DNA of 64,000 nt from NCBI RefSeq assembly GCF_035083965.1, contig NC_089724.1:6860501-6924500 (forward strand), written 5' to 3'. This stretch comes from Branchiostoma lanceolatum. Its lineage: Eukaryota; Chordata; Leptocardii; Amphioxiformes; Branchiostomatidae. Below are positions 1-64,000 of the stretch, one piece after another. The notes under the pieces were generated by a model. That model did no database searches, was not told the DNA's origin, and worked only from the letters and a program-made list of their open reading frames with translations. How positions within the stretch are numbered: position 1 is the stretch's first letter; the number at the start of each line of letters is the position of its first letter. The position numbers and the translations under genes are program-made.

Positions 1-9
1 GACACAAAC

Positions 10-440
10 CAGGGGGCCCAAAATCGACCTTAACCATTCTCCTCCCAGCGCATACCCACATACCAAATACCATTACAATCCATCTACACGTTCTACAGTT
101 ATGCTGACTTTAAGCATCCGACGACACCCATGCAAACGATTTACCTCCTTACTTATGCAAATTCGGTCTCATTTGCATAGTTTGCACTTAAGTGTGTACA
201 ACTTGGTCTAACCTACCTGTGTACCAAAGAACATGACGATCTGTCGATCCACTCTTCAGTTCTTCTACATTGAAGATTTTAACAAATAAGCCATTGCAGT
301 TCCAGTCACACATGCCAGGGGGCCCAAAATCGACCTTGACCTTCCTCCTTCTAACACCCACCCACATACCAAAAATCATTACAATCCATGTACAGGTTCT
401 ACAGCTATGGTGACTTTAAGCGTCCGGTGACACATACATA
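10..440. repeat. Imperfect direct repeat, about 120 bp, two copies 308 bp apart
   Basis: Bases 10-131 and 318-440 are related copies. Both begin with the same 20 bases (AGGGGGCCCAAAATCGACCT) and stay alignable to the shared GGTGACTTTAAG-like end with scattered changes. The segment between them (132-317) is unrelated apart from the candidate small exon at 217-264. This looks like a local duplication within an intron of the large gene. Confidence 0.7.
217..264 (-). CDS. Candidate 48-bp exon downstream of the REJ exon
   Basis: On the minus strand an AG acceptor (ATGTAG) precedes a 48-bp open stretch that ends at a strong donor (ACAG/gtaggt). Read in phase 1, which is the phase left by the REJ exon at 612, it gives 16 residues, EELKSGSTDRHVLWYT. 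The matching phase and good donor are the only support; I see no domain in it. It could equally be a chance pair of splice sites in an intron. Confidence 0.33.
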
Positions 441-507
441 CACACAAACACCAAACGCAAGCAAAACAGTATCTCCATGAAAAAGCCTTTTTTCATGGAG
501 ATAACTA

Positions 508-569
<62 letters not shown>

Positions 570-3500
570 AACACATAAATTACACATAATCAGCAACCAA
601 ATAATACTCACCGGTAAGTTTGGTACACGTCCAGGTATGATTGAAGTCACGGCAACTGAGCAACCCATTAGGGTCAAACGACAGTGTTGCAGCGTCGAGT
701 TTTAGATTTCCATGGCCAGACTGTCTTTTGGAGCCGCCCAGAATCCCAGCCACAAGCGGGGCGTAGGTAACGGTGATCGTAGTTGAGGTTTGAGAGGGAA
801 GCTTTGTCCCAACGTCGTCCACAGCAACGACTGTCAAATAGAACGTGACCTCGCCGATCGCCATTCTGTTGGGCTGTACCTGTATGTCTGCCTGCTGCGT
901 GACAGCGATTCTGTTTAGTCGACTCTGTGTTACCTCATCGGCGCTCTTGAAAGTCCAGTCGTAACTGATTCTTCTGATACTCTCGACCGAACATTTCGAC
1001 GAGTACTCGATCACGCTGTTGAGTTGCAGTCGGTCACTCCTCTGTATAGTTCGCCCTCCCCCAAGTATGGTCACAATCGGTTTGCAACAACTGTGAGACC
1101 CGTTTGTGTTGACGCAAACAGAAACGTCATCACAGCCGTGGATGCCCAGAGCACATTCGTCGACATCTGGGGAAACATAGCGTCTCCTTGTCACACATCA
1201 CACATCTACCTTATCTGATGATTACTTTGAATAACAACGAGAAGATCACCAATTTTGATTCCTTATTCTCCGTTACCAACTTTTAAAGACTTTTCATGGT
1301 ACGCAGCAGTATACTTCCTCGGTGATGCCAAAAGAGCTTAAAGTTTACCCTATTTGAATTGAATCAAACTCAAATATACTTCAAGACATGGGAATTTGAT
1401 AGTCATACCTTCACACGTTGCTCCATTTGTTCTGTCATATCCTTCACGGCATTCACATGTCCAGTTAGACTTTCCCTCAACGCACTTCTCCTTATCGTAA
1501 TCATGGCAATGGCAGCGTTCAAGAGCTTGATAGGTAAAAGAAATAAGCTGGTTTACACATCCATGCGATAATGTGGATGTCACTGGTACTACCTGTGCCC
1601 AAATATCTAATACTCTGAAGAGTACAGGTTATGCTAATAATATCTTTTCAACATTTTCTTAGAGTAGACCACCAATCGACCTAATTCATATGCAATGTTT
1701 CGTTGAATGTATATTCAGTGCGGGAGTTTTTCTAAATGTCCCTTTAATGTTTTGGACGATATTATTGTTACATCAAGGCACAAAACCCACAGAGATGTTG
1801 ATACCTGTCAATACTTGAAGCTGGGTTATGGCGTAAATCATTGAATTGAGCTCAAGATTTTATGTATCACGTTCAATGGAGAGTGTACATACCTTCATCT
1901 CCAAATACAGTATAGTTACTCTGAATGGAGAGGTTTCCAATTTTGTTGTCGGCCGTTAGATTTGTAATGAGCAGCTCTAGTTTTGGGATAGTGACCCTGG
2001 TGATGTTCAACTCGTAAACCGCAATTAAACTTCCAGGACTGAAAAATTCAAATGAGGAATAGATCACCAAATATTGCAAAAACAAGAAATAGCATCAGGT
2101 GATGCATGCAGTACAGGTATAGGTACAAAACGATGCGCGGCTCGGCTTTTGGTCATTGATGAGGAAGAAGAAGAACTTTATTGCACGAATAATGTAGCAG
2201 GTACAAAGTATGGCAACAACAGTTAACATAGAACAAGACATAAATATGGAATAAAACTATTCACTACAACAAAATGACTATCTTAGGTTTTACATGGATC
2301 AAGTTTGGCTAATGATGAGTATCATTATTTTTTCTAATAGCAAAACAATCTTTTATATATTTGCCTATTTTAACACTGTGTGAGCTGTTGCATCTAAAGA
2401 TAAAGTCAAATCTATCTGTAGCATTGAGCGTCTTAAAATCTGAAGTACTCGAATTGATAAAGGTGAATAACTTATAGCGTAGGGCATCATATTTGGAGAA
2501 TTCCATAATAAAGAGAAGCTCATCTTCAATTCGATTTGGGCTGTGACAACCGTCTCATTACTTTCAATCTACACCAGACCATTCATTGGGCAGTAAGACT
2601 GTACGGAAACTACGGAAAAACTACGACTGATAAGGAAGCTCGTGACGGACCGGACAAAGTGGAGAGACTTAAAGAACAGGATGATTGCAGCTGCAGGATG
2701 CTTAGACCACAACAGCAGCAGAACACATTGGACTATTTCTATGACCGTAAGTACAGAGGGTGCATGGCTGTGGTAGGGAGGTGTGTAACATCATGATATA
2801 GAGGACGAAAAGAGAATCTAGAACATCTTGCATTTTTCTACGGTAGGGATAAGGGTTTTGCACGATATCACGACAACTGAACTTCCTACCGGAATCTCAG
2901 TACCCGCATGTTCTCCACTCCAATATGGTAATTGTCATGTTCGCCATCGCCGTCGTGGTCATGCCTCACGTACAGCCCTCTTGAACGTATGGCTTTCTCG
3001 AACTAGATAATTTTTTTTAGGTAATTCAAATTTCAATCAATCAATCAATCAATCAATCGATCGATCAAACAACCAATCGATGGATCGATCAGTATATCAA
3101 TATATCAATCAATAAATATATACACCAATCAACCAGTCAATCATTTCATTTCCATCAATCAATCAATCAATCAATCAATCGATCGATCAATCTATATATC
3201 AACCAATCAATAAAAAAGCAATCGATCGATCTATAAATAAATAAATCCAGGGTCAGTCAATCTACCTACCTATGTAGATTATCTACCTATCTAATTAATT
3301 ATACTGGTATGTATGCATACATGTATATATCTGACATGTGTGTCTATCCATCTATCTATTGCTCCATTCATTCATCTATATCAATTCATTTATCTATCAA
3401 TCGGCTCATTGTTCGTTTGGAAGGAGCTCTGTACCCAAATGATTAAGGTGATTTAATTATATCATTTAATCATTGTTGACGCTGAGAGCGAGAAAAACAA

Positions 3501-6500
3501 ACTCTTACATACCGGTTCCCGTACGATTCTTCTCCAATATCTAAAAGCCGGCGACGCTATATTTAGCATATCAATTGTGAAAACAAGAGTCGTGAACCTG
3601 CATGCAAAATGATGCGTGACCACCTCTGCAGAAAAGAACATCAACATCATTTGTGTTAAAATTATCATCAATGAATACAATGTACCATACATATAAGAAC
3701 TTTTGTTCTTTTGATGAGTAGTAGTACAGCCACCTGGTAAAAGCCAGGACTTACAGAATTACACACGTAACACAAAGCATCGGCTTCAGTGTCAACTCAT
3801 TACCTATGGTTACCTATATCCGTGAATAATTTCATCAGGTTGGAGAATGACTTAATAGCAAAGTTCTTTTACTCACAACCAAGTATTCACATGAACCAGG
3901 GATTCGATAATTAACTGTCTGTCATCTTCATCAGGGCAATACTGACTGGTTTACTGTGCACCGAAGCTAGGTATTACTGCTAACAATGCAGTCTCAAAAG
4001 TATTAATGTAACAATACTTAACGTTTGGGACTGCATTATTAGCAGTAATACCTAGCTTCAGTGCATAGTGAACCCTTTCAGTATTGCCCTGATGAAGATG
4101 ACAGACGGTCATCGAAACGTTGGCTCATGTAATTACTTGGTTGTGAATAAAATGACTTTGCTATTCGGTTACCTATATCCTTTGATTTAAGTATGAAATA
4201 GAAAACAAACTTTTACAAACGTCCTTTTCATTTGGAAAGGTGACGATAACAACGGCGTTCTATTTTTAAGGAAACAGCGGCAAGAGAAAAAAACAGCCAT
4301 ACCCGAACAAAATGTTCCATCCCCTCTGAAGCCATTGTTACAGATGCATCTCTTTAAACCATTGTTGCAGTATCCACTCAGGTGACAGTTCTGACGCCCA
4401 CAGTTTTCTAACTCTACGACAAAGAATTGAAAAGAAAGCTATGATATTCATCTGAAGACATTCGAAGATCAACAACAAGGGTGAGGGGTATTCTTTGACG
4501 TACAGCTTGACAATTCTATCATTTTTGTTCAGATATATTTTAAAGAAAAAACATAAAGGCTATGAGACATAATGTGAGAAATACATGCATGAAAATGCGA
4601 TGATGATAGAGTATATGATGTAGAAATAAGTAGTACTGTACATAGTAAATCACGCACCCTTTTCGCAGTTGCGTCCTGCATATTCCCGCGTACATCTACA
4701 GTTGTAGCTGTTTCCTCTTACAGTACAGGTTCCTCCGTTTTGACATGGATTAGAATGACATCTATCTGGAATATCAACAAGGGACGAATTTCCACATTCT
4801 CTATGGGTTATACGTTCTCTTGCAGCTTGCAAACAAAATATTGTGCATAAACCTCAAGTCTTCAAAAGGTGCGTGAAACGAATGAGATAAAAGATGTTTA
4901 GTAGTTTGAAAATGAAAAAGAGGCCTACCTAAACATCCAGTTCCACTAGCGAGACCATCTCCTGTATATCCAGTGTTGCAGGTGCAAGTGGCGTTGAGGG
5001 CAGGAGCGGGATTATCTGTACAGGTGGATTGCGCGTGGCATGGATTGTCCAAGCAGGCATCGGTGTCTGCATGGTATAAACGAAAGCAGTAGTCATCACT
5101 AAACAAAATCAATAAAAAAGAAAACAAAAAAAAAAGGAAAGAGATCGGTCAATTGTGCCCATTTCCAGTGTATCGAGGAAGCAATACCTGTACATCCAGT
5201 GCCACTGACAAGGCCATCTCCTGTATATCCAGGGTTGCAGGTACAAATGGCGTTGAGTACAGGAGCGGCGGGATTATGTGTGCAAGTGGCGTTCACGTGA
5301 CACGGATTGGCCAAACAGGGGTCGATACCTGCAAACGTTATCATAAGAACACCCATTACTAAAGAAATATCAGTGAAAAAGAAATTTGGCAAAAGTAAGA
5401 AACCCAATTTGAAAACAAAACAAAACCACAAGTCACTATTACATTGATTGTAAGCACTGCAAAATTGGCATACCTGAACATCCAGTTCCACTGGCGCGAC
5501 CATCTCCTGTATATCCAGGGTTGCAGGTACAAATGGCGTTGAGTACAGGAGCGGCGGGATTATGTGTACAATTGGCCTGCACGTGACACGGATTGGCCAA
5601 GCAAGGGTCGATAGCTGCAAACGGTATCATAAGAACACCCATTACTAATGAAATATCAGTAAAAAAGAATTCTGGCAAAAGTAAGAAACCCAATTTGAAC
5701 TGAACAAAACAAAACAAAACAAAACAACAAGTCACTATTACATTGATTGTAAGCGCTGCGAGGTAGGAATACCTGAACATCCAGTTCCACTGGCGCGACC
5801 ATCTCCTGTATATCCAGTGTTGCAGGTGCAAGTGGCATTGAGGGCAGGAGCGGGATTATCTGTACAGGTGGCTTGCGCGTGGCATGGATTGTCCAAGCAG
5901 GCATCGATGTCTGCATGGTATAAACAAAAGCAGTAATCACTAAACAAAATCAATAAAAAAGAAAACAGCAAAAAAGGAAAGAGATCGGTCAATTGTGTCC
6001 ATTTCCAGTGTATCGAGGGGGCAAAACCTGTACATCCAGTGCCACTGACAAGGCCATTTCCTGTGTATCCAGGGTTGCAGGTACAGACGGCGACAGGAGC
6101 GGCGGGATTATGTGTACAGGTGGCGTTCACGTGACACGGATTGGCCAAGCAGGGGTCGATAGCTACAAACGGTATGAAAACACCCATTACTAAATAAATA
6201 TCAATAAAAAAAGACTGGCAACCTAAATCTGGCCCCGGCCCCTTTAAGCCAACCAATTTGAAAACAACAAAACGAAAGGAAACAAAACAAGAACTAAACT
6301 GAACACAAATAAAAGAAGAAAGAAGGGAGGTTGAACTAGTCACTTTAGATTGATTGTAAGCGCCACAAGATACCTGAGCATCCACTTCCACTGGCGCGAC
6401 CATCTCCTGTATATCCAGGGTTGCAGGTACAAATGGCATTGAGTACAGGAGCGGCGGGATTATGTGTACAGGTGGCGTTCACGTGACATGGATTGGCCAA

Positions 6501-9500
6501 GCAGGGGTCGATAGCTGCAAACGGTATGAAAACACCCATTACTAAATAAATATCAATAAAAAAAGACTGGCAACCTAAATCTGGCCCCTGCCCTTTAAGC
6601 CAACCAATTTGAAAACAACAAAACGAAACGAAACAAAACAAGAACTTAACACAAATAAAAAGAAGAAAGAAGGGAGGTTGAACTAGTCACTTTAGATTGA
6701 TTGTAAGCGCCACAAGATACCTGAACATCCACTTCCACTGGCGCGACCATCTCCTGTATATCCAGGGTTGCAGGTACAAATGGCGTTGAGTACAGGAGCG
6801 GCGGGATTATGTGTACAGGTGGCGTTCACGTGACACGGATCGGTCAAGCAGGGGTCGATAGCTGCAAACGGTATCATGAGAACACCCATTACTAGAGAAA
6901 TATCAATAAAAAAAAGACATCTGGGAATCTAAGTCAACCAATTTGAAAAAAACAAAACGAAACAAACCAAAACAAGATAGAGCTAAACTGAATAAGAAAA
7001 AAAGGAAGAAAGTTGGACTAGTCACATTTATATTGATTGCAAGCACTGCAAAATTGGCATACCTGAACATCCACTTTCACTGCCGCGACCATCTCCTGTG
7101 TATCCAGGGTTGCAGGTACAAATGGCGTTGAGTACAGGAGCGGCGGGATTATGTGTGCAAGTGGCGTTCACGTGACACGGATCGGCCAAGCAGGGGTCGA
7201 TAGCTGCAAACGGTATCATGAAAACACCCATTACTAAATAACTATAAATTAAAAAAGACTGGCAACCTAAATCTGGCCCCCTAAGCCAACCAATTTCAAA
7301 ACAACAAACCGAAACGAAACAAAACAAGAACTAAACTGAAAACAAACAAGAGTCCGTAGGACACAATTCTCCGTGAAGTATTTATAGTATGTACAAGTAT
7401 TGACCCACACAAATTGCATCTCTTCTCAGTCCAAGTAGTGTTTTAGAGCAAGTAAAGAAAAAGTGTTTGTTTATATTTTTCTTTCAATACAGGAGTGGTC
7501 AACCTGCTGAAAAGTATGTTTTACAGTATGGCACAGATGGGATCTAGAAATTCCGGGAAAAGTCACAAAGTTAGATCTAGATGGCCCCTTTTCAATTATC
7601 AACGGACCATTCAGCCTTACAACTAAGATGTATCAGAAATCACAAATATGCAGTAAATCCTGTTTCCACAATTTATTGCAGGCCGGCCTGATCTATAGCT
7701 TTCAAGCTATTTGCAATAAAAAAAAGGCTCATTTATATTATCGTAACATAATTTCACGAAGGTCAAAGGTCACCGGATCTAACCACCCGGAAGTGACACT
7801 GGCGCGCGCACTTTTCTGAGAGATATTTCTCAACAATCTTTCATCCCCTGCGTAAACTTTTTACATTGTCACAGCCTCCGTATTATAAACTACAAGTGTG
7901 GTAAGTTTGAAGGTCCAGAGATTTGCCATTTTCACACTGTGCGTAAAAATGCATCGTCCGTCCTGTGCGCACATACTGTATGCGAGTTGCGAGGGACACG
8001 GCATACTTAATACACAGACTGGAGCTCACTCGGCACATGTTCGCAGCTAAAACTCACAATTCCCGTTGCCGCATTGGTATGTAACTTGGTATATCGTTTG
8101 CTAGGTTGCGTGTGGTGATGCACGTTGTCTATTTTTCAATGTAACAGTGACTATACGATCACAGCAAGTAAGGAAGATTTATACCCCGTATCTGCCTGAA
8201 GTATTCCAGTCATGCATAACGGATTATAACATGGTCCCTATGGCAGGGCAGTGGGACATAGCATTAATTATAGGGGTGCAATTACGATATTGGATTGACG
8301 TTTAAAGTAGTTATGGTGTAACAAAGCTATTGTGCATCACCACGCCGAACCAGGCAAACGATATGCCAAGTAACACACCAATGCGACAACGGGATCGTGA
8401 GTTATAGCTGCGAACGCGCAAACAAATGCAATCCCAATACTCCCAGAAGGAGGTCATCCTCCTTCCCGGAGTAATAAAAGAAGAAAGAAAGCAGGATGGA
8501 CTAGTCACTTTGGATTGATTGTAAGCGCCACAAAATACCTGAGCATCCACTTCCACTGGCGCGACCATCTCCTGTATATCCAGGGTTGCAGGTACAAATG
8601 GCGTTGAGTACAAGAGCGGCGGGATTATGTGTGCAAGTGGCGTTCACGTGACACGGATTGGCCAAGCAAGGGTCGATAGCTGCAAACGGAATCATAAGAA
8701 CACTCATTACTAGAGAAATATCAATAAAAAAGACATCTGGGAATCTAAGTCAACCAATTTGAAAACAACAAAACGAAACAAACCAAAACAAGATAGAGCT
8801 AAACTGAATAAGAAAAAAAGCAAGCAGAAAGACACTATTGTGTGGAGTGTAAGCGCTGCGAGAAAACAATACCTGTACATCCAGTTCCATTAACAAGACC
8901 GTCTCCTGTATATCCAGTGCTGCAGGTACAAGTGGCATCAAGGGCAGGAGCGGGATTATCTGAACAGTTGGCGTTAACGTGGCACGGATTGACCAAGCAG
9001 GCGTCGATGTCTGCAAACGATCAAACAGCAGTCAACATTTTAAAAAAACGTCAGTTCAAAATACATCTGGCAACCTATCGTGAAATAAAAGTAGAACAGG
9101 ATGAAACAAAAACTGAACAGAAAGACCCCTTGTTATTGAGTGTAAGCGTTACAAGAAAGTAATACCTGTACATCCAGTTCCATTGACGAGACCATCTCCT
9201 GTATATCCAGTGTTGCAGGTGCAAGTGGCATTGAGGGCAGGAGCGGGATTATCTGTACAGTTGGCGTCAACGTGGCACGGATTGAACAAGCAGGCCTCGA
9301 TGTCTGCAAACGATCAAACAACAGTCAACATTTTAAAAAAACGTCAGTTCAAAATACATCTGGCAACCTATCGTGAAATAAAAGCAGAACAGGATGAAAC
9401 AAAAACTGACCAGAAAGACCCCTTGTTATTGAGTGTAAGCGTTACAAGAAAGTAATACCTGTACATCCAGTTCCATTGACGAGACCGTCTCCTGTATATC

Positions 9501-12500
9501 CAGTGTTGCAGGTGCAAGTGGCATTGAGGGCAGGAGCGGGATTATCTGTGCAGGTGGCGTTTGGGTGACACGGATCGAATTTGCAGGCATAGATGCCAGA
9601 CGTCATCTGCATTGTTGTAGTCTGCAGAAGAATGATATTGATTTCAAACTAATCATCTAAAAGTGTTTATGAAGAACACCTTTTTTCAAAAAATTGAATG
9701 CAAGTACAAAGGGTCAGATGCGGGCCTCAAACCTTAAAAGCATTTAATCTAAATCGAATGCAGATTTCTAGATGATGGTACTGAAAATTTGTACGAGTTG
9801 CAGATGAAGGTGAATCTTAGAAAAATGATTTTTTTTTGTCTTTTGTGTCGTAATGATAGTAGAAATGCACGGTAGCCAAACGTCATTTTGGAAGAATTTT
9901 GGAGACGTCTAGTTAAGAGGAACGGTGAGGAAGCAAAAAAATGGTAAAGGAATGGGTAATTTTAACATGGTAGCTCCAGCCTGTTTCGTTGCTTTACCGT
10001 AGTGGTGGGTAGAGTTGTCCGTAGCATTGTCGATATTGAAGTTGGCTGTGTTGTGAGTAGTGTGGATTCGTCAGTTGTCTTGTGCGTCGTTAGCGCAGTT
10101 GTGGGTGTTGTTGTCCTATGACTTGTACTTAAGGACGTACGTCTCTATATCATATCAGAGAGAATGTCTTTAACAAGTTACAGGGTTTAGATGGCCAGTT
10201 GAAAGTAAAAGACAAGAATAAGATAGAAAAAGTAAAAAGGTTCCGTCATAATCAAAAGTTCAAGTTTGCTTTGTTGCTTTACCATAGCGGTTGTTTGAGA
10301 TGTCCGTAGCGTTGTAAATACAGTAGTTGGCCGTGTTGTTACAAGTGTAGCTTCGTCAGTTGTCTTGTGAGAAGTATAAAGAGTTCTGGCCATTGTTGTC
10401 TTTTGGCTTGTACTTAAAGTAGTTGGCATCTACATTATGTCAAAAAGTACAAAGATATTTGCGTCATTTCTGTGCTTATGTTCGTAAACATACGCTGAAT
10501 TCAAGTATCATGTCTAAATCGTTTGGAAGATTTGAAAAATAAAAAGGTCAAGAAACCGTCAAAAGATCTTAGTGGCTGAGGTTTATTTGGAAATAATAAT
10601 TCAAGTCTGTTTCGTTGTGCGTTACCGTAGTGGTTGGTTGCGTTGTCTGTAGTGTTGTTGATACTGAAGTTGACTGTGTGGTTAGAAATGTAGATTCGAC
10701 AGTTGTCCTGTGTGTCGTTGGAGCAGTTGCTGCTGTTGTTGTCATTGGACTTATACTTAATGTCGAATGTCTCTGTATTGAAATCACAAACGAACCATTT
10801 AGGAGGCCAATCAAAGGAAACGGTCAAAAATATCTAAACAAGAGTTTCAAAAGAGATGGCTAGCCTGGATTATAAGTTTAAGTCTATTTTGTAGCTTTAC
10901 CGTAGTGGTGGGTTGAGTCGTCCGTCGGGTTGTCAATACTGTTGTTGGCGGCTGTGTTGTTACAAGTGTGGATTCGTTAGTTGTCTTTTGCATAGTATGA
11001 AGAGTCGTGGCCATTGTTGTCCTTTTGTTTGTACTTAACGTAGTTGGCATCTAAATTATGTCAAAAGTAAAAGGATGTTTTTTTAGTAGTAATGTTCGTA
11101 AACAAACGCTGTATTCAGGTATCATGTGTTTGGAGGACTTGGAAAACAAAAAGGTAAAAAAACCGTCCAAAAATCTGGGTGGCTAAGTTTTAATTGTAAA
11201 TAACAGTTGAAGTCTATTTCTTTGTGCGTTACCGTAGTGGTTGGTTGAGTCATCCGTAGTGTTGTCGATGCTGATGTTGGCTGTGTGGTTAGTAACGTAG
11301 ATTCGACAGTTGTCTTGTGTGTCGTTAGAGCAGTTGTTGCTGTTGTTGTCATTGGACTTGTACTTAAGGTCGTCTGTAAATGTATTGAAATCATGATAGA
11401 AGGGTTTAGAAGGCCAGTCAAAGGAAACAGTCAAACATATTTGAAAAAAATTTTCAAAAGAAATGGTTGGTCTTGATTGAAAGCTTAAGTCTACTATGTG
11501 CTTCACCGTAGTGGTGGGTTGAGTCATCCTTTGTGTTGTCAATACTGTTGTTGGCGGCTGTGTTGTTACAAGTGTGGATTCGTCAGTTGTCTTTTGCGTA
11601 GTATGAAGAGTCGTGGCCGTTGTTGTCTTTTGGCTTGTACTTAAGGTAGTTGGCATCTAGATTATGTCAAAAAGTTAAAGGATGCTTGTGTATTTTTAGT
11701 CGCCAATGTTTGTAAACATACGTTGAATTCAAGTATCATGTCTAAAGAGTTCGAAAGACTTGGAAAACATAAAGGTCAAGAAACCGTAAAGGAAATCTTA
11801 GTGGCAGGGGTTATTTGTAAATAGTACTCTGTTTCGTTGTGCGTTACCGTAGTGGTTGGTTGAGTCGACCTTAGTGTTGTCGATACTGATGTTGGCTGTG
11901 TGGTTGGTAATGTGGATTCGTCAGTTGTCTTGTGTGTCGTTAGAGCAGTTGTTGCTGTTGTTGTCATTGGACTTGTACTTAAGGTCGCATGTCTCTGTTT
12001 TGAAATCATGATAGAAGGATTTAGAAAGCCAGTGAAAGAAAACGGTGATGACTACCTGGCCAAAGGTACAAAAGAGATGGTTGGTCTTGTTTAAAAGTAA
12101 ACGTTAATTTTGTTGATTTACCGTAGTGGTTGGTGGTGGAGTCGTCCGTCGCGTCGTCAATACTGTTGTTGGCGGCTGTGTTGTTACAAGTGTTGATTCG
12201 TCAGTTGTCTTAAGCGTAGTATGAAGAGTAGTGGCCATTGTAGTCTTTTGGATTGTACTGAAGGTAGTTGGCATCTACATTATGTCAAAAAGTGAAAGGA
12301 TTTATGTGTAAATTTAAGTTGTCATATTCGAAAACATACGCTGAATTTTAGTATCTTGTCTAAAGAGGCTGAGGTGTTACACGTTCAGATTCGTCAGTTG
12401 TCTTTTGCGTAGTATGAAGAGTTGTGGCCATTGTGGTCTTTTGGCTTGTACTCAAGGTAGTTGGCATCTACATTATGTCAAAAAGTGAAAGGATGTTTGT

Positions 12501-15500
12501 GTACTTTTTTGTAGTAATTTTCGTAAACATACGCTGAATACAAGTATTATGTCTAAAGAGTTCGCAAGACATGGAAAACAAAAAGGTCAAAAAAACGCCA
12601 AAAAAATCTTATTGGCTGGTGGAAATGTGTGAATAGTAGTCTGTTTCGTTGTGCGTTACCGTAGTGGTTGGTTGAGTCGTCCGTAGTGTTGTCGATACTG
12701 ATGTTGGCTGTGTGATTAGTAATGTGGATTTGTCAGTTGTCTTGTGTGTGGTAAGAGCAGTTGTTTCTGTTGTTGTCATTGGACTTGTACTTAAGGTCGT
12801 ATGTCTCTGTATTAAAATCATGATAGAAGGATTTAGAAGGCAAGTGAAAGAAAACGGTGAAGTCTATCGGACCAAAGGTTCAAAAGAGATGGTTGGTCTT
12901 GATTAAAAGTAAACGTTTATTTTATTGCTTTACCGTAGTGGTGGGTTGAGTCGTCCGTCGCGTTGTCAATACTGTTGTTGGCGGCTGTGTTGTTACAAGT
13001 GTGGATTCGTCAGTTGTCTTCTGCGTAGTATGAAGAGTTGTGGCCATTGTAGTCTTTTGGCTTGTACTTAAGGTAGTTGGCATCTACATTATGTCAAAAA
13101 GTAAAAGGATGTTTGTTTAATTTTTAGTAGTAACGTTCGTAAGCATACGCTGAATTCTAGTATCATGTCTAAAGAGTTTGGAAGACTTGGAAAACAAAAT
13201 GGTCAAGAAACCGTCAAGGAGAATCTTAGTGGCTGGGGGCAATGTGTAAACAGTAGTCTATTTCCTTGTGCGTTACCGTAGTGGTTTGAGTTTGAGTCGT
13301 ACTTAGTGTTGTCGATGCTGGCGTTGGCTCTGTGGTTAGTATTGTGGTTTCGTCAGTCGTCTTGTGTGTCGTTAACAGTTTTAGTAAAAGTAAAAGTTCA
13401 TTTTATTACTTTACCGTAGTGGTGGGTTGAGTCGTCCGTCGCGTTGTCAATACTGTTGTTGGCGGCTGTGTTGTTACAAGTGTGGAATCGTCAGTTGTTT
13501 TTTGCGTAGTATGAAGAGTTGTGGCCATTGTAGTCTTTTGGCTTGTACTTAAGGTAGTTGGCACCTACATTATGTCAAAAAGTAAAAGAATGTTTGTGTA
13601 ATCGTTAGTAGTAATGTTCGTAAACATACGCTGAATTCAAGTATTATGTCTTAAGCGTTTGGAAGACTTGGGAAACAAAAAGGTAAAAAAAAACGCCAAA
13701 ATAATTTTATTGGCTGGTGGAAATGTGTAAATAGTAGGCTGTTTCGTTGTGCGTTACCGTAGTGATCGGTTGAGTCGTCCGTAGTGTTGTCGATACTGAT
13801 GTTGGCTGTGTGTTTAGTAATGTGGATTCGTCAGTTGTCTTGTGTGTGGTAAGAGCACTTGTTTCTGTTGTTGTCATTGGACTTGTACTTAAGGTCGTTT
13901 TTCTCTGTATTAAAATCATGATAGAAGGATTTAGAAGGCCAGTGAAAGAAAACGGTGAAGTCTATCCAACCAAAGGTTCAAAAGAGATGGTTGGTCTTGA
14001 TTAAAAGTAAACGTTTATTTTATTGCTTTACCGTAGTGGTGGGTTGAGTCGTCCGTCGCGTTGTCAATACTGTTGTTGGCGGCTGTGTTGTTACAAGTGT
14101 GGATTCGTCAGTTGTCTTTTGCGTAGTATGAAGAGTTGTGACCATTGTAGTCTTTTGGCTTGTACTTAAGGTAGTTGGCATCTACATTATGTCAAAAAGT
14201 AAAGGGTGTTTGTGTAATTTTTAGTAGTAATGTTCGTAAACATCCACTGAATTCAAGTATCTTGTCTAAAGAGTTTGGAAAACTTGGAAAACAAAAAGGT
14301 CAAGAAACCGTCAAAAAAATCTTATTGGCTGGGGGAAATGTATAAATAGTAGTCTGTTTCGTTGTAAGTTACCGTAGTGGTTGGTGGTGGAGTCGTCCGT
14401 AGTGTTGTCGATACTGATGTAGGCTGTGTGATTAGTAATGTGGATTCGTCAGTTGTCTTGTGCGTCGTTAGAGCAGTTGTTTCTGTTGTTGTCATTGGGC
14501 TTGTATTCAAGGTCGTATGTCTCTGTTTTGAAATCATGATAGAAGGATTTAGAAGGCCAGTGAAATAAAATGGTGAAGTCTATCGGACCAAAGGTTCAAA
14601 AGAGATGGTCGGTCTTGATTAAAAGTTAAAATTTATTTTATTGCTTTACCGTAGTGGTGGGTTGAGTCGTCCGTCGCGTTGTCAACACTGTTGTTGGTGG
14701 CTGTGTTGATACAAGTGTGGATTCGTCAGTTGTTTTTTGCGTAGTATGAAGAGTTGTGGCCATTGTAGTCTTTTGGCTTGTACTTAAGGTAGTTGGCATC
14801 TACATTATGTCAAAAAGTAAAATGATGTTTGTGTAATTTTTAGTAGTAACGTTCGTAAAGATACCCTGAATTCAAGTATTATGTCTAAAGAGTTTGGAAA
14901 ACTTGGGAAAAAAAAAGGTCAAGAAACCGTCAAGGAGAATCTTATTGGCTGGGGGAAATGTATAAATAGTAGTCTTTTTCGTTGTGCGTTACCGTAGTGG
15001 TTGGTGGTGGAGTCGTCCGTAGTGTTGTCGATACTGATGTTGGCTGTGTGGTTAGTAATGTGGATTCGTCAGTTGTCTTGTGCGTCGTTAGAGCAGTTGT
15101 TTCTGTTGTTGTCATTGGGCTTGTATTCAAGGTCGTATGTCTCTGTTTTGAAATCATGATAGAAGGATTTAGAAGGCCAGTGAAATAAAATGGTTATGAC
15201 TATCGGACCAAAGGTTCAAAAGAGATGGTCGGGCTTGATTAAAAGTTAAAATTTATTTTATTGCTTTACCGTAGTGGTGGGTTGAGTCGTCCGTCTCGTT
15301 GTCAATACTGTTGTTGGCGGCTGTGTTGTTACAAGTGTGGATTCGTCAGTTGTCTTTTGCGTAGTATGAAGAGTTGTGGCCATTGTAGTCTTTTGGCTTG
15401 TACTTAAGGTAGTTGGCATCTACATTATGTCAAAAAGTAAAATGATGTTTGTGTAATTTTTAGTAGTAACGTTCGTAAAGATACGCTGAATTCAAGTATT

Positions 15501-18500
15501 ATGTCTAAAGAGTTTGGAAAACTTGAAAAAACAAAAAGATCAAGAAACCGTCAAGGAGAATCTTATTGGCTGGGGGAAATGTATAAATAGTAGTCTGTTT
15601 CGTTGTGCGTTACCGAAGTGGTTGGTGGTGGAGTCGTCCGTAGTGTTGTCGATACTGATGTTGGTTGCGTGGTTAGTAATGTGGATTCGTCAGTTGTCTT
15701 GTGCGTCGTTAGAGCAGTTGTTTCTGTTGTTGTCATTGGGCTTGTATTCAAGGTCGTATGTCTCTGTTTTGAAATCATGATAGAAGGATTTAGAAGGCCA
15801 GTGAAAGAAAATGGTGATGACTATCTGACCAAAGGTTCAAAAGAGATGGTCGGTCTTGATTAAAAGTAAAAATTTATTTTATTGCTTTACCGTAGTGGTG
15901 GGTTGACTCGTCCGTCGCGTTGTCAATACTGTTGTTGGCGGCTGTACTGTTACAAGTGTGGATTCGTCAGTTGTCTTTTGCGTAGTATGAAGAGTTGTGG
16001 CCATTGTAGTCTTTTGGCTTGTACTTAAGGTAGTTGGCATCTACATTATGTCAAAAAGTAAAATGATGTTTGTGTAAGTTTTAGTAGTAACGTTCGTAAA
16101 GATACGCTGAATTCAAGTATCTTGTCTAAAGAGTTTGGAAAACTTGGAAAACAAAAAGGTCAAGAAACCGTCAAGGAGAATCTTATTGGCTGGGGGAAAT
16201 GTATAAATAGTAGTCTGTTTCGTTGTAAGTTACCGTAGTGGTTGGTGGTGGAGTCGTCTGTAGTGTTGTCGATACTGATGTTGGCTGTGTGGTTAGTAAT
16301 GTGGATTCGTCAGTTGTCTTGTGCGTCGTTAGAGCAGTTGTTTCTGTTGTTTTCAATGGGCTTGTATTCAAGGTCGTATGTCTCTGTTTTGAAATCATGA
16401 TAGAAGTATTTAGAAGGCCAGTGAAATAAAACGGTGAAGTCTATCTGACCAAAGGTTCAAAAGAGATGGTCGGGCTTGATTAAAAGTAAAAATTTATTTT
16501 ATTGCTTTACCGTAGTGGTGGGTTGAGTCGTCCGTCGCGTTGTCAATACTGTTGTTGGCGGCTGTGTTGTTACAAGTGTGGATTCGTCAGTTGTTTTTTG
16601 CGTAGTATGAAGAGTTGTGGCCATTGTAGTCTTTTGACTTGTACTTAAGGTAGTTGGCATCTACATTATGTCAAAAAGTAAAAGGATATTTGTGTAATTT
16701 TTAGTAGTAACGTTCGTAAACATACGCTAAATTCAAGTATCATGTCTAAAGAGTTTGGAAAACTTGAAAAACAAAAAGGTCAAGAAACCGTCAAGGAGAA
16801 TCTTATTGGCTGGGGGAAATGTATAAATAGTAGTCTTTTTCGTTGTGCGTTACCGTAGTGGTTGGTGGTGGAGTCGTCCGTAGTGTTGTCGATACTGATG
16901 TTGGCTGTGTGGTTAGTAATGTGGATTCGTCAGTTGTCTTGTGCGTCGTTAGAGCAGTTGTTTCTGTTGTTGTCATTGGGCTTGTATTCAAGGTCGTATG
17001 TCTCTGTTTTGAAATCATGATAGAAGGATTTAGAAGGCCAGTGAAATAAAATGGTGATGACTATCGGACCAAAGGTTCAAAAGAGATGGTCGGGCTTGAT
17101 TAAAAGTTAAAATTTATTTTATTGCTTTACCGTAGTGGTGGGTTGAGTCGTCCGTCTCGTTGTCAATACTGTTGTTGGCGGCTGTGTTGTTACAAGTGTG
17201 GATTCGTCAGTTGTCTTTTGCGTAGTATGAAGAGTTGTGGCCATTGTAGTCTTTTGGCTTGTACTTAAGGTAGTTGGCATCTACATTATGTCAAAAAGTA
17301 AAATGATGTTTGTGTAATTTTTAGTAGTAACGTTCGTAAAGATACGCTGAATTCAAGTATTATGTCTAAAGAGTTTGGAAAACTTGAAAAAACAAAAAGA
17401 TCAAGAAACCGTCAAGGAGAATCTTATTGGCTGGGGGAAATGTATAAATAGTAGTCTGTTTCGTTGTGCGTTACCGAAGTGGTTGGTGGTGGAGTCGTCC
17501 GTAGTGTTGTCGATACTGATGTTGGTTGCGTGGTTAGTAATGTGGATTCGTCAGTTGTCTTGTGCGTCGTTAGAGCAGTTGTTTCTGTTGTTGTCATTGG
17601 GCTTGTATTCAAGGTCGTATGTCTCTGTTTTGAAATCATGATAGAAGGATTTAGAAGGCCAGTGAAAGAAAATGGTGATGACTATCTGACCAAAGGTTCA
17701 AAAGAGATGGTCGGTCTTGATTAAAAGTAAAAATTTATTTTATTGCTTTACCGTAGTGGTGGGTTGACTCGTCCGTCGCGTTGTCAATACTGTTGTTGGC
17801 GGCTGTACTGTTACAAGTGTGGATTCGTCAGTTGTCTTTTGCGTAGTATGAAGAGTTGTGGCCATTGTAGTCTTTTGGCTTGTACTTAAGGTAGTTGGCA
17901 TCTACATTATGTCAAAAAGTAAAATGATGTTTGTGTAAGTTTTAGTAGTAACGTTCGTAAAGATACGCTGAATTCAAGTATCTTGTCTAAAGAGTTTGGA
18001 AAACTTGGAAAACAAAAAGGTCAAGAAACCGTCAAGGAGAATCTTATTGGCTGGGGGAAATGTATAAATAGTAGTCTGTTTCGTTGTAAGTTACCGTAGT
18101 GGTTGGTGGTGGAGTCGTCTGTAGTGTTGTCGATACTGATGTTGGCTGTGTGGTTAGTAATGTGGATTCGTCAGTTGTCTTGTGCGTCGTTAGAGCAGTT
18201 GTTTCTGTTGTTTTCAATGGGCTTGTATTCAAGGTCGTATGTGTCTGTTTTGAAATCATGATAGAAGTATTTAGAAGGCCAGTGAAATAAAACGGTGAAG
18301 TCTATCTGACCAAAGGTTCAAAAGAGATGGTCGGGCTTGATTAAAAGTAAAAATTTATTTTATTGCTTTACCGTAGTGGTGGGTTGAGTCGTCCGTCGCG
18401 TTGTCAATACTGTTGTTGGCGGCTGTGTTGTTACAAGTGTGGATTCGTCAGTTGTTTTTTGCGTAGTATGAAGAGTTGTGGCCATTGTAGTCTTTTGACT

Positions 18501-21500
18501 TGTACTTAAGGTAGTTGGCATCTACATTATGTCAAAAAGTAAAAGGATGTTTGTGTAATTTTTAGTAGTAACGTTCGTAAACATACGCTAAATTCAAGTA
18601 TCATGTCTAAAGAGTTTGGAAAACTTGAAAAACAAAAAGGTCAAGAAACCGTCAAAAAAATCTTATTGGCTGGAGGAAATGTATAAATAGCAGTCTGTTT
18701 CGTTGTAAGTTACCGTAGTGGTTGGTGGTGGAGTCGTCCGTAGTGTTGTCGATACTGATGTTGGCAGTGTGATTAGTAATGTGGATTCGTCAGTTGTCTT
18801 GTGCGCCGTTAGAGCAGTTGTTTCTGTTGTTGTCATTGGGCTTGTATTCAAGGTCGTATGTCTCTGTTTTGAAATCATGATAGAAGTATTTAGAAGGCCA
18901 GTGAAAGAAAATGGTGAAGTCTATCTGACCAAAGGTTCAAAAGAGATGGTCGGTCTTGATTAAAAGTTAAAATTTATTTTATTGCTTTACCGTAGTGGTG
19001 GGTTGAGTCGTCCGTCGCGTTGTCAATACTGTTGTTGGCGGCTGTACTGTTACAAGTGTGGATTCGTCAGTTGTCTTTTGCGTAGTATGAAGAGTTGTGG
19101 CCATTGTAGTCTTTTGGCTTGTTCTTAAGGTAGTTGGCATCTACATTATGTCAAAAAGTAAAATGATGTTTGTGTAATTCTTAGTAGTAACGTTCGTAAA
19201 CATACGCTGAATTCAAGTATCTTGTCTGAAGAGTTTGGAAAACTTGGAAAACAAAAAGGTCAAGAAACCGTCAAGGAGAATCTTATTGGCTGGGGGAAAT
19301 GTATAAATAGTAGTCTGTTTTGTTGTGCGTTACCGTAGTGGTTGGTGGTGGAGTCGTCTGTAGTGTTGTCGATACTGATGTATGTTGTGTGGTTAGTACT
19401 GTGGATTCGTCAGTTGTCTTGTGCGTCGTTAGATCAGTTGTTTCTGTTGTTTTCAATGGGCTTGTATTCAATGTCGTATGTCTCTGTTTTGAAATCATGA
19501 TAGAAGTATTTAGAAGGCCAGTGAAATAAAACGGTGAAGTCTATCTGACCAAAGGATCAAAAGAGATGGTCGGGCTTGATTAAAAGTAAAAATTTATTTT
19601 ATTGCTTTACCGTAGTGGTGGGTTGAGTCGTCCGTCGCGTTGTCAATACTGTTGTTGGCGGCTGTGTTGTTACAAGTGTGGATTCGTCAGTTGTCTTTTG
19701 CGTAGTATGAAGAGTTGTGACCATTGTAGTCTTTTGGCTTGTACTTAAGGTAGTTGGCATCTACATTATGTCAAAAAGTAAAATGATGTTTGTGTAATTT
19801 TTAGTAGTAACGTTCGTAAAGATACGCTGAATTCAAGTATTATGTCTAAAGAGTTTGGAAAACTTGGAAAACAAAAAGGTCAAGAAACCGTCAAAAAAAT
19901 CTTATTGGCTGGAGGAAATGTATAAATAGTAGTCTGTTTCGTTGTAAGTTACCGTAGTGGTTGGTGGTGGAGTCGTCCGTAGTGTTGTCGATACTGATGT
20001 TGGCAGTGTGATTAGTAATGTGGATTCGTCAGTTGTCTTGTGCGCCGTTAGAGCAGTTGTTTCTGTTGTTGTCATTGGGCTTGTATTCAAGGTCGTATGT
20101 CTCTGTTTTGAAATCATGATAGAAGTATTTAGAAGGCCAGTGGAAGAAAACGGTGAAGTCTATCTGACCAAAGGTTCAAAAGAGATGGTCGGTCTTGATT
20201 AAAAGTTAAAATTTATTTTGCTGCTTTACCGTAGTGGTGGGTTGAGTCGTCCGTCGCGTTGTCAATACTGTTGTTGGCGGCTGTACTGTTACAAGTGTGG
20301 ATTCGTCAGTTGTCTTTTGCGTAGTATGAAGAGTTGTGGCCATTGTAGTCTTTTGGCTTGTACTTAAGGTAGTTGGCATCTACATTATGTCAAAAAGTAA
20401 AAGGATGTTTGTGTAATTTTTAGTAGTAACGTTCGTAAAGATACGCTGAATTCAAGTATTATGTCTAAAGAGTTTGGAAAACTTGGAAAACAAAAAGGTC
20501 AAGAAACCGTCAAGGAGAATCTTATTGGCTGGGGGAAATGTATAAATAGTAGTCTGTTTCGTTGTGCGTTACCGTAGTGGTTGGTGGTGAATTCGTCCGT
20601 AGTGTTGTCGATACTGATGTTGGCTGTGTGGTTAGTAATGTGGATTCGTCAGTTGTCTTGTGAGTCGTTAGAGCAGTTGTTTCTGTTGTTGTCATTGGGC
20701 TTGTATTCAAGGTCGTATGTCTCTGTTTTGAAATCATGATAGAAGGATTTAGAAGGCCAGTGAAAGAAAATGGTGATGACTATCTGACCAAAGGTTCAAA
20801 AGAGATGGTCGGGCTTGATTAAAAGTTAAAATTTATTTTATTGCTTTACCGTAGTGGTGGGTTGAGTCGTCCGTCGCGTTGTCAATACTGTTGTTGGCGG
20901 CTGTGTTGTTACAAGTGTGGATTCGTCAGTTGTCTTTTGCGTAGTATGAAGAGTTGTGACCATTGTAGTCTTTTGGCTTGTACTTAAGGTAGTTGGCATC
21001 TACATTATGTCAAAAAGTAAAAGGATGCTTGTGTAATTTTTAGTAGTAACGTTCGTAAACATACGCTGAATTCAAGTATCTTGTCTAAAGAGTTTGGAAA
21101 ACTTGGAAAACAAAAAGGTCAAGAAACCGTCAAGGAGAATCTTATTGGCTGGGGGAAATGTATAAATAGTAGTCTGTTTCGTTGTTAGTTACCTTAGTGG
21201 TTGGTGGTGAAGTCGTCCGTAGTGTTGTCGATACTGATGTTGGCTGTGTGGTTAGTAATGTGGATTCGTCAGTTGTCTTGTGCGTCGTTAGAGCAGTTGT
21301 TTCTGTTGTTTTCAATGGGCTTGTATTCAAGGTCGTATGTCTCTGTTTTGAAATCATGATAGAAGTATTTAGAAGGCCAGTGGAAGAAAATGGTGAAGTC
21401 TATCTGACCAAAGGTTCAAAAGAGATGGTCGGGCTTGATTAAAAGTAAAAATTTATTTTATTGCTTTACCGTAGTGGTGGGTTGAGTCGTCCGTCGCGTT

Positions 21501-24500
21501 GTCAATACTGTTGTTGGCGGCTGTGTTGTTACAAGTGTGGATTCGTCAGTTGTTTTTTGCGTAGTATGAAGAGTTCTGGCCATTGTAGTCTTTTGGCTTG
21601 TACTTAAGGTAGTTGGCATCTACATTATGTCAAAAGGTAAAATGATGTTTGTGTAATTTTTGATAGTAACGTTCGTAAACATACGCTGAATTCAAGTATC
21701 ATGTCTAAAGAGTTTGGAAAACTTGAAAAACAAAAAGATCAAGAAACCGTCAAGGAGAATCTTATTGGCTCGGGGAAAAGTATAAATAGTAGTCTGTTTC
21801 GTTGTTAGTTACCGTAGTGGTTGGTGGTGGAGTCGTCCGTAGTGTTTTCGATACTAATGTTGGTTGTGTGATTAGTAATGTGGATTCGTCAGTTGTCTTG
21901 TGCGTCGTTAGAGCAGTTGCTTCTGTTGTTGTCATTGGACGTGTACTTAAGGCCGTATGTCTCTGTATTAAAACCATGATAGAAGGATTTAGAAGGCAAG
22001 TGAAAGAAAATGGTGATGACTATCAGACCAAAGGTTCAAAAGAGATGGTCGGTCTTGATTAAAAGTTAAAATTTATTTTATTGCTTTACCGTAGTGGTGG
22101 GTTGAGTCGTCCGTCGCGTTGTCAATACTGTTGTTGGCGGCTGTACTGTTACAAGTGTGGATTCGTCAGTTGTCTTTTGCGTAGTATGAAGAGTTGTGGC
22201 CATTGTAGTCTTTTGGCTTGTACTTAAGGTAGTTGGCATCTACATTATGTCAAAAAGTAAAAGGATGTTTGTGTAATTTTTAGTAGTAACGTTCGTAAAC
22301 ATACGCTGAATTCAAGTATCTTGTCTAAAGAGTTTGGAAAACTTGGAAAACAAAAAGGTCAAGAAACCGTCAAGGAGAATCTTATTGGCTGGGGGAAATG
22401 TATAAATAGTAGTCTGTTTCGTTGTGCGTTACCTTAGTGGTTGGTGGTGAAGTCGTCCGTAGTGTTGTCGATACTGATGTTGGCTGTGTGATTAGTAATG
22501 TGGATTCGTCAGTTGTCTTGTGCGTCGTTAGAGCAGTTGTTTCTGTTGTTGTCATTGGGCTTGTTTTCAAGGTCGTATGTCTCTGTTTTGAAATCATGAT
22601 AGAAGGATTTAGAAGGCCAGTGAAAGAAAATGGTGATGACTATCTGACCAAAGGTTCAAAAGAGATGGTCGGTCTTGATTAAAAGTTAAAATTTATTTTA
22701 TTTCTTTACCGTAGTGGTGGGTTGAGTCGTCCGTCGCGTTGTCAATACTGTTGTTGGCGGCTGTACTGTTACAAGTGTGGATTCGTCAGTTGTCTTTTGC
22801 GTAGTATGAAGAGTTGTGGCCATTGTAGTCTTTTGGCTTGTACTTAAGGTAGTTGGCATCTACATTATGTCAAAAAGTAAAAGGATGTTTGTGTAATTTT
22901 TAGTAGTAACGTTCGTAAACATACCCTGAATTCAAGTATCATGTCTAACGAGTTTGGAAGACTTGGAAAACAAAAAGGGCAAAAAACCTTCAAGAGAATC
23001 TTATTGGCTAGGGGTAATGTGTAAACAGTAGTCTATTTCGTTGTGTGTTACCGTAGTGGTTGATGGAGTCGTCCGTAGTGTTGTCGATACTGATGTTGGC
23101 TGTGTGGTTAGTAATGTGGATTCGCCAGTTGTCTTGTGTGTCGTTAGAGCAGTTGTTGCTCTTGTTGTTGTCATTGGGCTTGTACTTAAGGTCGTATGTG
23201 TCTGTTTTGAAATCATGATAGAAGTATTTAGAAGGCCAGTGAAAGAAAACGTCGAAGACTATCTGCCCAAAGGTTCAAAAGAGATGGTTGGTCTTGATTA
23301 AAAGTTCAAGTTTATTTTGTTTCTTTACCGTAATGGTGGGTTGAGTCGTCCGAAGCGTTGTCAATACTGTCGTTGGTGGCTGTGTTGTTACAAGTGTGGA
23401 TTCGTCAGTTGTCTTTTGCGTAGTATGAAGAGTTGTGGCCATTGTAGTCTTTTGGCTTGTACTCAAGGTAGTTGGCATCTACATTATGTCAAAAAAGTAC
23501 AAGGATGTTTGTGAAAGTTTCAGTCGTAAGGTTTGTAAACAAACCCTGAATTCAAGTATCATGTCTAAAGAGTTTGGAAGACTTGGAAAACAAAAACGCC
23601 AAAAAAACGTCAAGAGAATCTTATTGGCTGCGGCAATGTGTAAACAGTTGTCTGTTTCGTTGTGCGTTACCGTAGTGGTTGGTGGTGGAGTCGTCCGTAG
23701 TGTCGTCGATACTGATGTTGGCTGTGTGTTTATTAATGTGGATTCGCCAGTCGTATTGTGTGTCGTTAGAGCAGTTGTTGCTCTTGTTGTTGTCATTGGA
23801 CTTGTACTTAAGGTCGTATGTCTCTGTATGGAAATCATGATAGAAGTATTTAGAAGACAAGTGAAAGAAAACGTCGAAGATTATCGGACCCAAGGTTCAA
23901 AAGAGATGGTTGGTCTTGATTAAAAGTTAAAGTTTATCTTATTTCTTTACCGTAGTGGTGGGTTGCGTCGTCCGAAGCGTTGTCAATACTGTGGTTGGCG
24001 GCTGTGTTGTTACAAGTGTGGATTCGTCAGTTGTCTTTTGCGTAGTATGAAGAGTTGTGGCCATTGTAGTCTTTTGGCTTGTACTCAAGGTAGTTGGCAT
24101 CTACATTATGTCAAAAAAGTAAAAGGATGTTTGTGTAAGTTTCAGTCGTAAGGTTCGTAAACATACCCTGAATTCAAGTATCATGTCTAAAGAGTTTGGA
24201 AAACTTGGAAAACAAAAAGGGCAAAAAACCGTGAAGAGAATGTTATTGGTTGGTTGCAATGTGCAAACAGTAGTCTGTTTCGTTGTGCGTTACCGTAGTG
24301 TTTGGTTGAGTCGTCCGTAGTGTTGTCGATACTGATGTTGGATGTGTGGTTAGTAATGTGGATTCGCCAGTTGTCTTGTGTGTCGTTAGAGCAGTTGTCG
24401 CTCTTGTTGTTGTCATTGGACTTGTACTTAAGGTCGTATGTCTCTGTATTGACATCATAATAGAAGGAGTTCTACGGCCAGTCAAAGGAAAAGGTCAAGA

Positions 24501-27500
24501 ATCTCTAAAGAAAAGTTTCAAAGGAGAGGGTTCATCTTGATTAATAGTTTAAGTCTATTTTATTGATTTACCGTAGTGGTGGGTTGAGTCGTCCGTCGCG
24601 TTGTCAATACTGTCGTTGGCGGCTGTGTTGTTACAAATGTGGGTTCGTCAGTTGTCTTTTGCGTAGTATGAAGAGCTGTGGCCATTGTAGTCTTTTGTCT
24701 TGTACTCAAGGTAGTTGGCATCTACATTACGTCAAAAAGTAAAAGGATGTTTGTGTAATTTTTAGTAGTAATGTTCGTAAACATACGCTGAATTCAAGTA
24801 TCATGTCAAGAGAGTTTGGAAGACGTGGAAAACAAAAAAGGCAAAAAACCGTCAAGGGAATCCTATTGGCTGGGTGCAATGTGTAAACATTAGTCTATTT
24901 CATTGTGTGTTACCGTAGTGGTTGATGGAGTCGTCCGTAGTGTTGTCGATACTGATGTTGGCTGTGTGGTTATTAATGTGGATTCGCCAGTTGTCTTGTG
25001 TGTCGTTAGAGCAGTTGTTGCTCTTGTTGTTGTCATTGGGCTTGTACTTAAGGTCGTATGTGTCTGTTTTGAAATCATGATAGAAGTATTAAGAAGGCCA
25101 GTGAAAGAAAACGTCGAAGACTATCTGCCCAAAGGTTCAAAAGAGATGGTTGGTCTTGATTAAAAGTTCAAGTTTATTTTGTTTCTTTACCGTAATGGTG
25201 GGTTGAGTCGTCCGAAGCGTTGTCAATACTGTCGTTGGTGGCTGTGTTGTTACAAGTGTGGATTCGTCAGTTGTCTTTTGCGTAGTATGAAGAGTTGTGG
25301 CCATTGTAGTCTTTTGGCTTGTACTCAAGGTAGTTGGCATCTACATTATGTCAAAAAAGTACAAGGATGTTTGTGAAAGTTTCAGTCGTAAGGTTTGTAA
25401 ACAAACCCTGAATTCAAGTATCATGTCTAAAGAGTTTGGAAGACTTGGAAAACAAAAACGCCAAAAAAACGTCAAGAGAATCTTATTGGCTGCGGCAATG
25501 TGTAAACAGTTGTCTGTTTCGTTGTGCGTTACCGTAGTGGTTGGTGGTGGAGTCGTCCGTAGTGTCGTCGATACTGATGTTGGCTGTGTGTTTATTAATG
25601 TGGATTCGCCAGTCGTATTGTGTGTCGTTAGAGCAGTTGTTGCTCTTGTTGTTGTCATTGGACTTGTACTTAAGGTCGTATGTCTCTGTATGGAAATCAT
25701 GATAGAAGTATTTAGAAGACAAGTGAAAGAAAACGTCGAAGATTATCGGACCCAAGGTTCAAAAGAGATGGTTGGTCTTGATTAAAAGTTCAAGTTTATC
25801 TTATTTCTTAACCGTAGTGGTGGCTTGCGTCGTCCGAAGCGTTGTCAATACTGTCGTTGGCGGCTGTGTTGTTACAAGTGTGGATTCGTCAGTTGTCTTT
25901 CGCGTAGTATGAAGAGTTGTGGCCATTGTAGTCTTTTGGCTTGTACTCAAGGTAGTTGGCATCTACATTATGTCAAAAAAGTAAAAGGATGTTTGTGTAA
26001 GTTTTAGTCGTAAGGTTCGTAAACATACCCTGAATTCAAGTATCATGTCTAAAGAGTTTGGAAAACTTGGAAAACAAAAAGGGCAAAAAACCGTGAAGAG
26101 AATGTTATTGGTTGGTTGCAATGTGTAAACAGTAGTCTGTTTCGTTGTGCGTTACCGTAGTGTTTGGTTGAGTCGTCCGTAGTGTTGTCGATACTGATGT
26201 TGGATGTGTGGTTAGTAATGTGGATTCGCCAGTTGTCTTGTGTGTCGTTAGAGCAGTTGTCGCTCTTGTTGTTGTCATTGGACTTGTACTTAAGGTCGTA
26301 TGTCTCTGTATTGACATCATAATAGAAGGAGCTCTACGGCCAGTCAGAAAAGGTCAAGAATCTCTAAAGAAAAGTTTCAAAGGAGAGGGTTCATCTTGAT
26401 TAATAGTTTAAGTCTATTTTATTGATTTACCGTAGTGGTGGGTTGAGTCGTCCGTCGCGTTGGCAATAGTGTTTTTGGCGGCTGTGTTGTAACAAGTGTG
26501 GATTCGTCAGATGCCTTTTGAGTAGTATGAAGAGTTGTGGCCATTGTAGTCTTTTGGCTTGTACTTAAGGTGGTTGGCATCTACATTATGTCAAAAAGTA
26601 AAAGGATGCTTGTGTAAGTTTCAGTCGTAAGGTTCGTAAACATACCCTGAATTCAAGTATCATGTCTTAAGAGTTTGGAAGACTTGGAAAACAAAAAGGG
26701 CAAAAAACCTTCAAGAGAATCTTATTGGCTGGGGGCAATGTGTAAACAGTAGTCTGTTTCGTTGTGCGTTACCGTAGTGGTTGGTGGCGTCGTCCGTAGT
26801 GTTGTCGATACTGATTTTGGATGTGTGATTAGTAATGTGGATTCGCCAGTTGTCTTGTGTGTCGTTAGAGCAGTTGTTGCTCTTGTTGTTGTCATTGGAC
26901 TTGTACTTAAGGTCGTATGTCTCTGTTTTGAAATCATGATAGAAGTATTTAGAAGGCAGTTGAAAGAAAACGTCGAAGACTATCGGACCAAAGGTTCAAA
27001 AGAGATGGTTGGTCTTGATTAAAATTTAAAGTTTATCTTATTTCTTTACCGTAGTGGTGGGTTGCGTCGTCCGAAGCGTTGTCAATACTGTCGTAGGCGG
27101 CTGTGTTGTTACAAGTGTGGATTCGTCAGTTGTCTTTTGCGTAGTTTGAAGAGTTGTGGCCATTGTAGTCTTTTGGCTTGTACTCAAGGTAGTTGGCATC
27201 TACATTATGTCAAAAAGTAAAAGGATGTTTGTGTAATTTTTAGTCGTAAGGTTCGTAAACATACCCTGAATTCAAGTATCATGTCTTAAGAGTTTGGAAG
27301 ACTTGGAAAACAAAAAGGGCAAAAAACCGTCAAGGGAATCTTATTGGTTTCTTTACCGTAGTTTCGGATGGGGATGTATGTACAGTTGAGGATACTGCAG
27401 TTGGCTTTGTGGTCGCTAGTGTAGATTTGTCAGTTGTGGGCATCGTTGTTCTATGACTTGTACTTAAGGTAGTTTGTCTCTATATTTGAAAAAAAGGAGA

Positions 27501-30500
27501 AAAATTTCATTTGTTTTATTGCGTCGGAATAATGATAAACATAAGTTCTATTTTTCAAGCAATACTAGTGTGATTTGGGAGTTAGCAAAATAATTTAGTC
27601 ATAAACCTTAAAGAAAAGCTTAATTGAAGTGGATCATTACAGAATAGCACTTTAGTCTATTGGTGTTGCGTCACGTTAGGTGCTTTGTCACGTTTGGTGC
27701 CTAGGCACGGTTTGTGACAGTGCCCGCGTGTCACAAACCGTGCCTGGGACAAAAGCACGGTTTGTGACACTCGGACACCGTCACGAATGGTGCCCAACTG
27801 AGCACAGTTCGTGACACACAGGGGGTCTTATCCCATACTGTGCTTTTGGGCTGTCGTTAGAGCAGTTGTTGCTCTTGTTGTTGTAATTGGACTTGTACTT
27901 AAGGTCGTATGTCTCTGTATGGAAATCATGATAGAAGTATTTAGAAGACAAGTGAAAGAAAACGTCGAAGATTATCGGACCCAAGGTTCAAAAGAGATGG
28001 TTGGTCTTGATTAAAAGTTAAAGTTTATCTTATTTCTTTACCGTAGTGGTGGGTTGCGTCGTCCGAAGCGTTGTCAATACTGTGGTTGGCGGCTGTGTTG
28101 TTACAAGTGTGGATTCGTCAGTTGTCTTTTGCGTAGTATGAAGAGTTGTGGCCATTGTAGTCTTTTGGCTTGTACTCAAGGTAGTTGGCATCTACATTAT
28201 GTCAAAAAAGTAAAAGGATGTTTGTGTAAGTTTCAGTCGTAAGGTTCGTAAACATACCCTGAATTCAAGTATCATGTCTAAAGAGTTTGGAAAACTTGGA
28301 AAACAAAAAGGGCAAAAAACCTTCAAGAGAATCTTATTGGCTGGGGGCAATGTGTAAACAGTAGTCTGTTTCGTTGTGCGTTACCGTAGTGTTTGGTTGA
28401 GTCGTCCGTAGTGTTGTCGATACTGATGTTGGATGTGTGGTTAGTAATGTGGATTCGCCAGTTGTCTTGTGTGTCGTTAGAGCAGTTGTCGCTCTTGTTG
28501 TTGTCATTGGACTTGTACTTAAGGTCGTATGTCTCTGTATTGACATCATAATAGAAGGAGTTCTACGGCCAGTCAAAGGAAAAGGTCAAGAATCTCTAAA
28601 GAAAAGTTTCAAAGGAGAGGGTTCATCTTGATTAATAGTTTAAGTCTATTTTATTGATTTACCGTAGTGGTGGGTTGAGTCGTCCGTCGCGTTGGCAATA
28701 GTGTTTTTGGCGGCTGTGTTGTAACAAGTGTGGATTCGTCAGATGCCTTTTGAGTAGTATGAAGAGTTGTGGCCATTGTAGTCTTTTGGCTTGTACTTAA
28801 GGTGGTTGGCATCTACATTATGTCAAAAAGTAAAAGGATGCTTGTGTAAGTTTCAGTCGTAAGGTTCGTAAACATACCCTGAATTCAAGTATCATGTCTT
28901 AAGAGTTTGGAAGACTTGGAAAACAAAAAGGGCAAAAAACCTTCAAGAGAATCTTATTGGCTGGGGGCAATGTGTAAACAGTAGTCTGTTTCGTTGTGCG
29001 TTACCGTAGTGGTTGGTGGCGTCGTCCGTAGTGTTGTCGATACTGATGTTGGATGTGTGATTAGTAATGTGGATTCGCCAGTTGTCTTGTGTGTCGTTAG
29101 AGCAGTTGTTGCTCTTGTTGTTGTCATTGGACTTGTACTTAAGGTCGTATGTCTCTGTTTTGAAATCATGATAGAAGTATTTAGAAGGCAGTTGAAAGAA
29201 AACGTCGAAGACTATCGGACCAAAGGTTCAAAAGAGATGGTTGGTCTTGATTAAAATTTAAAGTTTATCTTATTTCTTTACCGTAGTGGTGGGTTGAGTC
29301 GTCCGAAGCGTTGTCAATACTGTCGTTGGCGGCTGTGTTGTTACAAGTGTGGATTCGTCAGTTGTCTTTTGCGTAGTTTGAAGAGTTGTGGCCATTGTAG
29401 TCTTTTGGCTTGTACTCAAGGTAGTTGGCATCTACATTATGTCAAAAAGTAAAAGGATGTTTGTGTAATTTTTAGTCGTAAGGTTCGTAAACATACCCTG
29501 AATTCAAGTATCATGTCTTAAGAGTTTGGAAGACTTGGAAAACAAAAAGGGCAAAAAACCGTCAAGGGAATCTTATTGGTTTCTTTACCGTAGTTTCGGA
29601 TGGGGATGTATGTACAGTTGAGGATACTGCAGTTGGCTTTGTGGTCGCTAGTGTAGATTTGTCAGTTGTGGGCATCGTTGTTCTATGACTTGTACTTAAG
29701 GTAGTTTGTCTCTATATTTGAAAAAAAAGGAGAAAAATTTCATTTGTTTTATTGCGTCGGAATAATGATAAACATAAGTTCTATTTTTCAAGCAATACTA
29801 GTGTGATTTGGGAGTTAGCAAAATAATTTAGTCATAAACCTTAAAGAAAAGCTTAATTGAAGTGGATCATTACAGAATAGCACTTTAGTCTATTGGTGTT
29901 GCGTCACGTTAGGTGCTTTGTCACGTTTGGTGCCTAGGCACGGTTTGTGACAGTGCCCGCGTGTCACAAACCGTGCCTGGGACAAAAGCACGGTTTGTGA
30001 CACTCGGACACCGTCACGAATGGTGCCCAACTGAGCACAGTTCGTGACACACAGGGGGTCTTATCCCATACTGTGCTTTTGGGCTGTCGTTAGAGCAGTT
30101 GTTGCTCTTGTTGTTGTCATTGGGCTTGTACTTAAGGTCGTATGTGTCTGTTTTGAAATCATGATAGAAGTATTTAGAAGGCCAGTGAAAGAAAACGTCG
30201 ACGACTATCTGACCAAAGGTTCAAAAGAGATGGTTGGTCTTGATTAAAAGTTAAAGTTTATCTTGTTTCTTTACCGTAATGGTGGGTTGAGTCGTCCGAA
30301 GCGTTGTCAATACTGTCGTTGGTGGCTGTGTTGTTACAAGTGTGGATTCGTCAGTTGTCTTTTGCGTAGTATGAAGAGTTGTGGCCATTGTAGTCTTTTG
30401 GCTTGTACTCAAGGTAGTTGGCATCTACATTATGTCAAAAAAGTACAAGGATGTTTGTGAAAGTTTCAGTCGTAAGGTTTGTAAACAAACACTGAATTCA

Positions 30501-33500
30501 AGTATCATGTCTAAAGAGTTTGGAAGACTTGGAAAACAAAAACGCCAAAAAAACGTCAAGAGAATCTTATTGGCTGCGGCAATGTGTAAACAGTTGTCTG
30601 TTTCGTTGTGCGTTACCGTAGTGGTTGGTGGTGGAGTCGTCCGTAGTGTTGTCGATACTGATGTTGGCTGTATGTTTATTAATGTGGATTCGCCAGTTGT
30701 ATTGTGTGTCGTTAGAGCAGTTGTTGCTCTTGTTGTTGTCATTGGACTTGTACTTAAGGTCGTATGTCTCTGTATGGAAATCATGATAGAAGTATTTAGA
30801 AGACAAGTGAAAGAAAACGTCGAAGACTATCTGCCCAAAGGTTCAAAAGAGATGGTTGGTCTTGATTAAAAGTTAAAGTTTATCTTATTGATTTACCGTA
30901 GTGGTGGGTTGCGTCGTCCGAAGCGTTGTCAATACTGTCGTTGGCGGCTGTGTTGTTACAAGTGTGGATTCGTCAGTTGTCTTTTGCGTAGTATGAAGAG
31001 TTGTGGCCATTGTAGTCTTTTGGCTTGTACTCAAGGTAGTTGGCATCTACATTATGTCAAAAAAGTAAAAGGATGTTTGTGTAAGTTTCAGTCGTAAGGT
31101 TCGTAAACATACCCTGAATTCAAGTATCATGTCTAAAGAGTTTGGAAAACTTGGAAAACAAAAAGGGCAAAAAACCTTCAAGAGAATCTTATTGGCTGGG
31201 GGCAATGTGTAAACAGTAGTCTGTTTCGTTGTGCGTTACCGTAGTGTTTGGTTGAGTCGTCCGTAGTGTTGTCGATACTGATGTTGGATGTGTGGTTAGT
31301 AATGTGGATTCGCCAGTTGTCTTGTGTGTCGTTAGAGCAGTTGTCGCTCTTGTTGTTGTCATTGGACTTGTACTTAAGGTCGTATGTCTCTGTATTGACA
31401 TCATAATAGAAGGAGTTCTACGGCCAGTCAAAGGAAAAGGTCAAGAATCTCTAAAGAAAAGTTTCAAAGGAGAGGGTTCATCTTGATTAATAGTTTAAGT
31501 CTATTTTATTGATTTACCGTAGTGGTGGGTTGAGTCGTCCGTCGCGTTGGCAATAGTGTTTTTGGCGGCTGTGTTGTAACAAGTGTGGATTCATCAGATG
31601 CCTTTTGAGTAGTATGAAGAGTTGTGGCCATTGTAGTCTTTTGGCTTGTACTTAAGGTGGTTGGCATCTACATTATGTCAAAAAGTAAAAGGATGCTTGT
31701 GTAAGTTTCAGTCGTAAGGTTCGTAAACATACCCTGAATTCAAGTATCATGTCTTAAGAGTTTGGAAGACTTGGAAAACAAAAAGGGCAAAAAACCTTCA
31801 AGAGAATCTTATTGGCTGGGGGAAATGTATAAATAGTAGTCTGTTTCGTTGTTAGTTACCGTAGTGGTTGGTGGCGTCGTCCGTAGTGTTGTCGATACTG
31901 ATGTTGGATGTGTGATTAGTAAGGTGGATTCGCCAGTTGTCTTGTGTGTCGTTAGAGCAGTTGTTGCTCTTGTTGTTGTCATTGGACTTGTACTTAAGGT
32001 TCTATGTCTCTGTTTTGAAATCATGATAGAAGTATTTAGAAGGCAGTTGAAAGAAAACGTCGAAGACTATCGGACCAAAGGTTCAAAAGAGATGGTTGGT
32101 CTTGATTAAAATTTAAAGTTTATCTTATTTCTTTACCGTAGTGGTGGGTTGCGTCGTCCGAAGCGTTGTCAATACTGTCGTTGGCGGCTGTGTTGTTACA
32201 AGTGTGGATTCGTCAGTTGTCTTTTGCGTAGTTTGAAGAGTTGTGGCCATTGTAGTCTTTTGGCTTGTACTCAAGGTAGTTGGCATCTACATTATGCCAA
32301 AAAGTAAAAGGATGTTTGTGTAATTTTTAGTCGTAAGGTTCGTAAACATACCCTGAATTCAAGTATCATGTCTTAAGAGTTTGGAAGACTTGGAAAGCAA
32401 AAAGGGCAAAAAACCGTCAAGGGAATCTTATTGGTTTCTTTACCGTAGTTTCGGATGGGGATGTATGTACAGTTGAGGATACTGCAGTTGGCTTTGTGGT
32501 CGCTAGTGTAGATTTGTCAGTTGTGGGCATCGTTGTTCTATGACTTGTACTTAAGGTAGTTTGTCTCTATATTTGAAAAAAAAGGAGAAAAATTTCATTT
32601 GTTTTATTGCGTCGGAATAATGATAAACATAAGTTCTATTTTTCAAGCAATACTAGTGTGATTTGGAAGTTAGCAAAATAATTTAGTCATAAACCTTAAA
32701 GAAAAGCTTAATTGAAGTGGATCATTACAGAATAGCACTTTAGTCTATTGGTGTTGCGTCACGTTAGGTGCTTTGTCACGTTTGGTGCCTAGGCACGGTT
32801 TGTGACAGTGCCCGCGTGTCACAAACCGTGCCTGGGACAAAAGCACGGTTTGTGACACTCGGACACCGTCACGAATGGTGCCCAACTGAGCACAGTTCGT
32901 GACACACAGGGGGTCTTATCCCATACTGTGCTTTTGGGCTGTCGTTAGAGCAGTTGTTGCTCTTGTTGTTGTAATTGGACTTGTACTTAAGGTCGTATGT
33001 CTCTGTATGGAAATCATGATAGAAGTATTTAGAAGACAAGTGAAAGAAAACGTCGAAGATTATCGGACCCAAGGTTCAAAAGAGATGGTTGGTCTTGATT
33101 AAAAGTTAAAGTTTATCTTATTTCTTTACCGTAGTGGTGGGTTGCGTCGTCCGAAGCGTTGTCAATACTGTGGTTGGCGGCTGTGTTGTTACAAGTGTGG
33201 ATTCGTCAGTTGTCTTTTGCGTAGTATGAAGAGTTGTGGCCATTGTAGTCTTTTGGCTTGTACTTAAGGTGGTTGGCATCTACATTATGTCAAAAAGTAA
33301 AAGGATGCTTGTGTAAGTTTCAGTCGTAAGGTTCGTAAACATACCCTGAATTCAAGTATCATGTCTTAAGAGTTTGGAAGACTTGGAAAACAAAAAGGGC
33401 AAAAAACCTTCAAGAGAATCTTATTGGCTGGGGGCAATGTGTAAACAGTAGTCTGTTTCGTTGTGCGTTACCGTAGTGGTTGGTGGCGTCGTCCGTAGTG

Positions 33501-36500
33501 TTGTCGATACTGATGTTGGATGTGTGGTTAGTAATGTGGATTCGCCAGTTGTCTTGTGTGTCGTTAGAGCAGTTGTCGCTCTTGTTGTTGTCATTGGACT
33601 TGTACTTAAGGTCGTATGTCTCTGTATTGACATCATAATAGAAGGAGTTCTACGGCCAGTCAAAGGAAAAGGTCAAGAATCTCTAAAGAAAAGTTTCAAA
33701 GGAGAGGATTCATCTGCATTAATAGTTTAAGTCTATTTTATTGATTTACCGTAGTGGTGGGTTGAGTCGTCCGTCGCGTTGGCAATAGTGTTTTTGGCGG
33801 CTGTGTTGTAACAAGTGTGGATTCGTCAGATGCCTTTTGAGTAGTATGAAGAGTTGTGGCCATTGTAGTCTTTTGGCTTGTACTTAAGGTGGTTGGCATC
33901 TACATTATGTCAAAAAGTAAAAGGATGCTTGTGTAAGTTTCAGTCGTAAGGTTCGTAAACATACCCTGAATTCAAGTATCATGTCTTAAGAGTTTGGAAG
34001 ACTTGGAAAACAAAAAGGGCAAAAAACCTTCAAGAGAATCTTATTGGCTGGGGGCAATGTGTAAACAGTAGTCTGTTTCGTTGTGCGTTACCGTAGTGGT
34101 TGGTGGCGTCGTCCGTAGTGTTGTCGATACTGATGTTGGATGTGTGATTAGTAATGTGGATTCGCCAGTTGTCTTGTGTGTCGTTAGAGCAGTTGTTGCT
34201 CTTGTTGTTGTCATTGGACTTGTACTTAAGGTCGTATGTCTCTGTTTTGAAATCATGATAGAAGTATTTAGAAGGCAGTTGAAAGAAAACGTCGAAGACT
34301 ATCGGACCAAAGGTTCAAAAGAGATGGTTGGTCTTGATTAAAATTTAAAGTTTATCTTATTTCTTTACCGTAGTGGTGGGTTGCGTCGTCCGAAGCGTTG
34401 TCAATACTGTCGTTGGCGGCTGTGTTGTTACAAGTGTGGATTCGTCAGTTGTCTTTTGCGTAGTTTGAAGAGTTGTGGCCATTGTAGTCTTTTGGCTTGT
34501 ACTCAAGGTAGTTGGCATCTACATTATGTCAAAAAGTAAAAGGATGTTTGTGTAATTTTTAGTCGTAAGGTTCGTAAACATACCCTGAATTCAAGTATCA
34601 TGTCTTAAGAGTTTGGAAGACTTGGAAAACAAAAAGGGCAAAAAACCGTCAAGGGAATCTTATTGGTTTCTTTACCGTAGTTTCGGATGGGGATGTATGT
34701 ACAGTTGAGGATACTGCAGTTGGCTTTGTGGTCGCTAGTGTAGATTTGTCAGTTGTGGGCATCGTTGTTCTATGACTTGTACTTAAGGTAGTTTGTCTCT
34801 ATATTTGAAAAAAAGGAGAAAAATTTCATTTGTTTTATTGCGTCGGAATAATGATAAACATAAGTTCTATTTTTCAAGCAATACTAGTGTGATTTGGGAG
34901 TTAGCAAAATAATTTAGTCATAAACCTTAAAGAAAAGCTTAATTGAAGTGGATCATTACAGAATAGCACTTTAGTCTATTGGTGTTGCGTCACGTTAGGT
35001 GCTTTGTCACGTTTGGTGCCTAGGCACGGTTTGTGACAGTGCCCGCGTGTCACAAACCGTGCCTGGGACAAAAGCACGGTTTGTGACACTCGGACACCGT
35101 CACGAATGGTGCCCAACTGAGCACAGTTCGTGACACACAGGGGGTCTTATCCCATACTGTGCTTTTGGGCTGTCGTTAGAGCAGTTGTTGCTCTTGTTGT
35201 TGTAATTGGACTTGTACTTAAGGTCGTATGTCTCTGTATGGAAATCATGATAGAAGTATTTAGAAGACAAGTGAAAGAAAACGTCGAAGATTATCGGACC
35301 CAAGGTTCAAAAGAGATGGTTGGTCTTGATTAAAAGTTAAAGTTTATCTTATTTCTTTACCGTAGTGGTGGGTTGCGTCTTCCGAAGCGTTGTCAATACT
35401 GTGGTTGGCGGCTGTGTTGTTACAAGTGTGGATTCGTCAGTTGTCTTTTGCGTAGTATGAAGAGTTGTGGCCATTGTAGTCTTTTGGCTTGTACTCAAGG
35501 TAGTTGGCATCTACATTATGTCAAAAAAGTAAAAGGATGTTTGTGTAAGTTTCAGTCGTAAGGTTCGTAAACATACCCTGAATTCAAGTATCATGTCTAA
35601 AGAGTTTGGAAAACTTGGAAAACAAAAAGGGCAAAAAACCTTCAAGAGAATCTTATTGGCTGGGGGCAATGTGTAAACAGTAGTCTGTTTCGTTGTGCGT
35701 TACCGTAGTGTTTGGTTGAGTCGTCCGTAGTGTTGTCGATACTGATGTTGGATGTGTGGTTAGTAATGTGGATTCGCCAGTTGTCTTGTGTGTCGTTAGA
35801 GCAGTTGTCGCTCTTGTTGTTGTCATTGGACTTGTACTTAAGGTCGTATGTCTCTGTATTGACATCATAATAGAAGGAGTTCTACGGCCAGTCAAAGGAA
35901 AAGGTCAAGAATCTCTAAAGAAAAGTTTCAAAGGAGAGGATTCATCTGCATTAATAGTTTAAGTCTATTTTATTGATTTACCGTAGTGGTGGGTTGAGTC
36001 GTCCGTCGCGTTGGCAATAGTGTTTTTGGCGGCTGTGTTGTAACAAGTGTGGATTCGTCAGATGCCTTTTGAGTAGTATGAAGAGTTGTGGCCATTGTAG
36101 TCTTTTGGCTTGTACTTAAGGTGGTTGGCATCTACATTATGTCAAAAAGTAAAAGGATGCTTGTGTAAGTTTCAGTCGTAAGGTTCGTAAACATACCCTG
36201 AATTCAAGTATCATGTCTTAAGAGTTTGGAAGACTTGGAAAACAAAAAGGGCAAAAAACCTTCAAGAGAATCTTATTGGCTGGGGGCAATGTGTAAACAG
36301 TAGTCTGTTTCGTTGTGCGTTACCGTAGTGGTTGGTGGCGTCGTCCGTAGTGTTGTCGATACTGATGTTGGATGTGTGGTTAGTAATGTGGATTCGCCAG
36401 TTGTCTTGTGTGTCGTTAGAGCAGTTGTCGCTCTTGTTGTTGTCATTGGACTTGTACTTAAGGTCGTATGTCTCTGTATTGACATCATAATAGAAGGAGT

Positions 36501-39500
36501 TCTACGGCCAGTCAAAGGAAAAGGTCAAGAATCTCTAAAGAAAAGTTTCAAAGGAGAGGATTCATCTGCATTAATAGTTTAAGTCTATTTTATTGATTTA
36601 CCGTAGTGGTGGGTTGAGTCGTCCGTCGCGTTGGCAATAGTGTTTTTGGCGGCTGTGTTGTAACAAGTGTGGATTCGTCAGATGCCTTTTGAGTAGTATG
36701 AAGAGTTGTGGCCATTGTAGTCTTTTGGCTTGTACTTAAGGTGGTTGGCATCTACATTATGTCAAAAAGTAAAAGGATGCTTGTGTAAGTTTCAGTCGTA
36801 AGGTTCGTAAACATACCCTGAATTCAAGTATCATGTCTTAAGAGTTTGGAAGACTTGGAAAACAAAAAGGGCAAAAAACCTTCAAGAGAATCTTATTGGC
36901 TGGGGGCAATGTGTAAACAGTAGTCTGTTTCGTTGTGCGTTACCGTAGTGGTTGGTGGCGTCGTCCGTAGTGTTGTCGATACTGATGTTGGATGTGTGAT
37001 TAGTAATGTGGATTCGCCAGTTGTCTTGTGTGTCGTTAGAGCAGTTGTTGCTCTTGTTGTTGTCATTGGACTTGTACTTAAGGTCGTATGTCTCTGTTTT
37101 GAAATCATGATAGAAGTATTTAGAAGGCAGTTGAAAGAAAACGTCGAAGACTATCGGACCAAAGGTTCAAAAGAGATGGTTGGTCTTGATTAAAATTTAA
37201 AGTTTATCTTATTTCTTTACCGTAGTGGTGGGTTGAGTCGTCCGAAGCGTTGTCAATACTGTCGTTGGCGGCTGTGTTGTTACAAGTGTGGATTCGTCAG
37301 TTGTCTTTTGCGTAGTTTGAAGAGTTGTGGCCATTGTAGTCTTTTGGCTTGTACTCAAGGTAGTTGGCATCTACATTATGTCAAAAAGTAAAAGGATGTT
37401 TGTGTAATTTTTAGTCGTAAGGTTCGTAAACATACCCTGAATTCAAGTATCATGTCTTAAGAGTTTGGAAGACTTGGAAAACAAAAAGGGCAAAAAACCG
37501 TCAAGGGAATCTTATTGGTTTCTTTACCGTAGTTTCGGATGGGGATGTATGTACAGTTGAGGATACTGCAGTTGGCTTTGTGGTCGCTAGTGTAGATTTG
37601 TCAGTTGTGGGCATCGTTGTTCTATGACTTGTACTTAAGGTAGTTTGTCTCTATATTTGAAAAAAAAGGAGAAAAATTTCATTTGTTTTATTGCGTCGGA
37701 ATAATGATAAACATAAGTTCTATTTTTCAAGCAATACTAGTGTGATTTGGGAGTTAGCAAAATAATTTAGTCATAAACCTTAAAGAAAAGCTTAATTGAA
37801 GTGGATCATTACAGAATAGCACTTTAGTCTATTGGTGTTGCGTCACGTTAGGTGCTTTGTCACGTTTGGTGCCTAGGCACGGTTTGTGACAGTGCCCGCG
37901 TGTCACAAACCGTGCCTGGGACAAAAGCACGGTTTGTGACACTCGGACACCGTCACGAATGGTGCCCAACTGAGCACAGTTCGTGACACACAGGGGGTCT
38001 TATCCCATACTGTGCTTTTGGGCTGTCGTTAGAGCAGTTGTTGCTCTTGTTGTTGTCATTGGGCTTGTACTTAAGGTCGTATGTGTCTGTTTTGAAATCA
38101 TGATAGAAGTATTTAGAAGGCCAGTGAAAGAAAACGTCGACGACTATCTGACCAAAGGTTCAAAAGAGATGGTTGGTCTTGATTAAAAGTTAAAGTTTAT
38201 CTTGTTTCTTTACCGTAATGGTGGGTTGAGTCGTCCGAAGCGTTGTCAATACTGTCGTTGGTGGCTGTGTTGTTACAAGTGTGGATTCGTCAGTTGTCTT
38301 TTGCGTAGTATGAAGAGTTGTGGCCATTGTAGTCTTTTGGCTTGTACTCAAGGTAGTTGGCATCTACATTATGTCAAAAAAGTACAAGGATGTTTGTGAA
38401 AGTTTCAGTCGTAAGGTTTGTAAACAAACACTGAATTCAAGTATCATGTCTAAAGAGTTTGGAAGACTTGGAAAACAAAAACGCCAAAAAAACGTCAAGA
38501 GAATCTTATTGGCTGCGGCAATGTGTAAACAGTTGTCTGTTTCGTTGTGCGTTACCGTAGTGGTTGGTGGTGGAGTCGTCCGTAGTGTTGTCGATACTGA
38601 TGTTGGCTGTGTGTTTATTAATGTGGATTCGCCAGTTGTATTGTGTGTCGTTAGAGCAGTTGTTGCTCTTGTTGTTGTCATTGGACTTGTACTTAAGGTC
38701 GTATGTCTCTGTATGGAAATCATGATAGAAGTATTTAGAAGACAAGTGAAAGAAAACGTCGAAGATTATCGGACCCAAGGTTCAAAAGAGATGGTTGGTC
38801 TTGATTAAAAGTTAAAGTTTATCTTATTGATTTACCGTAGTGGTGGGTTGAGTCGTCCGAAGCGTTGTCAATACTGTCGTTGGCGGCTGTGTTGTTACAA
38901 GTGTGGATTCGTCAGTTGTCTTTTGCGTAGTATGAAGAGTTGTGGCCATTGTAGTCTTTTGGCTTGTACTCAAGGTAGTTGGCATCTACATTATGTCAAA
39001 AAAGTAAAAGGATGTTTGTGTAAGTTTCAGTCGTAAGGTTCGTAAACATACCCTGAATTCAAGTATCATGTCTAAAGAGTTTGGAAAACTTGGAAAACAA
39101 AAAGGGCAAAAAACCTTCAAGAGAATCTTATTGGCTGGGGGCAATGTGTAAACAGTAGTCTGTTTCGTTGTGCGTTACCGTAGTGTTTGGTTGAGTCGTC
39201 CGTAGTGTTGTCGATACTGATGTTGGATGTGTGGTTAGTAATGTGGATTCGCCAGTTGTCTTGTGTGTCGTTAGAGCAGTTGTCGCTCTTGTTGTTGTCA
39301 TTGGACTTGTACTTAAGGTCGTATGTCTCTGTATTGACATCATAATAGAAGGAGTTCTACGGCCAGTCAAAGGAAAAGGTCAAGAATCTCTAAAGAAAAG
39401 TTTCAAAGGAGAGGGTTCATCTTGATTAATAGTTTAAGTCTATTTTATTGATTTACCGTAGTGGTGGGTTGAGTCGTCCGTCGCGTTGGCAATAGTGTTT

Positions 39501-42500
39501 TTGGCGGCTGTGTTGTAACAAGTGTGGATTCATCAGATGCCTTTTGAGTAGTATGAAGAGTTGTGGCCATTGTAGTCTTTTGGCTTGTACTTAAGGTGGT
39601 TGGCATCTACATTATGTCAAAAAGTAAAAGGATGCTTGTGCAAGTTTCAGTCGTAAGGTTCGTAAACATACCCTGAATTCAAGTATCATGTCTTAAGAGT
39701 TTGGAAGACTTGGAAAACAAAAAGGGCAAAAAACCTTCAAGAGAATCTTATTGGCTGGGGGAAATGTATAAATAGTAGTCTGTTTCGTTGTTAGTTACCG
39801 TAGTGGTTGGTGGCGTCGTCCGTAGTGTTGTCGATACTGATGTTGGATGTGTGATTAGTAAGGTGGATTCGCCAGTTGTCTTGTGTGTCGTTAGAGCAGT
39901 TGTTGCTCTTGTTGTTGTCATTGGACTTGTACTTAAGGTCGTATGTCTCTGTTTTGAAATCATGATAGAAGTATTTAGAAGGCAGTTGAAAGAAAACGTC
40001 GAAGACTATCGGACCAAAGGTTCAAAAGAGATGGTTGGTCTTGATTAAAATTTAAAGTTTATCTTATTTCTTTACCGTAGTGGTGGGTTGCGTCGTCCGA
40101 AGCGTTGTCAATACTGTCGTTGGCGGCTGTGTTGTTACAAGTGTGGATTCGTCAGTTGTCTTTTGCGTAGTTTGAAGAGTTGTGGCCATTGTAGTCTTTT
40201 GGCTTGTACTCAAGGTAGTTGGCATCTACATTATGCCAAAAAGTAAAAGGATGTTTGTGTAATTTTTAGTCGTAAGGTTCGTAAACATACCCTGAATTCA
40301 AGTATCATGTCTTAAGAGTTTGGAAGACTTGGAAAGCAAAAAGGGCAAAAAACCGTCAAGGGAATCTTATTGGTTTCTTTACCGTAGTTTCGGATGGGGA
40401 TGTATGTACAGTTGAGGATACTGCAGTTGGCTTTGTGGTCGCTAGTGTAGATTTGTCAGTTGTGGGCATCGTTGTTCTATGACTTGTACTTAAGGTAGTT
40501 TGTCTCTATATTTGAAAAAAAAGGAGAAAAATTTCATTTGTTTTATTGCGTCGGAATAATGATAAACATAAGTTCTATTTTTCAAGCAATACTAGTGTGA
40601 TTTGGAAGTTAGCAAAATAATTTAGTCATAAACCTTAAAGAAAAGCTTAATTGAAGTGGATCATTACAGAATAGCACTTTAGTCTATTGGTGTTGCGTCA
40701 CGTTAGGTGCTTTGTCACGTTTGGTGCCTAGGCACGGTTTGTGACAGTGCCCGCGTGTCACAAACCGTGCCTGGGACAAAAGCACGGTTTGTGACACTCG
40801 GACACCGTCACGAATGGTGCCCAACTGAGCACAGTTCGTGACACACAGGGGGTCTTATCCCATACTGTGCTTTTGGGCTGTCGTTAGAGCAGTTGTTGCT
40901 CTTGTTGTTGTCATTGGGCTTGTACTTAAGGTCGTATGTGTCTGTTTTGAAATCATGATAGAAGTATTTAGAAGGCCAGTGAAAGAAAACGTCGAAGACT
41001 ATCTGACCAAAGGTTCAAAAGAGATGGTTGGTCTTGATTAAAAGTTAAGGTTTATCTTGTTTCTTTACCGTAATGGTGGGTTGCGTCGTCCGAAGCGTTG
41101 TCAATACTGTCGTTGGTGGCTGTGTTGTTACAAGTGTGGATTCGTCAGTTGTCTTTTGCGTAGTATGAAGAGCTGTGGCCATTGTAGTCTTTTGGCTTGT
41201 ACTCAAGGTAGTTGGCATCTACATTATGTCAAAAAAGTACAAGGATGTTTGTGAAAGTTTCAGTCGTAAGGTTTGTAAACAAACCCTGAATTCAAGTATC
41301 ATGTCTAAAGAGTTTGGAAGACTTGGAAAACAAAAACGCCAAAAAAACGTCAAGAGAATCTTATTGGCTGCGGCAATGTGTAAACAGTTGTCTGTTTCGT
41401 TGTGCGTTACCGTAGTGGTTGGTGGTGGAGTCGTCCGTAGTGTTGTCGATACTGATGTTGGCTGTGTGTTTATTAATGTGGATTCGCCAGTTGTATTGTG
41501 TGTCGTTAGAGCAGTTGTTGCTCTTGTTGTTGTCATTGGACTTGTACTTAAGGTCGTATGTCTCTGTATGGAAATCATGATAGAAGTATTTAGAAGACAA
41601 GTGAAAGAAAACGTCGAAGATTATCGGACCCAAGGTTCAAAAGAGATGGTTGGTCTTGATTAAAAGTTAAAGTTTATCTTATTGATTTACCGTAGTGGTG
41701 GGTTGAGTCGTCCGAAGCGTTGTCAATACTGTCGTTGGCGGCTGTGTTGTTACAAGTGTGGATTCGTCAGTTGTCTTTTGCGTAGTATGAAGAGTTGTGG
41801 CCATTGTAGTCTTTTGGCTTGTACTCAAGGTAGTTGGCATCTACATTATGTCAAAAAAGTAAAAGGATGTTTGTGTAAGTTTCAGTCGTAAGGTTCGTAA
41901 ACATACCCTGAATTCAAGTATCATGTCTAAAGAGTTTGGAAAACTTGGAAAACAAAAAGGGCAAAAAACCGTGAAGAAAATGTTATTGGTTGGTTGCAAT
42001 GTGCAAACAGTAGTCTGTTTCGTTGTGCGTTACCGTAGTGTTTGGTTGAGTCGTCCGTAGTGTTGTCGATACTGATGTTGGATGTGTGGTTAGTAATGTG
42101 GATTCGCCAGTTGTCTTGTGTGTCGTTAGAGCAGTTGTCGCTCTTGTTGTTGTCATTGGACTTGTACTTAAGGTCGTATGTCTCTGTATTGACATCATAA
42201 TAGAAGGAGTTCTACGGCCAGTCAAAGGAAAAGGTCAAGAATCTCTAAAGAAAAGTTTCAAAGGAGAGGGTTCATCTTGATTAATAGTTTAAGTCTATTT
42301 TATTGATTTACCGTAGTGGTGGGTTGAGTCGTCCGTCGCGTTGGCAATAGTGTTTTTGGCGGCTGTGTTGTAACAAGTGTGGATTCGTCAGATGCCTTTT
42401 GAGTAGTATGAAGAGTTGTGGCCATTGTAGTCTTTTGGCTTGTACTTAAGGTGGTTGGCATCTACATTATGTCAAAAAGTAAAAGGATGCTTGTGTAAGT

Positions 42501-45500
42501 TTCAGTCGTAAGGTTCGTAAACATACCCTGAATTCAAGTATCATGTCTTAAGAGTTTGGAAGACTTGGAAAACAAAAAGGGCAAAAAACCTTCAAGAGAA
42601 TCTTATTGGCTGGGGGCAATGTGTAAACAGTAGTCTGTTTCGTTGTGCGTTACCGTAGTGGTTGGTGGCGTCGTCCGTAGTGTTGTCGATACTGATGTTG
42701 GATGTGTGATTAGTAATGTGGATTCGCCAGTTGTATTGTGTGTCGTTAGAGCAGTTGTTGCTCTTGTTGTTGTCATTGGACTTGTACTTAAGGTCGTATG
42801 TCTCTGTATGGAAATCATGATAGATGTATTTAGAAGACAAGTGAAAGAAAACGTCGAAGATTATCGGACCCAAGGTTCAAAAGAGATGGTTGGTCTTGAT
42901 TAAAAGTTAAAGTTTATCTTATTTCTTTACCGTAGTGGTGGGTTGCGTCGTCCGAAGCGTTGTCAATACTGTCGTTGGCGGCTGTGTTGTTACAAGTGTG
43001 GATTCGTCAGTTGTCTTTTGCGTAGTATGAAGAGTTGTGGCCATTGTAGTCTTTTGGCTTGTACTCAAGGTAGTTGGCATCTACATTATGTCAAAAAAGT
43101 AAAAGGATGTTTGTGTAAGTTTCAGTCGTAAGGTTCGTAAACATACCCTGAATTCAAGTATCATGTCTAAAGAGTTTGGAAAACTTGGAAAACAAAAAGG
43201 GCAAAAAACCGTGAAGAGAATGTTATTGGTTGGTTGCAATGTGCAAACAGTAGTCTGTTTCGTTGTGCGTTACCGTAGTGTTTGGTTGAGTCGTCCGTAG
43301 TGTTGTCGATACTGATGTTGGATGTGTGGTTAGTAATGTGGATTCGCCAGTTGTCTTGTGTGTCGTTAGAGCAGTTGTCGCTCTTGTTGTTGTCATTGGA
43401 CTTGTACTTAAGGTCGTATGTCTCTGTATTGACATCATAATAGAAGGAGTTCTACGGCCAGTCAAAGGAAAAGGTCAAGAATCTCTAAAGAAAAGTTTCA
43501 AAGGAGAGGGTTCATCTTGATTAATAGTTTAAGTCTATTTTATTGATTTACCGTAGTGGTGGGTTGAGTCGTCCGTCGCGTTGGCAATAGTGTTTTTGGC
43601 GGCTGTGTTGTAACAAGTGTGGATTCGTCAGATGCCTTTTGAGTAGTATGAAGAGTTGTGGCCATTGTAGTCTTTTGGCTTGTACTTAAGTTGGTTGGCA
43701 TCTACATTATGTCAAAAAGTAAAAGGATGCTTGTGTAAGTTTTAGTCGTAAGGTTCGTAAACATACCCTGAATTCAAGTATCATGTCTTAAGAGTTTGGA
43801 AGACTTGGAAAACAAAAAGGGCAAAAAACCTTCAAGAGAATCTTATTGGCTGGGGGCAATGTGTAAACAGTAGTCTGTTTCGTTGTGCGTTACCGTAGTG
43901 GTTGGTGGCGTCGTCCGTAGTGTTGTGGATACTGATGTTGGATGTGTGATTAGTAAGGTGGATTCGCCAGTTGTCTTGTGTGTCGTTAGAGCAGTTGTTG
44001 CTCTTGTTGTTGTCATTGGACTTGTACTTAAGGTTCTATGTCTCTGTTTTGAAATCATGATAGAAGTATTTAGAAGGCAGTTGAAAGAAAACGTCGAAGA
44101 CTATCGGACCAAAGGTTCAAAAGAGATGGTTGGTCTTGATTAAAATTTAAAGTTTATCTTATTTCTTTACCGTAGTGGTGGGTTGCGTCGTCCGAAGCGT
44201 TGTCAATACTGTCGTTGGCGGCTGTGTTGTTACAAGTGTGGATTCGTCAGTTGTCTTTTGCGTAGTTTGAAGAGTTGTGGCCATTGTAGTCTTTTGGCTT
44301 GTACTCAAGGTAGTTGGCATCTACATTATGCCAAAAAGTAAAAGGATGTTTGTGTAATTTTTAGTCGTAAGGTTCGTAAACATACCCTGAATTCAAGTAT
44401 CATGTCTTAAGAGTTTGGAAGACCTCGAAAGCAAAAAGGGCAAAAAACCGTCAAGGGAATCTTATTGGTTTCTTTACCGTAGTTTCGGATGGGGATGCAT
44501 GTACAGTTGAGGATACTGCAGTTGGCTTTGTGGTCGCTAGTGTAGATTTGTCAGTTGTGGGCATCGTTGTTCTATGACTTGTACTTAAGGTAGTTTGTCT
44601 CTATATTTGAAAAAAAAGGAGAAAAATTTCATTTGTTTTATTGCGTCGGAATAATGATAAACATAAGTTCTATTTTTCAAGCAATACTAGTGTGATTTGG
44701 GAGTTAGCAAAATAATTTAGTCATAAACCTTAAAGAAAAGCTTAATTGAAGTGGATCATTACAGAATAGCACTTTAGTCTATTGGTGTTGCGTCACGTTA
44801 GGTGCTTTGTCACGTTTGGTGCCTAGGCACGGTTTGTGACAGTGCCCGCGTGTCACAAACCGTGCCTGGGACAAAAGCACGGTTTGTGACTCTCGGACAC
44901 CGTCACGAATGGTGCCCAACTGAGCACAGTTCGTGACACACAGGGGGTCTTATCCCATACTGTGCTTTTGGGCTGAGCTTAGTGTTTTGAGGGGGAGGAG
45001 TCTGCCTAACGCGTTTTTTTCCCTGCAGCCCGCCATCTTTGTTTTTTTCGGGGCGCTGGGATGAGAAAGAATCAGCGTAATTCTCGCTCATTGAAATACA
45101 TTTCGCGCTTGTCTTGGATGATTTGGACTTAGAGTTGATGTGGCACAAACAGACGGACGTCTCATCACGAATTTCTACAACAGAAATCCGTCCCGAACCG
45201 TGCCATTCACGACTGTGTCCTGAGGCACGGTTCGTGACAGTGCCGGAGTGTCACAAACCGTGCTTTTGCCCCAGGCACGGTTTGTGACACTCGGGCACTG
45301 TCACAAACTGTGCCCAGGCACGGATTGTGACAGTGCCTGAGTGTCACAAACCGTGCCTGGGGCAAAAGCACAGTTTGTGACACTCCGGCACTGTCACGAA
45401 CCGTGCCTGGACAGTGCCCGGGCTACAACTTCCCGTAGCATTGATTTAGATCGGGCGAGCTGACTGCCTCGGGACGTCGAAGTAATCGGCAAGTGGCCCG

Positions 45501-48500
45501 ATCCTAGTCTAGATCTGGTTTCCCTGGATAGAATATATTTAGTCTTACAAATTGTTTTTTTTTAGCATCTGTTATAGACACTGTCTTTTTGTGCCACTTC
45601 AATTCTAGGTCTAAGTTATTCAATTATTTTACAGAGCGAGAATTACGCTGTTCCTCCTTATCCCAGCACCCCGAAAAACAAAGATGACGGGGGGTGGGGG
45701 GACTGCGGTAGACAAAAACACGCTGCCTTATATGGAAACGCGGGCATCACTGCCCCGTCAGTCACAGTGATTGACAGCAGGGCACAGTCTGTGACGGTCG
45801 GGCTGTGTCACGTTCTGTGCCTGGGAAAGCATAGAACGTGACAGGCATGGTGTGTGACGGTACAATTGTGTTGCTTTACCGAAGTGGTGGGCTGAGTTGT
45901 CGATACAGCAGTTTGCCGTGTGGTCAGTAGTGTCGATCTGTCAGTTGTCTTGTGAGTAGGCAGAACTGTTTTGGGCATTGTTGTTCTCGCCCTAAAGGTA
46001 GTATGTCTCTACATTAAATCAAGAAGAAAATGCATGTGTTGTGATGATTGTAAAAATAAACTGTATCAGACAGTCATGTTAGAAATTCTTACGTTACTAA
46101 AAGATCCATCTAGGACGCGGAAAGAATGGTAAAATGATGTAGATCAGTTTAAAAAGATAACATTTTTATTCAAGTCTGATTTGTTCAATTTCAAGTCTCT
46201 TCACCGTAGTTGCGGATGGAGATGTATGAACAGTTGAGGATACTGTAGTTGGCTTTGTCGTCGCTAGTGTGGATTTTTCCGTAGTTCTCTGCGTACTAAG
46301 AACAGTTGTGGGCATTGTTGTTCTAAATGTAGTTTGTCTCTGCATTGAATAAAGAAAGACGATATGATTGTATCTTTTTTGCTGTAATGAATGTAAACAT
46401 AGCCTTTATTAGAAAATCATGTTAATGATTTTAAGGTGAGTAAAATATGTATTTAGAACCGAAAGATAGGGTAAAATGAGTTCATCGGTTTAAATAATAC
46501 TTTTATTCAAGTCTGATTTGTTTCTTTACCGTAGTTTCGGATGGAGTTGTCGGTAGCGATGTCGATGGCTTTGTCGTCGCTAGTGTGGATTTGTCAGTTG
46601 TCCTCTGTGTACTCAGAACAGTTGTGGTCATCGTTGTTCTATGACTTGTACCAAATGTAGTTTGTCTCTGTCACGAATAAAGAAGAAAAATGATGATATT
46701 GTATCTTTCTCGCTGTAATGATTGTAAACATTATTAGAAAATCATGTTAGAATGATTTTAAGGTGCGTAAAGTATATATGTATTTAGAACCGAAAGACAG
46801 GGTAAAATGAGTTGATCGGTTTAAATAGTACTTTTATTCAAGTCTGATGTGTTTCTTTACCGTGGTTTTGGATGGAGTTGCGAATGGAGTTGTCCGTAGA
46901 GTGGAGGATACTGAAGTTGGCTTTGAAGTCACTAGTGTAGTTTTGTCAGTTGTCCTCTGCGTGCTCAGAACAGTTGTTGGCATTGATGGTTTATCACTTG
47001 TACTTAAGGTAGTTTGTTCCTATAGTTGAAAAATTGAGGAAGAATTTCGTCTGGTTTCATTGCGTCGTAATGATTCTCAACAAGCAATGTTACAATTATT
47101 TGGGAGTTAGCAAAATAATATAGCAAGGAACCTTAAAGAAAAGTTTAACTGGAGTGGATCATTTTAGAATAGCACGTTAGTCTATTTTGTTGCTTTACCG
47201 TAGTAGTAAATTGAGTTGTTGGTAGCGTTGTCGATACTGTAGTTTGCTGTGCTGTCAGTAGTGTGGATCTGTCAGTTGACTTGTGAGTAGGTAGAACTGT
47301 TTTTGGCATTGTTGTTCTATGACTTGTACTAAAGGTAGTTTGTCTCTGCATCAAATAAAGAAGAAAACGATCATTCACTCCTTTGCATGCGTTATAATGA
47401 TTGTAATCTTTATATAAGATGTACATGTAGAAAGTCATGTTGAAAATCATGTTAGAATGATGTGGATGTTGATCTAGAATCCAGGTTTAAATGAAGTTGA
47501 TCGATTGGTATAGCACTTTGGTTAAAGTCTATTTTCTTTCTTTACCGTTTTTGCGGTTGGAGTTGTCCGCAGCGTTGTCGACACTGTAGTTGGTTTTGTG
47601 GTCAGTAGTGTGGATTTGTCAGTTGTCCTCTGCGTACTCAGAACAGTTGTGGGCATTGTTGTTCTAAGACTTGTACTAAATGTAGTTTGTCTCTGCATTG
47701 AATAAAGAAGAAAAACGATGATTGTGTCTTTTGCCTCGTAATAATCGTAAACATAAGTTGTATTCGAAAGCTATGGTTTGGGAGTTACTAAATGATTTAT
47801 ACAGAAACCTTAAATAAAAGCTTAACTGAAGTTGATCATTACTAAGTCTATTTTGTTGCTTTACCGAAGTGGTGGGCAGCGTTGTCGGTAGCGTTGTCAA
47901 TACTGTTGTTGGCTGTGTTGTTAGGAATGTGGTTCTGTCAGTTGACTTGTGAGTTGGTAGAATAGTGTTGGGAATTGTTGTTCTGTGACTTGTGCTTAAT
48001 TATGGTTATGAAAATATGAAAAACTATAGTTGTGTATTTCGCCTTGGAGGGATTGTAAATGTAAGTATAAGCTGTATTTGAAAGTCATTCTAGAATGATA
48101 TTGAAGGTTAGTAAATAGTCTATCTAGAACCCGTATAAGCAGGGTTTAATGAAATTGATCGATTAGAATATTACTTTTGTTCAAGTCTGATTTGTTTCTT
48201 TACCGTAGTTTCGGATGGAGTTGTCCGTAGCGTCGTCGAAATTGTGGATGGCTTTGTCGTCACTACTGTGGCTTTGTCAGTTGTGCTTTGCGTGCTCAGA
48301 ACAGTTGTGGGCATTGTTGCTCTATGACTTGTACTTAAGGTAGTTTGTTCCTATATTTGAAAAAAAGGAGGGAATGTGTGGTTTGTTTTTATTTCAATGT
48401 AATAATCGTAAAAATAAGTTGTATTCATAAGCGATGTTAGAATGATGCGGGAATTACACGAAAGAATATCGAGGAACCTTAAAGAAAAGTTTATTGCAAG

Positions 48501-51500
48501 TTCTTGCCCGTAGGCTAATTGCAAGTACGTGTAACATGAAAGGACGGACAGACAACATATAACAATACAGCATGTGACTTTTCTAGTTTAAGTACTAACA
48601 CTAAATTCTATAATATAACACTTTTATATAACTATATATAACACTATTATATAACTAGCTATTTCGTTGCTTTACCGTGGTAGTGGATTGAGTTGTCGGT
48701 AGCGTTGTCGATACAGTAGTTGGCTTTGTGGTCAATACTGAAGATTTGTCAGTTGACTTGTAAGTTGGTAGAACTGTTTTAGGCATTGTTGTTCTATGAC
48801 TTGTACTAAAGGTAGTTTGTCTCTGCATGAAATAAAGAAGAAAAACGATGATAACATACTTTGTAACCCTTGTGATTGTAAGTCTAATTTGTCGTCTTAG
48901 AAATCTTCGGAATGTCACTGAAATATCTATCGAGAACCCCCAAGATAGAGGTAACTAAATCTGATCAACTGGAAGAGTACTTTTGTTCAAGTTTATCTTG
49001 TTTCATTACCGTAGTTGCGGATGGAGTTGTCTGTAGCGTTGTGGTCAGTAGTGTGGATCTGTCAGTTGACTTGTGAGTAGGTAGAACTGTTTTTGGCATT
49101 GTTGTTCTGTGAGGTGTACTAAAGGTAGTTTGTCTCTGCATGAGGTAAAAAAAACGATGATTGTGTCTTTTGCATTGTATTGTTAATAAGCATAAGCTGT
49201 ATTAGAAAGTCATGTCAAAATAATTTGGAAGGTAAGTAAAAATTCTGGAAACCCAGAAAAAGGGTTGAATGAAGTCGATTGGTTTAAATAGGACTTTTGT
49301 TCATGTCTGTTTCCTTTCTTTACCGTAGTTGCGGATGGAGTTGTCCGTAGCGTTGTCGATACTGTAATAGGCTTTGTGGTCAGTAGTGTGGATCTATCAG
49401 TTGTTCTTTGCGTACTCAGAACAGTTGTGGGCATTGTAGTCCCATGGCTTGTAAGTAAGGTAGTTTGTCTCTGCATTGAATTTAGAAGAAAAGGATGATT
49501 ATTTTTTTGCGTCATAATAATGGTAAACATAAGCTGTGTTAGAAAGACATGTGATCTCAAGTTAGTAAAAATCTATACTGAAATTGAAGGAAATGGTAAA
49601 ATTAAGTTAATCGGTTCAAATAGTAAGTAAGTCTGATTTGTTTCATCATAGTTGATGACACTGTAGTTTGCGTCGAAGTAGTAGGGCGGATTTGTCAGTT
49701 GTTCTCTCTGTACTCAGAAGAGTTGTGGGCATTGTTGTTTTCTGACTTGTGCTTAAGATAGTTTGTCCCTGCATTAAGTAAAGAAGTAGAATGGCGATTG
49801 TGTCCTTTCCGATGTAATGATCGTAAAATAAGCTGAATTTGAAAGCAACGTTGTTTGTCTCTGTATTATATAAGGAAGAATGCCATTCGATCGTTGACGT
49901 TAGCTGCTAGTTAGATATCATAATAGGGGAAAGGTAAATTGGCGGCTGATTTTTAAATTGTAGTTCAAGCTTGTTTTGCTGCTTTACCGTAGTGGTGGAT
50001 TGAGTTGTCGGTACAGTTGTCAATATTGTAGTTGGCTCTGTGGTCAGTAGTGTGGAACTGTCAGTTGACTTGTGTGTAGGTCGTATTGTTTTGGGTACTG
50101 TTGTTCTATGAGTTGTAAGAAAGGTAGTTTGTCCCTGCATTAAAAAAAAGAAGATAAACGATGTTGTGCCTTTTGCTTTGAATGACTGTAAGCATAAGCT
50201 GTTTTGAAAAGTCATTTTGGAATGATTTCGTAGGTTATTATAAAATATCTATCTAGAACAAGGAGAAGGGCTTACTGAAGTTACCCGTTTTTAGATTGTA
50301 CTTTTGTTCAAATCTGTTTTATTTCTTTACCGTTGTTGTGGATTGAGTTGAGGGTACTGTAGTTGGTGGTGTGGTCACTAACGTGGATTTGTCAGATGTC
50401 CTCTGCGTACTTAGAAGGGTTGTGGGCATTGTTGTTCGATGACTTGTACTTATGGTAGTTTGTCTCTGCATTAAGTAAAGAATTATAATGTCGATTCTGT
50501 CCTTTCCGATGTAATGATCGTAAGGTAAGCTGGATTCCAAAGCAGAGTTGTATGTTTTACATAAGGAAGAATATCATTCGATCGTTGACGTTAGTTAAAC
50601 CTTATAATAGCGGAAAGATAGAAGGGGCAGATAATTTTCAAATTGTAGTTCGAGTCTGATTTATTGCTTTACCGTTGTGGTGGATTGAGTTGTCGGTACA
50701 GTTGTCACTGTAGTTGGCTCTGTGGTCAGTAGTGTGGAAATGTCAGTTGACTTGTGAGTAGGTAGTATTGTTTTGGGTACTGTTGTTCTATGAGTTGTAA
50801 GTAAGGTAGTTTGTCCCTGCATAAGAAAAAGAAGAAAAACGATGGTTGTGCCTTTTGCTTTGAATGACTGTAAGCATTAGCTGTTTTAAAAGTTATTTTT
50901 GAATGATTTCGTTGGTTATTACAAAATATCTATCCAGAGCAAGGAAAAGGGCTTACTGAAGTTGCCCATTTTTAGATTGTATTTTTTGTTCAAATCTGTT
51001 TTGTTTCTTTACCGTTGTTGTGGATTGAGTTGAGGGTACTGTAGTTGGCGGTGTGGTCACTAATGTGGATTTGTCAGATGTCCTCTGCGTACTTAGAAGA
51101 GTTGTGAGCATTGTTGTTCGATGACTTGTACTTATGGCAGTTTGTCTCTGCATTAAGTAAAGAAATATAATGTCGATTCTGTCATTTCCGATGTAATGAT
51201 CGTAAGGTAAGCTGGATTCCAAAGCAATGTTGTATGTATTACATAAGGAATAATATCATTCGATCGTTGACGTTAGCTGCTAGTTAGACCTTATAATAGT
51301 GGAAAGATAGAAGGGGCAGGTAATTTTCAAATTGTAGTTCAAGCCTGATTTGTTGCTTTACCGTTGTGGTGGATTGAGTTGTCGGTACAGTTGTCAATAC
51401 TGTAGTTGACTCTGTGGTCAGTCGTGTGGAACTGTCAGTTGACTTGTGTGTAGGTAGTATTGTTTTGGGTACTGTTGTTCTATGAGTTGTAATTAAGGTA

Positions 51501-54500
51501 GTTTGTCCCTGCATTAAAAAAAAAGAAGGAAAACGATGGTTGTGTCTTTTGCTTTGAAATGGCTGTAAGAATAAGCTATTTTGGAAAGTCCTTTTGGAAT
51601 GATTTCCTAGGTTAGTATAAAATATTATCTAGAACCAGAAGAAAGAAATTACTGACGTTGCCCATTTTAAGATTGTGCTTTTGTTCAAATCTGTTTTGTT
51701 CAAATTTGTTTTGATTCTTTACCGTTGTCTGGGATGGAGTTGTTAGCAGAGTGGAGGGTACGGAACTTGGCGGTGTGGTCACCAACGTGGATCTGTCAGT
51801 TGTCCTCTGCGTACTCAGAACAGTTGTGGGCATTGTTGTTCGTTGACTTGTACTTACGGTAGTTTGTCGCTATATTGAAAAAAAAAAGATGAAAAGAGTT
51901 GTTTTCGTTGTAATAATCGTGTACATAACTTGGATTTGAAAGCATGGCTAGAATGATTTCGGATTAAGCGAAGTAATCTCTCGGGGAAAAGTAGACAAAA
52001 GATGAACTGAAGTGGAATTTTCTATAATGACACTTAAGTTTACGTCAGTTCTGTTGCTTTACCGTAGTGGTGGGTTCGGTTGTCCGTAGCGTTGTCGATA
52101 CTGTAGTTGGCTGTTTGGTCAGTAAGGTGGATGTGTCAGTTGACTTCCGAGTAGGTAGAATTGTTTTGGGTATTGTTGTTCTATGAGTTGTAGGTAAGGT
52201 AGTTTGTCCCTGCATTGAATAAAGAAGAAAATAGGTTATTGTTTTATTGCGTCGTAATAATCTTAATCATAAGTTGTATTCTAAAGCCATATCAAAATGG
52301 TTTTGGAGTTATCAAAACTGATTTATCAAAGTATCATACAACAATCTTAAATAAGTTGGAAATGTATATATGTATAGAATGACACGTGTACGTCTCTTGT
52401 GATACTTTACCGTAGTTATGGGTTCAGTCGTCCGTAGCGTTGTCGATACTGTAGTTGGCTCTGTGGTCTGTAGTGTAGATCTCTCAGTTGACTTGTGGGT
52501 AGGTAGCATTGTCTTTGGTATTGTTGTACTCAGAGTTGTACTAAATGTAGTTTGTCTCTGCATTGAATAAAAAAAGAAAGAGATGATTAAATCTTTTGTA
52601 TGCGTTGCAATAACTGTAAGCATAAGTTGTATCAGAAAGTCAAGGTAGAATGATTTGGAAGAATAGTAAAAAAATATATTTAGAACCCGTAAAAAATCAA
52701 AATTAATCAAGTTGATCGATTGAAATAATATTTTTGTTCAGGTCTCTTCTGTTTCTTAACCGTAAAGTAAAGAAAGGCTTAAATGAAATAGAACCTTCTT
52801 GTATCAGAATGACACATTACTTTAAATCTGTTTTGTTGTTTTACCATAGTGGTATGTCGAGTCGTCGGTAGCGTTGTCAGTACTGTAGTTGGCTGTGTGG
52901 TCAGTAGTGTGGATTTGTCACTTGTCCTCTGCGTACTCATATCACTTGTTGGCAGTACTGTGCTAAGACTTGTACTAAAGGTAGTTTGTCTCTGCAGTAA
53001 ATAAAAAGAAACGTTGCTTGTGTGTTTTGAGTCGTAATGATTGTAAGCATAAAATGTATTAGAAAGTCACGTTAGAAGGGTTTGGAAGTTAAAACAATAT
53101 CTAGCTAAAACCTGGAAAAAAGGGTTAAATGGAGATGACCAGTTTGAATGGTCTTTTTGTTCAAGTCTGGTTTGTTTCTTTACCGTAATTGCGAATTTAA
53201 CAAAAACAAGAATATTTTTTTATTGCGTCGTAAAAATCGTAAACATAGGTTGTCTTCGAAAGCAATTTTAGAATATATTTCGGAGTGAAAAAAAAATCCA
53301 TCGAGGAAAAGTTAATGAACGCTTAACTAAAGTTGAACTTTCTAGAATGATATTCTATGTCAGTTTTGTTGTCTTTACTGTAGTTGCGGATAGAGTTGTT
53401 TTGGACTCTGTTGTTCTATGGCTTGTTTTTAAGGTAGATTGTCTCTACATGAATTAAAGAGAAAACAATGGCTATGTTTTTGCATTGTAATGAGTGTTAT
53501 TTGTAACCATAACCCGTATTATAAAGTCATCTTAGAATAATTCAAAACATTCTTAAAGAATCTACCCAAAACCCGGAAAGGTTTTTGATGAAAAGTTGTT
53601 TTTCATTTTATATAGTTTTTGTTGTTGTTTAAGTCTAGTTTGTTTCTTTACCGTAGTTGTGGATGGAGTTGTATGTAGTGTTGAGAATACTGTAGATGGC
53701 GTTGTGGTCAGTAGTGTGGATTTGTCAGTTGTCTTGTGAGTTGGTAGAATTGTTTTGGACTCTGTTGTTCTATGGCTTGTTTTTAAGGTAGTTTGTCTCT
53801 ACATGAATTAAAGAGAAAACAATGGCTATGTTTTTGCATTGTAATGAGTGTTATTTGTAACCATAATCCGTATTAGAAAGTTATATTAGAATAAACCAAA
53901 ACATTCTTAAAGAATCTAACCAGAACCCGGAAAGTTTTTGATAAAGTTGTGTTTCATTTTATATATTTTTTAATGTTGTTTAAGTCTGGTTTGTTTCTTT
54001 ACCGTAGTTGTGATTGGAGTTGTCTGTAGTGTTGAGAATACTGTAGATGGCGTTGTGGTCAGTAGTGTGGATTTGTCAGTTGTCCTTTCCGTACTCAGAA
54101 CAGTTGTGGGCATTGTTGTCTTTTTACTTGTACTTAAGGTGGTTTGTATCTGTATTTAAAACAAAGAATAAGAATGTGGTTTGATTTCAGTGCGTCATAA
54201 AAATAGTAAATACAAGTTTTCTGAAAGCATTATATGACAAGTATTGGTAGTAAGCAAAAGAATCTATCGAGGAAAAGTAAATGAATGCTGAACTTAAGTG
54301 GACCTTTCTAGAATGCCATTCTATGTCATAGTATGGAATATCAGTTTTGTTTCTTTACCCTAGTTGCGGATGGAGTTGTCCGTAGCGTTGTCGATACTGT
54401 AGTGGGCTGTGTGGTCAGTAGTGTAGATTGGTCAGTTGTATTGTGAGTTGGTAGAATTGTTTTGGACTCTGTTGATCTATGACTTGTTTTTAAGGTAGTT

Positions 54501-57500
54501 TGTCTCTATATGAATTAAAGAAAAAACAATGGTTATGTCTTTGCATTGTAATAAGTGTTATTTGTAACCATAACACGTATTAGAAAGTCATGTTAGAATA
54601 ATTCAAAAGATCCTTTAAAAATCTACCAAAAACCCGGAAAGGTGTTTGATAAAGTTGTTCGATAAGAGTTTTTGTTGTTGTTTAAGTCTAGTTTGTTTCT
54701 TTACCGTAGTTGTGATTGGAGTTGTCTGTAGTGTTGAGAACACTGTAGTTGGCGTTGTGGTCGGTAGTGTGGATTTGTCACTTGTCCTCTGCGTACTCAG
54801 AACAGTTGTGGGCATTGTTGTCTTTTGACTTGTACTCAAGGTGGTTTGTACCTGTATTTAAAAAAAAGAACAAGAATGTGGTTTGTTTTCAGTGCGTCAT
54901 AAAAATAGTAAATATAAGTTTTCTCAAAGCAATCTATGACTAGACTTGGTAGTAAAGTTGACCTTTCTAGAATGACATTCAATTTCATAGTATGGACTAT
55001 CAGTTTTGTTTCTTAACCGTTGTTGCGGATGGAGTTGTCCGTAGCGTTGTCGATACGGTAGTGGGCTGTGTGGTCAGTAGTGTAGATCTGTCAGTTGTCT
55101 TGTGAGTTGGTAGAATCGTTTTAGACATCGTTGTTCTATGACTTGTACTTAAAGTAGTTTGTCTCTGTATGAATCAAAGAAAAAAAACGATGGTTGTGTT
55201 TTTTGCGTTATGATGATTGTAAGCATAAGATGTATTAGGAAGTCACGTTTGAACAACTAAGAAGATTTATGAAAAATGTAGCTGGAACCAGGAAAAACGT
55301 TTGATAAAGTTGATCTGTTCAAATAATACTTTTGTTTAAGTCTGTTGTCTTTCCTTACCGTAGTTGCGGATGGAGTTGTCTGTAGGGTTGTCGATACTGT
55401 TGTGGGCTGTGTGGTCAGTAGTGTAGATTGGTCAGTTGTCTTGTGAGTTGGTAGAATTGTTTTGGACTCTGTTGTTCTAAGACTTGTTTTTAAAGTAGTT
55501 TGTCTCTACATGAATTGAAGAAAAAACAATGGTTATGTTCTGCATTGTAATGAGTGTTATTTTTAACCATAACCTGTATTATAAAAGTCATGTTAGAATA
55601 ATTCAAAAGATCCTTTAAAAATCTACCAAAAACCCGGAAAGGTGTTTAATAAAGCTGTTCTGTTTAAATAGTTCTTTTGTTTAAGTCTGGTTTGTTTCTG
55701 TACCGTAGTTGTGATTGGAGTTGTATGTAGTGTTGAGAATACTGTAGTTGGCGTTGTGGTCGGTAGTGTGGATTTGTCAGTTGTCCTCTGCGTACTCAGA
55801 ACAGTTGTGGGCATTGTTGTCTTTTTACTTGTACTTAAGGTGGTTTGTATCTGTATTTAAAAAAAAGAACAAGAATGTGGTTTGTTTTCAGTGCGTCATA
55901 AAAATAGTAAATATAAGTTTTCTCAAAGCAATCTATGACTACACTTGGTAGTAAAGTTGACCTTTCTAGAATGACATTCAATCTCATAGTATGGACTATC
56001 AGTTTTGTTTCTTTACCGTAGTTGCGGATTGAGTTGTCAGTAGAGTTGTCGATATGGTAGTGGTCTGTGTGGTCAGTAGTGTAGATCTGTCAGTTGTCTT
56101 GAAAGTTGGTAGAATCGTTTTAGACATCGTTGTTCTATGACTAGAACTTAATGTAGTTTGTCTCTGTATGAATCAAAGAAAAAAAACGATGGTTGTGTTT
56201 TTTTGCGTTATGATGATTGTAAGCATAAGATGTATTAGGAAGTCACGTTTGAACAATTTAGAAGATTTATGAAAAATGTAGCTGGAACCTGGAAAAATGT
56301 TTGATTAAGTTGATACGTTCAAATAATACTTTTGTTAAGTCTGCTTTGTTTCTTTACCGTAGTTTCGGATTGAGTTGTCTGCAGAGTTGAGTGTACTGTA
56401 GCTGGTTTTGTGGTCATTATTGTGGATTTTTCAGTTGTCCTTTCCGTACTCAGAAAAGTTGTGGGCATTGTTGTTCTTTGACTTGTACTGGAGGTAGTTT
56501 GAATCTGCATTTAAATAAAGACCAAGAATATGGTTTGGTTTCATTGCGTCGTAATAATCGTCAACGTTATCTTCGAAAGCAATTTTAGAAAATTCCAAGG
56601 GATTAGCAAAATAATCCGTCGAAGAAAAGTATATGAATGCTTAACGGTAGTGGAACTTTTTAGAATGACATTTTATGTCAATTGTGTTGCTTTACCGTAG
56701 TAGTGGGTTGACTTGTCCGTAGCGTTGTCGATACTGTAGTTGGCGTTGTGGTCAGTAGTGTGGATTTGTCAGTTGTCTTGTGAGTTGGTAGAATTGTTTT
56801 GGACTCTGTTGTTCTATGGCTTGTTTTTAAGGTAGTTTGTCTCTACATGAATTAAAGAGAAAACAATGGCTATGTTTTTGCATTGTAATGAGTGTTATTT
56901 GTAACCATAATCCGTATTAGAAAGTTATATTAGAATAAACCAAAACATTCTTAAAGAATCTAACCAGAACCCGGAAAGTTTTTGATAAAGTTGTGTTTCA
57001 TTTTATATATTTTTTAATGTTGTTTAAGTCTGGTTTGTTTCTTTACCGTAGTTGTGATTGGAGTTGTCTGTAGTGTTGAGAATACTGTAGATGGCGTTGT
57101 GGTCAGTAGTGTGGATTTGTCAGTTGTCCTTTCCGTACTCAGAACAGTTGTGGGCATTGTTGTCTTTTTACTTGTACTTAAGGTGGTTTGTATCTGTATT
57201 TAAAACAAAGAATAAAAATGTGGTTTGATTTCAGTGCGTCATAAAAATAGTAAATACAAGTTTTCTGAAAGCATTATATGACAAGTATTGGTAGTAAGCA
57301 AAAGAATCTATCGAGGAAAAGTAAATGAATGCTGAACTTAAGTGGACCTTTCTAGAATGCCATTCTATGTCATAGTATGGAATATCAGTTTTGTTTCTTT
57401 ACCCTAGTTGCGGATGGAGTTGTCCGTAGCGTTGTCGATACTGTAGTGGGCTGTGTGGTCAGTAGTGTAGATTGGTCAGTTGTATTGTGAGTTGGTAGAA

Positions 57501-60500
57501 TTGTTTTGGACTCTGTTGATCTATGACTTGTTTTTAAGGTAGTTTGTCTCTATATGAATTAAAGAAAAAACAATGGTTATGTCTTTGCATTGTAATAAGT
57601 GTTATTTGTAACCATAACACGTATTAGAAAGTCATGTTAGAATAATTCAAAAGATCCTTTAAAAATCTACCAAAAACCCGGAAAGGTGTTTGATAAAGTT
57701 GTTCGATAAGAGTTTTTGTTGTTGTTTAAGTCTAGTTTGTTTCTTTACCGTAGTTGTGATTGGAGTTGTCTGTAGTGTTGAGAACACTGTAGTTGGCGTT
57801 GTGGTCGGTAGTGTGGATTTGTCACTTGTCCTCTGCGTACTCAGAACAGTTGTGGGCATTGTTGTCTTTTGACTTGTACTCAAGGTGGTTTGTACCTGTA
57901 TTTAAAAAAAAGAACAAGAATGTGGTTTGTTTTCAGTGCGTCATAAAAATAGTAAATATAAGTTTTCTCAAAGCAATCTATGACTAGACTTGGTAGTAAA
58001 GTTGACCTTTCTAGAATGACATTCAATTTCATAGTATGGACTATCAGTTTTGTTTCTTAACCGTTGTTGCGGATGGAGTTGTCCGTAGCGTTGTCGATAC
58101 GGTAGTGGGCTGTGTGGTCAGTAGTGTAGATCTGTCAGTTGTCTTGTGAGTTGGTAGAATCGTTTTAGACATCGTTGTTCTATGACTTGTACTTAAAGTA
58201 GTTTGTCTCTGTATGAATCAAAGAAAAAAACGATGGTTGTGTTTTTTGCGTTATGATGATTGTAAGCATAAGATGTATTAGGAAGTCACGTTTGAACAAC
58301 TAAGAAGATTTATGAAAAATGTAGCTGGAACCAGGAAAAACGTTTGATAAAGTTGATCTGTTCAAATAATACTTTTGTTTAAGTCTGTTGTCTTTCCTTA
58401 CCGTAGTTGCGGATGGAGTTGTCTGTAGGGTTGTCGATACTGTTGTGGGCTGTGTGGTCAGTAGTGTAGATTGGTCAGTTGTCTTGTGAGTTGGTAGAAT
58501 TGTTTTGGACTCTGTTGTTCTAAGACTTGTTTTTAAAGTAGTTTGTCTCTACATGAATTAAAGAAAAAACAATGGTTATGTTCTGCATTGTAATGAGTGT
58601 TATTTTTAACCATAACCTGTATTATAAAAGTCATGTTAGAATAATTCAAAAGATCCTTTAAAAATCTACCAAAAACCCGGAAAGGTGTTTAATAAAGCTG
58701 TTCTGTTTAAATAGTTCTTTTGTTTAAGTCTGGTTTGTTTCTGTACCGTAGTTGTGATTGGAGTTGTATGTAGTGTTGAGAATACTGTAGTTGGCGTTGT
58801 GGTCGGTAGTGTGGATTTGTCAGTTGTCCTCTGCGTACTCAGAACAGTTGTGGGCATTGTTGTCTTTTTACTTGTACTTAAGGTGGTTTGTATCTGTATT
58901 TAAAAAAAAGAACAAGAATGTGGTTTGTTTTCAGTGCGTCATAAAAATAGTAAATATAAGTTTTCTCAAAGCAATCTATGACTACACTTGGTAGTAAAGT
59001 TGACCTTTCTAGAATGACATTCAATCTCATAGTATGGACTATCAGTTTTGTTTCTTTACCGTAGTTGCGGATTGAGTTGTCAGTAGAGTTGTCGATATGG
59101 TAGTGGGCTGTGTGGTCAGTAGTGTAGATCTGTCAGTTGTCTTGAAAGTTGGTAGAATCGTTTTAGACATCGTTGTTCTATGACTTGAACTTAATGTAGT
59201 TTGTCTCTGTATGAATCAAAGAAAAAAAACGATGGTTGTGTTTTTTTGCGTTATGATGATTGTAAGCATAAGATGTATTAGGAAGTCACGTTTGAACAAT
59301 TTAGAAGATTTATGAAAAATGTAGCTGGAACCTGGAAAAATGTTTGATAAAGTTGATACGTTCAAATAATACTTTTGTTAAGTCTGCTTTGTTTCTTTAC
59401 CGTAGTTTCGGATTGAGTTGTCTGCAGAGTTGAGTGTACTGTAGCTGGTTTTGTGGTCATTATTGTGGATTTTTCAGTTGTCCTTTCCGTACTCAGAAAA
59501 GTTGTGGGCATTGTTGTTCTTTGACTTGTACTGGAGGTAGTTTGAATCTGCATTTAAATAAAGACCAAGAATATGGTTTGGTTTCATTGCGTCGTAATAA
59601 TCGTCAACGTTATCTTCGAAAGCAATTTTAGAAAATTCCAAGGGATTAGCAAAATAATCCGTCGAAGAAAAGTATATGAATGCTTAACGGTAGTGGAACT
59701 TTTTAGAATGACATTTTATGTCAATTGTGTTGCTTTACCGTAGTAGTGGGTTGACTTGTCCGTAGCGTTGTCGATACTGTAGTTGGCGTTGTGGTCAGTA
59801 GTGTGGATTTGTCAGTTGTCTTGTGAGTTGGTAGAATTGTTTTGGACTCTGTTGTTCTATGGCTTGTTTTTAAGGTAGTTTGTCTCTACATGAATTAAAG
59901 AGAAAACAATGGCTATGTTTTTGCATTGTAATGAGTGTTATTTGTAACCATAATCCGTATTAGAAAGTTATATTAGAATAAACCAAAACATTCTTAAAGA
60001 ATCTAACCAGAACCCGGAAAGTTTTTGATAAAGTTGTGTTTCATTTTATATATTTTTTAATGTTGTTTAAGTCTGGTTTGTTTCTTTACCGTAGTTGTGA
60101 TTGGAGTTGTCTGTAGTGTTGAGAATACTGTAGATGGCGTTGTGGTCAGTAGTGTGGATTTGTCAGTTGTCCTTTCCGTACTCAGAACAGTTGTGGGCAT
60201 TGTTGTCTTTTTACTTGTACTTAAGGTGGTTTGTATCTGTATTTAAAACAAAGAATAAGAATGTGGTTTGATTTCAGTGCGTCATAAAAATAGTAAATAC
60301 AAGTTTTCTGAAAGCATTATATGACAAGTATTGGTAGTAAGCAAAAGAATCTATCGAGGAAAAGTAAATGAATGCTGAACTTAAGTGGACCTTTCTAGAA
60401 TGCCATTCTATGTCATAGTATGGAATATCAGTTTTGTTTCTTTACCCTAGTTGCGGATGGAGTTGTCCGTAGCGTTGTCGATACTGTAGTGGGCTGTGTG

Positions 60501-63500
60501 GTCAGTAGTGTAGATTGGTCAGTTGTATTGTGAGTTGGTAGAATTGTTTTGGACTCTGTTGATCTATGACTTGTTTTTAAGGTAGTTTGTCTCTATATGA
60601 ATTAAAGAAAAAACAATGGTTATGTCTTTGCATTGTAATAAGTGTTATTTGTAACCATAACACGTATTAGAAAGTCATGTTAGAATAATTCAAAAGATCC
60701 TTTAAAAATCTACCAAAAACCCGGAAAGGTGTTTGATAAAGTTGTTCGATAAGAGTTTTTGTTGTTGTTTAAGTCTAGTTTGTTTCTTTACCGTAGTTGT
60801 GATTGGAGTTGTCTGTAGTGTTGAGAACACTGTAGTTGGCGTTGTGGTCGGTAGTGTGGATTTGTCACTTGTCCTCTGCGTACTCAGAACAGTTGTGGGC
60901 ATTGTTGTCTTTTGACTTGTACTCAAGGTGGTTTGTACCTGTATTTAAAAAAAAGAACAAGAATGTGGTTTGTTTTCAGTGCGTCATAAAAATAGTAAAT
61001 ATAAGTTTTCTCAAAGCAATCTATGACTAGACTTGGTAGTAAAGTTGACCTTTCTAGAATGACATTCAATTTCATAGTATGGACTATCAGTTTTGTTTCT
61101 TAACCGTTGTTGCGGATGGAGTTGTCCGTAGCGTTGTCGATACGGTAGTGGGCTTTGTGGTCAGTAGTGTAGATCTGTCAGTTGTCTTGTGAGTTGGTAG
61201 AATCGTTTTAGACATCGTTGTTCTATGACTTGTACTTAAAGTAGTTTGTCTCTGTATGAATCAAAGAAAAAAACGATGGTTGTGTTTTTTGCGTTATGAT
61301 GATTGTAAGCATAAGATGTATTAGGAAGTCACGTTTGAACAACTAAGAAGATTTATGAAAAATGTAGCTGGAACCAGGAAAAACGTTTGATAAAGTTGAT
61401 CTGTTCAAATAATACTTTTGTTTAAGTCTGTTGTCTTTCCTTACCGTAGTTGCGGATGGAGTTGTCTGTAGGGTTGTCGATACTGTTGTGGGCTGTGTGG
61501 TCAGTAGTGTAGATTGGTCAGTTGTCTTGTGAGTTGGTAGAATTGTTTTGGACTCTGTTGTTCTAAGACTTGTTTTTAAAGTAGTTTGTCTCTACATGAA
61601 TTAAAGAAAAAACAATGGTTATGTTCTGCATTGTAATGAGTGTTATTTTTAACCATAACCTGTATTATAAAAGTCATGTTAGAATAATTCAAAAGATCCT
61701 TTAAAAATCTACCAAAAACCCGGAAAGGTGTTTAATAAAGCTGTTCTGTTTAAATAGTTCTTTTGTTTAAGTCTGGTTTGTTTCTGTACCGTAGTTGTGA
61801 TTGGAGTTGTATGTAGTGTTGAGAATACTGTAGTTGGCGTTGTGGTCGGTAGTGTGGATTTGTCAGTTGTCCTCTGCGTACTCAGAACAGTTGTGGGCAT
61901 TGTTGTCTTTTTACTTGTACTTAAGGTGGTTTGTATCTGTATTTAAAAAAAAGAACAAGAATGTGGTTTGTTTTCAGTGCGTCATAAAAATAGTAAATAT
62001 AAGTTTTCTCAAAGCAATCTATGACTACACTTGGTAGTAAAGTTGACCTTTCTAGAATGACATTCAATCTCATAGTATGGACTATCAGTTTTGTTTCTTT
62101 ACCGTAGTTGCGGATTGAGTTGTCAGTAGAGTTGTCGATATGGTAGTGGGCTGTGTGGTCAGTAGTGTAGATCTGTCAGTTGTCTTGAAAGTTGGTAGAA
62201 TCGTTTTAGACATCGTTGTTCTATGACTTGAACTTAATGTAGTTTGTCTCTGTATGAATCAAAGAAAAAAAACGATGGTTGTGTTTTTTGCGTTATGATG
62301 ATTGTAAGCATAAGATGTATTAGGAAGTCACGTTTGAACAATTTAGAAGATTTATGAAAAATGTAGCTGGAACCTGGAAAAATGTTTGATAAAGTTGATA
62401 CGTTCAAATAATACTTTTGTTAAGTCTGCTTTGTTTCTTTACCGTAGTTTCGGATTGAGTTGTCTGCAGAGTTGAGTGTACTGTAGCTGGTTTTGTGGTC
62501 ATTATTGTGGATTTTTCAGTTGTCCTTTCCGTACTCAGAAAAGTTGTGGGCATTGTTGTTCTTTGACTTGTACTGGAGGTAGTTTGAATCTGCATTTAAA
62601 TAAAGACCAAGAATATGGTTTGGTTTCATTGCGTCGTAATAATCGTCAACGTTATCTTCGAAAGCAATTTTAGAAAATTCCAAGGGATTAGCAAAATAAT
62701 CCGTCGAAGAAAAGTATATGAATGCTTAACGGTAGTGGAACTTTTTAGAATGACATTTTATGTCAATTGTGTTGCTTTACCGTAGTAGTGGGTTGACTTG
62801 TCCGTAGCGTTGTCGATACTGTAGTTGGCTGTGTGGTCGGTAGTGTTGATCTGTCAGTTGTCTTGTAAGTTGGTAGAATTGTTTTAGACATCGTTGTTTT
62901 GTGACTTGTACTTAAGGTGGATTTTCTCTGCGTGAATTAAAAAAAAAACGATGGTTGTGTTTCTTGTGTTGTAATGATTGTAAGCATAAGCTGTATTCGA
63001 ATTCAATGTTTCTCTAGAACCAAGTAAAAGGGCTTAACTAAAGTTGACCGGTTAAAAAGTACCTTTGTTCAAGTTTGTTTTGTTTCCTTACCGTAGTTCC
63101 GGATGGAGTTGTCCGTAGCGTTGTCGATACTGTAGTTGGCTTTGTGGTCAGTAGTGTAGATTGGTCAGTTGTCTTGTGAGTTGGTAAAATTGTCTTGGAC
63201 TCTGTTGATCTATGACTTGTTTTTAAGGTAGGTTGTCTCTACATGAATTAAAGAAAAACAATGGTTATGTTTTTGCATTGTAATGAGTGTTATTTGTAAC
63301 CATAACCCGTATTAGAAAGTCATGTTAGAATAATTCAAAAGTTTCTTAAAAATATCTACCCCAAACCCGGAAAAGAGTTAAATGAAGTTGTTCGGTTTGA
63401 TAGTTATTTTGTTTAAGCCTGGTTTGTTTCTGTACCGTAGTTGTGAATGGACTTGTCTGTAGTGCTGAGAATACTGTAGTTGGTATTGTGGTCAGTAGTG

Positions 63501-64000
63501 TGGATTTTTCACCTGTCCTCTGCGTACTGAGATGAGCTGAGGGCATTGTTGTTCTATAACTTATCAAATTTGTGCTGCAAATGTGTGGGCCCTACTTTTC
63601 TATTAGTGCTTTTAAAAAATCGATCATTTCTGACCCCTTTAAAAACTTCATCAACCACCATGATATTTTTTTGGTGTAATTATATTATGGTTACGATGTG
63701 AAAGGTAAAATGACAGCTTGCATATAAAAACAATAAGATCTGCACACCGGTATATTTACGCTAGTACAACCTCTCCTTTTCTTCCGCGCTACGAATAAGT
63801 GTAAGAACCCTCCTTACTGTTGTTCGGTCGGTCGTCGAATGTGTAGAAGGGTTCGGTGTTGTCTTCTGTGTTGTTGTTAAATCCGTGGTAAATGTCGTCG
63901 GACTGTTCGTTGTCAAAAGAGTGGTAGGATTCTTTGTGGTTGGGATTGTCGTAACGAGTGTGGAATCGTCAGTCGTCCGCTCTGTTGTGACAAGAGGTGT
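217..64000 (-). CDS. Giant mucin-EGF-SEA-EGF-REJ protein gene, polycystin-1-like (internal part of one multi-exon gene)
   Basis: One minus-strand gene explains all convincing coding sequence. In transcription order it holds a Thr-rich exon cut by the right edge, about 156 more Thr-rich exons, twelve EGF-like exons, two more EGF exons, a SEA domain in three exons, an EGF exon, and an exon carrying a short EGF plus a REJ domain. Splice sites follow GT-AG and phases match at every junction from 9621 to 612: phase 0 through the mucin part, an adapter exon of phase 0 to 1, phase 1 through the EGFs, and 1-0-2-1 inside SEA. SEA and EGF domains are typical of membrane mucins; REJ is known from polycystin-1 and PKDREJ. 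The protein is therefore probably a cell-surface, heavily O-glycosylated receptor. Start, signal peptide, membrane spans and stop lie outside the window. Treating it as one gene rather than two neighbours is an inference from phase continuity. Confidence 0.78.
471..502. other. Perfect 14-bp-stem hairpin beside a CA microsatellite
   Basis: ATCTCCATGAAAAA at 471-484 is the exact reverse complement of 489-502, with a 4-base loop. It lies just before the CA repeat, inside the intron downstream of the REJ exon. It may be a relic of a small palindromic element; nothing points to a function. Confidence 0.6.
507..564. repeat. (CA)n microsatellite
   Basis: About 28 nearly uninterrupted AC dinucleotides on the plus strand (TG on the coding strand), within the intron immediately 3' of the REJ exon donor. 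Expected to vary in length between individuals. Confidence 0.95.
612..1166 (-). CDS. Exon: shortened EGF joined to REJ (receptor for egg jelly) domain
   Basis: This 555-bp exon (phase 1 to phase 1, 185 residues) starts after the acceptor TTTCCCCAG at 1167-1175 and ends at the donor ACCG/gtgagt. Its first ~35 residues look like a calcium-binding EGF (DVDEC start, then a CVNTNGSHSC stretch) but the usual C-x-C...C end is missing. From about residue 38 it runs straight into a REJ region: ILGGGRT followed by SYDW, then PLVAGILGGS with LKLDAATLSFDPNG and HTWTC. The same order (GGS, LDGS.SYDPN, HWAC) is seen in the REJ domain of polycystin-1. REJ domains occur in polycystin-1 family proteins and the sea urchin sperm receptor for egg jelly, where they form part of the large ectodomain. 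The REJ is incomplete here and must continue to the left of the window. Confidence 0.82.
1409..1525 (-). CDS. Exon: EGF-like domain between SEA and REJ
   Basis: A 117-bp exon, phase 1 on both sides, with acceptor CTATCAAG and donor GAAG/gtatga. It encodes an EGF-like module beginning ALERCHCHDYDKEKC and ending CECREGYDRTNGATC, with six cysteines and the usual C-x-C and GY features. Its phase matches the SEA exon upstream (1893-2038) and the EGF/REJ exon downstream (1166). An EGF directly after SEA is also common in transmembrane mucins. Confidence 0.82.
1893..2038 (-). CDS. Exon: SEA domain, C-terminal third (cleavage motif and last strands)
   Basis: A 146-bp exon, entered with one base completing a codon and left in phase 1, bounded by ATTTTTCAG and GAAG/gtatgt. 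With the last codon of the upstream exon it reads R-PGSLIAVYELNITRV, the GSxxx turn and following strand of SEA domains, then a helix (IPKLELLITNLT) and the closing strand. SEA domains of this kind fold and cut themselves between G and S of a GSVVV-like motif, leaving two tightly held subunits. Here the motif is FRPGSLIAV, close to the FRPGSVVV of mucin MUC1. Three NxT/S sites follow. Whether it really cleaves cannot be told from sequence. Confidence 0.82.
2161..2560 (-). mobile_element. 5'-truncated LINE (non-LTR retrotransposon) 3' end in a SEA intron
   Basis: On the minus strand 2309-2550 reads as the C-terminal tail of a LINE polyprotein: a CHS..NRIEDELLF stretch, then FSKYDALRYKLF and a KIGKYIKDCF end, matching the usual zinc-knuckle-like CxxC...IEDE.HFL...C..Y..LR pattern of CR1/L2-like elements with its cysteine pattern decayed. 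A short 3' region follows and ends at AATAAAGTTCTTCTTCTTCC (about 2180-2161), a typical CTT-repeat LINE tail. The 5' side is lost near 2560. It lies in the intron between the middle and last SEA exons, in the gene's own orientation. The family name is an inference. Confidence 0.6.
2890..3002 (-). CDS. Exon: SEA domain, middle part
   Basis: A 113-bp exon found by phase requirement: the upstream SEA exon ends in phase 0 and the downstream one needs two bases carried in, and this exon starts in phase 0 and leaves two bases. Acceptor TTATCTAG at 3003-3010, donor TTCCG/gtagga. It reads FEKAIRSRGLYVRHDHDG, an acidic loop, then NYHIGVENMRVLRFR. This is the helix, loop and strand (Y..V.V..FR) that precede the GS turn in SEA domains. 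Joined to its neighbours it gives a SEA domain of normal length (about 110-120 residues). The acceptor has a weak pyrimidine tract, which is the main reservation. Confidence 0.75.
3031..3400. repeat. Tetranucleotide (TCAA/ATCG-type) microsatellite tract
   Basis: Runs of TCAA interrupted by TCGA, TATC and CTAT variants fill about 370 bp of the intron between the first and middle SEA exons. The purest stretches are at about 3034-3065 and 3152-3200. This is ordinary low-complexity intron sequence. Confidence 0.9.
3513..3625 (-). CDS. Exon: SEA domain, N-terminal part
   Basis: A 113-bp exon, phase 1 in and phase 0 out, with acceptor TTTTCTGCAG and donor ACCG/gtatgt. It encodes VVTHHFACRFTTLVFTIDML followed by NIASPAFRYWRRIVREP. 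The FT.DMLN..SP.F..W....... pattern is the first strand and helix of SEA domains (in mucins the equivalent is a FT..L.N..S..F..L stretch). It follows the EGF exon 4303-4407 in matching phase and leads into 2890-3002. Confidence 0.72.
3822..4166. mobile_element. Inverted-repeat retroelement insert, probably Penelope-like, with 14-bp target-site duplication
   Basis: Arms 3854-4008 and 4019-4166 are reverse complements of each other with moderate divergence, giving a near-complete palindrome. The insert is flanked by an identical 14-base direct repeat, GGTTACCTATATCC, at 3808-3821 and 4167-4180. A long target duplication of this kind suits retroelement insertion rather than a MITE with a short fixed duplication. 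The right arm contains CTGATGA (4089-4095), a 6-bp stem GATGAC/GTCATC (4097-4102 with 4108-4113), then GAAA (4114-4117), the order of conserved parts in hammerhead ribozymes, which Penelope-like elements are known to carry. One extra A separates core and stem, so the ribozyme reading is tentative. It lies in the intron between the second of two EGF exons and SEA. Confidence 0.6.
4303..4407 (-). CDS. Exon: EGF-like domain directly before SEA
   Basis: A 105-bp exon, phase 1 both sides, acceptor GTAGAGTTAG, donor TCGG/gtatgg. The 35 residues ENCGRQNCHLSGYC followed by RCICNNGFRGDGTFC contain the six cysteines of an EGF-like module, with C-x-C and GF.GDG. Phase and position fit between the EGF exon at 4658 and the first SEA exon. 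It was too short and lacked a Met, so it is easy to overlook. Confidence 0.82.
4658..4765 (-). CDS. Exon: EGF-like domain, Notch/laminin type
   Basis: A 108-bp exon, phase 1 both sides, acceptor GATATTCCAG, donor AAGG/gtgcgt. It reads DRCHSNPCQNGGTC then YNCRCTREYAGRNCEKG, a compact EGF with the classic PCQNGGTC and C.C...Y.G..C signature. It differs in type from the twelve NPCH...GYTGDG modules upstream, so it is not a product of the same local expansion. Confidence 0.88.
4929..5066 (-). CDS. Exon: EGF-like module 12 (D-class)
   Basis: The last of twelve related EGF exons, 138 bp, phase 1-1. D-class modules begin D-[IT]-DAC, continue LDNPCHAQ, and carry PAPALNATCTCNTGYTGDG with a GC end: six cysteines, and one or two N-glycosylation sequons (NAT). 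This copy begins DTDACLDNPCHAQSTC and ends GLASGTGCL, splicing to the Notch-type EGF at 4765. Such stalks usually act as stiff spacers or binding surfaces outside the cell. Confidence 0.9.
   Translation of the reverse strand, partial: TPMPAWTIHATRNPPVQIIPLLPSTPLAPATLDIQEMVSLVELDV
5188..5328 (-). CDS. Exon: EGF-like module 11 (P-class)
   Basis: 141 bp, phase 1-1. P-class modules begin [AG]IDPC and carry HNPAAPVLNAICTCNPGYTG, one codon longer than the D-class. This copy begins GIDPCLANPCHVNATC and ends GLVSGTGCTG; it alone in the P-class starts with Gly because its acceptor is CAG/GTATC instead of CAG/CTATC. Confidence 0.9.
5474..5614 (-). CDS. Exon: EGF-like module 10 (P-class)
   Basis: 141 bp, phase 1-1, donor CAG/gtatgc. 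Reads AIDPCLANPCHVQANC and ends GRASGTGCSG. HVQANC replaces the HVNATC of its relatives, so the first glycosylation sequon is lost. Confidence 0.9.
5773..5910 (-). CDS. Exon: EGF-like module 9 (D-class)
   Basis: 138 bp, phase 1-1. Reads DIDACLDNPCHAQATC and ends GRASGTGCSG. Its upstream intron closely matches the intron beside module 12 (shared GCATGGTATAAAC start), so 12 and 9 are copies of one exon-plus-intron unit with P-class modules between them. Confidence 0.9.
6028..6162 (-). CDS. Exon: EGF-like module 8 (P-class, two codons shorter)
   Basis: 135 bp, phase 1-1. Reads AIDPCLANPCHVNATC, then PAAPVAVCTC, two residues shorter than PAAPVLNAICTC, leaving the six cysteines intact. Donor is CAG/gttttg, an unusual donor for this array (others gtatng). 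Acceptor is TTTGTAG instead of TTTGCAG. Confidence 0.88.
6374..6514 (-). CDS. Exon: EGF-like module 7 (P-class)
   Basis: 141 bp, phase 1-1. AIDPCLANPCHVNATC start and GRASGSGCSG end. With module 6 and its intron it forms a recent tandem duplicate: the introns around 6170-6360 and 6520-6710 are nearly the same, including the run from CTAAATAAATATC through GATTGATTGTAAGCGCCAC. Confidence 0.9.
6721..6861 (-). CDS. Exon: EGF-like module 6 (P-class)
   Basis: 141 bp, phase 1-1. AIDPCLTDPCHVNATC start and GRASGSGCSG end. Near-duplicate of module 7 (347 bp apart). Confidence 0.9.
7063..7203 (-). CDS. Exon: EGF-like module 5 (P-class)
   Basis: 141 bp, phase 1-1. AIDPCLADPCHVNATC start and GRGSESGCSG end. 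The intron on its upstream side holds the 1.1-kb inverted-repeat insert at 7348-8473. Confidence 0.9.
7348..8473. mobile_element. 1.1-kb insert with inverted arms in an EGF intron
   Basis: The intron pattern shared by the P-class EGF exons (...CTGAACACAAATAAAAGAAG...) is interrupted here between ACAAA and TAAAAGAAG, so about 1.1 kb has been inserted. Inside, 8039-8145 and 8317-8417 are imperfect reverse complements (both contain a CGATATAC/GCATATCG core and GGTGATGCAC on opposite strands). The right end carries a short hairpin, GAAGGAGGTCATCCTCCTTC (about 8444-8463). I see no coding sequence, so it is most likely a non-autonomous DNA transposon, possibly with a second piece of unknown origin at 7350-8020. 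Ends and family are uncertain. Confidence 0.55.
8539..8679 (-). CDS. Exon: EGF-like module 4 (P-class)
   Basis: 141 bp, phase 1-1. AIDPCLANPCHVNATC start, PAALVLNAICTC middle and GRASGSGCSG end. Its downstream intron begins like that of modules 6 and 7, then runs into the 7348-8473 insert. Confidence 0.9.
8873..9010 (-). CDS. Exon: EGF-like module 3 (D-class)
   Basis: 138 bp, phase 1-1. DIDACLVNPCHVNANC start, PAPALDATCTCSTGYTG middle, GLVNGTGCTG end. The N-x-T near the end (NGT) is an extra sequon shared with modules 1 and 2. Confidence 0.88.
9166..9303 (-). CDS. Exon: EGF-like module 2 (D-class)
   Basis: 138 bp, phase 1-1. DIEACLFNPCHVDANC start, PAPALNATCTC middle and GLVNGTGCTG end. Modules 2 and 3 with their introns are 293-bp tandem duplicates: 9011-9165 and 9304-9458 share almost the whole intron, starting CTGCAAACGATCAAAC. 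Confidence 0.9.
9459..9621 (-). CDS. Adapter exon: end of mucin region plus EGF-like module 1
   Basis: A 163-bp exon that enters in phase 0 (acceptor ATTCTTCTGCAG) and leaves in phase 1. It starts TTMQMTSGIYACKFDPC, a last Thr-containing stub, and continues into a D-class EGF (HPNATCTDN...GLVNGTGCTG). It is the only exon that converts the phase-0 frame of the mucin exons into the phase-1 frame of the EGF exons, and so ties the two halves of the gene together. Without it the mucin array and EGF array could be two separate genes. Confidence 0.85.
9622..9997. other. Intron between mucin and EGF parts
   Basis: About 375 bp of AT-rich sequence with no open frame or repeat that I can support. It separates the last Thr-rich exon (9998-10144) from the adapter exon. 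Confidence 0.7.
9998..14181 (-). CDS. Thr-rich mucin exons, irregular 3' end of the A/B array (13 intact exons)
   Basis: Intact exons: 9998-10144, 10283-10429, 10626-10772, 10901-11050, 11233-11373, 11507-11656, 11848-11994, 12122-12274, 12660-12806, 12934-13083, 13415-13564, 13758-13904, 14032-14181. All are multiples of three, phase 0-0, with GT-AG sites. Class A exons begin MPTTLSTSQKTT after CATAATGTAG and end TTQPTTT/gtaaag; class B begin R.TTLSTSPMTTT after TTTCAAAACAG or AATACAG and end TTQPTTT/gtaacg. Composition is about half Thr with some Ser, Pro and Gln and no Cys: a mucin-type O-glycosylated stalk. Copies here are the most diverged in the A/B family, with uneven spacing, so this looks like the old edge of the array. 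The most 3' exon (RRTSLSTSHRTTTPTT) mixes B and C features. Two broken copies lie within it. Confidence 0.85.
12372..12467 (-). pseudogene. Truncated class A mucin exon
   Basis: The exon begins normally at 12467 (MPTTLSTSQKTT) and keeps TTDES, but its 3' third and its donor are deleted; the sequence runs on into intron. It would most likely be skipped, which costs nothing because neighbouring exons are also phase 0. Confidence 0.7.
13277..13380 (-). pseudogene. Truncated class B mucin exon
   Basis: The donor side (13277, ACTACG/gtaacg) and about the last 30 codons are present, but the acceptor side is lost: at about 13376 the sequence jumps into the intron of the next class A exon. An AAG just upstream of ACGACTGAC could in principle act as a new in-phase acceptor, giving a shorter exon, but it lacks a good pyrimidine tract. 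Confidence 0.6.
14373..23201 (-). CDS. Thr-rich mucin exons, regular 620-bp A/B dimer array (29 exons)
   Basis: All 29 exons are exactly 150 bp (50 codons), phase 0-0. Class B: 14373-14522, 14993-15142, 15614-15763, 16234-16383, 16854-17003, 17475-17624, 18095-18244, 18714-18863, 19334-19483, 19953-20102, 20573-20722, 21193-21342, 21813-21962, 22433-22582, 23052-23201. Class A: 14650-14799, 15270-15419, 15891-16040, 16511-16660, 17131-17280, 17752-17901, 18372-18521, 18991-19140, 19611-19760, 20230-20379, 20850-20999, 21470-21619, 22090-22239, 22710-22859. The B type here reads RHTTLNTSPMTTTETTALTT...HKTTDESTLLTTQPTS..., ending TTPPPTTT. Introns are about 127 bp (B/A spacing on one side) and 193 bp (on the other) and are as alike between units as the exons are, so whole 620-bp units were duplicated recently. 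Confidence 0.88.
14373..27199. repeat. 620-bp tandem repeat array (one A exon, one B exon, two introns per unit)
   Basis: Unit length holds at 619-621 bp over about twenty copies. Blocks of three units were duplicated again: about 14.9-16.7 kb recurs 1861 bp further on (two 88-codon antisense stretches starting at 15514 and 17375 are identical), 18.66-18.96 kb recurs 1239 bp further (two units), and about 23.3-24.5 kb recurs 1862 bp further. The pattern is growth by unequal crossing-over in multiples of 620 bp. Confidence 0.92.
23329..27479 (-). CDS. Thr-rich mucin exons, A/B array with RATT-type B exons (13 A/B exons plus one C)
   Basis: Class A: 23329-23478, 23951-24100, 24572-24721, 25191-25340, 25813-25962, 26431-26580, 27050-27199. 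Class B: 23671-23823, 24294-24443, 24914-25063, 25533-25685, 26156-26305, 26773-26922. Class C: 27357-27479 (123 bp). B exons here carry an added residue, TTTRATTALTT instead of TTTETTALTT. The 153-bp versions at 23671 and 25533 also have HNTTGES, creating an N-glycosylation sequon absent from most B exons. The C exon, RQTTLSTSHRTTMPTTDKST..., belongs to the family of the 45.9-63.6 kb array and is eight codons shorter than the usual 49. Confidence 0.86.
27670..27853. mobile_element. Truncated foldback element, copy 1, fused to a B exon
   Basis: 184 bp matching the left end of the complete element at 44792-44975, with its inverted CACGGTTTGTGAC motifs. It stops at TTTTGGGCTG and joins directly to the inside of a class B exon (fragment 27854-27914, which keeps only its 5' 61 bp and acceptor). 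The B exon therefore lost its 3' part and donor; read on in frame it soon reaches a stop. Skipping is the likely outcome. Confidence 0.85.
27854..44600 (-). CDS. Thr-rich mucin exons in six higher-order repeats (42 A/B exons plus six C exons)
   Basis: Block 1: A 28042-28191, 28663-28812, 29282-29431; B 28385-28534, 29005-29154; C 29589-29711. Block 2: A 30275-30424, 30897-31046, 31518-31667, 32137-32286; B 30617-30769, 31240-31389, 31860-32009; C 32444-32566. Block 3: A 33130-33279, 33750-33899, 34369-34518; B 33472-33621, 34092-34241; C 34676-34798. Block 4: A 35361-35510, 35982-36131, 36602-36751, 37221-37370; B 35704-35853, 36324-36473, 36944-37093; C 37528-37650. Block 5: A 38214-38363, 38836-38985, 39457-39606, 40076-40225; B 38556-38708, 39179-39328, 39799-39948; C 40383-40505. 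Block 6: A 41069-41218, 41691-41840, 42312-42461, 42931-43080, 43552-43701, 44171-44320; B 41411-41563, 42034-42183, 42654-42803, 43274-43423, 43894-44043; C 44478-44600. All intact exons are phase 0-0. Each block also has a B fragment fused to transposon sequence, listed separately. Confidence 0.86.
29903..30086. mobile_element. Truncated foldback element, copy 2, fused to a B exon
   Basis: Same 184-bp left-end piece and same junction as copy 1; B fragment 30087-30147. This B fragment is of the TCATTGGGCTTG / GTGTCTG subtype, unlike copies 1, 3 and 4, so sequence beyond the junction has since been exchanged with other units. Confidence 0.85.
32758..32941. mobile_element. Truncated foldback element, copy 3, fused to a B exon
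   Basis: Identical junction; B fragment 32942-33002, same subtype as copy 1 (TAATTGGACTTG). The intron just before it has GGAAGTTAGC where most copies have GGGAGTTAGC, a change shared only with copy 6. Confidence 0.85.
34989..35172. mobile_element. Truncated foldback element, copy 4, fused to a B exon
   Basis: Identical junction; B fragment 35173-35233, same subtype as copies 1 and 3. It heads block 4. Confidence 0.85.
37842..38025. mobile_element. Truncated foldback element, copy 5, fused to a B exon
   Basis: Identical junction; B fragment 38026-38086, same subtype as copy 2. Copies 2 and 5 lie 7939 bp apart within a near-identical long duplication (30.4-32.1 kb matches 38.3-40.0 kb). Confidence 0.85.
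40697..40880. mobile_element. Truncated foldback element, copy 6, fused to a B exon
   Basis: Identical junction; B fragment 40881-40941, same subtype as copies 2 and 5. It heads the longest block (4095 bp), the one ending in the complete element. Confidence 0.85.
44792..45858. mobile_element. Complete foldback-type DNA element with inverted arms and internal motif array
   Basis: About 1067 bp inserted in the intron between the class C exons at 44478 and 45880; the native intron (AGTCTATTTTGTTGCTTTACC, as at 47180-47200) is split around it. Both ends start GTCAC on opposite strands. Inner arms near 45028-45150 and 45590-45710 are reverse complements (CCGCCATCTTTGTTTTTTTC, then CGCTGGGATGAG, then AGCGTAATTCTCGCTC). 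Between and beside them lie about a dozen inverted or direct copies of GGCACGGTTTGTGACAGTGCC-like motifs, dense at 45180-45415. No open reading frame of transposase size is present, so it is non-autonomous. A target-site duplication is not clear (TTGGTGTTGC and TTGTGTTGC flank it). Confidence 0.75.
45880..53444 (-). CDS. Thr-rich mucin exons, class C array, irregular part (about 22 exons)
   Basis: Exons: 45880-46008, 46205-46339, 46530-46667, 46861-47019, 47199-47345, 47546-47692, 47865-47999 (acceptor unclear), 48204-48350, 48676-48822, 49010-49135, 49324-49470, 49988-50134, 50331-50465, 50673-50816, 51013-51147, 51362-51508, 51723-51869, 52063-52209, 52411-52557, 52845-52991, 53379-53444, plus a damaged copy at about 49650-49768. 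Normal length is 147 bp (49 codons), phase 0-0. Consensus begins RQTTFSTSHRTTMP.T, then THKSTDRSTLLTT and ends TT.STTT/gtaaag; acceptors are TGCAG or TATAG. Sizes of 126, 129, 135, 138, 144 and 159 bp show codon-level gains and losses, always multiples of three. Introns average about 195 bp. Compared with the A/B array these copies are well diverged, so most of this part is older. Confidence 0.82.
48490..48605 (-). mobile_element. Retroelement 3' tail in a mucin intron
   Basis: The intron between 48350 and 48676 is about 130 bp longer than its neighbours. On the minus strand the extra sequence ends ACTTGCAATTAGCC...GAACTTGCAATAAAC, which resembles the 3' end of a LINE or SINE with an AATAAA signal. 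It is followed by short TATA-rich simple sequence. Family not identified. Confidence 0.4.
49650..49768 (-). pseudogene. Damaged class C mucin exon (donor lost)
   Basis: The acceptor side is normal (TGCAG at 49769-49773, then GGACAAACTATC), but the donor side, normally ACTACG/gtaaag, has become CTATGATG with no GT in the right place. Probably skipped in phase. Confidence 0.55.
52756..53205 (-). pseudogene. Remnants of two class C exons
   Basis: At 52756-52770 and 53173-53200 only the donor edge of a class C exon survives (TTTCTTAACCGTAAAG and TTTCTTTACCGTAATTGCG); the bodies are deleted. The intact exon 52845-52991 lies between them. Confidence 0.55.
53379..53444 (-). CDS. Miniature class C exon, 22 codons
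   Basis: A class C exon with its middle removed: it keeps a normal acceptor (ATGTAG) and a usable donor (ACTACA/gtaaag), and the remaining 66 bp are in frame, reading RQSTLKTSHRTT and ending in Thr. It shows a deletion tolerated because it is a multiple of three. Confidence 0.65.
53652..62927 (-). CDS. Thr-rich mucin exons, class C, three tandem nine-exon blocks (28 exons)
   Basis: All are 147 bp, phase 0-0. Lead exon 53652-53798. Copy 1: 54003-54149, 54359-54505, 54705-54851, 55018-55164, 55359-55505, 55704-55850, 56017-56163, 56358-56504, 56696-56842. Copy 2: 57047-57193, 57403-57549, 57749-57895, 58062-58208, 58402-58548, 58747-58893, 59060-59206, 59401-59547, 59739-59885. Copy 3: 60090-60236, 60446-60592, 60792-60938, 61105-61251, 61445-61591, 61790-61936, 62103-62249, 62443-62589, 62781-62927. 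A typical one reads VQTTLSTSQKTTMPTTVL, then TQRTSDKSTLPTT and ends TTPITTT. The second exon of each copy ends ACTAGG/gtaaag, one Arg in place of the usual final Thr. Confidence 0.88.
53690..62820. repeat. 3043-bp tandem triplication
   Basis: Three copies at about 53690-56733, 56734-59777 and 59778-62820, offset 3044, 3043 and 3042 bp. Differences are very few, for example A-run lengths (55180, 58224, 61266), TCTGTGTGG versus GCTGTGTGG at 56063, and TCTGTATGAATTGAAG versus ATTAAAG. The breakpoints fall inside class C exons (near 53690 and 62820), so the triplication arose by unequal crossing-over between homologous exons. Confidence 0.93.
63092..63238 (-). CDS. Thr-rich mucin exon, class C
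   Basis: 147 bp, phase 0-0, acceptor ATGTAG, donor ACTACG/gtaagg. It lies 5' of the 3043-bp triplication and is a single, diverged copy. Confidence 0.82.
63436..63559 (-). CDS. Thr-rich mucin exon, class C, with altered 5' side
   Basis: Donor ACTACG/gtacag and 3' body are normal (YRTTMPSAHLSTQRTGEKST, then TTIPTTVFSALQTS). The usual start (acceptor, then RQTT.STS) is missing; upstream sequence is GCAGCACAAATTTGATAAG. The available AG sites there do not give the expected phase 0 with an open frame, so this exon may be inactive or may use another acceptor. Confidence 0.5.
63560..63817. other. Intron between the class C array and the long 5' Thr-rich exon
   Basis: About 255 bp unlike the array introns, with no repeat or open frame that I can support. 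It marks the 5' border of the tandem exon array. Confidence 0.65.
63818..64000 (-). CDS. Long Thr-rich mucin exon, cut by the window edge
   Basis: At least 183 bp (61 codons) open to the edge, leaving in phase 0 at ACAACA/gtaagg. It reads TPLVTTERTTDDSTLVTTIP, then TTKNPTTLLTTNSPTTFTT and TTTQKTTPNPSTHSTTDRTT. The stretch TTDDSTLVTT is clearly related to TTDESTLVTT of class A exons, but spacing and length differ, so it is a non-array relative and possibly close to the ancestral long mucin exon. Confidence 0.8.

Follow-up and report, generated by a model that had tools for sequence, protein, structure and literature searches.

Organisation of the locus

The window, by which we mean the whole 64,000-nucleotide stretch of Branchiostoma lanceolatum DNA analysed here, is occupied by a succession of minus-strand exons, the modules of which run from 5' to 3' as a Thr-rich stalk, 12 EGFs, 2 EGFs, a SEA-like block, an EGF and an EGF_CA-REJ exon. 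Both the exon-intron structure and the EGF and REJ content match an animal gene read from the minus strand. Both ends of the gene are outside the window, because Thr-rich coding runs at base 64000 and an intron follows the REJ exon at 611. The following features were delineated:

9998..63996, minus strand, Thr-rich mini-exon array, 165 copies (nhmmer profile, splice-site rule, exon scan)
44780..45870 (edges approximate, by eye), no strand assigned, intra-array insertion with many inverted repeats (CACGGTTTGTGACA units) (repeat search)
27853..40938, minus strand, six broken exon copies fused to the tail of the 44780-45870 insertion (nhmmer, one of six read)
9998..10144, minus strand, last mucin exon, phase 0 donor (exon rule)
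9459..9621, minus strand, junction exon, opening in phase 0 with the mucin end TTTMQMTS, followed by EGF 1 and closing in phase 1 (spliced frame)
9303-9166, minus strand, EGF 2, phase 1-1 (spliced frame, Pfam)
9010-8873, minus strand, EGF 3, phase 1-1 (spliced frame, Pfam)
8679-8539, minus strand, EGF 4, phase 1-1 (spliced frame, Pfam)
7203-7063, minus strand, EGF 5, phase 1-1 (spliced frame, Pfam)
6861-6721, minus strand, EGF 6, phase 1-1 (spliced frame, Pfam)
6514-6374, minus strand, EGF 7, phase 1-1 (spliced frame, Pfam)
6162-6028, minus strand, EGF 8, phase 1-1 (spliced frame, Pfam)
5910-5773, minus strand, EGF 9, phase 1-1 (spliced frame, Pfam)
5614-5474, minus strand, EGF 10, phase 1-1 (spliced frame, Pfam)
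5328-5188, minus strand, EGF 11, phase 1-1 (spliced frame, Pfam)
5066-4929, minus strand, EGF 12, phase 1-1 (spliced frame, Pfam)
4658..4765, minus strand, EGF 13, phase 1-1 (spliced frame, Pfam)
4303..4413, minus strand, EGF 14, phase 1-1 (spliced frame, Pfam)
3513..3625, minus strand, SEA-like exon a, phase 1-0 (spliced frame, Pfam after loop removal)
2890..3002, minus strand, SEA-like exon b, phase 0-2, holding the DHDGDGEHD (DxDxDG) loop (spliced frame, shuffles)
1893..2038, minus strand, SEA-like exon c, phase 2-1, holding R-P-G-S-L-I-A-V-Y (spliced frame)
1409..1525, minus strand, EGF 15, phase 1-1 (spliced frame, Pfam)
612..1166, minus strand, partial EGF_CA and N-terminal part of REJ in one exon, phase 1 donor at 611 (spliced frame, Pfam)

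The 19 tail exons between 9621 and 612 join with matching phases into a stop-free frame of 986 aa, in agreement with the phase-consistent exon chain that an earlier note on this DNA had described. The frame needed was the only one open in 14 of these exons and one of two in the other five. A Pfam scan of the tail in four pieces gave 14 stretches of EGF_3 (E 3.9e-80), and exon frame and Pfam agree on the series of 12+2 EGFs, EGF and EGF-REJ proposed earlier, with the last of these EGFs being partial (EGF_CA, E 2.7e-7, best stretch at positions 1-28 of 43). The first 12 EGFs are near-identical, the exons of EGF 2-12 sharing 84-96% nucleotide identity (21 equal-length pairs), and the donor of the EGF 8 exon is weak (gttttg). 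The tail introns contain two AATAAA (7677, 2182) and three ATTAAA (3470, 3457, 1748); poly(A)-type signals in these introns and in the intron between stalk and EGF 1 make shorter transcripts possible. It should be added that 53 out of 55 non-overlapping AATAAA of the minus strand are located in the array region.

We consider a single continuous mucin-EGF-SEA-like-EGF-REJ reading frame well supported at the DNA level. On these grounds the window most probably represents the middle of one minus-strand animal gene, predicted to encode a giant mucin/EGF/SEA-like/REJ surface glycoprotein and most likely a PKD1-family-like receptor, a reading to which we assign a probability of about 0.6.

Genes on the plus strand were considered and rejected, as the exon scan yields 0 on this strand and its five ORFs of 164 aa face exon copies on the other. 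From 10 kb onward, the plus strand shows a steady excess of G and T, which is expected opposite long ACN-rich (Thr) coding arrays. Neither Rfam RNA families at gathering score nor tRNAs were found in the window. Repeats outside the array include an 85-nt inverted repeat (8061-8394, 78% complementary, MITE-like) in the intron that separates EGF 4 from EGF 5 and is unusually long at 1,335 bp, a palindromic element with inverted repeats of 66, 54 and 39 nt (3854-4165) in the intron preceding the SEA-like block, and, by eye, two similar copies of a dispersed-looking repeat (1-575) beside a 32-copy AC run at 511-575.

The SEA-like block and the REJ exon

Between EGF 14 and EGF 15 there is a block of 124 residues, the size of a SEA domain. 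The native block gave no match in Pfam, nor did its C-terminal 55 residues alone. After removal of a 15-residue loop, SEA was the sole family reported out of 24,736 (E 0.0011, 19.5 bits, profile positions 10-73 of 106), with a score below the curated Pfam cut-off of 26.4; the loop was chosen from the alignment to SEA and was the first deletion tried. Among five other 15-residue deletions, one gave SEA weakly (E 0.18, profile positions 51-89) and four gave nothing, while shuffles of the block produced no Pfam match at all (0/4). Comparison of the block with three real SEA sequences from PDB was not significant (802 of 3000 shuffles were as good or better), and hhalign against three real PDB SEAs returned a probability of 0.1 on a 0-100 scale. 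A profile combining a general SEA consensus with four PDB fragments scored 1.2 bits, a value equalled or exceeded by 73 of 2000 shuffles; none of 3000 shuffles was as good with this consensus alone, a result not counted, since the consensus was written after the block had been viewed. Sequence search with the block yielded a chance-level hemocyanin match only (E 0.26).

Aligned to the same consensus, G-S-L-I-A-V-Y of exon c occupies what we take to be the position of the SEA G/S cleavage motif. DHDGDGEHD is presumably a calcium-loop-type motif; DxDxDG occurred in 17 of 20,000 shuffles of the block, a frequency that applies to a motif picked after being seen. It seems that the DHDGDGEHD insertion hides the block from Pfam SEA until it is removed. 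The SEA module placed between the EGFs by the earlier note corresponds to this three-exon block, and its identification as SEA is, judged by the loop-removed match, probable.

The profile search for REJ which that note had proposed returned PF02010 well above its cut-off (E 2.2e-15, 56.7 bits against 25), over profile positions 12-130 of 452 within the window; the REJ domain that marks the polycystin-1/REJ family is present, on the part of it that lies inside the window. As the partial EGF_CA and the start of REJ share one uninterrupted exon frame, the link between EGF and REJ needs no splice assumption. The fused protein proposed earlier stands as regards the continuous frame, with its junction exon 9621-9459 and shared EGF/REJ exon, and the epithet "polycystin-type" derives solely from the first quarter or so of REJ. 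C-type lectin, WSC and PKD repeats, which are common, not universal, in polycystin-1/REJ ectodomains, were absent from the Pfam results for the 986-aa tail, as was HormR. The REJ piece had no match against PDB sequences or in NCBIfam, and the EGF-REJ exon had no relative among viral contigs. Neither a GPS nor a membrane span was found within the window; REJ is cut by the window edge and the gene continues to the left.

It is possible, if rather unlikely, that this one gene encodes a membrane mucin or a SpREJ1-like protein, with REJ followed by one membrane span or by a secreted end and with neither PLAT nor channel, which would make it a sheddable glycocalyx protein and not a polycystin signalling unit. 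The EGF-SEA-EGF order, usual in membrane mucins, points in this direction. No channel part was seen in the window, an absence that is uninformative given that the window edge cuts REJ. As described in passages of PMC1934368, SpREJ proteins have 1 to 11 membrane segments and SpREJ10 is devoid of GPS, but GPS is present in all other predicted SpREJ and human PKD1 proteins. The best reading is that the gene is a chimera of a membrane mucin and a REJ protein. Most likely, a membrane-mucin ectodomain has taken the place of a PKD1-type N-terminus or been added to it, with GAIN/GPS, PLAT and membrane spans predicted to lie left of base 1, outside the window.

The mini-exon array and its junction with the EGF run

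Searching the whole window with an nhmmer DNA profile built from 96 canonical mucin exons detected 165 mini-exon copies, all of them (165/165) on the minus strand and none on the plus strand. The copies are mostly 147 or 150 bp long, in phase 0-0, and separated by intervals of mostly 125-215 bp. An exon rule that demanded an AG acceptor, a phase-0 stop-free run of 25 codons or more, Thr at 25% or above, Ser+Thr+Pro at 40% or above and a GT donor picked out 144 minus-strand exons that do not overlap, against 0 on the plus strand; 20 Markov controls of the minus strand yielded 0-2. With counts so far above these controls, an origin from chance Thr-rich ORFs was rejected.

Under a fixed splice-site rule, 145 of the 165 copies are full-length, stop-free and in phase 0-0 with AG/GT sites, amounting to 7,131 aa with 42.5% T (3,028 Thr), 9.5% S and 7.8% P, which is the Pro/Thr/Ser-rich repeat stalk that characterises membrane mucins. 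Inspection by eye added seven intact copies (two that are 45 codons long, four whose donor is gttaag and one short copy), bringing the intact total to 152/165 and the stalk to ~7,460 aa, if all 152 are spliced in; the earlier estimate of roughly 7,500 residues is borne out by this figure. Of the 155 copies for which the rule placed both splice sites, 153 have an exon length divisible by 3, an outcome that the phase-0 exons of the profile favour; of the 144 intervals separating successive intact copies, 29 are divisible by 3. Three mucin exons compared with Pfam gave only a chance-level match to CTD5 (E 0.31).

Thirteen copies are not intact: six are broken by the tail of a mobile element, and seven are partial, frame-broken, truncated at the window edge or lacking an acceptor. 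The insertion at 44780-45870, with inverted arms of up to 109 nt and 87% complementarity, is probably a foldback-type mobile element. The six copies fused to its tail start at 40938, 38083, 35232, 33001, 30144 and 27913, break near profile position 59 and have an in-frame stop after the break; presumably, they are skipped in splicing. It seems that one break event, copied via tandem duplication of larger units, gave rise to all six.

Selection was assessed by codon-aware comparison of distinct copies in families A (30 sequences), B (27), C (28) and "other" (3), and divergence of introns was taken from roughly the first hundred bases after each exon. Family B had a dN/dS of 0.35 (exon p 0.057 vs intron 0.163), family C of 0.70 (0.219 vs 0.269) and family A of 0.74 (0.082 vs 0.116). 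Since the values for A and C are only mildly below 1, constraint in these families is mild. The small group of three copies had a dN/dS of 0.56, yet its exons diverge more than its introns (0.211 vs 0.181). In twelve comparisons at offsets of 620 to 4,095 bp, stretches of 600 or 1,500 bases were 95.5-100% identical, and unequal duplication is therefore recent.

An array that is mostly decayed or inflated, with many copies unspliced or produced by tandem assembly expansion and with a much shorter real stalk, is distinctly unlikely. Such an explanation would draw on the 13 damaged or edge-cut copies, on the same element break spread by duplication to six of them and on the 99-100% identity of several units; however, frame and both splice sites are kept in 152 of the 165 copies, 77 distinct peptides occur among the 145 rule-intact exons, and exons diverge less than introns in the three main families.

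The EGF 1 exon starts in phase 0, where EGF exons 2-15 start in phase 1; it matches the phase-0 mucin donor and begins with Thr-Thr-Thr. Of the DNA evidence for stalk and EGFs belonging to one gene, this start of the junction exon is the best. Very improbable is a split into two transcripts, in which a mucin gene would end near 9748 and a separate gene for EGF-SEA-EGF-REJ would begin within the 9.9-9.6 kb intron or at one of the Met codons in the junction exon, or in which alternative ends would give both: the 376-bp intron does contain one ATTAAA (at 9748), and the junction exon has, close to its start, Met codons that are potential translation starts, but AATAAA is absent from this intron, the phase-0 start and Thr-Thr-Thr fit the mucin donor, and a promoter within 376 bp plus a signal peptide would be required, which the residues after the Met codons, by eye, do not resemble.

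Relatives and proposed mode of action

Membrane mucins MUC3, MUC12 and MUC17 possess a long Pro/Thr/Ser stalk, coded mainly by one giant exon, and the EGF-SEA-EGF order. The gene in the window differs from them by a stalk coming from ~150 mini-exons and by REJ in place of the membrane span. MUC17-based glycocalyx reaches 1 um, according to PMC12172626. In ADGRG4, a glycosylated flexible region of ~2,000 residues precedes SEA-HormR-GAIN, as a part of PMC13197933 describes. This protein is the nearest working analogue, having a long stalk, SEA and then a GAIN receptor, although GAIN was not seen in the window gene; ADGRG4 has pentraxin and HormR where the window gene has the EGF run and REJ.

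Kidney-disease polycystins and the sperm receptors of sea urchins contain REJ. In SpREJ/PKD1 proteins, according to passages of PMC1934368, REJ is preceded by lectin, PKD and WSC and in some cases by one EGF or a region rich in serine; shared with the window gene are REJ itself, the one EGF of SpREJ1 and the serine-rich region near the SpREJ9 N-terminus. The terms "SEA domain", "SEA module" and "mucin" did not appear in the main text of PMC1934368. Distinct from the SpREJ family, the window gene has an EGF run, a SEA-like block and a Thr stalk of >7,000 aa, and no C-type lectin, WSC or PKD in 9621-612.

The polycystin-1 of C. elegans, LOV-1, was reportedly described in 1999 with a Ser/Thr-rich mucin-like ectodomain, and we know of no EGF run, SEA or such exon array in it. 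In view of LOV-1, a mucin on polycystin-1 may not be new as a principle. The word "mucin" was not found for LOV-1 in the searched passages of the PMC9829181 main text; two fly "mucin" genes are said to resemble lov-1 in a passage of PMC1173111, and passages of PMC5318412 contained no "mucin", "serine" or "threonine", the EGF matches shown being EGFP. Furthermore, parts of two other papers describe Ciona s-Themis as a hypervariable region with REJ, GPS and LH2 (PMC7018956) and a coral REJ protein as WSC-PKD-REJ-GPS-PLAT (PMC4890752). As far as these parts go, both are sperm or surface proteins with differing N-termini on REJ-GPS-PLAT/LH2, namely the hypervariable region in s-Themis and WSC with PKD repeats in the coral protein, compared to the mucin stalk here. 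In the open-licence literature, no paper was retrieved with "REJ domain", "SEA domain" and "EGF" together, and among the matches listed no title or abstract start held the mucin/EGF/SEA/REJ combination.

Splicing, glycosylation, the membrane part and force sensing, as well as a role as mechanosensor or gamete-surface molecule, are what we infer from the predicted architecture. The ~3,000 Thr of the stalk would be O-glycosylated, and the glycosylated stalk would stand ~1.5-2 micrometres off the cell, as barrier and lever, this length following from 0.2-0.3 nm per residue. The EGF run and SEA-like module would connect the stalk to REJ. Pull or shear would open the SEA joint, perhaps in a calcium-tuned manner, and force would pass on to REJ and to GAIN/GPS below, outside the window. 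In its most elaborate form, which we regard as unlikely, the protein would be a polycystin-1-type channel receptor with a 2-micrometre mucin lever and a calcium-gated SEA breaking joint above REJ/GAIN, hence two force-labile joints in series, and with stalk length set by an evolving skip-safe array of ~150 phase-0 mini-exons and possibly differing between individuals. If confirmed, SEA mucins and REJ/GAIN polycystins, two force-exposed classes of surface proteins, would be united in one chain, and the mucin stalk could be tested as a lever on a polycystin.

The stalk would lengthen and shorten through unequal crossing-over between phase 0-0 exon units, which are skip-safe in that exons could be gained, lost or skipped with no damage to the frame. 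The persistence in the array of six broken exons spread by duplication is consistent with this. The array would thus exemplify a mucin stalk that grows by duplication of whole mini-exons and not of repeats inside one giant exon, and, with duplications recent (up to 100% identity over 600 bases), differences in stalk length between individuals are to be expected. At 53650-62590, three units of ~3,042 bp follow one another, each with nine stalk exons, and comparison of 1,500 bases between neighbouring units gave 99.6-99.8% identity.
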